A DNA stretch of 32,168 nucleotides, from positions 1 through 32,168 of IMG/VR virus record IMGVR_UViG_3300017776_000084; one strand, 5' to 3'. Shown one piece after another: positions 1 to 32,168 of this stretch. Both the position numbers and the translations under genes were made by a program. The notes under the pieces were generated by a model. It worked only from the letters and a program-made list of their open reading frames with translations, did not search any database and was not told the origin of the DNA. Each line of letters begins with the position of its first letter. Positions within the stretch are counted from its first letter, which is position 1. This stretch comes from a virus.

Positions 1-1
1 G

Positions 2-196
2 CTTTCCGGCTACGAACACGACATCGCAGCTGTTTGCTCCGTCGAAGAATACGTCAACGGTATTTGTCCTCACTATGAAAACGGTGAGGTCAAAATGATC
101 GAGCGTACCAACATCATGACCGGCAAAAAATACCTCGAGGCGGCAAACACCCCGTCTTGCTCCAGCCCCGCTTCCGAGACCTACTGGTCAATGTAA
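2..196 (+). CDS. C-terminal end of an unknown protein (partial)
   Basis: This is an open frame entering from the left edge and ending at TAA 194-196, giving the last 64 residues. The fragment ends in a Ser/Pro/Thr-rich stretch followed by TYWSM and contains three Cys. I do not recognise the family. Codons are strikingly C-ending (TCC, GGC, TAC, GAC, ATC, ACC), unlike the T-ending and AAA/GAA-rich genes downstream. That suggests a highly expressed, possibly structural, gene or one of different origin. No start is visible in the window. Confidence 0.6.
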   Translation, partial: LSGYEHDIAAVCSVEEYVNGICPHYENGEVKMIERTNIMTGKKYLEAANTPSCSSPASETYWSM

Positions 197-224
197 AAAC
201 CCCCAACCACAAATTCACTACCCT

Positions 225-461
225 ATGAAAACAGTAACAGGACAAGTCAGCATCACCATCTCACCTGAAGATGAAAAACAAATCGCTTTGGAATATCTCT
301 GCAAGGAGTTCGGCTGGAGCGATGATCTCTTTATCCAAGGCGGCATGGTTAAGGAACGAGTACTCAATCACACAACCCACGCATGGGAAGAGGTTAAAAC
401 ACTTCGCGAAGCTGATGAGTTGGATACATCGGTTGACTGGATTCTCAGATCTCTTAAATAG
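225..461 (+). CDS. Small unknown protein, 78 aa
   Basis: The 78-residue acidic protein starts at ATG 225 and ends with TAG 461, 28 bases after the preceding gene. It looks soluble: a beta-type N-terminus (TGQVSITIS) is followed by helical sequence rich in Glu and Leu. No catalytic motif or membrane segment is visible and I do not recognise the family. There is no Shine-Dalgarno-like purine run at proper spacing before the ATG (the upstream bases read TTCACTACCCT). It belongs to a run of four tiny, closely spaced genes of the kind usual in phage early regions. Confidence 0.6.
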   Translation: MKTVTGQVSITISPEDEKQIALEYLCKEFGWSDDLFIQGGMVKERVLNHTTHAWEEVKTLREADELDTSVDWILRSLK

Positions 462-471
462 AATTTGCATT

Positions 472-636
472 ATGAAAAATAAAGAAGAAATCGAACGCGG
501 TTCAGAAGTTCTTATTGACGGAATCGCATGGGCCATTGTTGAGGAGATTGATCCTGACACCGGTTATTACTTTTGCATTGACCGCATTGGAGGAGAACAC
601 GATGTCCAACTCGAAAGACTTGATCCTATCAGATGA
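472..636 (+). CDS. Small unknown protein, 54 aa
   Basis: ATG 472 was chosen because it follows the stop of the previous gene by 10 bases; a longer frame starting at 271 would lie almost wholly inside that gene. The product is a compact, acidic 54-residue protein with alternating hydrophobic stretches (GSEVLIDGIAWAIVEEIDPDTG) compatible with a small SH3-like beta barrel. That fold is a guess from the pattern only. Its stop (TGA 634-636) overlaps the next ATG in an ATGA arrangement, so the two genes are probably translationally coupled. Confidence 0.55.
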   Translation: MKNKEEIERGSEVLIDGIAWAIVEEIDPDTGYYFCIDRIGGEHDVQLERLDPIR

Positions 637-785
637 TTAACAGCGGTTGGCTTATTGTAATAACTGGAACAATCTACACCATTGTTAGTGTGGATCAGTT
701 TTGGAGACACAACGTACCAATGGGCATTACCTATGCCGCGTATGCACTTAGCAATGTAGGCCTTTGGATGGCCGTGACAAAATAA
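633..785 (+). CDS. Small membrane protein, 50 aa
   Basis: ATG 633 overlaps the stop of the upstream gene (ATGA) and the frame ends at TAA 783-785. The 50-residue product has two hydrophobic stretches, about residues 5-20 (GWLIVITGTIYTIVSV) and 30-48 (MGITYAAYALSNVGLWMAV), separated by a short charged turn (DQFWRH). It should be a two-pass hairpin in the inner membrane. No family is recognised. The coupled start and membrane topology make it a plausible real gene despite its size. Confidence 0.5.
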   Translation: MINSGWLIVITGTIYTIVSVDQFWRHNVPMGITYAAYALSNVGLWMAVTK

Positions 786-786
786 T

Positions 787-936
787 ATGAACGAAGGCGA
801 TAGAGAATTAGAGCACTGGGAAATTTGTTTAAGTCAGATAGACAGACAAATCATGAACTTGATTGAAGAAGGATACGCTATTGAGGACGTAAGACGATCC
901 TTAAGTTGGCTTTTACACGAGCTTTGTTGCGAATAA
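787..936 (+). CDS. Small unknown protein, 49 aa
   Basis: ATG 787 lies one base after the previous stop and the frame ends at TAA 934-936. The 49-residue product is highly charged and predicted helical (for example HWEICLSQIDRQIMNLIEEG), and ends in LCCE. Spacing and direction fit the run of small genes here. Nothing in it points to a function. A host-type promoter begins six bases downstream and drives the next gene, so this is the last gene of the upstream unit. Confidence 0.45.
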   Translation: MNEGDRELEHWEICLSQIDRQIMNLIEEGYAIEDVRRSLSWLLHELCCE

Positions 937-941
937 TTGTA

Positions 942-970
942 TTTACATTTTATCGCATTTTTGATATAAT
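942..970 (+). promoter_or_regulatory. Host-type (sigma70-like) promoter for the dCMP hydroxymethylase gene
   Basis: The -35 box TTTACA is at 942-947 and the -10 box TATAAT at 965-970, with exactly 17 bases between. The predicted start of transcription, seven bases after the -10 box, is base 977, the A of the ATG. The transcript would therefore be leaderless. Confidence 0.8.
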
Positions 971-976
971 AGATTT

Positions 977-1642
977 ATGCAAACAATAAAAGACATACGT
1001 TCTTACTTCATTTCTGCACTTGAGAATGAAGAATACGTAGAAGATAAAACCGGCGTCAAAACACTTGACCTTGTTGGTGCGAGCTTTCTCGCTGATGCTC
1101 CTGCAATCTTCGGCACACCTAATGAAGAATACATCTCTCGTGAAATTGCTTGGTATGAAAGCCAAAGCTTAAACGTTAAAGATATCCCTGGTGAAACTCC
1201 AGCCATCTGGAAAAGCATTTCATCTGATAGTGGTATGATCAACTCAAACTACGGATATCTAATCAGCAGCGATGAAAACTTCAATCAATACCAAAGCGTT
1301 TTAACACAACTGCTTGTTGATCGACAAACACGCCGAGCGGTAATGATTTACCAACGGCCGACAATGCACGAAGACTTTTCGGTTGACGGCATGTCTGATT
1401 TTATCTGCACCAACGCAGTTCAATATCTTATTCGAGGAAACCAAGTAAACGCAGTTGTTCAAATGCGAAGCAATGATGTTATCTTTGGTTATCGTAATGA
1501 CTATGCTTGGCAGCTACACGTTCTGCAAAATCTTGTTGCCGATATTAACCGTCTTGCCACTGCTGATTACAGCGTAGGCGATATTACTTGGCAAGTTGGT
1601 TCACTTCACGTATACGAACGCCACTTCAAGTTCGTAAAATAA
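977..1642 (+). CDS. 42: dCMP hydroxymethylase (T4 gene 42 type)
   Basis: This enzyme converts dCMP to 5-hydroxymethyl-dCMP using methylene-tetrahydrofolate, the first step in replacing cytosine by hydroxymethylcytosine in phage DNA. The 221-residue protein has the thymidylate-synthase fold and closely resembles T4 gp42 as I recall it: DKTGVKTLDLVGASF near residue 23, VKDIPGETPAIW near 67, NSNYG near 89 and SLHVYERHF near the end. The catalytic Cys is C144 in DFICTNAVQYLIR. In MRSNDVIFGYRNDYAWQ, Asp175 stands where thymidylate synthases have the Asn that selects uracil. Asp here is the known signature of dCMP specificity. T4 gp42 is about 25 residues longer at the C-terminus. No Shine-Dalgarno is present; the start is set by the promoter ending six bases upstream. 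The gene heads a nucleotide and DNA modification block. Confidence 0.93.
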   Translation: MQTIKDIRSYFISALENEEYVEDKTGVKTLDLVGASFLADAPAIFGTPNEEYISREIAWYESQSLNVKDIPGETPAIWKSISSDSGMINSNYGYLISSDENFNQYQSVLTQLLVDRQTRRAVMIYQRPTMHEDFSVDGMSDFICTNAVQYLIRGNQVNAVVQMRSNDVIFGYRNDYAWQLHVLQNLVADINRLATADYSVGDITWQVGSLHVYERHFKFVK

Positions 1643-1645
1643 GTA

Positions 1646-1674
1646 TTTACATTCACCCTGATATAGTGTATAAT
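1646..1674 (+). promoter_or_regulatory. Host-type promoter for the DUF1599-like gene
   Basis: TTTACA is at 1646-1651, a 17-base spacer follows, and TATAAT is at 1669-1674. The predicted transcription start (about 1681) falls on the ATG at 1680, so this is another leaderless arrangement. It overlaps nothing coding; gene 42 ends at 1642. Confidence 0.8.
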
Positions 1675-1679
1675 AGAAT

Positions 1680-2036
1680 ATGAATAACGATAAAGAAAGC
1701 CTTCGCGTTTTAAAAGAATGCGCTGAGCTCCAACTCAAAAAGTCAAACGACTATCAAAATCCCAAGTCAAGAATTCGTCAATCCGATTACTACCCAAGCG
1801 GAGTAAAGACAATCCTTGAAATCATTTACGCCAAAGTGCTGCGTGCTCAAAGCGTTGTTGAAGCAATGGAACTCGATCCTACTTACGAGCCAAACTTTGA
1901 GTCGGTTGAAGATTCATTTAAAGACATGATTAATTATGCAAGCTTTGCGGTATCTTTTATCCGAGGTAGTGTTGATGGCCAGTGCCCAGACCGTGACTTT
2001 TTAAATCGCGTCAAGCCTTCAGATACAGAGGACTAA
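1680..2036 (+). CDS. DUF1599 / nucleotide-modification-associated domain 1-like protein
   Basis: The 118-residue all-helical protein has the pattern of the DUF1599 (Nmad1) family: KKSNDYQNP near residues 20-28, a central IYAKVLRAQSVVE, and ESVEDSFKDMINYASF near the C-terminus with paired acidic residues. The family has been linked by gene context to modified-nucleotide pathways; its reaction is not settled to my knowledge. The E/D pattern on helices recalls the all-alpha NTP pyrophosphatases (MazG, T4 gp56 dCTPase). It sits between dCMP hydroxymethylase and dCMP deaminase. I infer that it may remove or sanitise unmodified dCTP, or otherwise handle modified nucleotides, and could stand in for T4 gp56. 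It has its own promoter. Confidence 0.65.
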   Translation: MNNDKESLRVLKECAELQLKKSNDYQNPKSRIRQSDYYPSGVKTILEIIYAKVLRAQSVVEAMELDPTYEPNFESVEDSFKDMINYASFAVSFIRGSVDGQCPDRDFLNRVKPSDTED

Positions 2037-2039
2037 GTT

Positions 2040-2483
2040 ATGTTTACAGATTGGAACGCTAGGTACATATCTTTAGCTAAAGAAATTGCTTCTTGGTCGA
2101 AAGATCCTTCAACACAATGCGGTGCTGTTATTGTTGGAGAAAGCGGTCAGGTTCTTGCACAAGGATACAACGGATTCCCACGCGGACTCAGCGACTTGGA
2201 TGAGCTTTATGCTGACCGTGAAATGAAATACAAAAGGATTTCACACGCAGAGATGAATGCTATTTACAACGCATCTCGTACCGGTGTTTCACTTTATGGA
2301 TCAACTATCTATGTTTACGGATTACCTATTTGCCACGAATGCGCCAAGGCCATTATTCAAGTTGGAATTAAAGGGGTGGTGATGAGCAATGAAACAAAGG
2401 ATAACCGTTGGAATGAGTCGTGTTCATTGGCCGAAAGGTTCTTCCTTGAAGCTGGTGTTAAAACCACATATATAGATCAATGA
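2040..2483 (+). CDS. cd: dCMP deaminase
   Basis: The enzyme deaminates dCMP to dUMP, feeding dTMP synthesis and lowering the unmodified cytosine nucleotide pool. The 147-residue protein shows the zinc-dependent deaminase signature: H69-A-E71 in SHAEMNAIYNASR (zinc ligand and catalytic Glu) and P96-I-C98-H-E-C101 (two zinc Cys). KDPSTQCGAVIV and QGYNGFPRG near the N-terminus are typical of ComEB/dCMP deaminases. A GAGG lies about eight bases before ATG 2040, one of the few plausible Shine-Dalgarno sites here. The stop overlaps the next ATG (ATGA at 2480). The position beside dCMP hydroxymethylase fits a shared role in dCMP use. Confidence 0.92.
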   Translation: MFTDWNARYISLAKEIASWSKDPSTQCGAVIVGESGQVLAQGYNGFPRGLSDLDELYADREMKYKRISHAEMNAIYNASRTGVSLYGSTIYVYGLPICHECAKAIIQVGIKGVVMSNETKDNRWNESCSLAERFFLEAGVKTTYIDQ

Positions 2484-3760
2484 AAATTGGTATCGGAAAA
2501 ATTGGAAGGTCAGTATTGTTTAACAGCGAAAGCTGGGGAGCAGTAGGTGGAGATAATGAAGCTCCAATCTTGTATGAAAACCTTATTCGTAATAATCCTC
2601 AGCACACTTTTATTATGCTGGGTCAAAGTGATTATTCTCGATTGCCTCTTGCAGATAAAGAACGCATAAACGAACATCGTAACTTTATTGACGTATGGAC
2701 TGGACTCGGGAAATGGAAGACGGACGTTTTTATGGCAAGGGATGGCGTGGTTCGCCCTGACGGTAACCAAGCATTTATGGAGGAATTTATTCTTACCAAC
2801 CCTGACTTAAAAGTTGATGCTGCTATCATGTTGCAGGGGTTGGTCGCAACTTCTAATGTTACAGGATGGGCTAGGCAGAGAAAGAATCGATCTCAGCTTG
2901 CGACTCCTCTTGATGCTCAGAAGTTGTATGCAGGTCCAGTCATTCACTATTTAAATACCTATAAAGACCTTCCGTGGATTATGGTTTTAAATGATCCTCG
3001 TCTTTACCCTGGGAAGATGCGTGACTTGATGAATCCGCCTAAAAAGATTTATTCGCAATACAATCAGATTTGTGAACACACCGCTCCAGAAGAATACGAC
3101 TCGGTAAAGGACATCACAACAAAGATTCCCCAAGAGTATAAAGCAATGGAAACAATATTCCTTATTGGTAAAAGGCGAGGAGAAGCTATAGTGCAACAGG
3201 AAGGTTCTCTTGATTCGTTTTTCTCTGATGCGCCTGAAGAGGTAGAAGATAACGTAAAGGATATTAACTTTATGGTTGTGTGTAATGAAGGATTACCAAA
3301 GTCCCGTTATCCTGATTTAAAAAAGTATATACTTGACCACGTAAAGGATGTTGATATCTATGGTAAGTGGAATCCCGATACCGTTGGAGACGATAGCAGA
3401 TTTAAAGGACCTAAGAAGTTTAACGAATTGCAAAGTATGCTTCCTCGAGTTAAGTATACCTTTTGTATTCCGATCAAAAAGGGATGGGTTACAGCTAAGT
3501 TTTGGGAGATGGCCCATTATGGAATAATCCCATTCTTGCATCCAACTTACGATGAGCAAAAGCACTTAAATGTTCCTGCCTTTCTTCGTGTAACAGATTC
3601 AAAAGATCTTTTTGATAAGATTGAGTTTCTTGAAGAAAACCCAGATGCATACAATCAATTAAAGGACGCTATTGATAAAGCTCTTAAAGATGAGTACTAT
3701 GACGGTACATACATGAATACAGCTCTGCTTAAAGGCCTTAAAGAAATTGCAATCAAGTAA
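2480..3760 (+). CDS. GT-B-like glycosyltransferase, candidate hydroxymethylcytosine DNA glycosyltransferase
   Basis: The 426-residue protein has an N-terminal Rossmann-like start (KIGIGKIGRSVLF) with a GGDNEAP loop. Its C-terminal half resembles the nucleotide-sugar side of GT-B enzymes: VDIYGKWNPD near 291, then GWVTAKFWEMAHYGIIPFL at 335-353 and a trailing helix (SKDLFDKIEFLEENPDAY). The KFWEMAHYGIIPF pattern matches the conserved acidic and Gly region that holds the sugar nucleotide. It overlaps the dCMP deaminase stop and precedes a phosphatase and a sugar-nucleotide-type nucleotidyltransferase. By analogy with T4 and RB69 it probably adds a sugar to hydroxymethylcytosine in DNA. This is inference: it could instead act on a surface glycan, and the donor sugar cannot be read from the sequence. 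Confidence 0.65.
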   Translation: MKIGIGKIGRSVLFNSESWGAVGGDNEAPILYENLIRNNPQHTFIMLGQSDYSRLPLADKERINEHRNFIDVWTGLGKWKTDVFMARDGVVRPDGNQAFMEEFILTNPDLKVDAAIMLQGLVATSNVTGWARQRKNRSQLATPLDAQKLYAGPVIHYLNTYKDLPWIMVLNDPRLYPGKMRDLMNPPKKIYSQYNQICEHTAPEEYDSVKDITTKIPQEYKAMETIFLIGKRRGEAIVQQEGSLDSFFSDAPEEVEDNVKDINFMVVCNEGLPKSRYPDLKKYILDHVKDVDIYGKWNPDTVGDDSRFKGPKKFNELQSMLPRVKYTFCIPIKKGWVTAKFWEMAHYGIIPFLHPTYDEQKHLNVPAFLRVTDSKDLFDKIEFLEENPDAYNQLKDAIDKALKDEYYDGTYMNTALLKGLKEIAIK

Positions 3761-3764
3761 TATA

Positions 3765-4133
3765 ATGAAAGAAAAATCAATCGTTTTTGATATTGACGAC
3801 ACAATCTGTTTTCCTGATCATTCTAAAAAAGATAGCTATGAAAAGTATGGGTTAGCCAAACCCAACCTTCCTCTTATTGAAAAGATGCAGCAGATGGCTG
3901 ATGATGGTTGGTACATTACTCTTTCTTCTGCTAGAAGAATGCTAACGCATAACGGAGATGTTGAAAAGATCATTGCAGATATTGGCATTATAACTACTTC
4001 TTGGTTATCTCGTCATGACGTTCCTTATAATGAAATTCATTTTGGTAAACCTTATGCTAGTACATATTATGTTGATGATAAGTCAATGACGCTTGACCAA
4101 TTTAAAGATTGGAATTACAATGAAGAAGATTAA
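3765..4133 (+). CDS. HAD-superfamily phosphatase
   Basis: ATG 3765, four bases after the previous stop, is preferred over an upstream in-frame start at 3747 that would overlap. The 122-residue protein shows HAD motif I (D9-I-D11-D12-T13), a motif II-like TLSSARR with the Ser/Thr nucleophile-side residue, and motif III/IV-like sequence ending in YYVDDKSM. There is no cap domain, as in the small capsule-type HAD phosphatases often found beside sugar nucleotidyltransferases. It likely dephosphorylates a sugar or polyol phosphate in the pathway that makes the donor for the glycosyltransferase. The substrate is unknown. It overlaps the next gene by 14 bases. Confidence 0.75.
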   Translation: MKEKSIVFDIDDTICFPDHSKKDSYEKYGLAKPNLPLIEKMQQMADDGWYITLSSARRMLTHNGDVEKIIADIGIITTSWLSRHDVPYNEIHFGKPYASTYYVDDKSMTLDQFKDWNYNEED

Positions 4134-5622
4134 TCTTATTATCCCTGCGGCGGGGGAGGCAACTCGCTTAAAGCCACTTTCAAACAACATGTCTAAAATC
4201 ATGGTAAGGGTTAACGGTAAACCCTGCCTTGATTACATTATAGAGCATGCAAGAAAGCACGCAGATATTCAAGAGGTTGTTATTGTTGACGGTAAGTTTG
4301 ATGATGTTCGCGAGTATTGCTCTAAGAAATATCCAGACATTAAGTTCGTAAAGCAAAAGACTCTTAACGGTCCCCGCCCTGCCATTGCTCTTGGCTTTGG
4401 TGAAATTGAAGTTTCCCGACCCACAGTTGTATGGCTGGGTGATGCAATCATCTTAACCGAAAACATGCCTCTTGGTTCAGACTTTCTGTTATGCAAACAG
4501 GTTGATAACCATTCTTCTTGGTGCATGTGGAACGGTAGTGATTATTTTGATAAGCCTGATAAAAACATTGAAAAGGCAATGGCATTGGTTGGTTTGTATT
4601 CCTTTAAGAATGGTAAATTGGCCGCTCAAGCATTTGACGAGTCGGATGACTATGATATCTCTAACGCTCTTAAAGGATACGAAAAACTTAGTAACGATTT
4701 TGTATTTGCAAATCATCAAACTTCTGAGTGGTATGACATTGGTACTCTAAGTGTTTATCACGAAACTTGTGCTAAGCTTCTTAAACTTAAAAGTCGTGCG
4801 TTTAATAACATTGCGTTTAACGATGATCTAGGTACCGTTACCAAGACTCCTGATTATAAATCCAATCATAGTGTAGAAACTTTAAATGCTGAGCGGTTGT
4901 GGTACAACTCAATCACGCCAGAGCAAAGCATGTTTGTTCCTAGAATCCTTCCGCATAAAACGGATTTAATCATGTCATATGAATCTGGTTCACTGCTTTC
5001 AGATCTTATGCAATATGAAAATCTTTCAGAAGCCAACTGGTCTTTTATTATGGACAAGTTGTTTAGGATTAAGTTTAATTACTTTTCCTCTCCTATTTCT
5101 GAAGATAAAGATACAACTGATCGCTTTCAAAATCTTTCTAAAAACATTTGGATTAAAAAGGCTGAAGACCGTCTTGCTGATGTGGCGCTTAAACCTAAAG
5201 AAGTAACCACACTAATGAATATAGCATCTACCATTCAGGATAGCGTTACTGGTGTAGCGGTTCATCATGGTGATTTTCATTTTGGTAATATACTTTACAA
5301 TCATTACACAAATCAGTTTAAATTCATTGATCCAAGAGGTAATTACGGCGGAGAAATTGGTTGCATTGGAGATAGCCTTTATGACTGGTGTAAGCTCGCC
5401 CATGATGTTTACTATGGATACAGTGCTATTGTTTCCAACACCTCTCAAAACGAAACTGTAAAGAAGGTGTTTATTGAAAAGCTTTGTGAGTATAAGTTGC
5501 CCGTTGAATTAATTCTAAACGGCGGCATTCTTTTACTTGCAACGTGCATTCCTTTGCATTACGATGATCCTGAAAGACAGTGGAGAATGTTAAGAATTGT
5601 TAAAAATCAGTTGAATAATTAA
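4120..5622 (+). CDS. Nucleotidyltransferase-kinase fusion (NTP-transferase domain plus APH/choline-kinase-like domain)
   Basis: ATG 4120 (MKKINLIIPA) places the nucleotidyltransferase strand at the N-terminus; an ATG 27 bases upstream would add a non-family extension. Residues 1 to about 220 form a sugar-phosphate or choline-phosphate nucleotidylyltransferase: AAGEATRLKPLS at 10-21 (GxGxRL loop), KPCLDYIIEHA, and WLGDAI at 105-110 with the metal-binding Asp. Residues 260-500 are an aminoglycoside-phosphotransferase/choline-kinase-type domain: HHGDFHFGN at 382-390 (Brenner motif with D385 and N390) and FIDPRG at 402-407 (metal Asp404). One protein could thus phosphorylate a small alcohol or sugar and activate it as an NDP (or CDP) derivative. 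Similar fusions occur in capsule loci and LicC/LicA-type systems. The context suggests donor supply for the glycosyltransferase. The substrate cannot be told. Confidence 0.75.
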   Translation: MKKINLIIPAAGEATRLKPLSNNMSKIMVRVNGKPCLDYIIEHARKHADIQEVVIVDGKFDDVREYCSKKYPDIKFVKQKTLNGPRPAIALGFGEIEVSRPTVVWLGDAIILTENMPLGSDFLLCKQVDNHSSWCMWNGSDYFDKPDKNIEKAMALVGLYSFKNGKLAAQAFDESDDYDISNALKGYEKLSNDFVFANHQTSEWYDIGTLSVYHETCAKLLKLKSRAFNNIAFNDDLGTVTKTPDYKSNHSVETLNAERLWYNSITPEQSMFVPRILPHKTDLIMSYESGSLLSDLMQYENLSEANWSFIMDKLFRIKFNYFSSPISEDKDTTDRFQNLSKNIWIKKAEDRLADVALKPKEVTTLMNIASTIQDSVTGVAVHHGDFHFGNILYNHYTNQFKFIDPRGNYGGEIGCIGDSLYDWCKLAHDVYYGYSAIVSNTSQNETVKKVFIEKLCEYKLPVELILNGGILLLATCIPLHYDDPERQWRMLRIVKNQLNN

Positions 5623-5633
5623 ATCAGATAACT

Positions 5634-6884
5634 ATGAAAAGTAAAACTACATACGGAACTATAGTTCCTTTAATTGGTGGAGAAAGCATTGGTGTAATGA
5701 ATGCGCTGGATGGTCAACTGCCTGAATGGGTTCTGTCCTATAAGCCTTTTACCGCAAATGATGAACACTTTGTTGATTACATTCGAGGTAAAGGATACAC
5801 TGGCGAGTATACCTATTTAGATGAAGAAGGTAAAGAAGATTATGTTCCTGAAAAGGTTGACGTTGTTAATACAGTTTGCCCTTGTGCTGGTCTTTCAAGC
5901 TTAAATGTAAACAGCAGTGTTGATGCTGGGGCGAACGACTGGATGTACTTAACAGCAAACTACGTTCTTGGAAAGGTCAAGCCTCGAGTATTCTGGGGTG
6001 AGAATGCGCCTCGCTTATTCACAAAAAAAGGAGCTCCTGTTGCTGATAAGTTGGCCGAGATTGGTAAAGAACATGGCTACAGCCTTAACTTGTATTATAC
6101 CGAAAGTCGTTTACACGGTTTATCGCAAAAGCGCCCTCGCACGTTTTACTTCTTTACCGATTCTAAAACAGCACCAATCTTTCCATGGTATCGCAAGCCT
6201 CAGGAAAGCATTGAGGATATTCTTAGTCAAGATCCAATTAAGGATGACCCAATGAATATCACCGCAAATCAAAATTCCCCTTACGACAATTCATGGCTTC
6301 AATATCAACTTGCTGCTACGGGAACAAAAACAATTGCTGAACTTCAACAGACGTTTACCAAAACCCAGAATCTTATTGTTCACTCGGATGGAGGATATGA
6401 TAAAAGCTTGCTAGATGTAGCTGATTGGATGGAAGCAAACGGCCATGATAAGGTTGGAGGAAGGGCTCGCGCCATGCAAGTAAAACTCGATCAAGGGAAA
6501 GGGTATTGGGCTCACGGTATTACCATTCCTCGGGGAAATGAAATACCATCTTTAATTGGAGCAATGCCTCAAGCGTTGTTAAATCCTTATACTGATAACT
6601 GGATTAGTATTCGTGATTGCCTTCGTATTATGAAGATGCCTGAAGATTTTAATTTGGTCGGTGAAAACTTTCGTTCTAAAGTAAATCATATTTGTCAGAA
6701 CGTTCCTGCTACAACTGCTGAAGATATGATGAAAGGTATTTTACTTTACTTGGAAGGCAACACTGAATTTGCTCCTACTCCACTTGTAAGACAAAACAAT
6801 AAAAAGCAAGATGTTGAAACTGCAGACGGTTGTGAAGTATCAAATACTTTAGAATTAGACGCATTTTTTAATTTACATTCATAG
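5634..6884 (+). CDS. C5-cytosine DNA methyltransferase homologue
   Basis: The 416-residue protein carries the ordered motifs of DNA (cytosine-5) methyltransferases: motif I-like PLIGGESIG at 12-20 (AdoMet site), motif IV VCPCAGLSS with the catalytic Cys84, motif VI ENAP at 123-126 (Glu123 would protonate N3), motif VIII SQKRPR at 164-169, a target-recognition region from about 170 to 320, motif IX-like IRDCLRIMKMPEDF, and motif X-like CQNVPATTAEDM. Known enzymes transfer methyl to C5 of cytosine in DNA. The neighbouring gene 42 would block C5 with a hydroxymethyl group, so the substrate is a puzzle: host DNA, early unmodified DNA, or a repurposed reaction on hydroxymethylcytosine. The uvsX promoter overlaps its last codons. 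Confidence 0.85.
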   Translation: MKSKTTYGTIVPLIGGESIGVMNALDGQLPEWVLSYKPFTANDEHFVDYIRGKGYTGEYTYLDEEGKEDYVPEKVDVVNTVCPCAGLSSLNVNSSVDAGANDWMYLTANYVLGKVKPRVFWGENAPRLFTKKGAPVADKLAEIGKEHGYSLNLYYTESRLHGLSQKRPRTFYFFTDSKTAPIFPWYRKPQESIEDILSQDPIKDDPMNITANQNSPYDNSWLQYQLAATGTKTIAELQQTFTKTQNLIVHSDGGYDKSLLDVADWMEANGHDKVGGRARAMQVKLDQGKGYWAHGITIPRGNEIPSLIGAMPQALLNPYTDNWISIRDCLRIMKMPEDFNLVGENFRSKVNHICQNVPATTAEDMMKGILLYLEGNTEFAPTPLVRQNNKKQDVETADGCEVSNTLELDAFFNLHS

Positions 6885-6900
6885 GAATATAGTTTATAAT
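6872..6900 (+). promoter_or_regulatory. Host-type promoter for uvsX
   Basis: TTTACA is at 6872-6877 and TATAAT at 6895-6900, with a 17-base spacer. The -35 box lies inside the last codons of the methyltransferase gene. Predicted start is about 6907, leaving a 20-base A-rich leader without a Shine-Dalgarno before ATG 6927. Confidence 0.78.
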
Positions 6901-6926
6901 ATAAAAGAACAAATACAACAAAACAT

Positions 6927-8009
6927 ATGGCATTACTTGATAAACTAATGAAAACCACTCGTGTTGCGGGTGCGGATATTCTCTCTGATTCTAAATTCTT
7001 TTCTGAAAAGGATCTTACTTCAACACCAGTAGGAATGGTTAACGTCGCGCTAAGCGGCAGCATTGACGGCGGACTTGCAAGCGGCCTTACGGTACTGGCA
7101 GGGCCAAGTAAACACTTTAAGACAAGCTTCGCTCTTCTTATGGCTGGAGCTTATCTTAAAAAGCATAAAGACGCAGCTCTGATCTTTTACGATACAGAGT
7201 TTGGTTCTCCTCAAGCATACTTTGAATCCTTTGACATTGACACGAGCCGAGTCCTTCACTGTCCTATTACAAACATTGAAGAACTTAAGTTTGATATTGT
7301 AAACCAATTCAAAGAGATCACGCGAAAAGACAAGGTTATTGTAATCATTGACTCGGTTGGTAACATTGCTTCAAAGAAAGAAGTTGAAGATGCCATGAAT
7401 GAAAAGTCGGTGGCCGACATGACTAGAGCCAAGGCACTTAAGGGTCTGTTTAGAATGGTTACTCCATTCCTTACAATCAATGACATCCCTTTGATTGCAA
7501 TCAACCATACTTATCAAGAGATAGGCTTGTTTCCAAAGGCGATTGTTAGTGGCGGTACTGGTGTTATGTATAGTGCTGATAACGTTTGGATTATCGGCCG
7601 GCGTCAAGATAAGAAGGGAACAGAGGTTATTGGATACGACTTTGTTGTTAACATTGAGAAGTCCAGATTTGTTAAAGAGAAAAGCAAGATCCCAATCTCT
7701 GTTTCATGGGAAGGCGGAATCGAACGCTGGTCTGGATTCACCGAAGTTGCTATTGATTTAGGGTATGTTGTCAAGCCGAAGAACGGATGGTACATGGCTG
7801 TTAATCCAGAGACAAAAGAAGAACTTACTGGCAATGTTCGTATGAAAGATACGCTTAAAGCCGAGTTCTGGAAAACCCTTTTTGAGAAGACTGACTTCGC
7901 ATCAGCTATTGAAAATAATTTTAAAGTTGCTCACCGTTCGTTACTAGGAGACGATTCTGTCGACTCCGAATCTGGTTCTGCAGGTGAGAGCTCTTCAACT
8001 GAAAAGTAG
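6927..8009 (+). CDS. uvsX: UvsX, RecA-like recombinase
   Basis: The 360-residue strand-exchange protein drives recombination-dependent replication and repair, coating single-stranded DNA with ATP. The Walker A motif is GPSKHFKTS at 59-67, very like the T4 UvsX form. IFYDTEFGSP near 86-95 holds the conserved Glu region, Walker B is VIVIIDSVG, and the loop area SGGTGVMYSADNVWII matches RecA/UvsX L2. The C-terminus is Ser/Glu/Asp-rich, an acidic tail as in many recombinases. Its own promoter precedes it, a strong hairpin follows, and the gp41 helicase gene lies two genes on, recalling the uvsX-40-41 order in T4. Confidence 0.95.
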   Translation: MALLDKLMKTTRVAGADILSDSKFFSEKDLTSTPVGMVNVALSGSIDGGLASGLTVLAGPSKHFKTSFALLMAGAYLKKHKDAALIFYDTEFGSPQAYFESFDIDTSRVLHCPITNIEELKFDIVNQFKEITRKDKVIVIIDSVGNIASKKEVEDAMNEKSVADMTRAKALKGLFRMVTPFLTINDIPLIAINHTYQEIGLFPKAIVSGGTGVMYSADNVWIIGRRQDKKGTEVIGYDFVVNIEKSRFVKEKSKIPISVSWEGGIERWSGFTEVAIDLGYVVKPKNGWYMAVNPETKEELTGNVRMKDTLKAEFWKTLFEKTDFASAIENNFKVAHRSLLGDDSVDSESGSAGESSSTEK

Positions 8010-8017
8010 AACCTTAA

Positions 8018-8052
8018 AAGAGGCTGGGTGTTGTGGTGGCGCCCAGCCTCTT
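8018..8052 (+). terminator. Strong hairpin after uvsX
   Basis: An 11-base perfect inverted repeat (AAGAGGCTGGG at 8018-8028, CCCAGCCTCTT at 8042-8052) can extend by a wobble and a further pair around a loop of about 9 bases. The bases after it are pyrimidine-rich (CATCTCTT) rather than a pure T run, so termination may be partial. The hairpin ends nine bases before the next ATG, just where a ribosome site would be. Confidence 0.7.
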
Positions 8053-8060
8053 CATCTCTT

Positions 8061-8372
8061 ATGAAAGAAGAATTTGATTATAGGTTAATCAACAGTGATC
8101 GCCATGCCGCCCGCTTTTCAATAAAACTGACAAGTGGATTATACAGCGGTGTAGTTTATGCATACGGAAATGTAAACCTCACCGAAGAAGAAGTGAACGG
8201 AGAGATGGTAGGGCGGTTAAGTTTTCTTTACGAAGTTGAAGAAGGAAACGAAGAATACACCAAAGAAGAGCTTGACTCAAACTCCGATTTTCAACGGCAC
8301 GTTGGACAAGTTCTTGAGTCTATTATAACAGAAAACGAATTTAAGATTGGACAGAATGACCCAGAAAATTGA
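8061..8372 (+). CDS. Small acidic protein between uvsX and gp41
   Basis: ATG 8061 (MKEEFDYRL) was chosen over an in-frame start at 8028, which would translate through the post-uvsX hairpin. The 103-residue acidic protein has a mixed alpha/beta pattern and no recognisable catalytic motif (RFSIKLTSGLYSGVVYAYG, then a Glu-rich middle). It ends at TGA 8372 inside the start of the helicase gene, overlapping it by 17 bases, so the two are probably co-translated. The position corresponds to T4 gene 40 between uvsX and 41, but I see no sequence reason to call it gp40. Confidence 0.7.
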   Translation: MKEEFDYRLINSDRHAARFSIKLTSGLYSGVVYAYGNVNLTEEEVNGEMVGRLSFLYEVEEGNEEYTKEELDSNSDFQRHVGQVLESIITENEFKIGQNDPEN

Positions 8373-9750
8373 AGACATCATATTAAATAATTTAGTACAT
8401 AATGAAACTTATTGTCGTAAGGCAATGCCACACCTTCGCCCTGAATATTTTGAAGGTTCAGATAGAGCGGTATACGATCTGATATTAAAGTTTGTTGGTA
8501 AGTATAACAAGCTCCCTAATTCTAAAGTTCTTTCTATTGAGTTGCAAAGCTCTGATTATTCTTCTCGTTCTAATGTGAATGAAATCCTGCAAACCATTAA
8601 TTCTTTTGAGTCTCCTGCTAAAGCAGATGATTCGTGGTTGATTAGCACAACTGAAAAATGGTGTAAAGACCGCGCGGTTCATCTTGCGGTTATGGAAGCT
8701 ATTAATATTATTGACGGTAAGAGCGAAGATAAAGTAGAAGGTGCGATACCAGATATCTTAAGTAAAGCTCTGGGCGTAACCTTTGATACCAATGTCGGTC
8801 ATGATTATATTGAAAATGCTCAAGCTCGATTTGACTTTTACAATACTCATGAAGATAAGATGGCATTTGATCTTGACATGATGAATACCATTACCAACGG
8901 TGGTGTACCAAACAAAACGCTGAATATTATTCTTGCTGGAACTGGAGTTGGTAAAAGTTTGGCCATGTGTCACCTTGCTTCTGCAGCTCTTTCACAAGGT
9001 AAGAATGTTCTTTATATCACGCTGGAGATGGCGGAAGAACGCATTGCCGAACGTATTGATGCAAACCTTTTTGATGTTCGTATTGATCAGTTAAAAGATA
9101 TGACCAATGATCGCTTTACGTCAAAGGTTGAAGCTATTGCAAGTAAGACAAAAGGTAAGCTTGTAGTAAAAGAATATCCCACGGCTAGTGCTCATGTTGG
9201 ACACTTTCGGGCTCTTCTTACCGAGCTTAAAATGAAAAAGGATTTTGTTCCTGACGTGGTTTATATTGATTATCTAAACATTTGTGCATCATCCCGTATC
9301 AAAGGTCTTAGCGGTGGAATTAATACTTACTCTCTTATTAAGGCTATTGCTGAAGAACTTCGCGGCCTTGCAGTAGAAACCAATGTTCCTATCTGGAGTG
9401 CTACACAAGTAACAAGAACAGGATTTAATAACAGCGATGTTGAGCTTACCGATACTTCTGAAAGTTTTGGATTACCAGCAACAGCCGACTTAATGATTGC
9501 TCTTATCTCTAACGAAAAGCTTGAGGGCATGGGTCAACTTATGATTAAGCAGCTTAAGAATCGTTACAATGATCTTGCCGCAAATAAAAGATTTACGGTT
9601 GGAGTTGATCGTTCCAAAATGCGACTTTACGATATTGCTGATCCTACTGCGAATATTATACAAAGCTCTGGTCCTGTTGCCCCTGTTCCAGACAAGCCAT
9701 TTAGTAGCGGGCGAAGTTCTTCAGACTTTAGTGATTTTAAGGTGGAATAA
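8356..9750 (+). CDS. 41: Replicative DNA helicase, gp41/DnaB type
   Basis: This is the hexameric 5'-3' helicase that unwinds the replication fork and partners with primase. ATG 8356 was chosen rather than the upstream TTG at 8347. The 464-residue protein has a DnaB-type N-terminal helical domain (about 1-150) and a RecA-like motor. Walker A is AGTGVGKS at 194-201, preceded by NGGVPNKTLNIIL. The DnaB motif 1a-like VLYITLEMAEERIAERID, Walker B VVYIDYLNI, and SATQVTR with the sensing Gln follow. The C-terminus is a Ser/Pro-rich tail ending FKVE. It overlaps the previous gene and is followed by late promoters, so it closes the replication unit. Confidence 0.94.
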   Translation: MTQKIEDIILNNLVHNETYCRKAMPHLRPEYFEGSDRAVYDLILKFVGKYNKLPNSKVLSIELQSSDYSSRSNVNEILQTINSFESPAKADDSWLISTTEKWCKDRAVHLAVMEAINIIDGKSEDKVEGAIPDILSKALGVTFDTNVGHDYIENAQARFDFYNTHEDKMAFDLDMMNTITNGGVPNKTLNIILAGTGVGKSLAMCHLASAALSQGKNVLYITLEMAEERIAERIDANLFDVRIDQLKDMTNDRFTSKVEAIASKTKGKLVVKEYPTASAHVGHFRALLTELKMKKDFVPDVVYIDYLNICASSRIKGLSGGINTYSLIKAIAEELRGLAVETNVPIWSATQVTRTGFNNSDVELTDTSESFGLPATADLMIALISNEKLEGMGQLMIKQLKNRYNDLAANKRFTVGVDRSKMRLYDIADPTANIIQSSGPVAPVPDKPFSSGRSSSDFSDFKVE

Positions 9751-9769
9751 GTGTTAAGTGGATAAAAAA

Positions 9770-9777
9770 TATAAATA
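9770..9777 (+). promoter_or_regulatory. T4-type late promoter box (first of two)
   Basis: An exact TATAAATA lies in the 49-base gap after the helicase gene, 16 bases before a second copy. This is the -10 element read by the gp55-type late sigma factor in T4-like phages. Predicted start is about 9783. Confidence 0.6.
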
Positions 9778-9785
9778 GTAATGTC

Positions 9786-9793
9786 TATAAATA
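9786..9793 (+). promoter_or_regulatory. T4-type late promoter box (second of two)
   Basis: An exact TATAAATA ends six bases before the ATG at 9800. A late start about six bases past the box would fall at or next to the ATG, giving an almost leaderless late transcript. Confidence 0.65.
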
Positions 9794-9799
9794 CTATCC

Positions 9800-11353
9800 A
9801 TGAGCACAAGCAACTTTAAAGATTTCATTAAAGAAGATATTTCAACAGGTTCACTTGATAAAGCCACCTTCTTAATTGCAAAATATCTCAAACGTAAAAC
9901 TGGATATTCATTTTTCCAGCTTCCAGGCATAGAGAAATTTTCAGGTGGTTCATCAGGTGGTGGATCTGGTATTCGATTGTTTTCTGGCAAAGGTAATATT
10001 AGTATTCGATTCAACTGGAAATCCAGTGGTCCTACTGCATCAAGCCTTTCTTCTATTGACATTTGGCTCAATAATAAGCAGCCTTTTTATCTCGAGTTTG
10101 AGAAAACAACTGGTCTAGTAAAAACCATTCCACTTGTTGCCAACATTATTAATGCTGGCGGCCCAACCAATAAAACCGTTTATACTTTACCCGATGGGGT
10201 ATCACTTAATGAACACATGGAGCCATCCTTCAGGTTTGTTCATCTTAACGAGGCCAAGGCTGCTATAGGCGACGTTGGTGGAATGTTTGACGACATTGTT
10301 GAAATGATGACCGACTCTGGCTTTTCAAAGGGGATGGTTTATAAAACATACAAAAGTGCTGGGGTTAAGGTTTTTGATGCGATTGTCGGTTTACATCCGA
10401 AGCTCATGCAAAAGAAAGGAACCGCATTTAAGTTTGTAGGTAAACCTGCAGACCTTGCTAAGGTTAAGAATTCAAAAGATGATATTCTACTTACAATCGG
10501 TTGTACAAAAGGAACTGTTAAGCGTGGATCTGCTGGTGAAAAATATGCTGATAACAGTAACGCCGATGCTCTTATGGCAGATCGTGACCGCATCAGCTTT
10601 GAGAAGCAACTTGAAGATTTAGAAAACCTTCTCAAACTAACTGTTAACGGCGCAGCCAATGCAATCTTTATTGCTGGTCGAGGTGGTGTTGGTAAAACAC
10701 ACACAACCGAAAAGGTTCTTGCTGACATGGGTCTGCGAGACGGATCAGGATACTTTAAGAACACTGGTAGTACAACTGCTGCAGGTATGTATTCTCTACT
10801 CTTTCGTTACAAGAACGATATCATTCTTTTTGATGATAGTGACGATGCCTTTAAGGATCAGGAAAGTAGAAACCTTCTCAAGGCTGCAACTGATACCAAA
10901 AAGATTCGGAAGCTCGTTTGGAACAAAATGGGTAAAAACGTTGTTGATCCTGAAGAGGATATCACGGACGAAGAAATGCTTGACCAAAATCTCATTCCTC
11001 GTTATTTTGAGTTTACTGGTAAGATCATTTTTATTACCAACCTTAAAATGCAAAAGCTGGATCCAGACGGTGCGCTAAGAACACGCGCATACATCATTGA
11101 CATTGATCCAACTGAAGCAGAGATTTATGACTTTATGGATCAGATTGTTGATAAGATTAAATTAGAAGACGGTCTGACCCTTGATTTGACAAAAAGGAAA
11201 AAGGTTGTGGATCTTCTTCGTAAAGGTAAGAGCAAGCAAGAACCAAACCTTCGTAAACTCAGCCGGGGACTGAATATGGCTGCAGGTGCTCTTTCTGCTG
11301 GGGTTGCTGTAAAAGACGGTGATCTCCGGCGAATGATTGAAACTTACGCGTAA
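9800..11353 (+). CDS. AAA-type ATPase with capsid-targeting-like N-terminus
   Basis: The 517-residue protein begins MSTSNFKDFIKED, similar to the leader of T4 internal head proteins with a possible prohead-protease site I-K-E. Residues 40-60 are a Gly/Ser-rich loop (SGGSSGGGSG), followed by a beta-rich domain. The C-terminal half is a P-loop ATPase: Walker A GRGGVGKT at 293-300, Walker B IILFDD at 341-346, a sensor-like IIFITN, and RTRAYIIDIDP in the arginine-finger area. Its cellular target is unknown. A double late promoter precedes it and a terminator follows. I infer a late, head-associated motor or remodelling ATPase; it is not one of the named T4 ATPases I can recognise. Confidence 0.7.
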   Translation: MSTSNFKDFIKEDISTGSLDKATFLIAKYLKRKTGYSFFQLPGIEKFSGGSSGGGSGIRLFSGKGNISIRFNWKSSGPTASSLSSIDIWLNNKQPFYLEFEKTTGLVKTIPLVANIINAGGPTNKTVYTLPDGVSLNEHMEPSFRFVHLNEAKAAIGDVGGMFDDIVEMMTDSGFSKGMVYKTYKSAGVKVFDAIVGLHPKLMQKKGTAFKFVGKPADLAKVKNSKDDILLTIGCTKGTVKRGSAGEKYADNSNADALMADRDRISFEKQLEDLENLLKLTVNGAANAIFIAGRGGVGKTHTTEKVLADMGLRDGSGYFKNTGSTTAAGMYSLLFRYKNDIILFDDSDDAFKDQESRNLLKAATDTKKIRKLVWNKMGKNVVDPEEDITDEEMLDQNLIPRYFEFTGKIIFITNLKMQKLDPDGALRTRAYIIDIDPTEAEIYDFMDQIVDKIKLEDGLTLDLTKRKKVVDLLRKGKSKQEPNLRKLSRGLNMAAGALSAGVAVKDGDLRRMIETYA

Positions 11354-11361
11354 TTAAGTGG

Positions 11362-11389
11362 AAAAAGGAGGATTAAAACCCTTCTTTTT
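11362..11389 (+). terminator. Intrinsic terminator after the ATPase gene
   Basis: A ten-base stem (AAAAAGGAGG at 11362-11371 with CCTTCTTTTT at 11380-11389, one G-T pair) encloses an A/T loop and ends in a run of five T. It separates the late ATPase gene from a new promoter at 11400. The GGAGG inside it is stem sequence and not a ribosome site. Confidence 0.75.
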
Positions 11390-11399
11390 GATTATATTA

Positions 11400-11428
11400 T
11401 TTACATTTATCATAAAATAGTTTATAAT
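11400..11428 (+). promoter_or_regulatory. Host-type promoter for the metallopeptidase gene
   Basis: TTTACA is at 11400-11405 and TATAAT at 11423-11428, with a 17-base spacer. Predicted start is about 11435, eight bases before ATG 11443. Confidence 0.8.
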
Positions 11429-11442
11429 AATTAATAGTAAAA

Positions 11443-11892
11443 ATGATAGACAAAACTTTACGAATATATGGCTGCAAAGACAAGCCAGACCTGAGAGACG
11501 ATATTCGTGAAGCGTCTAAGTTTTTCATTAACAAGCTGATTCCTCGAAAAAGGATACTTCACATTGCTGTTAAAAGAAGAAAGAATCTTATCAAGAACAG
11601 CGGAACATACGGGGAGTGTTGGCACCTTGATGAACCAAACTGTTTTGAAATATTGGTCGACGCAGACCTTTCTAAAAAGCAAACTCTTACAACCTTGGCT
11701 CATGAATTTGTTCACGTAAAACAATTCTGCCGTAGAGAACTTAAATTCGGTCACAAGATTGATACTTGGTGTGGTAAAAAGTATTACCACGGTGCAGCTT
11801 ATGAATCCCTGCCATGGGAAAAGGAAGCAACCCGACTGGAGACGGTTTTATACGAAGAATTCAAGGTGCATAAAAATAACAATAAAGTATAA
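11443..11892 (+). CDS. Small HExxH zinc metallopeptidase-like protein
   Basis: The 149-residue protein has the zinc-peptidase motif H87-E-F-V-H91 in TTLAHEFVHVKQF, with PWEKEA at 125-130 downstream offering the third-ligand or helix Glu usual in SprT/gluzincin-like phage peptidases. It is basic overall and has no signal peptide or membrane segment, so it should act in the cytoplasm of the host or in the virion. It has its own host-type promoter and lies between two late genes, while a terminator before it isolates it from the ATPase gene. The target is unknown. Its stop overlaps the next gene's late promoter box. Confidence 0.8.
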   Translation: MIDKTLRIYGCKDKPDLRDDIREASKFFINKLIPRKRILHIAVKRRKNLIKNSGTYGECWHLDEPNCFEILVDADLSKKQTLTTLAHEFVHVKQFCRRELKFGHKIDTWCGKKYYHGAAYESLPWEKEATRLETVLYEEFKVHKNNNKV

Positions 11893-11895
11893 ATA
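11888..11895 (+). promoter_or_regulatory. T4-type late promoter box
   Basis: An exact TATAAATA spans the stop codon of the metallopeptidase gene. Its end is five bases from ATG 11901, so the predicted late transcript starts at the ATG. Confidence 0.65.
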
Positions 11896-11900
11896 GTATT

Positions 11901-12995
11901 ATGAAAAGATTTAAGGAATTTTTATCAGAAGCTTATTCTTTCTTTCCAAAATCGGTCGAAGAAATAGAAACTGAGTTAAAGGATTTTTCTACTGATAGCC
12001 AAAATGAAATTAAAGCGCTGTTTACTTTCCTTAGGACAAAGTATCCAAGCGTTTATACTCCTATCAATATTGATAAAAAGAAACAGAATAACGTTAATGT
12101 TACACGCGAACTTCAATCGGAAACCGAGATATCTGATATTGTTTCTGGAGCCGGTATTAAAAAAATTAAGCTCAAGTTCGGTAATGGATCATCCGGTAAT
12201 CGCGGTGTAAATAATCGTGGTAATATATTTGAAGGCGCGTTTGCAAATGCCATAACTACATGGTGGAACGGCGAAGAAGTTGAAAATAAAAGTATGCTTG
12301 CCGCTATTAAAGACCTTGATAAAACATATAAGCTTAGTGATTCAAGTAAGCTAGATGTTAATGTTGTTGGTGGTGAAAACACCAAACGCCCTCTTAAATT
12401 TGGTCCAACCATTATTTTAGATAACCCAAAAGGATCTGGATTCGATATTGGTAAATCAGTTACAGATGTTACACTAGTTACTGATAATCGCGAAATTTAT
12501 CTCAGCCTTAAGTTAGGTACAACTACTACATTCTTCAACGTGGGTGTAAGAAGGATTCTAACTCCAGATCAGATTAAATCCAGTAAGATTACTAATAAAG
12601 ACGGCTTAAATCTCCTTAGCATCTTTGGCATTGACCCTGTCAAATTTTCAGAAGTATTTAATGGTACCAGTAAGGGTAGTGTTGATACTAGAGCAAAGGT
12701 GGATTCCAACAAAATAGAAAAGTTGTTGCAATCAGGAATAGGTTATAACTATCACATCATCCACAAAATGTCAAAGGGAATTCTTTCAAAAGAAATGAAT
12801 CAATCTGCAATGAAGAAAGCAGCAAAGATCGCTGGTGGCGTTACAGTTTATTATGGTGGTAAAACCGGTCGAGGTAAACGCGTTGATGTAGAATTCAAAT
12901 CAGCTTCATATAAATTTAAAATCAACATTAGAGATACCCAAGGTAAAGATGGATACCCGACTCGTATGATGTGTGATTTTACTACAATTAAGTGA
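11901..12995 (+). CDS. Late protein with capsid-targeting-like leader and nuclease-like core
   Basis: The 364-residue protein begins MKRFKEFLSEAYS, which matches the T4 internal-protein leader form with a cleavage site L-S-E before Ala11. The middle shows a pattern consistent with a PD-(D/E)XK fold: NRGNIFEGAF with Glu111, then SVTDVTLVTDNREIYLSLK with Asp189 and Lys204 on adjacent strands. The following FFNVGVRR and a Lys/Arg-rich C-terminus (GKTGRGKRVDVEF) fit DNA binding. Catalysis is not proven; the acidic residue before Lys is replaced by Ser202. I infer a head-packaged nuclease-like or DNA-binding protein. An alternative is an unrelated structural protein. Confidence 0.55.
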   Translation: MKRFKEFLSEAYSFFPKSVEEIETELKDFSTDSQNEIKALFTFLRTKYPSVYTPINIDKKKQNNVNVTRELQSETEISDIVSGAGIKKIKLKFGNGSSGNRGVNNRGNIFEGAFANAITTWWNGEEVENKSMLAAIKDLDKTYKLSDSSKLDVNVVGGENTKRPLKFGPTIILDNPKGSGFDIGKSVTDVTLVTDNREIYLSLKLGTTTTFFNVGVRRILTPDQIKSSKITNKDGLNLLSIFGIDPVKFSEVFNGTSKGSVDTRAKVDSNKIEKLLQSGIGYNYHIIHKMSKGILSKEMNQSAMKKAAKIAGGVTVYYGGKTGRGKRVDVEFKSASYKFKINIRDTQGKDGYPTRMMCDFTTIK

Positions 12996-13001
12996 GAAAT
13001 C

Positions 13002-13526
13002 ATGAACCAAGAAATAGAGCAGGCATTACAATTTCACAAGGACAATAACATTCCAATTTCGGAAAACATTTTCCGTCCTCACACAGAAAATTATTACGCT
13101 CTTTTTCGCGCAGCCCGTTCGTTAAAAGAAGATCTTGATCTTACCTCCTTTGATCGCCATTTGCTCTCAACAGACATTGGCGAGTTTGGTATTTACGAAG
13201 GAGAAGAAGTTCCACTCGACCATCCCTTTATTGCCGAAGCTGAATATAAAGGAAAAGAGGTTGAGTTGGATACCCCCAAGCGAGGCGGTAAAAAGAAATA
13301 CTTTGTTTACGTTAAGAACGATAAAGGTAAAGTAGTTAAAGTTGAATGGGGAGATACAAGTGGTCTTACCGCTAAGATTTCTGATAAAGCTGCTGCTGCA
13401 TCCTTTGCCGCTCGTCACCGCTGTCATTTAAAGAAAGACAGAACAACCCCCGGTTGGTGGGCTTGTAATATGCCCCGCTATGCTAAAGACCTTGGCTTAA
13501 AAGGAGGCGGAAACTTTTTTTGGTAA
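13002..13526 (+). CDS. Conserved phage protein with C-terminal RHRC...WWAC motif, 174 aa
   Basis: The N-terminal half (residues 1-80) is helical and acidic. From about residue 84 a compact domain starts (YKGKEVELDTPKRGGKKKYF), continues through VVKVEWGDTSG and ends ASFAARHRCHLKKDR then TPGWWACNMPRY. This C-terminal domain recurs, from memory, in many marine phage proteins as a small basic domain with Cys and Trp at fixed places. Its role is unknown to me. A putative cleavage site for the prohead protease is not obvious. Six bases separate it from the previous gene, and it shares that late unit. Confidence 0.65.
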   Translation: MNQEIEQALQFHKDNNIPISENIFRPHTENYYALFRAARSLKEDLDLTSFDRHLLSTDIGEFGIYEGEEVPLDHPFIAEAEYKGKEVELDTPKRGGKKKYFVYVKNDKGKVVKVEWGDTSGLTAKISDKAAAASFAARHRCHLKKDRTTPGWWACNMPRYAKDLGLKGGGNFFW

Positions 13527-13538
13527 AACTATAAACCA

Positions 13539-13546
13539 TATAAATA
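13539..13546 (+). promoter_or_regulatory. T4-type late promoter box
   Basis: An exact TATAAATA lies in the 45-base gap before ATG 13572. The predicted start, about 13552, leaves a 20-base leader. Confidence 0.6.
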
Positions 13547-13571
13547 GAATCAATCTAATCTTTATATTAAA

Positions 13572-14717
13572 ATGAAAGAATCTTATAACAGAGACCCATT
13601 AATTCAAACTGCTGAAGGCTTAATGCTAACTGAAGATGTTGCTAAAATTAAAAAGAAAGTGGCGCAGCTTAAAGTTGGTGATAAAACAAACTTTGGAGCA
13701 GTACTTGATATTGGCGACGAACATATTACATTTAAAGCTCCACAAACGCCTAAAACCAAAATTCTTTTTCGTCAGAGGGCATTGGGTAGGTCTGCCTACC
13801 TACTAATGAATCTTGTCAAGTATACTCCAGATGGTAAGAAACTTGACAAGACATTCAAAGAAGCCAACGATTTTACTGGAGCTGCTGCCGCAGCTGCCGT
13901 GGCTGGAGAAGATGAATTTGAATTTAATGGTAAAACATATCCAGTTGAGATGGATTTAGAGGTTGCTAAAAAGATTATGTCCCAATCACTGAAGCTTGCA
14001 AAACAACTTGCAAAGGACATGGAAGAAGACACGGATTTTATTGAAAGTAACGAGTTTGTTGGCGCAGCTGCCGCAGCCAAGGTTGCTGGTAAAGATGAAT
14101 TTGAATTCAATGGTAAAACATATCCTGTTGAAATTAGTCAAGAGACCGCTGAAAAGATTATGTCTCAAGCTATTGACCTTGCTAAAGATCTTGCAAAGGC
14201 TAAGAAAGAGGAGTCCACCGATCTTGAAGAAGAGACGGGCTCATTAAAAAATTCACTAAAGGTTCTTGCTAAAGCTGGAATCAGAGGTCGTCTAGTAAGT
14301 GATATGCCAAAGTTTGCTAAAGCCATTCGTAAAAATTACAAAGCTATTACTGGTGAAAAATATCAAGATGGGGATCAAGTTGCCATGAGCGAAATCATTG
14401 CAGATCTTATTGGCCACTTTAGAATAGATGGAGATGAATTCATTACTGCTTGGGATAGTACCATTAGAGAAGGCGCCGAACTTGAAGAATCAGAACACGG
14501 TGAATGGTTTACCGCTGAAATGAAGGTTAAGTCCAGTGGGCAGCTTTACTCAACCTTTTATGTTCAAGCCAAAGACATAGGCCAAGCAAATAAAAAGGCT
14601 GAAAAGGTATTTAAAGAATTGATGAAAACATCCTACCCCAAGGATTGGCCAACTTACTCAAAGAAGTTTACCCTTAAGGTCGTAAAGGGTGATAACATGG
14701 GTGAGCTGATGCCGTAA
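13572..14717 (+). CDS. Multi-domain late protein with tandem Ala-rich repeat
   Basis: The 381-residue protein has a basic N-terminal region (1-97) with a candidate protease site L-T-E at 19-21. Two tandem copies of a 61-residue unit follow, each beginning F-x-G-A5-6 and containing DEFEFNGKTYPVE and an EKIMSQ-type helix. After DLEE at 207-210 comes a helical module (about 215-300) with GEKYQDGDQV, and after ELEE at 303-306 a C-terminal alpha/beta module (WFTAEMKVKSSGQLYSTFYV) to the end. The LEE sites between modules look like prohead-protease sites. No enzyme motif is visible. A head or core-associated role is inferred from late promoter, context and sites. Confidence 0.6.
   Translation: MKESYNRDPLIQTAEGLMLTEDVAKIKKKVAQLKVGDKTNFGAVLDIGDEHITFKAPQTPKTKILFRQRALGRSAYLLMNLVKYTPDGKKLDKTFKEANDFTGAAAAAAVAGEDEFEFNGKTYPVEMDLEVAKKIMSQSLKLAKQLAKDMEEDTDFIESNEFVGAAAAAKVAGKDEFEFNGKTYPVEISQETAEKIMSQAIDLAKDLAKAKKEESTDLEEETGSLKNSLKVLAKAGIRGRLVSDMPKFAKAIRKNYKAITGEKYQDGDQVAMSEIIADLIGHFRIDGDEFITAWDSTIREGAELEESEHGEWFTAEMKVKSSGQLYSTFYVQAKDIGQANKKAEKVFKELMKTSYPKDWPTYSKKFTLKVVKGDNMGELMP
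13866..14204 (+). repeat. Two-copy tandem repeat within the Ala-rich protein gene
   Basis: Unit 1 covers about 13866-14021 (residues 99-150) and unit 2 about 14049-14204 (residues 160-211), with a 183-base period. The core DNA GATGAATTTGAATT followed by ATGGTAAAACATATCC is almost unchanged between copies, while flanks differ mostly at third positions. This indicates an in-frame duplication kept under selection. Confidence 0.85.
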
Positions 14718-14738
14718 TAGGAAATACAGATAAGCAAT

Positions 14739-16550
14739 ATGCAACCCTATACAGATCAAGAGAAAGAAGGTAAAAAGATTAGAACCTTTTCCGCAGGCGT
14801 GGAAAATGAAGAACTTATTTGGCATAGGGATAAGACGCACCGTGAAGTAACGGTTGCTGAAGGAACAGGTTGGTTCTTTCAACTAGATGAAAGTGTTCCT
14901 TTTGAATTAAAGAAGGGCCAATCACTTTCAATTCCCAAGATGGAATGGCATCGGTTGTTTAAGAAAGGCGATTCAGACCTTGTACTTGAAATTGTTGAAT
15001 CATATATACCTTCTTTTAAAAACATTGTTGAAGCTCCCAAACTTTCTAAAGGTTATGGTGCAGGTTTAGGCGACTCAACCAAAGACAAGCGTCGGGCCCA
15101 GTTTAATAAGCAGGCTAAAATGGATGACGACGATCCCGCTGCTTATAAACCTGCACCTGGAGATGCAAGAGGTAAAACCAAACCAAGTAAATATACAAAG
15201 GCCTATAAGGACATGTTTGGTGAGAAGGTTGAATACTATTCAATGCCAGAACTCAAAAAGCAGTTGAAAAAAGAATATGGCTCAGAGGCTTCTTCTCTCA
15301 AGATTGTAAAGGTTAAAGGCCGGGGTCGAACCCAGAGTGTATCTATCCAAACACCATCCGGTCAAGAACTAGATAGATATAATAATGTACCTGGGTTGGG
15401 CTACACACTTGCTGAAGACACAGAAGACACAAAAGGAATAGGCACTGACGGACTGGCAAAAAATTACAAAAAGATTACTCCAGGCCAAAGCGTTGAAGAA
15501 AAACTGGACCCTAAAAAAGACGATGCAGGGGATTATATCAAAGACTTTATGAAGTCAGATGCTCCTCAGTTTAAAGGGAAGTCTAAAGAAAAGATACGCC
15601 AAATGGCCGTTGCCGCTTACCTTGACGATAAGGATGCGCTAACAGAAAAAACCATTAAAGGTCTTGAAAAGAAAGCTGACGAATCTGGTGTTGCATACGA
15701 CATCTTAAAGAAAGTATACGACCGAGGAATGGCTGCTTGGAGAACTGGCCACCGCCCAGGGACTACTCCACAGCAATGGGCTTTTGCTCGCGTTAATTCC
15801 TTTCTCACTGGCGGTACAACTCAAAAGACAACCGATGCTGACCTTTGGAAAAAACACAAAGGTAAAAAGGAATCTGTTGAGTTGGAAGAAAAGGAAATCT
15901 CTGAGGCGAAGCACATGAAGTTTAATAAAAGAACTTTGCTCCGCACTATGAAAAAGCCTGAAGGGGTTATTCAAACAAGCGATGGTGGTCAGTATACAAT
16001 TTATCGACCAAAGCAAACCAAACAGGGTTTCAACACCAGTGATTTGTGGCAAGATAAATCCATCATTGCTTTACCTATTCCGGCTTGGCCAGGTGGAGAA
16101 GTTGAGATTAATTACGATGATATCACTCAATACAGCGAGACGTATCACGAAGAATCACTTAAGCCAACTCCAGCGTTAAAACAAAAACTGATAGAGGTTG
16201 CCGGACTTACTTCCGCAACCGCGGAAAAGATTTTGGCTCTGCCGCAACCAATGCTGACCACAGTTATTAACCAACTTCTTACAGCTGAGGTTCACCATGA
16301 AGATACATCCAACAATGAAGTTGATCTCATTCTTGAACGAGGTAAAACATATATCTTAAAGCAAGATAGAGATGATTACGACAGGGGTGTATTGGTAACC
16401 ATGAATGAAGACGGCAGCTATGAAATGGCTTATTGGGTTGGAGATAAATATGAACCTTACCCTATTGAAATGCTTGTTGACGGAAAGTCCATAAAGAAGG
16501 ATGGACGAATTGCAAAGTTTAATTACCACCCTACAGTACCTAAAACATGA
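14739..16550 (+). CDS. Cupin-led multi-domain late protein, possible polyprotein
   Basis: The 603-residue protein is a chain of small modules. Residues 1-90 look like a cupin: ELIWHRDKTHREVTVAEG and later PKMEWHRLF supply the two conserved strands with His. IVE98-A ends this module. Residues 100-165 contain GKTKPSKYTKAYKDMFGE; 165-222 is a basic alpha/beta module; LAE226-D follows. Residues 250-372 match a DUF5824-like domain (WRTGHRPGTTPQQWAFARVN). ISE389-A comes next, then a module at 391-470 that is paralogous to part of the protein encoded at 21973-23046, a helix-hairpin-helix-like stretch (480-515), and an SH3-like end (532-595). The [I/L]-x-E sites fall between modules, as if processed by the prohead protease. 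It has no leader peptide of the MKSF type. The 4-base overlap with the next gene suggests coupling. Confidence 0.6.
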   Translation: MQPYTDQEKEGKKIRTFSAGVENEELIWHRDKTHREVTVAEGTGWFFQLDESVPFELKKGQSLSIPKMEWHRLFKKGDSDLVLEIVESYIPSFKNIVEAPKLSKGYGAGLGDSTKDKRRAQFNKQAKMDDDDPAAYKPAPGDARGKTKPSKYTKAYKDMFGEKVEYYSMPELKKQLKKEYGSEASSLKIVKVKGRGRTQSVSIQTPSGQELDRYNNVPGLGYTLAEDTEDTKGIGTDGLAKNYKKITPGQSVEEKLDPKKDDAGDYIKDFMKSDAPQFKGKSKEKIRQMAVAAYLDDKDALTEKTIKGLEKKADESGVAYDILKKVYDRGMAAWRTGHRPGTTPQQWAFARVNSFLTGGTTQKTTDADLWKKHKGKKESVELEEKEISEAKHMKFNKRTLLRTMKKPEGVIQTSDGGQYTIYRPKQTKQGFNTSDLWQDKSIIALPIPAWPGGEVEINYDDITQYSETYHEESLKPTPALKQKLIEVAGLTSATAEKILALPQPMLTTVINQLLTAEVHHEDTSNNEVDLILERGKTYILKQDRDDYDRGVLVTMNEDGSYEMAYWVGDKYEPYPIEMLVDGKSIKKDGRIAKFNYHPTVPKT

Positions 16551-17323
16551 AATCATTTAGTTCTTATATTGAAGATATTGCGAGGTTAATTCAAGAAGCT
16601 GAGACACCGTGTCCTCCTGCAACCCAGGATCTTGCAATTAATACAAAGAATCGCGATGCAACAATAAAGAACTATAACTATGGCCCGTTGAATGTATCAG
16701 AGCCAGGGACGTATTGGAAAGACATTGCTAAGTATTGGAAAACAACAGAGAAAGCTGCAAAGGCATCACTTTGCGCTAACTGCGTTGCGTTTGATATATC
16801 CCCAAGAATGCTCGAATGTATGCCGGGTGTAACATCTGATGAAGATGGCGTTCTAGGTTATTGCTGGATGCATCATTTCAAGTGTCACTCTGCCAGAGCC
16901 TGTCATACATGGGCTAAAGGTGGTCCTATTGATAAGGATGATGTTTCTCATGAATGGGCTAAGCGCGCTGGTGAACCTTATTATAAAGAAGCCACGGAAA
17001 GAATTCCTCGCGAAAAAGGTCAACACACTGGTTCGTCTTCTCACTCTGATTTATATACAGACGAAGATCCTGAAGGAACAATTCACGGGCTAGGTTTTAA
17101 AGATCCTGAGACTGCAAAGAAAGGAATTGCTATTATAGATAAAGCTGATAGAACCCACGCTCATAAAGTTCAAGCTACACTGGTTATGCAGCAAAGAGCA
17201 AAGGTTGCTATTGAAAGAACCAAGGATCCCGAAAAGAAAGCAAACCTTAAAGGTGCTTATGATATTTGGACAGACCATTTAGAGAAGCTGAAAAAAATTA
17301 CTCAGCAGAAAAACCAATCTTAA
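16547..17323 (+). CDS. HiPIP-like Cys-rich late protein with capsid-targeting-like leader
   Basis: The 258-residue protein begins MKSFSSYIEDIARLIQEAE, a leader with a candidate cleavage site I-Q-E17 before Ala18. Residues 40-125 hold C76-A-N-C79, C91, C106, then C113 and C119 in GYCWMHHFKCHSARACHTW. The CANC start and the 2-11-14 spacing resemble high-potential iron-sulfur proteins, although a zinc site is also possible. The C-terminal region (about 150-258) begins HTGSSSHSDLYTDE, continues GLGFKDPETAKKGIAIIDK and is a helical repeat-like module rich in Lys. Start ATG overlaps the previous stop. I infer a metal-binding, head-associated protein; redox activity is untested. Confidence 0.6.
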   Translation: MKSFSSYIEDIARLIQEAETPCPPATQDLAINTKNRDATIKNYNYGPLNVSEPGTYWKDIAKYWKTTEKAAKASLCANCVAFDISPRMLECMPGVTSDEDGVLGYCWMHHFKCHSARACHTWAKGGPIDKDDVSHEWAKRAGEPYYKEATERIPREKGQHTGSSSHSDLYTDEDPEGTIHGLGFKDPETAKKGIAIIDKADRTHAHKVQATLVMQQRAKVAIERTKDPEKKANLKGAYDIWTDHLEKLKKITQQKNQS

Positions 17324-17327
17324 ACCC

Positions 17328-18434
17328 ATGCAAGACTTTGAAAAATCATACGACAATTTAGCTGAAGCTGCTAAAGATATCTTTAATCGTAATGCACGTA
17401 AGATGCGCGGTAAGATTGAAGAAGAAGAACATCAAACGATTAGTGTTGTAGCACCAAACTCTCAAGCTTATGAAGTAGATGGTATTGGCAATGCTGACTT
17501 GAATCTTGTTCGTGGAGGAAAGTATGTTTTTGAAGTAGATGCAACAGGACATCCGTTTTACATTAAGACAGATAAGACCGGTGGCGAAGGTGATCAATAC
17601 ACGGATGGTGTAACCAATAACGGACTTGAAAAAGGAACACTTGAATTTGAAGTTCCTGCTGATGCTCCAGATACTCTTTACTATGTTTGCGCATATCATC
17701 CAGTTATGGTTGGTACTCTTAACATTACTGATACCGCCGAGATTGAAGAAGGTACAGAGTTTGTAAAAGGCGATGTCGTTATGGATGTCAGAACAAAGCT
17801 CAAGGGAACAGTCCTGCACAAAGGTAATAAAGACGACGTCTTTGTAAAGTTTGGAAGTATTACTAAAGGTATTTCTGGAAAAAACCTTCGTCTTGTCGAA
17901 TCCATCGAACTTGAAGAGGCAGTAAATCTTCAAAGTGGTTTCGGTTTTAGAGGAACCGTTGATATCGGTGGTATAGATTACAAGACCCAACTTGATCGCG
18001 TTGTTAAACTAATTAAAAAGACACGCATTCTCAAGTCCGATAAAGATATTATAGAGTTCTTGGAGAGCGGAATGGGTAGGGAACTCGGAGAAATCATTGT
18101 TGGTCAACACTCCAGACTTAGTCCCTCTGCTCGTAAAAACGATGCACCCCTTGTGTTATTCTTAAAGAAGCAGCTTCCTATTTGGGATTCACTGGGAGAA
18201 GACACCGATCTTGAAGAAGGAACTGGTAAGTATAAAGGAGAAACTTGGGAACAAGGATTCGAGCGCAGGGTTATTAAAACTACCAAACCCGAGCACATTG
18301 AAAAAGGTTTCAAGTGGCGTATCAAAGGTAAAGAACGCGACGAGATTTCTATCAAGCTTTATAAAAACAAGCCCGACTTTAAAGAATTTACAAAGCAAAT
18401 GAAGCGGGTTGCCGGACATGAGTTCGGTGGATAA
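17328..18434 (+). CDS. Cupredoxin-like (blue copper) multi-domain late protein
   Basis: The 368-residue protein starts MQDFEKSYDNLAEAAKD, with a candidate protease site L-A-E13. Residues about 36-136 form a plastocyanin-like domain: GHPFYIKT with His75, then YYVCAYHPVMVGTLNI with Cys121, His124 and Met127. These are the four residues expected of a type 1 copper site. A site I-E-E141-G follows. Residues 142-190 look SH3/KOW-like (KGDVVMDVRTKLKGTV). LEE197-A, a helical module to 290, LEE297-G and a short basic C-terminal module complete it. A copper electron-transfer domain in a late phage protein is unusual. Whether copper binds, and whether the sites are cut, is inference. Confidence 0.65.
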   Translation: MQDFEKSYDNLAEAAKDIFNRNARKMRGKIEEEEHQTISVVAPNSQAYEVDGIGNADLNLVRGGKYVFEVDATGHPFYIKTDKTGGEGDQYTDGVTNNGLEKGTLEFEVPADAPDTLYYVCAYHPVMVGTLNITDTAEIEEGTEFVKGDVVMDVRTKLKGTVLHKGNKDDVFVKFGSITKGISGKNLRLVESIELEEAVNLQSGFGFRGTVDIGGIDYKTQLDRVVKLIKKTRILKSDKDIIEFLESGMGRELGEIIVGQHSRLSPSARKNDAPLVLFLKKQLPIWDSLGEDTDLEEGTGKYKGETWEQGFERRVIKTTKPEHIEKGFKWRIKGKERDEISIKLYKNKPDFKEFTKQMKRVAGHEFGG

Positions 18435-18449
18435 ATTTTAATCACCACT

Positions 18450-19865
18450 ATGGAATCATTCAAAACTTATTCTTATTTAGATGAAGAGGCTATCAAGCCT
18501 GACACGTTAAAGCTATTGGTTTTAACTTCTGCTAAAGAAGGCGAAGAACCTACAATCAATAAACTTGAAGATATTTGCGCTAAGAAAAAAATTAAACTGT
18601 ATAGAATTGTATCGGATAAAGCATATGCGTCCAAAAAGGACGAGCAAAAAGAAACACTAGTCATTCATAACTACGATGGCCAAGGGGAAAGTTTGGAAAT
18701 TGACCGCAATGAAGATGTGGTATGTATAGCTCGGAGAACGGTGGTTACAAATAGAAACGCCGCCGTTTTACATTCAATGTTGGCAGATCACGGAGTGTTT
18801 TGTATTAACTCCCCTCAAAGTGTAAAGACCGCAAGTAATAAATTTAGTTCTTACATTAACTTTGTCAACGATAACGTTCCCACTCCCAAAACGTGTTTGG
18901 TTACAGATATTGAATACATCGACAAAGGTATTGAAGAAGTTGGTGGAAAGTTCCCTCTTATCTTAAAGTTTACTGAAGGTCACGGCGGTAAGGGAGTTAT
19001 GAAACTTGAAACCAGGGAAAGCCTGGTGTCAGTTATACAAGCAATTCAAGCTGAGCCTGAAAGCAACGTTGAATTAATACTTCAAGAGCTTAAAAAGATT
19101 AAAGACGATAGAAGAATTCTTGTATTAAACGGTCAAGTTATTGCGGCAAGTAAACGTAAAAAGATGGCTGATGACTTTCGTACAAACGTTTCTCTGGGTT
19201 CTGACGTAGAGCCACACAAGCCGAACGATAAAGAAATGGAACTCGCGGTGAGAGCTGCTAAGTCTGTGGGTTGTTATTACTGCGGCGTTGATATTATTCA
19301 AGTCGATGGTGAGTATTTTGTTTTGGAGGTTAACCCTTCACCAGGGTCTAAATCAAATTACTTTGATGTGGAAAAACAAAAAGTTATAAACGGAACTGCA
19401 CTGGTTCGTAAACTTGTTGACAGTACACTTGAGAAAGAGAACTGGACTTACGAGACCAAAGAGGTCGGCGTTATAGAATACATGAAGATTTTAGACGACG
19501 ACTTTAAACTCATGACCGCTAAAATGGATACGGGTAATGGTTCGGTAAACTCTATTGGTGTTACTGATTTAAAGATAAAAGGAAACGTTGCTGAGTTTTA
19601 TATTCAAGACACCAAACACAAACTTACAAAAGAGATATTACCTAAGACTTCCGTTATTAAAGTACGAGGTGATAAAGGCAATCCTGAAAGACGGCCGGTT
19701 GTAATGTTTGATGTTAAGCTGGGCAACAGGGTTTATAGAGATGTTAAGTTTTCCTTAGCCGATAGAAATAATATGGACCACCCGATTTTGGTATCTGCTA
19801 AATTTATGGCCGCTTGCAAGTTAAGCGTTAATCCTAATAAAGAGTTTGTTTGCTGTATGCCATAA
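18450..19865 (+). CDS. ATP-grasp (RimK-like) and retropepsin-like (RimB-like) fusion
   Basis: The 471-residue protein begins MESFKTYSYLDEEA, a head-leader-like start with L-D-E12. Residues about 90-325 form an ATP-grasp ligase: LILKFTEGHGGKGVMKL at 170-186 (Gly-rich ATP loop, Lys173), LILQELKKIKDDRRI near 209, and VDGEYFVLEVNPSPG with the metal-binding Glu293 and Asn295. RimK-type enzymes add amino acids, often Glu, to protein C-termini. Residues about 340-471 match the RimB-like retropepsin family: AKMDTGNGS with Asp360-Thr-Gly, ERRPVVMFDV, and FSLADRNNMDHPILVSAKF. Paired ligase and protease in one chain suggests attachment and removal of a peptide tag. It is a late gene; the substrate is unknown. 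Confidence 0.75.
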   Translation: MESFKTYSYLDEEAIKPDTLKLLVLTSAKEGEEPTINKLEDICAKKKIKLYRIVSDKAYASKKDEQKETLVIHNYDGQGESLEIDRNEDVVCIARRTVVTNRNAAVLHSMLADHGVFCINSPQSVKTASNKFSSYINFVNDNVPTPKTCLVTDIEYIDKGIEEVGGKFPLILKFTEGHGGKGVMKLETRESLVSVIQAIQAEPESNVELILQELKKIKDDRRILVLNGQVIAASKRKKMADDFRTNVSLGSDVEPHKPNDKEMELAVRAAKSVGCYYCGVDIIQVDGEYFVLEVNPSPGSKSNYFDVEKQKVINGTALVRKLVDSTLEKENWTYETKEVGVIEYMKILDDDFKLMTAKMDTGNGSVNSIGVTDLKIKGNVAEFYIQDTKHKLTKEILPKTSVIKVRGDKGNPERRPVVMFDVKLGNRVYRDVKFSLADRNNMDHPILVSAKFMAACKLSVNPNKEFVCCMP

Positions 19866-19868
19866 ATA
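19861..19868 (+). promoter_or_regulatory. Possible late promoter box (one mismatch)
   Basis: CATAAATA differs from TATAAATA at the first base and ends 12 bases before ATG 19881. It overlaps the stop of the previous gene. The placement mirrors the exact boxes before other late-module genes, but the mismatch lowers confidence. Confidence 0.35.
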
Positions 19869-19880
19869 AATTACAACACA

Positions 19881-21116
19881 ATGAAATCATTTAAGACATA
19901 TATCACCGAAGCTTCGGGAAAGAATACCCACATGACGCATATTGAAGATGCGGTATTATACGGTGGAGTTAAAGGAGCAAAGGAAGCAATTACCGCGCTG
20001 CGTTCGTTAAGAGACATGCTTGCAGGAAATGCAAAGAGCAGCAGTGATGTTACTGTCAAATGGGATGGTGCTCCTGCAGTGTTTGCTGGTATTGATCCAA
20101 CCGATGGCCAATTCTTTGTTGCTAAAAAAGGTATCTTTAATAAAGATCCAAAGGTATACAAATCTGAAGCAGATGTTAAAGCTGATACCAGTGGCGATCT
20201 GCAAGCAAAGTTGATTGTTGCTTTTAATGAACTTTCCAAACTTGGAATTAAAGGTGTCTTGCAAGGTGACATGATGTATACCAAATCGGATCTTAAACCA
20301 CAAAAGATCAACGGTGTTCCTTATATTACTTTCCAGCCAAACACGATTGTTTATGCTGTTCCTGCCAATACTCCTGGTGGTAAAAAGATTAAAAGTTCAA
20401 AGATGGGTATCGTATTTCACACATCCTATTCAGGTACTTCATTCGAGAATATGAAGGCTTCGTTTAACGTTGACATTAGTTCCTTGAAACCTACTTCAAC
20501 TGTTTGGTATCAAGATGCACGAACTCCTGACCTTAGCGGTACTGCATTAATGGATGCAGACGAAACCAAAGAAGTTACAGCCGCCCTTTCAAAGGCTGGT
20601 AAGATTTTCCAAAAGATTGCGGGCTCAACCCTTAAAGCGATTGAAGCTGATCCACAACTTGCACAAACCCTTGAAACTTATAACAACACGTTTGTTCGTA
20701 AAACTGAAGAGTTACCTGCTGATTCGAAGAAACACGTTGATGGTCTTATAAAGTGGTCCACAGAGCGCTATAAAAAAGAGCGCACTCAACGTAAAAGCGA
20801 AAGAGGCAAAGAAGGTGTGAATAAACGAGAAGAAGAATTTATGAAGTTCTTCTCCAAAGAAAATAAGACTAACCTTGCTTTGATCTACGACCTTCAGAAG
20901 GCTATTGTTGCCGCCAAGCTTATCATCATTAAGAAGCTTGACTCTCTTAAAAAGATTAATACATTTATTCGTACCAAGAACGGGTTTAAAGTTACGGGTC
21001 AAGAAGGGTTTGTTGCAATCGACAAAACAGGCGGGGGCGCGGTTAAACTCGTTGATCGTCTCGAGTTCTCTACAAACAATTTCAGTCCTGACGTACTTAA
21101 AGGTTGGGACCATTAA
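19881..21116 (+). CDS. Ligase-like nucleotidyltransferase (DUF6267-like) with capsid-targeting-like leader
   Basis: The 411-residue protein starts MKSFKTYITEASGKN, the closest match here to the T4 internal-protein leader, with a site I-T-E10 before Ala11. A nucleotidyltransferase pattern follows: K60-W-D-G63 (motif I KxDG with candidate adenylated Lys), FFVAKKGIFN, GVLQGDMMY, KMGIVFHTSY, and C-terminal EGFVAIDKTGG then AVKLVDRLEF in the places of motifs IV and V. This is the layout of ATP-dependent DNA and RNA ligases. From memory it matches a family annotated DUF6267 in marine phages. A ligase or end-adenylating enzyme carried in the head is the inference; the substrate is unknown. Confidence 0.7.
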   Translation: MKSFKTYITEASGKNTHMTHIEDAVLYGGVKGAKEAITALRSLRDMLAGNAKSSSDVTVKWDGAPAVFAGIDPTDGQFFVAKKGIFNKDPKVYKSEADVKADTSGDLQAKLIVAFNELSKLGIKGVLQGDMMYTKSDLKPQKINGVPYITFQPNTIVYAVPANTPGGKKIKSSKMGIVFHTSYSGTSFENMKASFNVDISSLKPTSTVWYQDARTPDLSGTALMDADETKEVTAALSKAGKIFQKIAGSTLKAIEADPQLAQTLETYNNTFVRKTEELPADSKKHVDGLIKWSTERYKKERTQRKSERGKEGVNKREEEFMKFFSKENKTNLALIYDLQKAIVAAKLIIIKKLDSLKKINTFIRTKNGFKVTGQEGFVAIDKTGGGAVKLVDRLEFSTNNFSPDVLKGWDH

Positions 21117-21121
21117 ACCAC

Positions 21122-21129
21122 TATAAATA
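21122..21129 (+). promoter_or_regulatory. T4-type late promoter box
   Basis: An exact TATAAATA lies in the 23-base gap before ATG 21140. The predicted start of about 21135 gives a five-base leader. Confidence 0.62.
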
Positions 21130-21139
21130 CAGTTAGTAA

Positions 21140-21955
21140 ATGAAATCATTTAAGCAATTTAAAGAAGAAACTGTAAAAGAATTGGTTGTCACCTTTGGGC
21201 GATTTAATCCTCCTACCGTAGGACATGGAAAGCTATTAAAGAAAGTTTCTAATTTAGCAAAAGGAGCTGATTATAGAATCTATTCTTCGCAATCAATTGA
21301 TCCTAAAAAGAACCCTCTTAAGTATACAGATAAGGTAAAGTTTTTAAGGAAGATGTTTCCTGAACATGGAAGAAACATTATTCTGGACAAGGGTGTTAAA
21401 AGTCTTTTTGATGTGGCGGATAAAGCGCATTCAGATGGTTACAACAAGCTAACAATTGTTGTTGGCAGTGATCGCGTTCCTGAGTTTAGAGCCTTGATTC
21501 CAAAGTATAACGGTGTTAAAGGTCGCCACGGATTTTACGATTTTGAATATGGCATTGAAGTTAAAAGTGCGGGTGAACGCGATCCTGACTCAGATGATGC
21601 TGTAGAGGCCATGAGCGCAAGTAAGTTGCGAGCGGCAGCAGAAGATAACGATTTAAAAACCTTTTCTCTAGGTATGCCTAAGAACTTCCGTGGGGTTACT
21701 GATCTCATGAATGCTGTTCGCAAAGGAATGGGACTAAAGGAATCAACAAATTTTAGAAAGCACGTTGAACTTGAAACAAATCAAGTGCGTGAACAGTATA
21801 TCTCTGGCTCAATCTTCAATATTGGAGACACCGTGTTTAATAAAAAGGACGAGCAGGAATACACCATCACTGAAAGATTTGCAAATCATGTCTCAATTAA
21901 AAACGATCGAACCACAAGTAAAGCATTTATTCAAGACTTAACTGTAATAAATTGA
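21140..21955 (+). CDS. NMNAT/cytidylyltransferase-like nucleotidyltransferase with SH3-like tail
   Basis: The 271-residue protein begins MKSFKQFKEE, sharing the first 14 bases of its gene with two other late genes. The HxGH-family nucleotidyltransferase motif appears as GRFNPPTVGHGKLL at about 21-34 (Thr for the first His, as is common), and the second motif as EAMSASKLRAAAEDND, with the S-x-S-x-L-R form. T4-like marine phages carry this gene as a putative cytidylyltransferase. Residues 218-271 add a small beta domain (SIFNIGDTVFNKKDEQEYTI). It may transfer a nucleotide to a small phosphate such as NMN; the substrate cannot be told. The leader suggests packaging, although no clear [I/L]-x-E site is present. 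Confidence 0.8.
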   Translation: MKSFKQFKEETVKELVVTFGRFNPPTVGHGKLLKKVSNLAKGADYRIYSSQSIDPKKNPLKYTDKVKFLRKMFPEHGRNIILDKGVKSLFDVADKAHSDGYNKLTIVVGSDRVPEFRALIPKYNGVKGRHGFYDFEYGIEVKSAGERDPDSDDAVEAMSASKLRAAAEDNDLKTFSLGMPKNFRGVTDLMNAVRKGMGLKESTNFRKHVELETNQVREQYISGSIFNIGDTVFNKKDEQEYTITERFANHVSIKNDRTTSKAFIQDLTVIN

Positions 21956-21970
21956 TAAATAGTATAAATC
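21954..21970 (+). promoter_or_regulatory. Possible overlapping late promoter boxes
   Basis: GATAAATA (21954-21961) and TATAAATC (21963-21970) are each one base off TATAAATA and lie just before ATG 21973. The first overlaps the stop of the previous gene. One or both may serve the next gene. Confidence 0.4.
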
Positions 21971-21972
21971 AT

Positions 21973-23046
21973 ATGAAAACATTAAAAGAAATACTTAACG
22001 AATCTGCCCACGACTCGTCAATAGAAAAGCAAAACGATAACATTGATGCGAAAGCTGATGAAGGTTCTTCTAAAGATCTTAAGGCTATTTCTGCAGGAAT
22101 GTTTACTAAAAGAACTTTGATCCGCTCCATGAAGCACTCTGAAGGTGTTATTCAATTGGCCAGTGGTAAACAATATACAATTTTTAATCCAAAGTCTGAA
22201 GATCAGGACACTGAAGGAATGTTCCAAGATGATATGGTTTTTGCAATTGATGCTGATGGTAACGAAGTTAAAGTTGAATACAAAGAAATCACTTCTTACA
22301 ACGAAACATACCACGAAGATGAAGCTGGTGCTCCTCGAAGAATGACTTACGATGATGCACACCAGCCCAAAACTAAAATGGAGCTGATGGCTGCCGTAAA
22401 GAGAGAACTTCGTAGCATGAAGGTTGCTGATGTAAAAGCTTCTTACCAGTATATTAAAGCTGCCCATTGTAATACTAGAGAAAGTATGCACGGAATGGGA
22501 ACAAAGAAGGATACGTTAATGGCAATGATGAAGGATCTTAAAGGCATGAAAGCAAGTGCCCTTAGAGCTTCTTACGAGTACATTAAAGCTTCTCATTGCG
22601 GACCTAGAGAAGGTGCTCACGAAGATGAGATGGTTAATGCTGGTGCTCATCGCGATGATCTGAAACATCCTAAGCCACAGCCAGTGATGGCAAGCCACTG
22701 CACAGAAGAAACCGAAATTACTGAAGCGATTAACTTTAGTAAAGTCCCTGATGATCAATTGATTAAATGGATTAAAGTACTCGGATTGGCTAAAAACAAA
22801 CCTAAGGCACCTTGGACCGATTATCCACAAGATATGGCTGCTGCTGAAAAAGAAGCTAAAAAACGTAGGCTTACGTTTGAAGCTGTTGAGCTTGAAGAGA
22901 TGAAGACCAAAGATGACGACCTTGCGGTTATGATCTACGACTACATCGGCGCAGACACTGAAGGACTTCCTTTGAAGACGCTTATCATGCAGGCCGTTGG
23001 TAAATACTTTGGCTCTCAAAAAGTTGACGGCCCAGTTGGAGGTTAA
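21973..23046 (+). CDS. Multi-domain late protein with capsid-targeting-like leader and helical repeats
   Basis: ATG 21973 (MKTLKEILNESAHD) was chosen over an upstream TTG because it gives a head-leader-like start with L-N-E10 before Ser11. Residues about 41-116 are a module paralogous to residues 391-470 of the protein encoded at 14739-16550: both have FTKRTL or FNKRTL, then EGVIQ, QYTI, an acidic insert, YNETYHE or YSETYHE. Residues 136-171 and 180-214 are two copies of a helical unit ending in Y-I-K-A-x-H-C. IT-E251-A and LEE309 mark further possible cuts before C-terminal modules. The 357-residue protein has no enzyme motif. The gene is late, and a stable hairpin follows it. Confidence 0.6.
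   Translation: MKTLKEILNESAHDSSIEKQNDNIDAKADEGSSKDLKAISAGMFTKRTLIRSMKHSEGVIQLASGKQYTIFNPKSEDQDTEGMFQDDMVFAIDADGNEVKVEYKEITSYNETYHEDEAGAPRRMTYDDAHQPKTKMELMAAVKRELRSMKVADVKASYQYIKAAHCNTRESMHGMGTKKDTLMAMMKDLKGMKASALRASYEYIKASHCGPREGAHEDEMVNAGAHRDDLKHPKPQPVMASHCTEETEITEAINFSKVPDDQLIKWIKVLGLAKNKPKAPWTDYPQDMAAAEKEAKKRRLTFEAVELEEMKTKDDDLAVMIYDYIGADTEGLPLKTLIMQAVGKYFGSQKVDGPVGG
22378..22614 (+). repeat. Two-copy helical repeat in the gene at 21973
   Basis: Units encode residues 136-171 and 180-214. Each has L-M-A, a KxL-xxMK core and a C-terminal A-S-Y-x-Y-I-K-A-x-H-C-x-x-R-E. The match is clear in protein and weaker in DNA, indicating an older duplication than that in the gene at 13572. Confidence 0.75.
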
Positions 23047-23056
23047 TATTAAAACG

Positions 23057-23087
23057 CGTCCCTTTGTTAATTAAACGCAAAGGGACG
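23057..23087 (+). terminator. Stable hairpin between two late genes
   Basis: A perfect ten-base inverted repeat (CGTCCCTTTG, 23057-23066; CAAAGGGACG, 23078-23087) has an 11-base AT-rich loop. No T run follows (TGCAAATAAAATT), so it could block 3' decay, or be a partial terminator, rather than a classic one. Confidence 0.55.
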
Positions 23088-23100
23088 TGCAAATAAAATT

Positions 23101-23448
23101 ATGGCAGAATACACAGACCTATTTGTAGATCAAGGCAGTAACTTCTCGACCACTGTAACAGTTGCAGAAACAAGTGGTGCAGCAACTGACTTAACAGGAT
23201 ATTCTGTCCGCGGTCAAGTTAGAAAAGCGTATGCATCCACTGTTGCCACATCCTTTACAGCTACTCTTGCATCGGATCCCACAACAGGTATTGTGACAAT
23301 TTCTTTATCACCTGCACAAACCGGAAGCTTAAAGGCGGGAAGATATGTGTATGATGTTGAAGCTTTTATAGACGACTCTCCTGAAACAACCGTTCTTAGA
23401 ATCAGTGAGGGTCAGGTTCATATCACTCCTAGGGTAACACAACCTTAG
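23101..23448 (+). CDS. Small beta-rich structural-type protein, 115 aa
   Basis: The 115-residue protein starts MAEYTDLFVDQGSNFST and is rich in Thr, Val, Ser and Gly with alternating strands (GYSVRGQVRK, GIVTISLSP, AGRYVYDVEAF), like the small Ig-like or baseplate/fibre-associated beta domains of phage virions. No catalytic motif or membrane segment is present. It follows the hairpin at 23057 and ends the late module. The usual neighbours of such genes are tail or head decoration proteins, which is as far as the evidence goes. Confidence 0.65.
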   Translation: MAEYTDLFVDQGSNFSTTVTVAETSGAATDLTGYSVRGQVRKAYASTVATSFTATLASDPTTGIVTISLSPAQTGSLKAGRYVYDVEAFIDDSPETTVLRISEGQVHITPRVTQP

Positions 23449-23450
23449 TA

Positions 23451-23468
23451 AAAAGTTACTAAACTTTT
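23451..23468 (+). terminator. Weak AT-rich hairpin, possible terminator
   Basis: AAAAGTT (23451-23457) pairs with AACTTTT (23462-23468) across a four-base loop just after the stop of the structural gene. It has seven pairs, only one of them G-C, and a T-ending arm. This may separate the late module from the next promoter. Confidence 0.35.
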
Positions 23469-23471
23469 ACC

Positions 23472-23500
23472 TTTACAAGCTTAAAGGATTTTGATATAAT
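23472..23500 (+). promoter_or_regulatory. Host-type promoter for the oxygenase gene
   Basis: TTTACA is at 23472-23477 and TATAAT at 23495-23500, with a 17-base spacer. Predicted start is about 23507, leaving a leader of about 87 bases, the longest in the window. Confidence 0.75.
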
Positions 23501-23506
23501 AGATCT

Positions 23507-23593
23507 AAGGTCGTTAAGGATTTAACTTAACACTATTAGACTATTAGCTGGGACACCAACGGTTCCCGCAGGGATCAGTATAATAAAGATACA
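23507..23593 (+). promoter_or_regulatory. Structured 5' leader of the oxygenase gene
   Basis: The leader holds a perfect six-base inverted repeat (GTTAAG 23513-23518, CTTAAC 23526-23531) and a GGGA...TCCC...GGGA set at about 23550-23574 that could form alternative pairings. No known riboswitch class is recognised. Other leaders here are 0-25 bases, so this one may have a regulatory role. Confidence 0.35.
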
Positions 23594-24187
23594 ATGGTTA
23601 AAACACTAGCAGATTATATCATGCATATAAAGGGTGCTATGCCTTTAAGTATGTGCGAGGCTCTTATTAAAACTTATGACTCTATTCACAGAGAAGAAAG
23701 GGTACAAAGAAAAAATAGAATTCTAAATTTTGAAGAAATTAACATGCTTGACCATTCTGCGTTTGAGCCCTTTCGTTCTCAAATGGGACAGCTGATGCAA
23801 GGGATAAGTAAATTCTATATGGATAATACTCATAACATTCTTCGTGATAGACTTCCCTGTTATGAAGCGTTAAAGGATTATGAAGCTCCTAGAATAAAAA
23901 GATATGAACCAAATAAAGGGATATTTGACTGGCATATTGACGCAGCTAATCAAGATTCTTCCAAGAGAGCTATTGTAATGTTTTGGTATTTAAACGATGT
24001 AAAGGAAGGTGGAGAAACATTGTTTGATATTGGGGAAGAGCTTGCGATTAAACCTGTTGCTGGTTCTGTTTGCGTGTTTCCCCCAACATGGAACTTTCCT
24101 CATAAAGGTGCTACACCGGTATCAAATCCAAAGTACTGCGTTTCTTCTTATGTTTGGCTTCCTAATGAACTCGCTCCTTGTGATTAG
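23594..24187 (+). CDS. 2OG-Fe(II) oxygenase, prolyl-4-hydroxylase-like
   Basis: The 197-residue protein has the double-stranded beta-helix signature of 2-oxoglutarate and iron dependent dioxygenases. FDWHIDAAN gives His114 and Asp116, FPHKGATPV gives the distal His170, and KYCVSSYVW near 180-188 holds the residue expected to bind 2-oxoglutarate (Lys180 in place of the usual Arg or Lys). GGETLFDIG is typical of P4H-type proteins. Such enzymes are common in marine T4-like phages and hydroxylate protein or nucleic acid targets. The target is unknown. It has its own promoter and a long structured leader. Confidence 0.88.
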   Translation: MVKTLADYIMHIKGAMPLSMCEALIKTYDSIHREERVQRKNRILNFEEINMLDHSAFEPFRSQMGQLMQGISKFYMDNTHNILRDRLPCYEALKDYEAPRIKRYEPNKGIFDWHIDAANQDSSKRAIVMFWYLNDVKEGGETLFDIGEELAIKPVAGSVCVFPPTWNFPHKGATPVSNPKYCVSSYVWLPNELAPCD

Positions 24188-24206
24188 TTGCGGTTATATA
24201 TACAAT

Positions 24207-24575
24207 ATGATTAGCAATAATAACCTTAACAGATCCAACTTTAATCTGTATGCTGCTCAAAATTATAACAATCCTCGTGCGCTAGATGTTAACGAGTTTT
24301 ATGAAGACTTATATAGATTTAAATATCTTAAAAAGCTTTTTACCAAATACGAGAAATCAGATTCTTTACAGGAAAGATTAATTCTTAACCACCTTATTTT
24401 AATATACAACGTCTTTAAATTTGAAGCCGCGACCAGTATGTGCTTCTTTAAGATTGGCGAACAAAGTTGGCCTGCATTAAAAACATTTCTTTTATTTCTT
24501 TCTTATATTAAGGAGGATGATTTTATAAATATACCTAGTGACCTTTATGTCGCAAAGAAACTTCAACAACTCTAA
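24207..24575 (+). CDS. Conserved T4-like phage protein, 122 aa
   Basis: ATG 24207 is used because the longer frame (from 24009) would overlap the oxygenase gene. The 122-residue protein begins MISNNNLNRSNFNLYAAQNY and is mostly helical (FYEDLYRFKYLKKLF, LILNHLILIYNVF, SWPALKTFLLFL). From memory this is a conserved protein of T4-like marine phages without known function. It is soluble but hydrophobic in its helices. A TATAAATA inside the coding region near 24528 is likely chance. The next gene begins two bases after the stop. Confidence 0.75.
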   Translation: MISNNNLNRSNFNLYAAQNYNNPRALDVNEFYEDLYRFKYLKKLFTKYEKSDSLQERLILNHLILIYNVFKFEAATSMCFFKIGEQSWPALKTFLLFLSYIKEDDFINIPSDLYVAKKLQQL

Positions 24576-24577
24576 AA

Positions 24578-25174
24578 ATGCTTTCATTAACTGACAGATT
24601 CTACGCCCTCCGATTTTTGCGATTGCTAACTACCCCTTGGGAAAAAACCGGAGCGTTTAAGGCAGGTATCGTTGATGAAAACGGAAAGATATTACGCAAG
24701 GCAAAAGGGCGTGAAGATAAAAAGGTTTATAACATTTTTCACAAGTTGGTTTATAACATTAAGCGGCTTATTAATAAGGTACCTGCAGTAGGAAAGAGTA
24801 CATTGGCAAGTTATGCTGCAGCGCTGTATTTAATTAAAGAACACACACGGTTATCAGATAAAGTACTTACTGAAATAATTAAAGAAGGCTTGGAAATTGA
24901 TCCTACCAGTGACGATCTTAACGAAGAAAGTCTTTACCTTTTAAACGAAGAAGGTCATTTAAGTGCTGGTAATTACGAGTTTTGCGAAGACATAATTCAC
25001 TTTGAGGATGGGGATATTACAGAGGAAAGTAAGGGAAGGATTGTTACTGTTACCGAAGAAAGGCGTGCACCAATCGGGACGCTATTGGGTTATCCAATTT
25101 TTAAACTTATCGACGCGGATACGGGTTCCAGCGTTATTATTTCAAACACACAACTTAATCCAATAACTTACTGA
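24578..25174 (+). CDS. Conserved phage protein of unknown function, 198 aa
   Basis: The 198-residue protein has an N-terminal half with YALRFLRLLTTPWEKTGAF, then VYNIFHKLVYNIKRLINKVP and KSTLASYAAALYLIKEH, and an acidic second half ending in a beta-like domain (RAPIGTLLGYPIFKLIDADT). It appears conserved in T4-like marine phages but I cannot name its job. No motif of an enzyme or membrane segment is visible. The stop overlaps the next start by one base, so it is coupled to the next gene. It lies in the 23594-25539 operon with the oxygenase. Confidence 0.65.
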   Translation: MLSLTDRFYALRFLRLLTTPWEKTGAFKAGIVDENGKILRKAKGREDKKVYNIFHKLVYNIKRLINKVPAVGKSTLASYAAALYLIKEHTRLSDKVLTEIIKEGLEIDPTSDDLNEESLYLLNEEGHLSAGNYEFCEDIIHFEDGDITEESKGRIVTVTEERRAPIGTLLGYPIFKLIDADTGSSVIISNTQLNPITY

Positions 25175-25539
25175 TGAAAGAAGATGCAATGTCAACCTCT
25201 TCGGTTGCACTTAAACCGAGACCACTTTTAAAGAAGCCCAAAGATGGTAAGGAAGGCGAGTATTGCCTTACCAAATCAGAAAAGAAACCAAAGGGTGCAC
25301 TTCCTCAGTATCCAACCCAAGGACCAACTTGGAAGATGTTTCAAGTGTGTGCTGAAACTTTTAATAAATTCGAGACCGGCCGATTCAAATTTGAACGGTG
25401 GGCTAAATACCTCAACCTACAGGATGAGACAGAAAAGGCAGTATACGACTATGCCACTGCAAACCGCCAGAAAATAGTCGTTCTTCAATGTTCCGATACC
25501 GGAGCGCTTAGAGCTATTCGTAGATTCGATAGAGGATAA
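25174..25539 (+). CDS. Small basic unknown protein, 121 aa
   Basis: ATG 25174 overlaps the previous stop (TGATG). The 121-residue protein has a Lys/Pro-rich N-terminal third (KPRPLLKKPKDGKEG) that looks disordered. A helical body follows (FKFERWAKYLNLQDETEKAV), then IVVLQCSDTGALRAIRRF. There is no recognisable domain. It is the last gene before a terminator hairpin and the nrdB promoter, so it closes the oxygenase operon. Confidence 0.6.
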   Translation: MKEDAMSTSSVALKPRPLLKKPKDGKEGEYCLTKSEKKPKGALPQYPTQGPTWKMFQVCAETFNKFETGRFKFERWAKYLNLQDETEKAVYDYATANRQKIVVLQCSDTGALRAIRRFDRG

Positions 25540-25558
25540 CGTAAAGCTCAACATTAAT

Positions 25559-25599
25559 AATAATACCTCTGCTTTTTTATTTACAGCTGAGGTATTATT
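25559..25599 (+). terminator. Terminator hairpin overlapping the nrdB promoter
   Basis: AATAATACCTC (25559-25569) pairs perfectly with GAGGTATTATT (25589-25599) over 11 bases, followed by TTTTG. The 19-base loop carries the -35 box of the nrdB promoter. Confidence 0.7.
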
Positions 25600-25608
25600 T
25601 TGTATAAT
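25580..25608 (+). promoter_or_regulatory. Host-type promoter for nrdB-nrdA
   Basis: TTTACA is at 25580-25585 and TATAAT at 25603-25608, with a 17-base spacer that includes an arm of the preceding hairpin. Predicted start is about 25615, 23 bases before ATG 25638. Confidence 0.78.
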
Positions 25609-25637
25609 AGACTAAACCACACAACAGTAGTATACAC

Positions 25638-26615
25638 ATGCCAACAATATTTGAAGAACAGATCAGCCGGAAACCCAACCAATACCCTTGGACAGAAGAA
25701 TTCATTGAATCAATGCACAACGGATTTTGGACGGATAAAGAATTTAGTTTTAAGTCGGATGTCCACCAATTTAAAACAGTACTAACAGATCAAGAAAGGG
25801 AAATCATTGTTCGTACCCTTTCAGCAATTGGACAAATTGAAGTAGCAGTGAAAAGCTTTTGGGCTAAGCTTGGTGAGAACCTTCCCCACCCCGCACTGCA
25901 AGACCTTGGCTATGTTATGGCCAATACAGAAGTGATTCACAACAACGCGTATGAGCGCCTTCTCAAGGTTCTTGATATGGAGGACATCTTTGAAGAGAAT
26001 TTAAAACTTGATTGGATTCAGGGTCGGGTTAAGTATCTTCGCAAATACACTCACCGCTTTTACAAGGATAGCAAAAAACAGTATCTTTATGCCATTACCT
26101 TGTTTACTTTGCTGGTTGAAAACGTTTCGTTGTTTAGTCAATTCTATGTTATTAACTGGTTTGCCAGATACAAGAATGTGCTAAAGGATACTGATCAGCA
26201 GGTTAAGTATACTCGTCAAGAAGAGAACATTCACGCCATGGTTGGTATGAAAATTATCAACACTATTCGTCAAGAACTTCCTGAGCTGTTTGATGATGAG
26301 CTTGAAGCGAGAATTGTTGGTGCAGCTGCTGACGCGTTTAAAGCCGAAGCTAAGATTGTTGACTGGATGATTAATGGTATTCAAGAGCCTGGTTTAAATG
26401 CCGATATTCTTAAAGAGTTTATCAAGAATAGAATTAACAGCAGTATGGACATGATAGGTTTTACAAAGCCTTTTGAAATTGATCAAGATTTGATTGCTGA
26501 AACCATGTGGTTTGAAGAAGAGCTACACGGAAACAACATGACTGACTTTTTTCACTCTCGTCCAGTGGAATATTCAAAGAAGAGTCAGTCGTTTGATGAA
26601 GACGACCTCTTTTAA
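25638..26615 (+). CDS. nrdB: Ribonucleotide reductase, small (radical) subunit
   Basis: NrdB holds the di-iron tyrosyl radical that starts ribonucleotide reduction for dNTP supply. The 325-residue protein shows the metal ligands: Glu68 (in IGQIEVAV, a position often Asp), Glu98 and His101 in TEVIHNNAY, Glu161 in LLVENVSLF, and Glu196 and His199 in EENIH. The radical Tyr is Tyr105. The C-terminus DEDDLF is the acidic tail that docks on NrdA. It is encoded before nrdA with a 28-base gap, driven by its own promoter. The reverse order (B then A) and marine T4-like context are normal for phage copies. Confidence 0.95.
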   Translation: MPTIFEEQISRKPNQYPWTEEFIESMHNGFWTDKEFSFKSDVHQFKTVLTDQEREIIVRTLSAIGQIEVAVKSFWAKLGENLPHPALQDLGYVMANTEVIHNNAYERLLKVLDMEDIFEENLKLDWIQGRVKYLRKYTHRFYKDSKKQYLYAITLFTLLVENVSLFSQFYVINWFARYKNVLKDTDQQVKYTRQEENIHAMVGMKIINTIRQELPELFDDELEARIVGAAADAFKAEAKIVDWMINGIQEPGLNADILKEFIKNRINSSMDMIGFTKPFEIDQDLIAETMWFEEELHGNNMTDFFHSRPVEYSKKSQSFDEDDLF

Positions 26616-26643
26616 TAAGAGTGATATATAATTTAAATACATA

Positions 26644-28293
26644 ATGGAAAAGTACTATTGGCTAAATAAAGACTCTCGTAAGTTCCTCGAAAGAGGGTAT
26701 TTACTGGAAGGAGAAACACCAGAGCAACGTTGTAAAGACATTGCGGCTCATGCTGAAAAGATACTTGGCATAAAGGGATTTGCTGAAAAGTTTGAAGGTT
26801 ATCTTGGCGATGGATTTTACTCGCTGAGTAGTCCAATCTGGAGTAACTTTGGACGAGAACGCGGCCTGCCAATCAGTTGTTTCGGATCCTTTATTGACGA
26901 CACGCTTGAAGAGATTGCTGGTGCCAAGCTTGCCGAAGTGTCCATGATGACCAAGTTTGGTGGAGGAACCTCTGCTTACTTTGGTGCTCTTCGTGGTCGT
27001 GGTGCTCCTATTAGTACAGGTGGAACGAGTACTGGTGCCGTTCACTTTATGGAACTTTACGACAAGCTTATGAGCGTGGTATCTCAAGGTAATGTTCGTC
27101 GTGGTTCTTTTGCAGCTTATCTGCCCGTTGATCATACAGACATTGAAGAGTTTCTGAAGATTCGTGGTGAAGGCCATGAGATTCAAGAGATGAGTATTGG
27201 TGTTACCATCTCAGATGAGTGGATGAAATCAATGCTTGAAGGTGATAAAGAAAAGCGTCGTATCTGGGGGTTGGTTATTAAGAAAAGATTTGAGAGTGGG
27301 TATCCTTACTTGATGTTCTCTGACAACGCCAATAACGCAGCACCTCAAGTATACAAAGACAAAGGTAAAACCATTCATGCCAGTAACCTTTGCAATGAGA
27401 TTATGCTCAGCTCAGATGTAAATGAAAGCTTTGTGTGCAACCTTTCTTCTCTTAACCTTGAGCGTTGGGACGAGATTCAAGTAACAGACGCGGTTGAAAC
27501 ACTAACGTATTTTCTTGATGCTGTTATGACTGAGTTCATAGACAAAACAGAAGGTATCCCTCATATGGATGCACCCCGTAATTTTGCCATTGCTCAACGG
27601 GCTTTGGGTATTGGAGTTCTGGGTTGGCATTCTTATCTGCAAAAGAAGATGATTCCCTTTGAAGGTCTGCAGGCTCAAATGCATAACAATCAAATCTGGA
27701 GTACCATTCGTATTAGAACAGATGATGCTTCTGAAGAACTTGCTGAGAAGTATGGCGAACCTTCTTTACTTGAAGGGTATGGTCGGCGGAATGTTACCAC
27801 CCTTGCTATTGCGCCAACAACTTCAAGTTCGTTTATCCTTGGTCAAACTTCTCCAAGTATTGAGCCGCTCAATTCAAACTATTTTACAAAGGACCTTGCA
27901 AAAGGTAAGTTCACCTTCAAGAATCCTTATCTTAAATCTCTGCTTCGTGAAAAGGGTTTAGATACTCAAGAAGTATGGCATGAAATTCTAACTCATGGCG
28001 GGAGTGTTCAACACCTCGCTGAGTTAAACGAAGAAGAACGGGATGTATTTAAAACCTTTGGTGAGATATCCCAAAAGGAAATTGTTATTCAAGCGGCACA
28101 ACGACAGAAGTTTGTTGATCAAGGCCAAAGCCTGAACTTGATGATCCCGCCAAAGGCTAAACCAAAAGAAGTAAATGAACTGCTGATCTATGCATGGGAA
28201 AGTGGAATTAAAGGGATGTATTACCAAAGGAGTGGTAACCCTGCACAAGAACTTGCTAGATCATTAAACACGTGTAAGTCGTGTGAAGGATAA
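26644..28293 (+). CDS. nrdA: Ribonucleotide reductase, large (catalytic) subunit, short form
   Basis: NrdA reduces ribonucleoside diphosphates to deoxy forms. The 549-residue protein has the class I active site: Cys79 in LPISCFGSF, N248-L-C250-N-E252, and Cys265 in SFVCNLSSLNL. The radical-transfer pair Tyr526-Tyr527 is in GMYYQRSGNP, and the C-terminal redox pair is C544-x-x-C547 in CKSCEG. It is much shorter than E. coli NrdA (761) because the N-terminal ATP-cone is missing; the protein starts directly in the helical domain. Loss of the cone removes dATP shut-off of activity, useful to a virus needing high dNTP. Confidence 0.95.
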   Translation: MEKYYWLNKDSRKFLERGYLLEGETPEQRCKDIAAHAEKILGIKGFAEKFEGYLGDGFYSLSSPIWSNFGRERGLPISCFGSFIDDTLEEIAGAKLAEVSMMTKFGGGTSAYFGALRGRGAPISTGGTSTGAVHFMELYDKLMSVVSQGNVRRGSFAAYLPVDHTDIEEFLKIRGEGHEIQEMSIGVTISDEWMKSMLEGDKEKRRIWGLVIKKRFESGYPYLMFSDNANNAAPQVYKDKGKTIHASNLCNEIMLSSDVNESFVCNLSSLNLERWDEIQVTDAVETLTYFLDAVMTEFIDKTEGIPHMDAPRNFAIAQRALGIGVLGWHSYLQKKMIPFEGLQAQMHNNQIWSTIRIRTDDASEELAEKYGEPSLLEGYGRRNVTTLAIAPTTSSSFILGQTSPSIEPLNSNYFTKDLAKGKFTFKNPYLKSLLREKGLDTQEVWHEILTHGGSVQHLAELNEEERDVFKTFGEISQKEIVIQAAQRQKFVDQGQSLNLMIPPKAKPKEVNELLIYAWESGIKGMYYQRSGNPAQELARSLNTCKSCEG

Positions 28294-28295
28294 AT

Positions 28296-28481
28296 ATGAT
28301 TGCCGAACATCGCTGCCCCAGCTGCCACATGTCTTATGAAATTATGTGGGAAGATAATGAAGAAGCCTTTTACTCTTCAGTAGAAGACACTGATACAGAT
28401 TACGACGATTACGACAAAGAGTCTTATCCCCAATACTGCCCGTTTTGTGGTGCTCACAATTCTTACGACGGCGCTCTTTAA
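28296..28481 (+). CDS. Small zinc-ribbon protein, 61 aa
   Basis: The 61-residue protein has two Cys pairs: CPSC near residue 7 and CPFC near residue 48, which would bind one zinc as a ribbon. The middle is very acidic (DTDTDYDDYDKES), a disordered linker. Such zinc-ribbon proteins are common beside nrdA in T4-like marine phages. The AAGGA five bases before ATG 28296 is one of the few good Shine-Dalgarno sites here. Two bases separate it from the nrdA stop, so it is co-transcribed. Its function is unknown. Confidence 0.75.
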   Translation: MIAEHRCPSCHMSYEIMWEDNEEAFYSSVEDTDTDYDDYDKESYPQYCPFCGAHNSYDGAL

Positions 28482-28499
28482 TTTCCGTATAGATACTTT

Positions 28500-28913
28500 A
28501 TGTGGATCTATCAAGGGGAAGAATTTACGTCAGAGATGATTGGCGATTATGTCGGCTTCGTATACTGCCTTACTGATACCGAAAACGAAAAGAAATATAT
28601 CGGTAAGAAAAAGTTTACCCGTAAGATAACTCGACCTCCGTTAAAAGGTAAGAAGAGAAAGCGTCGGTCAGTTGCTGAAAGTGATTGGCAAACCTATTAC
28701 GGTTCTAGTCCTGAAACCAAAGCTCTTGTTGAAGAATTTGGTGGGGAAAGATTTAAAAGAGAGATACTTCACTTGTGTACTTCACTTGGGTCTATGTCGT
28801 ACATGGAATTAAAAGAGCAGGTTGATCGCGAAGTACTTTTAAACGATGAATACTATAACGGAATTATCCAAGCTAGGATTCACCACAGTCACGTTAAAAA
28901 CCTTAAAAAATGA
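28500..28913 (+). CDS. GIY-YIG-like nuclease domain protein, 137 aa
   Basis: The 137-residue protein has the GIY-YIG-type N-terminal sheet: GDYVGFVYCLTDTENEKKYIG, with VY(C) at 21-22 as the degenerate first motif and Y33-I-G35 as the second. A Lys/Arg-rich loop (residues 41-58) and SMSYMELKEQVDREVLL with a candidate Glu complete the domain. The full set of GIY-YIG catalytic residues is not clearly present, so it could be a DNA-binding relative instead of an active enzyme. Phages of this group carry such genes, sometimes as homing endonucleases, but here the gene sits in frame order without an intron. The rnh promoter begins at its stop codon. Confidence 0.65.
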   Translation: MWIYQGEEFTSEMIGDYVGFVYCLTDTENEKKYIGKKKFTRKITRPPLKGKKRKRRSVAESDWQTYYGSSPETKALVEEFGGERFKREILHLCTSLGSMSYMELKEQVDREVLLNDEYYNGIIQARIHHSHVKNLKK

Positions 28914-28942
28914 TTTACATTATTTCTTTTTTATGGTATAAT
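28914..28942 (+). promoter_or_regulatory. Host-type promoter for rnh
   Basis: TTTACA is at 28914-28919 and TATAAT at 28937-28942, with a 17-base spacer. Predicted start is about 28949, 24 bases before ATG 28973. Confidence 0.8.
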
Positions 28943-28972
28943 AGTAGTCTAAACTAAAATCAATATACCAAA

Positions 28973-29836
28973 ATGATTATCGTAGACTTCTCTGGAATAT
29001 CAATCTCTACTGTGTTTTCACAGCCTAAATCAAATATAGACGAACATTTATTGCGTCATATGATTCTCAATTCGTTGAGAATGTACAATCTTAAATACCG
29101 TGATGAGTATGGTAAACTGATTGTTGCATGTGATGCTGGTAGCTGGCGTAAAGGTACCTTCCCCGAATACAAAGCGGCTCGTAAAAAGAATCGCGAAAGC
29201 TCTGATATGGATTGGAAATCTATCTTCGAGAGTATTAATAAAGTAAGGGATGAGATCGACGAGTTCTTGCCGTATCCTGTGGTTCAAGTAAGTAACGCTG
29301 AAGCTGACGACGTTATTGCAACCCTTGTGGAAACAACTCAAGAGTTTGGCAACCACGAAAAGGTTATGATTGTTAGTGCTGATAAGGACTTTATTCAGTT
29401 ACAAAAATATGACAATGTTCAGCAGTTCAGTCCTCTTACCAAAAAGGTTGTAAAGGATACTAACCCGCGCAAGTATCTGTTCGAGCACGTGGTTCGTGGC
29501 GACAGTGGTGACGGGGTTCCTAACGTTCTTTCACCCGATAACGTATTTGTTTCTGAATCGCGTCAAACTCCTCTCCGTGCTAAAAAGATTGAAGAATGGT
29601 ATAACGCTTCCAGTAAAGGGGACATGCAAGAGATTCTCGATGAAGAAACGTATCGTAATTACGTTCGCAACAAAAGCATGATTGACCTTTCTCAAATCCC
29701 TCAAGAGATTGCGTCAAACATTGTTGACGAGTATAATAAAAAGCAAGTCAAGCCAAATGGTAAAGTTCTTAACTATCTTATTACTCGCCGCTGCAGCCAA
29801 CTTGTTGCTTGTGCAGAAGAGTTCTTTATCAAGTGA
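28973..29836 (+). CDS. rnh: RNase H / 5'-3' exonuclease, T4 rnh type
   Basis: This FEN-family enzyme removes RNA primers and flaps from lagging-strand DNA. The 287-residue protein has the acidic metal ligands: Asp5 (IVDFSGI), Asp54 (CDAGSWRKG with Arg59 and Lys60), Glu110 and Asp112-Asp113 (AEADDVI), Asp137 and Asp139 (SADKDFIQL), and Asp177 and Asp180 (RGDSGDGVPN). The order and spacing match T4 RNase H. It starts at ATG 28973 after an early-type promoter. The next gene begins 34 bases on. There is no sign of truncation. Confidence 0.93.
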   Translation: MIIVDFSGISISTVFSQPKSNIDEHLLRHMILNSLRMYNLKYRDEYGKLIVACDAGSWRKGTFPEYKAARKKNRESSDMDWKSIFESINKVRDEIDEFLPYPVVQVSNAEADDVIATLVETTQEFGNHEKVMIVSADKDFIQLQKYDNVQQFSPLTKKVVKDTNPRKYLFEHVVRGDSGDGVPNVLSPDNVFVSESRQTPLRAKKIEEWYNASSKGDMQEILDEETYRNYVRNKSMIDLSQIPQEIASNIVDEYNKKQVKPNGKVLNYLITRRCSQLVACAEEFFIK

Positions 29837-29870
29837 GATATATAACTATAGACAACAACACAATGTCACT

Positions 29871-30323
29871 ATGAATAAAAAGACAGCAAAGAATAACAGA
29901 ACAAAGCTTCCTCATGAATTATTTGAAGCGTGCGAAGAAGCTGAAAGCGTTGCAGATCGAGTAAAGCTTTTACAAGATCACGGAACCTTTGGAATTAAAA
30001 CATTACTTCAAGCTAACTATAAAGAAGAAGTTGAGTTTGATCTTCCATCTGGAACTCCTCCTTATAGAGAAAATGCAGGAGTACCTGGGCAGCAACAACG
30101 CCATTTTGAAAAACACGTTCGTCAACTAAGACATCTTGTTAAGCAATCGCCTTTACCCGCATTTAAAAAAGAACTTACTTATATTAAGCTTCTTGAAAAC
30201 TTAGCTGCTGAAGACGCTAAGATTGTAATTGCTGTAAAAGACAAGAGCCTTAAAAGTCTTTACAAGACCCTTACTGAAGCTACTGTTCGTAAAGCCTTTC
30301 CAACACTACTCGGTGATAAGTAG
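29871..30323 (+). CDS. DUF6433-like conserved phage protein, 150 aa
   Basis: ATG 29871 gives MNKKTAKNNRTKLPHELFEA; the frame is open far upstream but that part overlaps rnh. The 150-residue protein is helical: LPHELFEACEEAESVADRVK, ALQAN-type middle, then FDLPSGTPPYRENAGVPGQQ, and a C-terminal helix VIAVKDKSLKSLYKTLTEA. It matches, from memory, a widespread family of T4-like phage proteins listed as DUF6433. Its biochemical role is not known. Five bases separate the stop from the next ATG? The gap is one base, so it is coupled to the zinc-ribbon gene. Confidence 0.75.
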   Translation: MNKKTAKNNRTKLPHELFEACEEAESVADRVKLLQDHGTFGIKTLLQANYKEEVEFDLPSGTPPYRENAGVPGQQQRHFEKHVRQLRHLVKQSPLPAFKKELTYIKLLENLAAEDAKIVIAVKDKSLKSLYKTLTEATVRKAFPTLLGDK

Positions 30324-30324
30324 A

Positions 30325-30579
30325 ATGACCTACGATTATTGTTGCGAAACTTGTGGGGAAACGTGGGAAGAAAACCATCCCATGTCCAAAAGAGATGATC
30401 CTGTTGGTGATCCTTGTCCGCACTGTGAAACCGGAAAGAAAAAACGCGGTGTGACTGCACCCGGCTTTTCATTTGATACCAAACAAACAACGATTCAAAA
30501 GGTGGGTGGTGACTGGAACTGTTTACTTAAAAAGATCCACAAGAACTCAGGTAAGAAATCTAAAATTCACCACGAGTAA
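30325..30579 (+). CDS. FmdB-type zinc-ribbon protein, 84 aa
   Basis: ATG 30325, one base after the previous stop, is used over an overlapping in-frame ATG at 30313. The 84-residue protein has the FmdB-type zinc ribbon: YDYCCETCGETW near residues 3-14 and DPCPHCETG near 29-37. A GFSFDTKQ-type middle and a basic C-terminal helix (KKIHKNSGKKSKIHHE) follow. FmdB-like proteins are small regulatory or nucleic-acid binding factors; the partner is unknown. It is part of the rnh operon. Confidence 0.8.
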   Translation: MTYDYCCETCGETWEENHPMSKRDDPVGDPCPHCETGKKKRGVTAPGFSFDTKQTTIQKVGGDWNCLLKKIHKNSGKKSKIHHE

Positions 30580-30587
30580 GCCATTAT

Positions 30588-30974
30588 ATGAAGTTGGATA
30601 AAGCACATCGTAGGTATCCAGTTCACGACTGGATTAACGTGAAAAACAGCTACTGGTACCCAGGTGATGATTACGCTGAATGGGAAAGGTGCCCAAGCTG
30701 CAACCTTATTCCTAAGCTTAGAATCACTGATGACATGCAGAGAACTGCGTGCGGGTGCTGGCGATCCGACGGTGATAGGTGGCAAGTATCTACTGAATCA
30801 AGAAGCTCTTATGTTACAAGAAAAGGATCTGACAAAGGGTATAACTATAATGCTTTAAAGGAAAACTGGAACACTTATTGCCAAACAGGTAAACTAAAAT
30901 TTAAACTAGGAACACGATTTAGATTCGGATTCATCTGGGAACCCTTATTGGGAATCGTTAGAAAACAAGGATAA
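30588..30974 (+). CDS. Zinc-ribbon-like unknown protein, 128 aa
   Basis: The 128-residue protein begins MKLDKAHRRYPVHDW and has a Cys set CPSC at about 35-38 and CGC at about 55-57 that could form one zinc site. Trp and Tyr are frequent (NSYWYPGDDYAEW, ENWNTYC). A basic beta-like C-terminus (KFKLGTRFRFGFIW) ends the protein. No family is recognised. The 8-base gap to the ClpP-like gene and shared direction place it in the rnh operon. Confidence 0.65.
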   Translation: MKLDKAHRRYPVHDWINVKNSYWYPGDDYAEWERCPSCNLIPKLRITDDMQRTACGCWRSDGDRWQVSTESRSSYVTRKGSDKGYNYNALKENWNTYCQTGKLKFKLGTRFRFGFIWEPLLGIVRKQG

Positions 30975-30981
30975 TTTAAAT

Positions 30982-31653
30982 ATGCAAAACGAAGATAACA
31001 AATCAACTGAGGCTATGGGATTGGAAGATATCTTTAGCGGAGGAAAGCAAAATAACTTTTCCGGCGAATACGGATCCCTTATGGATTTCTATTTGTTGGG
31101 TTCTATTGGCGAAGCTTCCGAATACATTGAATGGTTTCACAAGATTCGCAACGCAAGACCAACCGATATAATTAACATTCATATTAACTGCCCTGGCGGT
31201 AACCTATTTACAACTGTCCAATTTCTTCAAGTACTTAGCGAGTGTAATGCACATATTAATATGAATGTTACTGGAGCTTGTATGAGTGCTGCAACTTTAA
31301 TCTTTCTTCAAGGTGATGACTTTGTAATCAACGAACACAGCGCCTTTCTCTTTCATAACTACAGCGGCGGGATGATTGGTAAAGGTGGAGAGATGTATTC
31401 AAATGTGATACACGATCGTAAGTGGTCTGAAAAGCTTTTCCGTTCTCAATACGAAGACTTCCTTACAGCAGAAGAGATTAGCAACCTTGTTGATGATAAA
31501 GATATTTGGATGGATGCCAGCACTGTGGTTGAACGACTCCAAGCGAGGAGCGACGCTCGTGATGAAGAACTTGAAGTTGAAAAGGATGGTGTAAAAGAAA
31601 CCCCTCCTAAGAAGAAGACTACCAAGAAGAAGACTACAAAGAAAACCAAATAA
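30982..31653 (+). CDS. ClpP-like serine protease with Lys-rich tail
   Basis: The 223-residue protein has the ClpP fold signature: INCPGGNLFTTVQF (oxyanion loop), TGACMSAATLIF with the nucleophile Ser102, and AFLFHNYSGG with His125. The acidic third residue is less clear. The last 14-15 residues repeat KKTTKKK, an unusual disordered basic tail that may bind nucleic acid or membranes. T4-like marine phages often carry ClpP-like genes. The bacterial ClpP partners with Clp ATPases; no such ATPase gene is seen here, so it may use the host's or act alone. A weak AAGGA lies upstream of ATG 30982. Confidence 0.85.
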   Translation: MQNEDNKSTEAMGLEDIFSGGKQNNFSGEYGSLMDFYLLGSIGEASEYIEWFHKIRNARPTDIINIHINCPGGNLFTTVQFLQVLSECNAHINMNVTGACMSAATLIFLQGDDFVINEHSAFLFHNYSGGMIGKGGEMYSNVIHDRKWSEKLFRSQYEDFLTAEEISNLVDDKDIWMDASTVVERLQARSDARDEELEVEKDGVKETPPKKKTTKKKTTKKTK

Positions 31654-31656
31654 ATT

Positions 31657-31917
31657 ATGACACCCGCAGACTTAAACTATAGATTCAAGTATCGCCTTGC
31701 GCTTACCATTATGCTCGAAACCGGTGAAGAAATTTCCGAACAAAACGAGCCATGGGTTTTACCAATTGAATCTGAATATAAAAGAATTCAAGCTAAAGAG
31801 TCCAAGTTATCTTCACGAAACAGAAAAGATTTATCGGCGGCATACGAAGCTTTACTTGATATTAAAAAGAAAGAAGCTGCAGCTGCTGAAAAGAAAGAAG
31901 AAGAAGCAACTGCTTAA
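31657..31917 (+). CDS. Small helical unknown protein, 86 aa
   Basis: The 86-residue protein starts MTPADLNYRFKYRLALTIM and ends in a highly charged helix (DIKKKEAAAAEKKEEEA), probably a coiled coil or disordered tail. There is no recognised domain. The gap to the ClpP-like gene is three bases, so it is co-expressed. A frame offset by one gives another long open stretch here that appears to be a shadow of the A-rich codons. Confidence 0.6.
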   Translation: MTPADLNYRFKYRLALTIMLETGEEISEQNEPWVLPIESEYKRIQAKESKLSSRNRKDLSAAYEALLDIKKKEAAAAEKKEEEATA

Positions 31918-31922
31918 ATACT

Positions 31923-32141
31923 ATGAAAAAGAAAAAAACCGACATGAAGTTTGTATCCGTTTTACTGATGATGGTTACTATATTGATTATGATGATGTAT
32001 ACAATTATGTATGTTGATACTCAAGCTCGACGCATTGATACCTTGGAAGTTGAGAACATTCGACATAATGATCGTTGGGGTATCTTATCGCCGTCTATTA
32101 AGAAAAAGGAAAAACAGAACGATCTGATCTATCGACTTTAA
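31923..32141 (+). CDS. Small single-pass membrane protein, 72 aa
   Basis: ATG 31923 begins a 72-residue protein with a basic N-terminus (MKKKKTDMK) and one strong hydrophobic segment (about 10-30, rich in Met, Ile, Leu and Val), then a soluble charged tail (RRIDTLEVENIRHNDRW). It should span the inner membrane with the N-terminus inside by the positive-inside rule. No family is recognised. Its stop overlaps the next ATG by one base (TAATG), so the next gene is coupled. Confidence 0.6.
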   Translation: MKKKKTDMKFVSVLLMMVTILIMMMYTIMYVDTQARRIDTLEVENIRHNDRWGILSPSIKKKEKQNDLIYRL

Positions 32142-32168
32142 TGAAATTATACCCAGGGTTCGATTTAA
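32141..32168 (+). CDS. Start of a further gene (partial)
   Basis: ATG 32141 overlaps the stop of the membrane-protein gene and opens a frame that runs off the window after nine codons (MKLYPGFDL). Nothing more can be said about its product. The overlap mirrors the coupling seen in the rest of the operon. Confidence 0.4.

Follow-up and report, generated by a model that had tools for sequence, protein, structure and literature searches.

A gene block with a shared internal-protein-like leader and a probable virion-borne enzyme kit in a marine T4-like phage

Genes, leaders and promoter boxes between 9800 and 23046

The window analysed here is the whole 32,168-nucleotide stretch of IMG/VR record IMGVR_UViG_3300017776_000084. 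It comes from a marine T4-like phage, known here from contigs alone. Positions 9800–23046 hold 12 genes, named below by their start positions. The block and its promoter boxes contain the following features.

9770–9793 (9770–9777, 9786–9793), +: two T4-type late-promoter boxes TATAAATA ahead of the first leader gene, 9800 (exact matches)
9800–11353, +: leader (MSTSNFKDFIKE, 9800–9835) and AAA-type ATPase (PF13191 below cutoff; leader profile)
11888–11895, +: late-promoter box TATAAATA ahead of 11901 (exact match; conserved in homologues)
11901–12995, +: leader MKRFKEFLSE (11901–11930) and predicted PD-(D/E)XK nuclease with a HinP1I/MspI-type fold (structure model, alignments)
13002–13526, +: leaderless short-module protein, phrog_7595 (PHROG match)
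13539–13546, +: late-promoter box TATAAATA ahead of 13572 (exact match)
13572–14717, +: multi-module protein with STDLEE and GAELEE linkers, without a clear leader (sequence reading)
14739–16550, +: cupin (below cutoff), DUF5824 and further modules, with an ESVELEE linker (Pfam)
16547–17323, +: leader-like MKSFSSYIED...LIQEA and a cysteine-rich protein without a known family (leader profile)
17328–18434, +: leader MQDFEKSYDNLAEAAKDIFNR and a domain also present in PHROG tail proteins, with ELEE/DLEE linkers (PHROG; comparison with contig G001)
18450–19865, +: leader and RimK-family glutamate ligase fused to a RimB/RloA-like peptidase domain (TIGR00768, PF05618)
19881–21116, +: leader MKSFKTYITE (19881–19910) and DUF6267 (PF19782)
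21122–21129, +: late-promoter box TATAAATA ahead of 21140 (exact match)
21140–21955, +: leader MKSFKQFKEE and cytidylyltransferase/NMNAT-like protein (profile match; virion homologues in cyanophages)
21973–23046, +: leader MKTLKEILNE (21973–22002) and multi-module protein with an AVELEE linker (leader profile)

A separate metallopeptidase-like gene without a clear leader lies at 11443.

All eight leader products are open reading frames in the window's ORF list, with 21973 starting at an inner ATG of ORF 21952–23046. Their N-termini are MSTSNFKDFIKED (9800), MKRFKEFLSEA (11901), MKSFSSYIEDIARLIQEAE (16547), MQDFEKSYDNLAEAA (17328), MESFKTYSYLDEEA (18450), MKSFKTYITEA (19881), MKSFKQFKEET (21140) and MKTLKEILNES (21973). 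DUF6267 homologues on other contigs, with the window excluded, supplied 57 distinct leaders for a profile, and this was used to score 39 window genes hand-picked from the ORF list against a null of shuffled N-termini. These eight genes took exactly ranks 1–8, and seven of the 39 exceeded the 99% quantile of the null (0.39 expected), bearing out the first-pass annotation of eight internal-protein-like leaders; 16547 fell short of the 1% level (p = 0.013). Because 19881 is closely related to the DUF6267 training set, the independent evidence is 6 of 38 genes. The profile, trained on one protein family, picks up products whose bodies are unrelated, among them the ATPase, the nuclease-fold protein, the ATP-grasp protein and the NMNAT-like protein. 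Match strength is uneven. The exact T4 register (hydrophobic residues at 4 and 7, I/L at 8, E10) occurs only in 11901, 19881 and 21973; it is shifted in 9800 and 18450 and unmet in 16547 (Asp10), 21140 (Lys8) and 17328, which has a different leader type. The profile found no clear leader in four of the 12 genes (11443, 13002, 13572 and 14739), and the 14739 product begins directly with its cupin.

Exact copies of TATAAATA occur in the window at 9770, 9786, 11888, 13539, 21122 and 24524, six on the + strand and none on the − strand, with 2.08 expected; six were reached in 3 of 100 shuffles. Near-match boxes are present at 19861 and 21954/21963. Exact boxes had been listed before 9800, 11901 and 21140, and all three are there, but the one before 13572 had been overlooked. 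The box lies within −70 to +30 of all six 9800 homologues, and an exact copy is upstream of 34 of 48 homologues of 11901; before homologues of 21140 it is not conserved (3/93). Late promoters had been claimed for five of the eight leader genes: exact boxes and near-matches are indeed present, but clear conservation across homologues is confined to 9800 and 11901 and does not extend to the later genes. The boxes may reflect late expression of the leader genes.

Predicted functions are supported to differing degrees. The 18450 product exceeds the curated cutoff for RimK (TIGR00768, 161.7 bits against 143.4). Its C-terminus meets that of PF05618 (43.2 against 27) and carries a DTG motif, read by eye, but scores 25.9 bits for RimB NF052261, short of the curated cutoff of 200. 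By these matches it is a RimK-RimB-like fusion, which is new here. The 11901 model aligns with HinP1I (VIA Z 9.6; 200 residues, 4.1 Å) and MspI (VIA Z 8.5; 204 residues, 4.4 Å), against 7 to 8 for unrelated models, and a Foldseek search with it gave no significant match. We newly predict a restriction-endonuclease-type fold, in which D189, S202 and K204, invariant across 36 aligned rows, are assigned as a candidate D...(E/Q/N)xK-type site. The nuclease-like, ATP-grasp/protease and nucleotidyltransferase labels given earlier have support of varying strength, and the AAA match behind the ATPase label is below cutoff. The HiPIP-like label (16547) and the ligase-like label (19881) are unproven, as neither product has a family or structure match to that effect. 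The 19881 product scores 332.2 bits for DUF6267 (PF19782, gathering score 27), and its KxDG and EG...K motifs are invariant in 29 sequences. The 21973 product has a stretch resembling one in 14739. A look-alike of the 13002 module is fused to DUF6267 in L044, L060 and L061, and fusions are seen in relatives.

Leader conservation and the predicted cut site

Leaders missing from homologues would have counted against a head-targeted kit; instead they are conserved. At p < 0.01 on the leader profile, they were present in 5/6 homologues of 9800, 11/46 of 11901, 1/4 of 16547, 2/3 of 17328, 4/5 of 18450, 77/95 of 19881, 64/92 of 21140 and 2/3 of 21973. Homologues of neighbouring genes rarely have them at the same threshold: RecA 1/38, helicase 0/52, 8028 0/32, 24195 0/33, 24578 0/30 and 26644 0/12. 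In two relatives, L035 and L043, the peptide is kept inside a fusion, a new observation, and their junctions contain no ATG, GTG or TTG, so what is conserved is the peptide and not a start codon. Each of these last two results argues against a common N-terminus that reflects translation initiation context, a shared chaperone or co-inherited sequence, as does the agreement with residues mapped in T4. We consider that explanation very improbable, although the leaders are short and variable in strength and a third of the block's genes go without one.

The predicted cut coincides with a real boundary. Among 80 loci with 11901 homologues, the body start was readable in 71; the residues immediately before it are [ILV]xE in 47 (27 distinct) and a start codon in 24 (14 distinct), with no other residues in any of the 71. 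Likewise, all 77 DUF6267 homologues examined have [ILV]xE 3–7 residues N-terminal of the domain, and E10 is invariant in 23 aligned rows. Residues 1–9 of 11901 are low-confidence in the predicted structure model. Contig G001, 99.7% identical to window positions 1–13332 and hence probably the same virus, encodes a gp21-type prohead protease (PF03420 over cutoff); such a protease was found in 10 of 11 records, and lambda was negative. In the major head protein of G001 (phrog_138), the string FLTE ends at residue 55. T4 gp23 has it ending at residue 65, and the gp23 propeptide is 65 residues long. The leaders agree with this FLTE site and with the positions mapped in the capsid-targeting sequences of T4, and [I/L]xE cleavage within the prohead is likely.

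The leaders could instead bring proteins to the prohead as temporary parts of its core or scaffold, cut up and gone before DNA packaging, with no enzyme delivered. In T4, the core proteins gp22 and gp67 are processed to fragments, most of which leave the head. Among the multi-module products, homologues hold 732 [ILV]xE[ASGEDNQ] sites against 360.4 expected (sd 16.5), about twofold, where control proteins have 628 against 584.3. In addition, the 17328 leader matches 15 of 21 residues at the start of a G001 product encoded between the portal and the gp21-type protease, where T4 has core genes, so that 17328 appears, as a new finding, to share its leader with a putative core protein. Nevertheless, the ATP-grasp, nuclease-fold and NMNAT-like domains seem complete and are conserved, and purified virions of relatives contain leader-bearing enzymes. 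A purely transient core role is therefore unlikely.

Virion proteomes of relatives and the proposed route

Published mass spectrometry places a homologue of 21140 (NMNAT/cytidylyltransferase) in purified virions of S-SM1, S-SZBM1, S-SCSM1 and S-CREM2, and all four genes carry the leader. Virion proteomes lacking such proteins were the other outcome named in advance as adverse, and the result is mostly favourable. In S-CREM2, virion enzymes gp6, gp14 and gp154 have N-terminal leaders (gp6 only at p = 0.02) and gp12 has one at residues 17–26. Proteins with the strict leader pattern were detected more often than the rest (4/6 against 48/213; Fisher p = 0.029), and all five proteins above the 99.5% profile threshold were detected, of which the matches in gp84 and gp123, away from the N-terminus, look like chance. 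S-CREM2 gp155, gp156 and gp160 occur in virions but have no clear leader, and gp37 and gp175 fit the pattern yet were undetected. In S-SZBM1, one of five leader-pattern products is among the 30 detected proteins, gp084 and gp085, both with excellent leaders, being missing from the list; the detected cytidylyltransferase was not ranked, its leader being one residue short for the profile. This lack of enrichment, and the caution about co-purification that the proteome authors voice, would suit contamination of virion preparations by abundant proteins, with the leader acting in assembly only. The S-CREM2 enrichment and the detection of the same enzyme in four phages, in three or more papers, make such contamination highly improbable.

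Most of the block's unrelated enzymes and multi-part proteins share a T4-style head-loading peptide, so the virion of this phage probably carries an enzyme kit. We put at roughly 80% the probability that 9800–23046 is a late cargo block with leader-directed head packaging, gp21-type cutting and probable ejection into the host; head targeting with cleavage, as first proposed, is well supported by sequence comparison and by the relatives' proteomes. The block would be a late-expressed cargo operon, read as a single transcript among replication genes. Each leader would bind the prohead core, the products likely being packaged in heads, and the gp21-type protease would cut after [I/L/V]-x-E. Mature proteins would remain alongside the DNA and then probably be ejected, and the RimK-RimB-like, NMNAT-like, nuclease-fold and ATPase proteins would act on host targets ahead of phage gene expression.

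A broader extension is possible, and we hold it only tentatively. Marine T4-like phages may share a general packaging code, in which a portable leader, with or without a second adapter module, loads changing enzymes. Modular cargo polyproteins would be split by the prohead protease, at leaders lying within them or at LxE linkers, and the enzymes so released would be injected individually; among them would be a RimK-RimB-like pair, for which host ribosomal protein S6 is a possible substrate at the moment of infection. Two observations count against the head-loading reading as a whole: module boundaries do not follow LxE sites, and neither HTVC008M (2 leaders for 1.9 expected) nor DLP6 (1 for 2.1) shows an excess, leaders being sparse in both.

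Comparison with known systems

Leader-based loading in marine phages did not appear in titles or abstract openings among the matches listed from the open-access literature. The leader is a sequence rule that helps predict virion-borne proteins of marine T4-like phages, and it makes the payload testable, both the identity of the enzymes that enter with the DNA and the course of the first minutes of infection. It also offers a reason for the enzymes associated with cyanophage virions in published proteomes (NMNAT/cytidylyltransferase, kinase, SAM hydrolase and Cas9-like nuclease). The cyanophage NMNAT is homologous to 21140 and has the same kind of leader in the genes examined; unlike here, no leader is described in the available parts of those papers.

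For polyvalent proteins and head-packaged effectors, which are multi-domain proteins or enzymes, host entry along with the DNA is likewise predicted (PMC5512222, PMC9503650). Their processing is ascribed to zincin-like peptidases and their packaging to gene context or head-protein fusion (PMC5512222, PMC9503650), whereas the leaders and LxE sites here point to the prohead protease and the domains differ; the Pfam scan reported no zincin-like peptidase domain within the leader products that it covered. T4 Alt, an injected ADP-ribosyltransferase, is also a head-packaged enzyme whose short propeptide gp21 cuts, but its leader differs, and no ADP-ribosyltransferase family was found among the scanned products of the block.

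The closest parallel is with the T-even internal proteins (Ip1, Ip2, Ip3 and more), whose genes were located by their capsid-targeting signal. They have the same 10-residue N-terminal leader (hydrophobic 4/7, I/L 8, E10) and the same scheme of unrelated bodies behind one leader and a gp21-type protease. Their cargo consists of small inhibitors of type IV restriction enzymes, in contrast to the larger enzymes and multi-module proteins here, which are encoded next to uvsX/gp41-type genes in a marine phage that does not belong to the T-even group; some of its relatives hold the leader inside fusions. A review of T4 head assembly suggests that T4-like phages may use the targeting sequence to package diverse proteins.

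Leader sequences in the window and its relatives

The leader family is real and conserved and is preceded by late-promoter boxes. It connects to an established mechanism of head targeting, and relatives supply virion evidence. Proteins of the window, a 32,168-base IMG/VR virus record, match T4-like phages; megablast of positions 1–25000 against phage records found no match, and the close relatives were all drawn from IMG/VR. Gene order runs from uvsX- and gp41-type genes through the leader block (9800–23046, 12 genes, each named here by its start coordinate) to ribonucleotide reductase genes, and a comparable order surrounds DUF6267, the family of the 19881 product, in most annotated relatives examined. 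Identity of the 19881 product to its homologues is 58% for C48C1, 48% for Methylophilales phage Melnitz, 46% for Stenotrophomonas phage DLP6, and 38% for Pelagibacter phage HTVC008M. One contig, G001 (71,730 bases; locus L098, also L248–L251), has 99.7% identity to window positions 1–13332, reaches ~58 kb further upstream, and carries head, tail, and replication genes. Its portal, prohead protease, scaffold, and major head protein have PHROG family matches.

Residues preceding the DUF6267 domain were extracted from IMG/VR homologues. The extraction pattern fit 77 of 80 loci, and in all 77 an [ILV]-x-E motif lies 3 to 7 residues ahead of the domain. A profile trained on the 57 distinct leaders (first column unscored) was scored against the N-terminal residues of 39 window genes, with shuffled N-termini as the null. 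The eight leader genes proposed in the first-pass annotation (9800, 11901, 16547, 17328, 18450, 19881, 21140, and 21973) took ranks 1–8. Seven of the 39 scored above the 99% quantile of this null, where 0.39 would be expected; because the training set includes relatives of 19881, the independent evidence is the other 6 of 38. Among 25 genes of a T4 segment, internal proteins IPII and IPIII ranked first and second with modest scores, and a lambda tail gene was almost level (6.07 vs 6.01). Across all genes, 7 of 219 in S-CREM2 (2.19 expected) and 4 of 218 in S-SZBM1 (2.18 expected) passed their own 99% thresholds. Rank inside a gene block is therefore informative and a lone moderate score is not. 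In C48C1, with 178 called ORFs, the profile picks out six products, and all fall within one 11 kb stretch (57–69 kb; L179, L180) that includes DUF6267 and a cytidylyltransferase. The window product at 29841–30323 also has, in its C-terminal part, a string strongly resembling a leader (SLYKTLTEA; 16.7 on the profile), which may be coincidental or may mark a C-terminal propeptide.

The leaders are conserved among homologues, counted as distinct sequences aligned near the N-terminus, with N-termini identical over 40 residues counted once. At p<0.01, a leader was found for 9800 in 5/6, 17328 in 2/3, 18450 in 4/5, 19881 in 77/95, and 21140 in 64/92, the 19881 count being partly circular and the 21140 homologues coming largely from the same loci. 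Values for the remaining three were 11/46 for 11901 (25 at p<0.05), 1/4 for 16547 (3), and 2/3 for 21973 (3). Homologues of neighboring genes gave 1/38 for RecA (6 at p<0.05), 0/52 for the helicase, 0/32 for 8028, 1/6 for 23101, 0/33 for 24195, 0/30 for 24578, 0/8 for 25638, and 0/12 for 26644; those of three other block genes gave 0/36 (11443), 0/29 (14739), and 3/26 (13002). For IMG/VR loci, C48C1, Melnitz, DLP6, and HTVC008M, the start codon was taken as the first start past a stop, a convention that misses or misplaces some leaders.

The leader of 17328 appears to be of core type rather than internal-protein type, judging from sequence and gene position. A 138-residue G001 product between the portal and protease begins MSDFHKSYDSLAQAAEAIFNR; it had no match in a PHROG search and is, by its position, a putative prohead-core protein. 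The 17328 product begins MQDFEKSYDNLAEAAKDIFNR, with 15 of 21 residues identical to that start.

Predicted cut site, prohead protease, and late promoters

In T4, gp21 cleaves after L/I-x-E, leader residues 4 and 7 serve targeting and 8 and 10 processing, and the gp23 propeptide is 65 residues long (excerpts of PMC9026906). The FLTE motif ends at residue 65 in T4 gp23 and at residue 55 in the G001 major head protein. Of 11 records searched for a gp21-type protease (PF03420), 10 gave a score above cutoff; the exception was lambda. At window 30982–31653 there is also a gene for a ClpP-like protease, whose PHROG matches include ATP-dependent proteases as well as head maturation proteases.

The conserved body of the 11901 product begins [AM]YxFFP, and its start was readable in 71 of 80 homologue loci (nine lacked the pattern). 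Immediately before the body stands either [ILV]xE (47/71; 27 distinct) or a start codon (24/71; 14 distinct), and in no case anything else; this full count strengthens the cut-site argument. The start codons comprise 21 ATG, one GTG, and two TTG, and two cases have another possible start upstream. In many of the 47, residues before the LxE are unlike a 19881-type leader and the LxE is retained. No match to the 11901 protein was found in C48C1, Melnitz, DLP6, HTVC008M, or P-HM2. Several cyanophage DUF6267 proteins lack a leader and start at the domain itself (P-HM2, MSKNTHLEHLED; S-SZBM1, MAKNTHLEHLED; S-PM2, MATQNKHLEHLED).

Late promoters are given as NATAAATA in S-PM2 and TATAAATA in T4 (excerpts of PMC2984593). 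The window has six exact TATAAATA boxes on the + strand and none on the − strand. The expected number is 2.08, and six were reached in 3 of 100 shuffles. Boxes were counted in homologues from −70 to +30 around the start, with identical upstream regions counted once. Boxes recur before homologues of 9800 (6/6) and 11901 (34/48) and are rare for those of 19881 (5/101) and 21140 (3/93). Counts elsewhere were 0/36 for RecA, 0/53 for the helicase, 1/29 for 8028, 3/31 for 24195, and 8/31 for 24578. Conservation at 9800 and 11901 but not downstream puts the late signal where the block begins, and the later genes may be carried on one transcript with the first ones. Another box, at 24524–24531, precedes 24578, whose product is leaderless and without an assigned function.

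Leaders in virion proteomes of relatives

The authors of S-CREM2 found 52 of its 219 products in virions (PMC10665884, in excerpt). A strict leader pattern, fixed ahead of any view of S-CREM2 N-termini, was enriched among these products: 4 of 6 matching were detected vs 48 of 213 non-matching (p=0.029).

S-CREM2 products matching the strict pattern and detected in virions
gp6, SAM hydrolase
gp13
gp14, kinase
gp154, cytidylyltransferase

Profile scores were also greater for detected S-CREM2 proteins (p=0.004); of the five top-threshold matches, gp84 and gp123 look like chance. The virion-detected Cas9-like gp12 carries LRFASFMAEA at residues 17–26. A looser pattern that accepts any [ILV]xE close to the start of the protein did not separate S-CREM2 virion proteins (13 of 41 matches detected, p=0.22), so a bare LxE is uninformative.

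The strict pattern was broadened by M and F after S-CREM2 and before its use on S-SZBM1. There, the available part of PMC9146016 bears out one of five matches, which weakens the proteome argument: the cytidylyltransferase (MRFRQFIIEA, tied to the mass spectrometry table by its length of 362) was detected, and gp084 and gp085, with excellent leaders, were undetected. The leaderless S-SZBM1 DUF6267 protein is absent from the list of 30 detected in the same excerpt. Another S-SZBM1 product, gp082 (L014; 707 residues, between terminase genes), has an internal leader-like FITYREFIAEG followed by a stretch similar by eye to S-CREM2 gp6.

Detected NMNATs start MKSFLQFLKEA in S-SCSM1 (QFG06348, gene 91; excerpts of PMC9602691) and MKKFSAFLNEA in S-SM1 (T4-GC 190; excerpts of PMC3037559). 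The leader is thus present on all four detected NMNATs that were read (S-CREM2, S-SZBM1, S-SCSM1, and S-SM1). In the S-SCSM1 record, neighboring genes 89, 90, 92, and 93 are also labeled virion proteins (86357–91835, L252); among genes 89–93 only 91 has a classical leader, and 89 begins MDSKTFNSLSEAYAAV. The Syn9 NMNAT carries the leader MKKFSAFLSEA. In S-PM2, the NMNAT domain follows DUF6267 sequence and has no such leader; excerpts of PMC3037559 describe this NMNAT as undetected in an earlier study. An S-CRM01 kinase is reported at second hand, in PMC10665884, as virion-borne.

Cargo proteins, fusions, and linkers

Functions assigned to the block products fared unevenly. The 18450 product, annotated as ATP-grasp/protease, matches a RimK-family glutamate ligase above cutoff with a passing PF05618 domain, and its RimB/RloA peptidase match is weak. 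In bacteria, RimK and RimB target ribosomal protein S6. The nucleotidyltransferase assignment of 21140 was borne out as cytidylyltransferase/NMNAT-like, with no PDB sequence match at 0.01. An ATPase role for 9800 has a weak AAA_16 match, but below cutoff. The 11901 model (pLDDT 87.2; residues 1–9 under 50) looks nuclease-like by VIA-align, with HinP1I at Z 9.6 and MspI at 8.5, followed by Hjc resolvases and HhaI at 5 to 6, unmatched models typically reaching 7 to 8; Foldseek alone found no significant match. These VIA-align matches are PD-(D/E)XK nucleases. A HiPIP identity for 16547 was dropped, with no family match in Pfam or NCBIfam and none in PDB sequences. The ligase proposal for 19881 was set aside as well: K60, D62, G63, E375, G376, and K389 are invariant among 29 sequences, and the KxDG/EG/K likeness read from these columns is at motif level. 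DUF6267 has no assigned function, the 19881 AlphaFold model is poor (mean pLDDT 70.2), and Foldseek and a profile search against solved structures found no significant match. Family searches with 21973 and PADLOC on five products found nothing.

Enzymes unrelated to one another share a leader together with a module. By pairwise E-values without composition correction, the leader and next ~45-residue module of S-CREM2 kinase gp14 are common to the NMNATs of S-SCSM1 (1e-8) and Syn9 (8e-9), and the module alone to gp12 (2e-8). The gp14 protein (L009) seems to contain the leader-linked adapter module twice. Single fusions occur at L035, L037, L040, L043, L044, L060, L061, and L066, several being near-copies of one another. 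L044, L060, and L061 read leader, small module, SILEA, DUF6267. In L035 and L043 a cupin lacking a leader runs into an internal leader and then DUF6267, and the junction contains no ATG, GTG, or TTG. A separate start is possible for L037 and L040, which have an inner Met. The phrog_455 profile covers both DUF6267 and cytidylyltransferase, so this fusion exists too.

Homologues of multi-module products (block proteins with several modules and LxE-type linkers, such as 13572 and 21973) hold 732 [ILV]xE[ASGEDNQ] sites vs 360.4 expected (sd 16.5), and control proteins of relatives 628 vs 584.3 (sd 22.5). Within the block, [IL]xE followed by A/S/G/E/D/N/Q occurs 32 times vs 17.0 expected (elsewhere in the window, 35 vs 27.3, P 0.10). 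Plain [IL]xE shows no significant excess there (47 vs 41.5, P 0.19) and is as raised elsewhere in the window (77 vs 64.6, P 0.04). DLEE/ELEE was considered as a cargo-specific motif (block, 6 vs 0.2; elsewhere, 0 vs 0.4) and set aside as unspecific because it is also raised in relatives' control proteins (18 vs 6.1; cargo-type, 27 vs 3.1). Nor did a boundary test support the idea that modules generally end at LxE sites: of 23 boundary clusters, 9 lay within 12 residues of one, with P from 0.06 to 0.83 per protein. Since domain boundaries fall on LxE-type sites no more commonly than at random positions, cutting of multi-module cargo into separate enzymes is a possibility drawn from sequence.

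We infer both injection of the cargo and its host targets. The probable mechanism of the window's leader products is that of T4 internal proteins. Their scope in the window and its relatives differs from the T4 case in comprising large enzymes, fusions, and marine phages, and is new as far as literature searches reach.

Follow-up and report, generated by a model that had tools for sequence, protein, structure and literature searches.

Among the genes lying between about 9.8 and 23 kb of the window (the whole stretch of viral DNA analysed, 32,168 nucleotides, a 32-kb piece of a T4-like marine myovirus), several appear to encode chains of modules with the short motif [I/L]-x-E at the joints, which raises the question of what these proteins are and whether the motif marks sites of cleavage. 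The initial annotation read the late proteins as polyproteins that a prohead protease would cut at domain borders. The cluster is flanked by helicase and reductase genes (Table 1), and three other phages (Pelagibacter phage HTVC008M, Methylophilales phage Melnitz and Synechococcus phage S-SM1) have a homologous cluster behind their UvsX and helicase genes; further along the window, a gene that we read from its sequence as a ClpP-like protease occupies 30982-31653. Having compared the window with 181 related loci (designated by L numbers), we conclude that the cluster products are probably head-targeted cargo, several of them polyproteins whose exchangeable modules meet at predicted prohead-protease sites. 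The sequence features that point in this direction are targeting-like N-termini, the joint motif, the exact exchange of cassettes, the gp21 of the relatives and late promoter cores.

Table 1. Genes, predicted cut sites and promoter cores of the window. A slash marks a predicted cut; in the text, genes are named by their first nucleotide.
Feature	Position	Strand	Remark
UvsX/RecA-like gene	6927		named from sequence reading and synteny
DnaB-like helicase	8347		named from sequence reading and synteny
T4-type late promoter core TATAAATA	9770..9777	+	5' of first cargo gene; second copy 9786-9793
Single cargo gene, AAA+ ATPase-like	9800..11353	+	N-terminus MSTSNFKDFIKE12/D
Late promoter core TATAAATA	11888..11895	+
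Cargo gene, phrog_8438	11901..12995	+	canonical targeting MKRFKEFLSE10/A
Small protein with AEYKGKEV domain after IAE79	13002..13526	+
Predicted cut site IAE79/A	13230..13238	+
Late promoter core TATAAATA	13539..13546	+
Polyprotein with two FVGAAAAAK..EFEFNGKTYPV repeats	13572..14717	+
Predicted cut site LEE220 (13572 product)	14223..14231	+
Predicted cut site LEE306 (13572 product)	14481..14489	+	extra cassettes there in L001, L003
Polyprotein: cupin, FNKQ module, extra cassette, DUF6321-like, DUF5824, KRTL module, helical module, beta-rich C-terminus	14739..16550	+
Predicted cut site IVE98/A	15024..15032	+	behind cupin
Predicted cut site LAE226	15408..15416	+	near end of cassette missing from L001
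Predicted cut site VEE254/K	15492..15500	+	before DUF6321-like module
Predicted cut site LTE303/K	15639..15647	+	before DUF5824; kept in 50/54 internal DUF5824 copies
Predicted cut sites LEE384, ISE389/A	15882..15905	+	next module missing from L001, L002
Cargo gene: Cys-rich domain and C-terminal helices	16547..17323	+	targeting-like MKSFSSYIED...LIQE17/A
Polyprotein: targeting-like N-terminus, cupredoxin, modules B, C, D	17328..18434	+
Predicted N-terminal processing site LAE13/A (17328 product)	17358..17366	+
Predicted cut site IEE141/G	17742..17750	+	start of module B; L065 lacks B exactly
Predicted cut site LEE197/A	17910..17918	+	start of module C; L004 lacks C exactly
Predicted cut site LEE297/G	18210..18218	+	start of C-terminal module D
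RimK-like ATP-grasp and putative zinc-protease domain	18450..19865	+	targeting-like MESFKTYSYLDE12/E
DUF6267 protein (KWDG motif)	19881..21116	+	canonical targeting MKSFKTYITE10/A
Late promoter core TATAAATA	21122..21129	+
Cytidylyltransferase-like nucleotidyltransferase	21140..21955	+	F4/F7, MKSFKQFKEE, no canonical site
Polyprotein; module content varies in L002, L006, L100	21973..23046	+	targeting-like MKTLKEILNE10/S
Predicted cut site ITE251/A (21973 product)	22717..22725	+
Predicted cut site LEE309/M (21973 product)	22891..22899	+
Ribonucleotide reductase genes	25638-28293		named from sequence reading and synteny

A route into the head is suggested by the N-termini. Of 894 non-redundant proteins with full starts from the related loci, 10.4% have an [ILM]xE that ends at residue 10; the body background is 1.26%, and the value for the reversed motif 1.0%. 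The targeting pattern is matched by 125 proteins, against 10 +/- 3 in shuffles. Proteins with [ILMV]8-x-E10 carry an aromatic residue at position 4 in 68% of cases and at position 7 in 62%, compared with 25% and 20% of all proteins. This is the arrangement of the T4 internal proteins IPI-IPIII and Alt, in which a 10-residue N-terminus has aromatic residues at 4 and 7, Leu or Ile at 8 and Glu at 10, often with Ala after the cut; propeptides of this class span 10-19 residues, and T4 IPII and IPIII themselves start MKTYQEFIAE/A (T4 record). Mutations in IPIII indicate that residues 4 and 7 matter for targeting and residues 8 and 10 for processing; in T4, Asp at position 10 stops processing while still permitting targeting (PMC9026906). 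About eight cargo genes of the window have a T4-type targeting N-terminus: canonical in 11901 and 19881, in close variants in 9800, 16547, 17328, 18450 and 21973, and with the targeting part only, lacking a canonical cut site, in 21140. No canonical N-terminal targeting sequence was found in 13002, 13572 or 14739. A T4-type targeting sequence accounts for the way in which its bearers would get into the head. Because the N-termini in the window match the T4 internal-protein pattern, LAE13 and LNE10, previously listed among the domain-border sites, are better understood as the ends of targeting peptides than as joints.

Several variations on this N-terminal theme were observed. In the loci, 54 proteins have F or Y at positions 4 and 7 without the canonical site; the nucleotidyltransferases (21140 and its counterparts in L005, L017 and L009) likewise combine F4 with F/Y7 and no canonical cut (MKSFKQFKEE, MKSFKQFNEE, MKSFKEYNED). 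The 16547 product, MKSFSSYIED, has Asp at position 10, and LIQE17/A, seven residues on, is possibly a displaced processing site. In L060 and L064, a complete targeting-like sequence, SMTFEDYIVE/N, lies within a longer chain, as would result from the fusion of two cargo genes. The S-SM1 homologue of the DUF6267 protein (L206, 17296-18270) starts MCDSTLSCYNN, without a targeting sequence; hence targeting is not universal in the DUF6267 family.

As for the internal sites, those named in the initial annotation lie at the residues given there except for LEE210 of the 13572 product, which is really LEE220, and LTE21 of the same product gained no support of its own as a joint site. The number of motifs per protein does not exceed that in shuffled copies of the same proteins (11 versus 6.9, p 0.07, for 14739; 9 versus 5.5, p 0.08, for 17328; 4 versus 5.2 for 21973), and the count alone is therefore meaningless and was dropped as evidence. 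The placement of the sites at module joints, in contrast to their number, is non-random. At 1534 mosaic breakpoints identified by BLAST in 298 non-redundant proteins, picked without regard to the motif, an [ILM]xE cut coincides exactly with the break at 3.65 times the rate seen at random positions, compared with 1.4 times for the reversed motif E.[ILM]; neither [ILM]xK nor [ILM]xD is in excess within 8 residues of these breakpoints. The breakpoint signal is positive but noisy, and the set of "other" proteins is also somewhat enriched, partly because unrecognised or truncated cargo sat in that set.

A second test used 38 distinct cassette indels of at least 25 residues between close relatives. 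[ILMV]xE lies within 5 residues of 51 of their 76 ends (null 15.8, s.d. 3.6, maximum 27 in 500 draws) and at both ends of 19 of the 38 cassettes (null 2.4, maximum 7), whereas neither [ILMV]xD (8 of 76 ends, null 11.1) nor [ILMV]xK (16 of 76, null 23.9) is in excess. The 17328 product, with its order cupredoxin, B, C, D, illustrates the exchange: near-identical genes lack exactly B (L065) or exactly C (L004), and both are joined at an LEE linker. A negative control for the cassettes is provided by the helicase of L116 (ORF 636-2402), in which an intein-like insertion at the P-loop (residues 196-339, with a CVHPDTK start and an SHN end), of a kind not related to the cassettes, has no site at either end.

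A complementary view is given by 16 modules whose seeds were chosen by eye, so that their counts are weaker evidence than the breakpoint and cassette-indel tests, which are free of that choice. The motif stands at the start of internal copies of DUF5824 (50 of 54), the nucleotidyltransferase (8 of 9), DUF6267 (5 of 5), the C-terminal module (23 of 28) and the kinase-like module (6 of 7), against about 0.2 in random windows; the FNKQ module is an exception, with no upstream site signal (12 of 53 copies). Moreover, DUF6267, the nucleotidyltransferase, DUF5824 and the AEYKGKEV domain occur both alone behind a targeting sequence and internally behind the motif. Thus DUF5824, internal behind LTE303 in 14739, is a separate 90-residue protein with the N-terminus MITFKKYLEE/K in phage C48C1, and the AEYKGKEV domain, behind IAE79 in 13002, directly follows the targeting sequence in L059 (MKKFSEYINE/ATYKGRKV); in 11 of 21 copies the domain starts precisely at the cut. 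Conversely, L059 encodes a DUF6267-nucleotidyltransferase fusion joined at VMNE/A; in the window these are two separate genes, and both have a targeting-like N-terminus.

These data have to be weighed against the possibility that the chains are ordinary multidomain proteins with acidic disordered linkers, in which only the N-terminal targeting sequence is processed and [IL]xE is a by-product of linker composition. It is true that E, D, S and K abound in the linkers, that the motif totals do not exceed those of shuffled proteins, and that other E-ending motifs are also raised at the 76 cassette ends, [AFGPSTY]xE at 34 (null 20.5) and [DEKRNQ]xE at 41 (17.9), i.e., 34-41 against 18-20 expected. 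The reversed motif, too, is found at 37 of the 76 ends (null 14.7), because the common ESVELEE-type linker contains it. Acidic joint linkers thus raise every E-ending motif about 1.7-2.3 fold, and nothing beyond the further rise to 3.2 fold and the choice of E rather than D is specific to the motif. Linker acidity accounts for part of the signal but neither for the hydrophobic P3 residue nor for the E-over-D preference: [ILMV]xE is raised most, [ILMV]xD not at all although D is common in the linkers. Furthermore, where modules stand behind different upstream partners, the motif is at the joint in 66 of 83 contexts (23% in random windows), compared with 33 of 83 for [AFGPS]xE, and [ILM]xE is depleted in module bodies (57 versus 111 expected, with 156 reversed motifs there), whereas non-cargo proteins have 1570 [ILM]xE and 1513 reversed motifs. 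We accordingly regard a by-product of linker composition as an unlikely explanation; the polyprotein reading held up in the breakpoint, cassette-indel and unrelated-context tests, any of which could have gone against it.

Two other interpretations concern what the linkers and the chains are for. If the linker DNA were a recombination site, repeated linker codons would allow module swaps and the peptide motif would be incidental, in keeping with the crossovers of 17328 in the CTTGAAGA-coding linker. Among 130 distinct linkers, however, there are 89 different 9-mers and 37 tripeptides, the Leu and Glu codons of the sites match the background of the same genes, and conservation extends to the P3 and P1 residues but not to the DNA. 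Because the site codons match the background and the linker 9-mers vary, selection, as judged from the sequences, is on the joint peptide and not on DNA; we give hardly any credence to an incidental motif, while a DNA recombination site and cleavage may coexist. Alternatively, the proteins could be core scaffolds comparable to T4 gp22 or gp67/gp68, which gp21 would cut to pieces for removal from the head instead of leaving them there as folded cargo. The T4 scaffolds do carry many [ILMV]xE sites and are cut into several fragments (PMC9026906), but the sites in the window are sparse, spaced by modules and depleted inside conserved modules, the modules include DUF5824, a cupin, a cupredoxin and a P-loop kinase-like domain, and mature virions still contain a homologue that bears the nucleotidyltransferase domain. 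A scaffold role is, on these grounds, decidedly improbable.

Returning to polyproteins of head cargo, the internal sites were located in structure models. In AlphaFold2 models of modest quality, built on thin alignments (mean pLDDT 61 for 14739 and 56 for 17328), IVE98, LAE226, ISE389, IEE141, LEE197 and LEE297 all lie in segments with pLDDT below 50; LTE303 is inside a continuous predicted helix of the 14739 model. The cupin and cupredoxin folds proposed earlier are borne out by Foldseek, which matched 14739 to cupins and 17328 to cupredoxins, and the DUF5824 domain was confirmed by Pfam. Release of the cupin in the head is the weakest part of the polyprotein reading, because the 14739 product has no N-terminal targeting sequence; SFKNIVE/A, behind the cupin, might be taken from its sequence to resemble a shortened internal targeting sequence. 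In the 13572 product, the FVGAAAAAK..EFEFNGKTYPV module is duplicated (residues ~100-210), and it also occurs in many proteins of the relatives. The 19881 product has no [ILMV]xE beyond its N-terminal targeting site; PDB sequence searches with 19881 and 21140 gave no match, leaving DUF6267 without a solved relative by sequence, and its conserved KWDG motif resembles the KxDG lysine motif of nucleotidyl-transfer ligases. The 18450 product would place a protein-modifying enzyme among the possible head cargo. A search of the phages collection with 21973 gave no match.

Neither Peptidase_S77 nor gp21 was found in the window, which is uninformative since the window is a 32-kb fragment. Among the longer contigs of relatives, gp23 is present in 10 of 17, and the S77 protease gp21 in those same 10 of 10. 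The gp23 N-termini of the relatives have [ILV]xE at about residue 40-65 (e.g., LNE/A, ISE/T, LSE/A), comparable to the propeptide end LTE/A of T4 gp23. Late expression is suggested by the T4-type promoter core TATAAATA, of which the window has six exact copies against 2.1 expected, all on the plus strand and five of the six directly 5' of cluster genes; across the loci, a core within 60 bases precedes 27% of genes with a targeting sequence, 10% of the others and 1.4% in shuffles.

Taken together, we envisage that the T4-type N-terminal sequence would carry most cluster products into the prohead core, where the prohead protease of the gp21 family would remove it after [LI]xE and, in the polyproteins, would also cut at the module joints to yield a set of small folded modules; these would be kept in the head with the DNA and probably be ejected into the next host. 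The cargo genes themselves acquire and shed modules as cassettes that run from one site to another. Cleavage, head location and ejection of the window proteins are inferred from homology to T4 and from the virion proteome of one homologue: the putative cytidylyltransferase T4-GC190 was detected by mass spectrometry in purified S-SM1 virions (Sullivan et al., PMC3037559). Its gene starts MKKFSAFLNE/A; membership of the same family makes it a homologue of 21140.

The cluster would work like the T4 internal-protein system, with which it shares the tested sequence features and the late promoter core, the gp21 family being present in the relatives; its multi-module cassette form is new. A T4 internal protein consists of one module and is cut once, at its N-terminus (Alt also undergoes C-terminal processing), whereas here several modules share a chain, with the motif at each joint and exchange of cassettes. 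T4 gp22, gp67 and gp68 likewise have several gp21-type sites per chain; these scaffolds, however, are site-dense and their fragments are mostly removed from the head, while the cluster sites are mainly at module joints. Polyvalent proteins also combine unrelated activities in one multidomain chain, and packaging in the head followed by ejection has been predicted for them (PMC5512222, Iyer et al. 2017); two or more unrelated domains per chain are found in 14739 (cupin, DUF5824 and others) and 17328 (cupredoxin and others). Polyvalent proteins are predicted to be processed by a metallopeptidase of the same chain, which is frequent among them though not universal, in contrast to the prohead protease proposed here to act in trans at [IL]xE joints. 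No peptidase family was found by Pfam in 13572, 14739 or 17328, and 21973, scanned with PHROGs only, had no match there; the zinc-protease-like domain sits in 18450, a protein separate from the polyproteins. In SPN3US and phiKZ, which have many ejected head proteins, the prohead protease also cuts after E in a short motif, but this is A-x-E or S/A-x-E, and 13 of 14 SPN3US sites remove an N-terminal propeptide rather than separate modules. A literature search of partial coverage, which does not prove absence, found no phage polyprotein cut by a prohead protease.

For the marine T4-like phages (Kyanoviridae and relatives) in general, we lean towards the existence of a cassette system for head cargo in which the borders of modules, protease sites and recombination coincide, so that a small protein placed between two [LI]xE joints in any head-targeted gene would be loaded, freed by gp21 and delivered. 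If this is true, dozens of small effectors would be delivered from only a few genes, and the set would turn over rapidly. Phages of this kind abound in the sea, and the majority of their modules are annotated as 'hypothetical protein' or DUFs; the targeting N-terminus together with the [LI]xE joints would predict which of these proteins accompany the DNA into the host and at which residue every mature piece starts, and would explain the mosaic look of the cargo genes. The cargo of T4-like phages other than T4 is thereby testable on the existing isolates HTVC008M, Melnitz and S-SM1. Furthermore, the arrangement would offer a natural means by which a single gene supplies a phage head with several proteins.

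What the first reader, a model, noticed from the sequence alone, without database searches (positions are those of the whole stretch)
18450..19865. RimK-like ligase fused to a RimB-like retropepsin, with a head-type leader
An ATP-grasp domain (Lys173, Glu293, Asn295) and an aspartic-protease-like domain (Asp360-Thr-Gly) occur in one chain. In bacteria RimK and RimB are separate proteins acting on ribosomal protein S6 tails. A phage fusion, late-expressed and perhaps packaged, could modify host translation at entry or process virion proteins.
Basis: partly seen in the sequence, partly recalled or inferred. Interest (0 to 1): 0.65.

Follow-up and report, generated by a model that had tools for sequence, protein, structure and literature searches.

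The report
Capsid-targeted RimK–RimB fusion enzyme
A gene of a T4-like virus from a metagenome joins an enzyme that adds amino acids (probably glutamates) to protein tails with a protease of the kind that trims them, and carries the short tag such viruses use to load proteins into their heads, so it is probably injected with the DNA to modify a host protein at the start of infection.

Summary
Structure models confirm both folds. The pairing itself is not new: marine phage RimK with a C-terminal DUF785 was reported in 2008, bacteria have the reverse-order RimBK hybrid, and haloarchaea have the same order.

What appears undescribed, and makes this worth following, is the leader. Residues 1-12 fit the experimentally mapped T4 capsid-targeting sequence. 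Such leaders occur in 29 of 44 non-redundant phage homologues against 1 of 61 cellular RimK/RimB proteins. The leader persists across unrelated gene neighbourhoods, and in an isolate that lacks the protease half. Fourteen of 23 carrier records searched have a T4-type prohead protease. A full-length homologue (YerA41 g112) was found by mass spectrometry in purified virions. All phage retropepsins carry DTGN; the 40 cellular ones compared carry DTGA or DSGA. Most poly-glutamate-contacting residues known from RimK and RloA are kept.

Best reading: a head-packaged, injected writer/trimmer of poly-glutamate tails. Ribosomal protein S6 is one candidate target and is unproven. The protein fails the S6-ligase and RimB equivalog cut-offs.

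The parts
18450..19865 (+). RimK-RimB (K-B) fusion gene, 471 aa
   Evidence: Open frame with ATG; Pfam PF08443 + PF05618; 72-89% identical relatives in four further viral contigs in the first scan
18450..18485 (+). Leader, residues 1-12 (MESFKTYSYLDE): T4 capsid-targeting-type sequence with an L-x-E prohead-protease site after E12 (cleavage inferred)
   Evidence: Fits the T4 rule (aromatic 4 and 7, L/I-x-E); 29/44 phage vs 1/61 cellular homologues; disordered in the model, residues 1-12 pLDDT <50
18507..19445 (+). RimK-type ATP-grasp ligase domain, residues 20-332
   Evidence: TIGR00768 161.7 bits vs cut-off 143.4; model vs RimK 7qyr Z 30.0, rmsd 2.6 A over 285 residues; K131, K173, R222, D281, E293, N295 invariant
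19452..19862 (+). RimB/DUF785-type retropepsin domain, residues 335-471
   Evidence: PF05618 over cut-off; domain model vs RloA 9g58 Z 17.5, rmsd 1.7 A over 121 residues; profile hits 9g59, 2pma, 9g58
19527..19538 (+). Catalytic DTGN motif, residues 360-363 (phage-specific; DTGA or DSGA in cells)
   Evidence: DTGN in 93/93 K-B proteins against D[T/S]GA in 40/40 cellular RimB domains compared
9800..11353 (+). Neighbouring leader gene (MSTSNFKDFIKE), AAA-type NTPase
   Evidence: Leader features; PF13191 below its curated cut-off; phrog_1250; TATAAATA at 9770 and 9786
11901..12995 (+). Neighbouring leader gene (MKRFKEFLSEA), phrog_8438, function unknown
   Evidence: TATAAATA at 11888
16547..17323 (+). 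Neighbouring leader gene (MKSFSSYIED...LIQE); the same domain occurs inside polyprotein forms of K-B (L016, L023, L027)
   Evidence: by eye
19881..21116 (+). Neighbouring leader gene (MKSFKTYITEA), DUF6267
   Evidence: same neighbour in L009, L010, L012
21140..21955 (+). Neighbouring gene (MKSFKQFKEE), NMNAT-like nucleotidyltransferase, fused to K-B in L016, L020, L023, L027
   Evidence: PF01467, phrog_395/3041; polyproteins; TATAAATA at 21122
21973..23046 (+). Neighbouring leader gene (MKTLKEILNESA, start at the internal ATG)
   Evidence: TATAAAT at 21963
9770..9793 (+). Two TATAAATA sites (T4 late-promoter consensus) just before the leader-gene cluster; others at 11888, 13539, 21122 and 24524
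   Evidence: 6 exact sites, all on the + strand, against a mean of 2.1 on both strands in shuffles

Best explanation
This is a T4-like phage effector that is loaded into the head and injected. The N-terminal leader docks the newly made protein into the prohead core. The prohead protease gp21 clips the leader at L-D-E12, and the mature enzyme travels with the DNA into the next cell. There the RimK-type domain uses ATP to add amino acids, most likely glutamates, to the C-terminal carboxyl of a target protein. The tethered RimB-type retropepsin, as a dimer, trims the added chain and/or tunes the ligase. The likely purpose is early modification of a host protein, with a translation factor such as S6 the leading but unproven candidate; T4 Alt is the precedent for an injected modifying enzyme. 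Shown here: domains, folds, conserved catalytic residues, leader statistics, gp21/gp23 in many carriers, and a homologue in virions (literature). Inferred: cleavage, injection, donor amino acid, target and benefit.
For: Domains and folds: Pfam, TIGR00768 over cut-off, RimK Z 30.0, RloA Z 17.5. Catalysis: K131, K173, D281, E293, N295 and DTG invariant. Poly-Glu contacts: the RimK positions R64, R189 and N262 correspond to R95, R222 and N295 (52/52); S7 and S14 correspond mostly to S/T (contacts from PMC10092738; mapping). The RloA contacts K46, R114 and R137 (PMC12239564) appear to correspond to K358 (43/55), R415 (55/55) and R439 (50/55), with matching R-R spacing of 23-24 (mapped by me from the printed alignment). 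Packaging: leader 29/44 phage vs 1/61 cellular, Fisher 9e-14; leader kept in the ligase-only Melnitz protein and in different neighbourhoods; gp21 found in 14 and gp23 in 16 of 23 carriers searched; YerA41 g112 found by LC-MS/MS in purified particles. Both leader features occur in 6 of 12 genes between 9800 and 23046 and in 0 of the 26 other window genes.
Against: The S6-ligase equivalog (NF007764, 78.5 vs 331 bits) and the RimB equivalog (NF052261, 25.9 vs 200) are not met. RimK, LysX and ArgX tie on structure (Z 29.4-30.0), so the acceptor is open. RimK residue R8 and loop residues H215/R216 are mostly not kept. YerA41's own protein lacks a clear T4-type leader, and its virion list includes many replication enzymes, so carry-over is possible. 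15 of 44 phage homologues did not match the loose leader regex. Little et al. saw no S6 glutamylation by the bacterial RimBK hybrid.
Confidence: 0.6

Rival explanations
1. The enzyme acts inside the infected cell during assembly, on a phage head or core protein. It adds glutamate tails to scaffold or internal peptides (or makes free poly-Glu kept in the head), and the leader simply brings it to the prohead core.
For: Leader, late-type promoter sites around it, and co-location with other leader genes in the window clade. RimK can make free poly-alpha-glutamate and RimB stimulates this.
Against: K-B also sits among replication genes (between regA and DNA polymerase in Mosig) and is middle-expressed in YerA41. 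T4 itself is not known to need such an enzyme.
Confidence: 0.2
2. It is an ordinary intracellular auxiliary RimK acting on host translation during infection; the leader is incidental, and the YerA41 virion detection is carry-over.
For: Monier et al. 2008 proposed host-translation modification. Leaderless phage RimK homologues exist (S-RIM8). The YerA41 particle list contains many cytoplasmic enzymes.
Against: The leader fits the mutationally mapped T4 rule, is conserved across about 30%-identical homologues, is nearly absent in cells, and occurs with a T4-type prohead protease in 14 of 23 carriers searched.
Confidence: 0.15
3. The ligase works on a small molecule, cofactor or modified base rather than a protein tail (LysX, MptN, CofF or DNA-hypermodification style).
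For: LysX and ArgX are structural ties. MptN, LysX and CofF models score better than the S6-ligase model on the window protein. YerA41 DNA carries a large thymidine modification (abstract of PMC9023294).
Against: The tethered retropepsin with kept poly-Glu contacts implies a peptide substrate. Every equivalog cut-off for these families is missed. The D-F-R-[ST]-N loop matches E. coli RimK.
Confidence: 0.12

Closest known systems
Marine phage RimK homologues with C-terminal DUF785 (Monier, Claverie & Ogata 2008, PMC2530865)
   Same: Same domain pair and order, T4-like phage context, RimK beside regA in one contig
   Different: DUF785 was then of unknown function; in the passages read here no leader, no packaging evidence and no DTGN signature are reported
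RimBK hybrid of Desulfotalea psychrophila and others (Little et al. 2025, PMC11957791)
   Same: RimK and RimB in one chain; the hybrid's protease is active on poly-Glu-tailed RpsF
   Different: RimB is N-terminal and cellular; the bacterial RimB domains compared here carry D[T/S]GA; no capsid leader; S6 ligation was not observed
RimA-RimB-RimK system of Pseudomonas (PMC4741518, PMC7343187)
   Same: Ligase adds and retropepsin trims glutamates; the two interact
   Different: Separate chromosomal genes, S6 substrate shown, cyclic-di-GMP/RimA control
RloA retropepsins of Pseudomonas (PMC12239564)
   Same: Closest solved fold (9g58, Z 17.5) and apparently conserved poly-Glu contacts
   Different: Secreted, stand-alone, disulfide-bonded
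T4 internal head proteins IPI-III and Alt (PMC9026906)
   Same: Capsid-targeting leader logic, gp21 maturation, injection with DNA
   Different: Cargo is a restriction inhibitor or ADP-ribosyltransferase, not an amino-acid ligase
Haloarchaeal RimK-retropepsin fusions (Haladaptatus, L174 and L176)
   Same: Same K-B order, PF08443 + PF05618
   Different: DTGA motif, no leader, divergent protease domain

Membership tests
RimK family alpha-L-glutamate ligase (TIGR00768) | Curated family score and ATP-grasp catalytic residues | tested here: met
   161.7 bits vs cut-off 143.4; K131, K173, D281, E293, N295 invariant
RimK family alpha-L-glutamate ligase (TIGR00768) | RimK fold | tested here: met
   pLDDT 87; RimK 7qyr_A Z 30.0, rmsd 2.6 A, 285 residues. 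LysX and ArgX tie, so the fold alone does not separate the subfamilies
S6-specific ligase RimK (NF007764) | Equivalog cut-off | tested here: not met
   78.5 vs 331 bits
S6-specific ligase RimK (NF007764) | Glutamylation of ribosomal protein S6 | not testable with these tools
   Needs a biochemical assay
PF05618 RimB/RloA retropepsin family | Family score, retropepsin fold and DTG | tested here: met
   43.2 vs cut-off 27; RloA Z 17.5; DTG 55/55
RimB proper (NF052261) | Equivalog cut-off, DTGA, stand-alone protein | tested here: not met
   25.9 vs 200 bits; DTGN; fused
Bacterial RimBK hybrid | RimB domain N-terminal to RimK | tested here: not met
   Order is K-B in all viral homologues
T4-type capsid-targeted internal protein | N-terminal leader with aromatic residues 4 and 7 and an L/I-x-E cleavage site | tested here: met
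   MESFKTYSYLDE; 29/44 homologues
T4-type capsid-targeted internal protein | Phage encodes a gp21-type prohead protease | tested here: inconclusive
   Found in relatives (L015 record 2.5e-33; Mosig 9.1e-32); the window is a 32-kb fragment and gp21 was not sought in it
T4-type capsid-targeted internal protein | Present in virions | tested here: inconclusive
   Homologue YerA41 g112 present, but that protein lacks a T4-type leader; the window phage itself is untested
T4-type capsid-targeted internal protein | Leader cleaved by gp21 and protein injected | not testable with these tools
   Needs mass spectrometry and an ejection assay

The most novel reading that the evidence does not exclude
A widespread, previously unrecognised class of virion-delivered amino-acid ligases: T4-like phages inject a self-limiting 'write and trim' poly-glutamylation enzyme that remodels a host protein before any phage gene is expressed. 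In some phages it is delivered as one unit of a packaged polyprotein, together with an NMNAT-like nucleotidyltransferase.
Probability: 0.4. Interest if true: 0.8.

Novelty: new variant of a known kind. Interest (0 to 1): 0.6.

Why it matters
If correct, phages deliver post-translational peptide-tail chemistry inside the virion, a modality beyond the ADP-ribosylation carried out by T4 Alt. It would give a function to phage RimK genes that have been annotated since 2008 without explanation. It would also offer a defined way to ask what S6 (or other) poly-glutamylation does in cells. The leader rule could further be used to list other injected proteins in marine and gut T4-like phages, for which host-takeover proteins are largely unknown.

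Tried and rejected
Fusion as an artefact of frame or assembly: rejected (intact frame, 52 aligned non-redundant homologues with the same order). Fusion as new in itself: rejected (haloarchaea). K-B as a cellular gene in Firmicutes MAGs: the two ~400-kb contigs also carry gp21 and gp23, so they look like T4-like phage contigs binned with bacteria. Derivation from bacterial RimBK: not supported; the B-domain tree puts all K-B on one side (97% local support, FastTree), while the K-domain tree leaves long branches unresolved and does not give a strict single clade. S6-tail test in plausible hosts: abandoned, since the window's host is unknown and the genomes reachable through loci were not known hosts. 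Iyer et al. 2009 on amidoligases is not held. Supplementary tables could not be read; the YerA41 main-text Table 3 was used instead. Leader enrichment in immediate gene neighbours across all loci is weak (10/72 against 24/354 far genes), so clustering is claimed only for the window.

Full report
WHAT IS THERE. The window is a 32,168-base IMG/VR viral record with T4-like genes: UvsX, DnaB-type helicase and ribonucleotide reductase. ORF 18450-19865 on the + strand starts with ATG and encodes 471 aa. Pfam finds RimK (PF08443) at residues 128-302, E 2.9e-33, and PF05618 at 339-467, E 4.6e-11, both over their curated cut-offs. An AlphaFold model made from 52 sequences has mean pLDDT 87 and pTM 0.81; the only stretch under pLDDT 50 is residues 1-12. 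The ligase half (20-332) aligns to Pseudomonas RimK 7qyr with Z 30.0 over 285 residues at 2.6 A; LysX and ArgX are ties. The C-terminal domain modelled alone (pLDDT 88.5) aligns to the Pseudomonas retropepsins RloA (9g58, Z 17.5) and RloA2 (9g59, Z 17.2) and to Legionella DUF785 (2pma, Z 17.2), far above viral retropepsins at Z 8-9.

CATALYTIC STATE. Across 55 non-redundant K-B proteins, K131, K173, R222, D281, E293, N295, D360, T361, G362, N363 and R415 are invariant. Mapped on E. coli RimK, ATP residues K100 and K141 and the Mg/Glu residues D248, E260 and N262 are kept. Of the residues seen to touch a poly-glutamate chain in RimK (S7, R8, S14, R64, S68, R189, N262; PMC10092738), R64, R189 and N262 are invariant, S7 and S14 become S/T in nearly all, and R8 and S68 are lost. 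In the retropepsin, the contacts shared by RloA and RimB (K46, R114, R137; PMC12239564) appear as K358 (43/55), R415 (55/55) and R439 (50/55); this mapping is mine, from the printed alignment and matching spacing. Both halves therefore look active, and poly-glutamate remains the most likely substrate. There is one consistent change: the catalytic motif reads DTGN in 93 of 93 K-B proteins, against DTGA or DSGA in all 40 cellular RimB domains compared, which suggests altered cleavage preference (inference).

HOW IT DIFFERS FROM CELLULAR SYSTEMS. Many of the cells found here have rimB directly upstream of rimK, or a RimB-first fusion. This agrees with Little et al. 2025, who showed that the Desulfotalea RimBK hybrid is proteolytically active but did not glutamylate the tested S6. 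All viral homologues are ligase-first. Haloarchaea also have ligase-first fusions, but with DTGA or DTGT and no leader. In a FastTree phylogeny of the protease domain all K-B proteins fall on one side (97% local support). In the ligase tree they stay apart from cellular RimK except for L094, a short contig with a phage-type leader, but some long branches are unresolved. Further K-B hits sit in bacterial or archaeal MAG contigs. For L091 and L093 the same contig carries gp21 and gp23, so these look like phage contigs binned with bacteria. NCBIfam puts the protein in the RimK family (161.7 vs 143.4 bits) but not in the S6-ligase, LysX, MptN, CofF or RimB equivalogs.

THE LEADER. T4 packages internal proteins through a 10-residue N-terminal sequence. 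Residues 4 and 7 direct targeting, 8 and 10 direct processing, and gp21 cuts after L/I-x-E (PMC9026906). IPII and IPIII begin MKTYQEFIAEA. Phage K-B proteins begin MENFKSFITEA, MEKFSEFITEA, MKPIKFNDYLTEA, MQVQPFKNYLEEA, MQKFTTYITES and so on. The window's MESFKTYSYLDEE keeps F4 and Y7 with the cut site moved by two residues. The leader is found in 29 of 44 non-redundant phage proteins and in 1 of 61 cellular RimK/RimB N-termini (Fisher 9e-14); that one (L094) has a phage-type leader on a 3-kb contig. A stricter pattern finds 27 of 44 and has no hit in 20,847 positions within the mature domains. The regexes were written after seeing the sequences, although they encode the published rule, and GTG or TTG starts were allowed. 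The leader is retained in Methylophilales phage Melnitz, which has only the ligase (MTQKFSQFITEE), and in Mosig, where the gene lies between regA-like and DNA polymerase genes rather than among head genes. Leaderless phage RimK genes also exist (S-RIM8).

PACKAGING EVIDENCE. A T4-type prohead protease was found in 14 of 23 carrier records searched, and gp23 in 16, including Mosig and YerA41. Several of the rest are partial contigs. The strongest external evidence is experimental. In Yersinia phage YerA41 the homologue (YerA41_066, 28% identical) corresponds by gene order to g112 'Ribosomal protein modification protein', marked as identified by LC-MS/MS in purified particles (PMC7354516, Table 3). 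Two cautions: that protein has no clear T4-type leader, and the particle list includes many replication enzymes, so carry-over cannot be excluded. In the window, genes between 9800 and 23046 form a block in which 6 of 12 carry both leader features, against 0 of 26 elsewhere (one-sided hypergeometric about 3e-4, computed by hand). Six exact T4 late-promoter-like TATAAATA sites all lie on the + strand, five of them within about 35 bp upstream of genes of this block. YerA41 g112 is middle-expressed, so late expression is not general.

POLYPROTEIN FORMS. In L016, L020, L023 (same protein in L024) and L027 the K-B unit follows an NMNAT-like nucleotidyltransferase in one chain; in all but L020 a domain found in window ORF 16547-17323 lies between, and internal leader-like motifs occur. 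In the window these pieces are separate leader genes. This fits a shared destination, the prohead core, with gp21 possibly separating the units; cleavage of these chains is untested.

MECHANISM. I propose that the leader puts the enzyme into the prohead, gp21 removes it, and the mature ligase-protease is injected. It then extends and trims a C-terminal glutamate tail on a host protein. S6 is the obvious candidate, by homology and because the T7 kinase phosphorylates S6 (as cited in PMC2530865), but nothing here tests it. Probabilities: enzyme identity 0.95; packaged in the head 0.75-0.8; acts on a protein tail in the new host 0.5; S6 the main target 0.25-0.3.

NOVELTY. The phage RimK-DUF785 fusion was reported in 2008, so the architecture alone is known. 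I found no description in the papers searched of the capsid-targeting leader on RimK proteins, of the DTGN subfamily, or of the polyprotein forms; most subscription papers were not searchable. I therefore rate it a new variant of a known kind.

Noticed in passing
L016:1779-5264, L020:902-3073, L023:5531-8671, L027:6891-9635: Single-chain polyproteins: NMNAT-like nucleotidyltransferase (TxGH motif), in L016/L023/L027 then the domain of window ORF 16547-17323, then K-B, then a C-terminal segment, with internal leader-like motifs such as MFREFMEA and FSNFLES.
   Followed up: partly
L028:9226-10194, L036:9436-10425, L084:9392-10411: A second stand-alone RimK-like gene lies directly after K-B; in L036 it has its own leader (MNKIKLFEEFIREE). 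The three form their own clade.
   Followed up: partly
L091 (410-kb contig) and L093 (400-kb contig): Contigs listed under Firmicutes and Erysipelotrichaceae genomes carry gp21, gp23 and K-B together: apparently T4-like jumbo phage contigs binned into bacterial species genomes.
   Followed up: partly
window 9770, 9786, 11888, 13539, 21122, 24524 (+): Exact TATAAATA sites (T4 late-promoter consensus), all on the + strand, mostly just upstream of leader genes.
   Followed up: partly
window 30982-31653: ClpP-like protease related to head maturation protease families (phrog_1827, phrog_1684), in a phage group that usually uses gp21.
   Followed up: no
window 11443-11892: Small putative zinc metallopeptidase (HEFVHVKQ motif) between two leader genes.
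   Followed up: no
window 4093-5622: Chain that looks like a sugar-nucleotide transferase joined to a phosphotransferase-like part (GVAVHHGDFHFGN); PHROGs list it as unknown function.
   Followed up: no
LR756504.1 557947-558285: A 636-kb uncultured phage record has a weak match to the retropepsin domain (E 1e-3).
   Followed up: no
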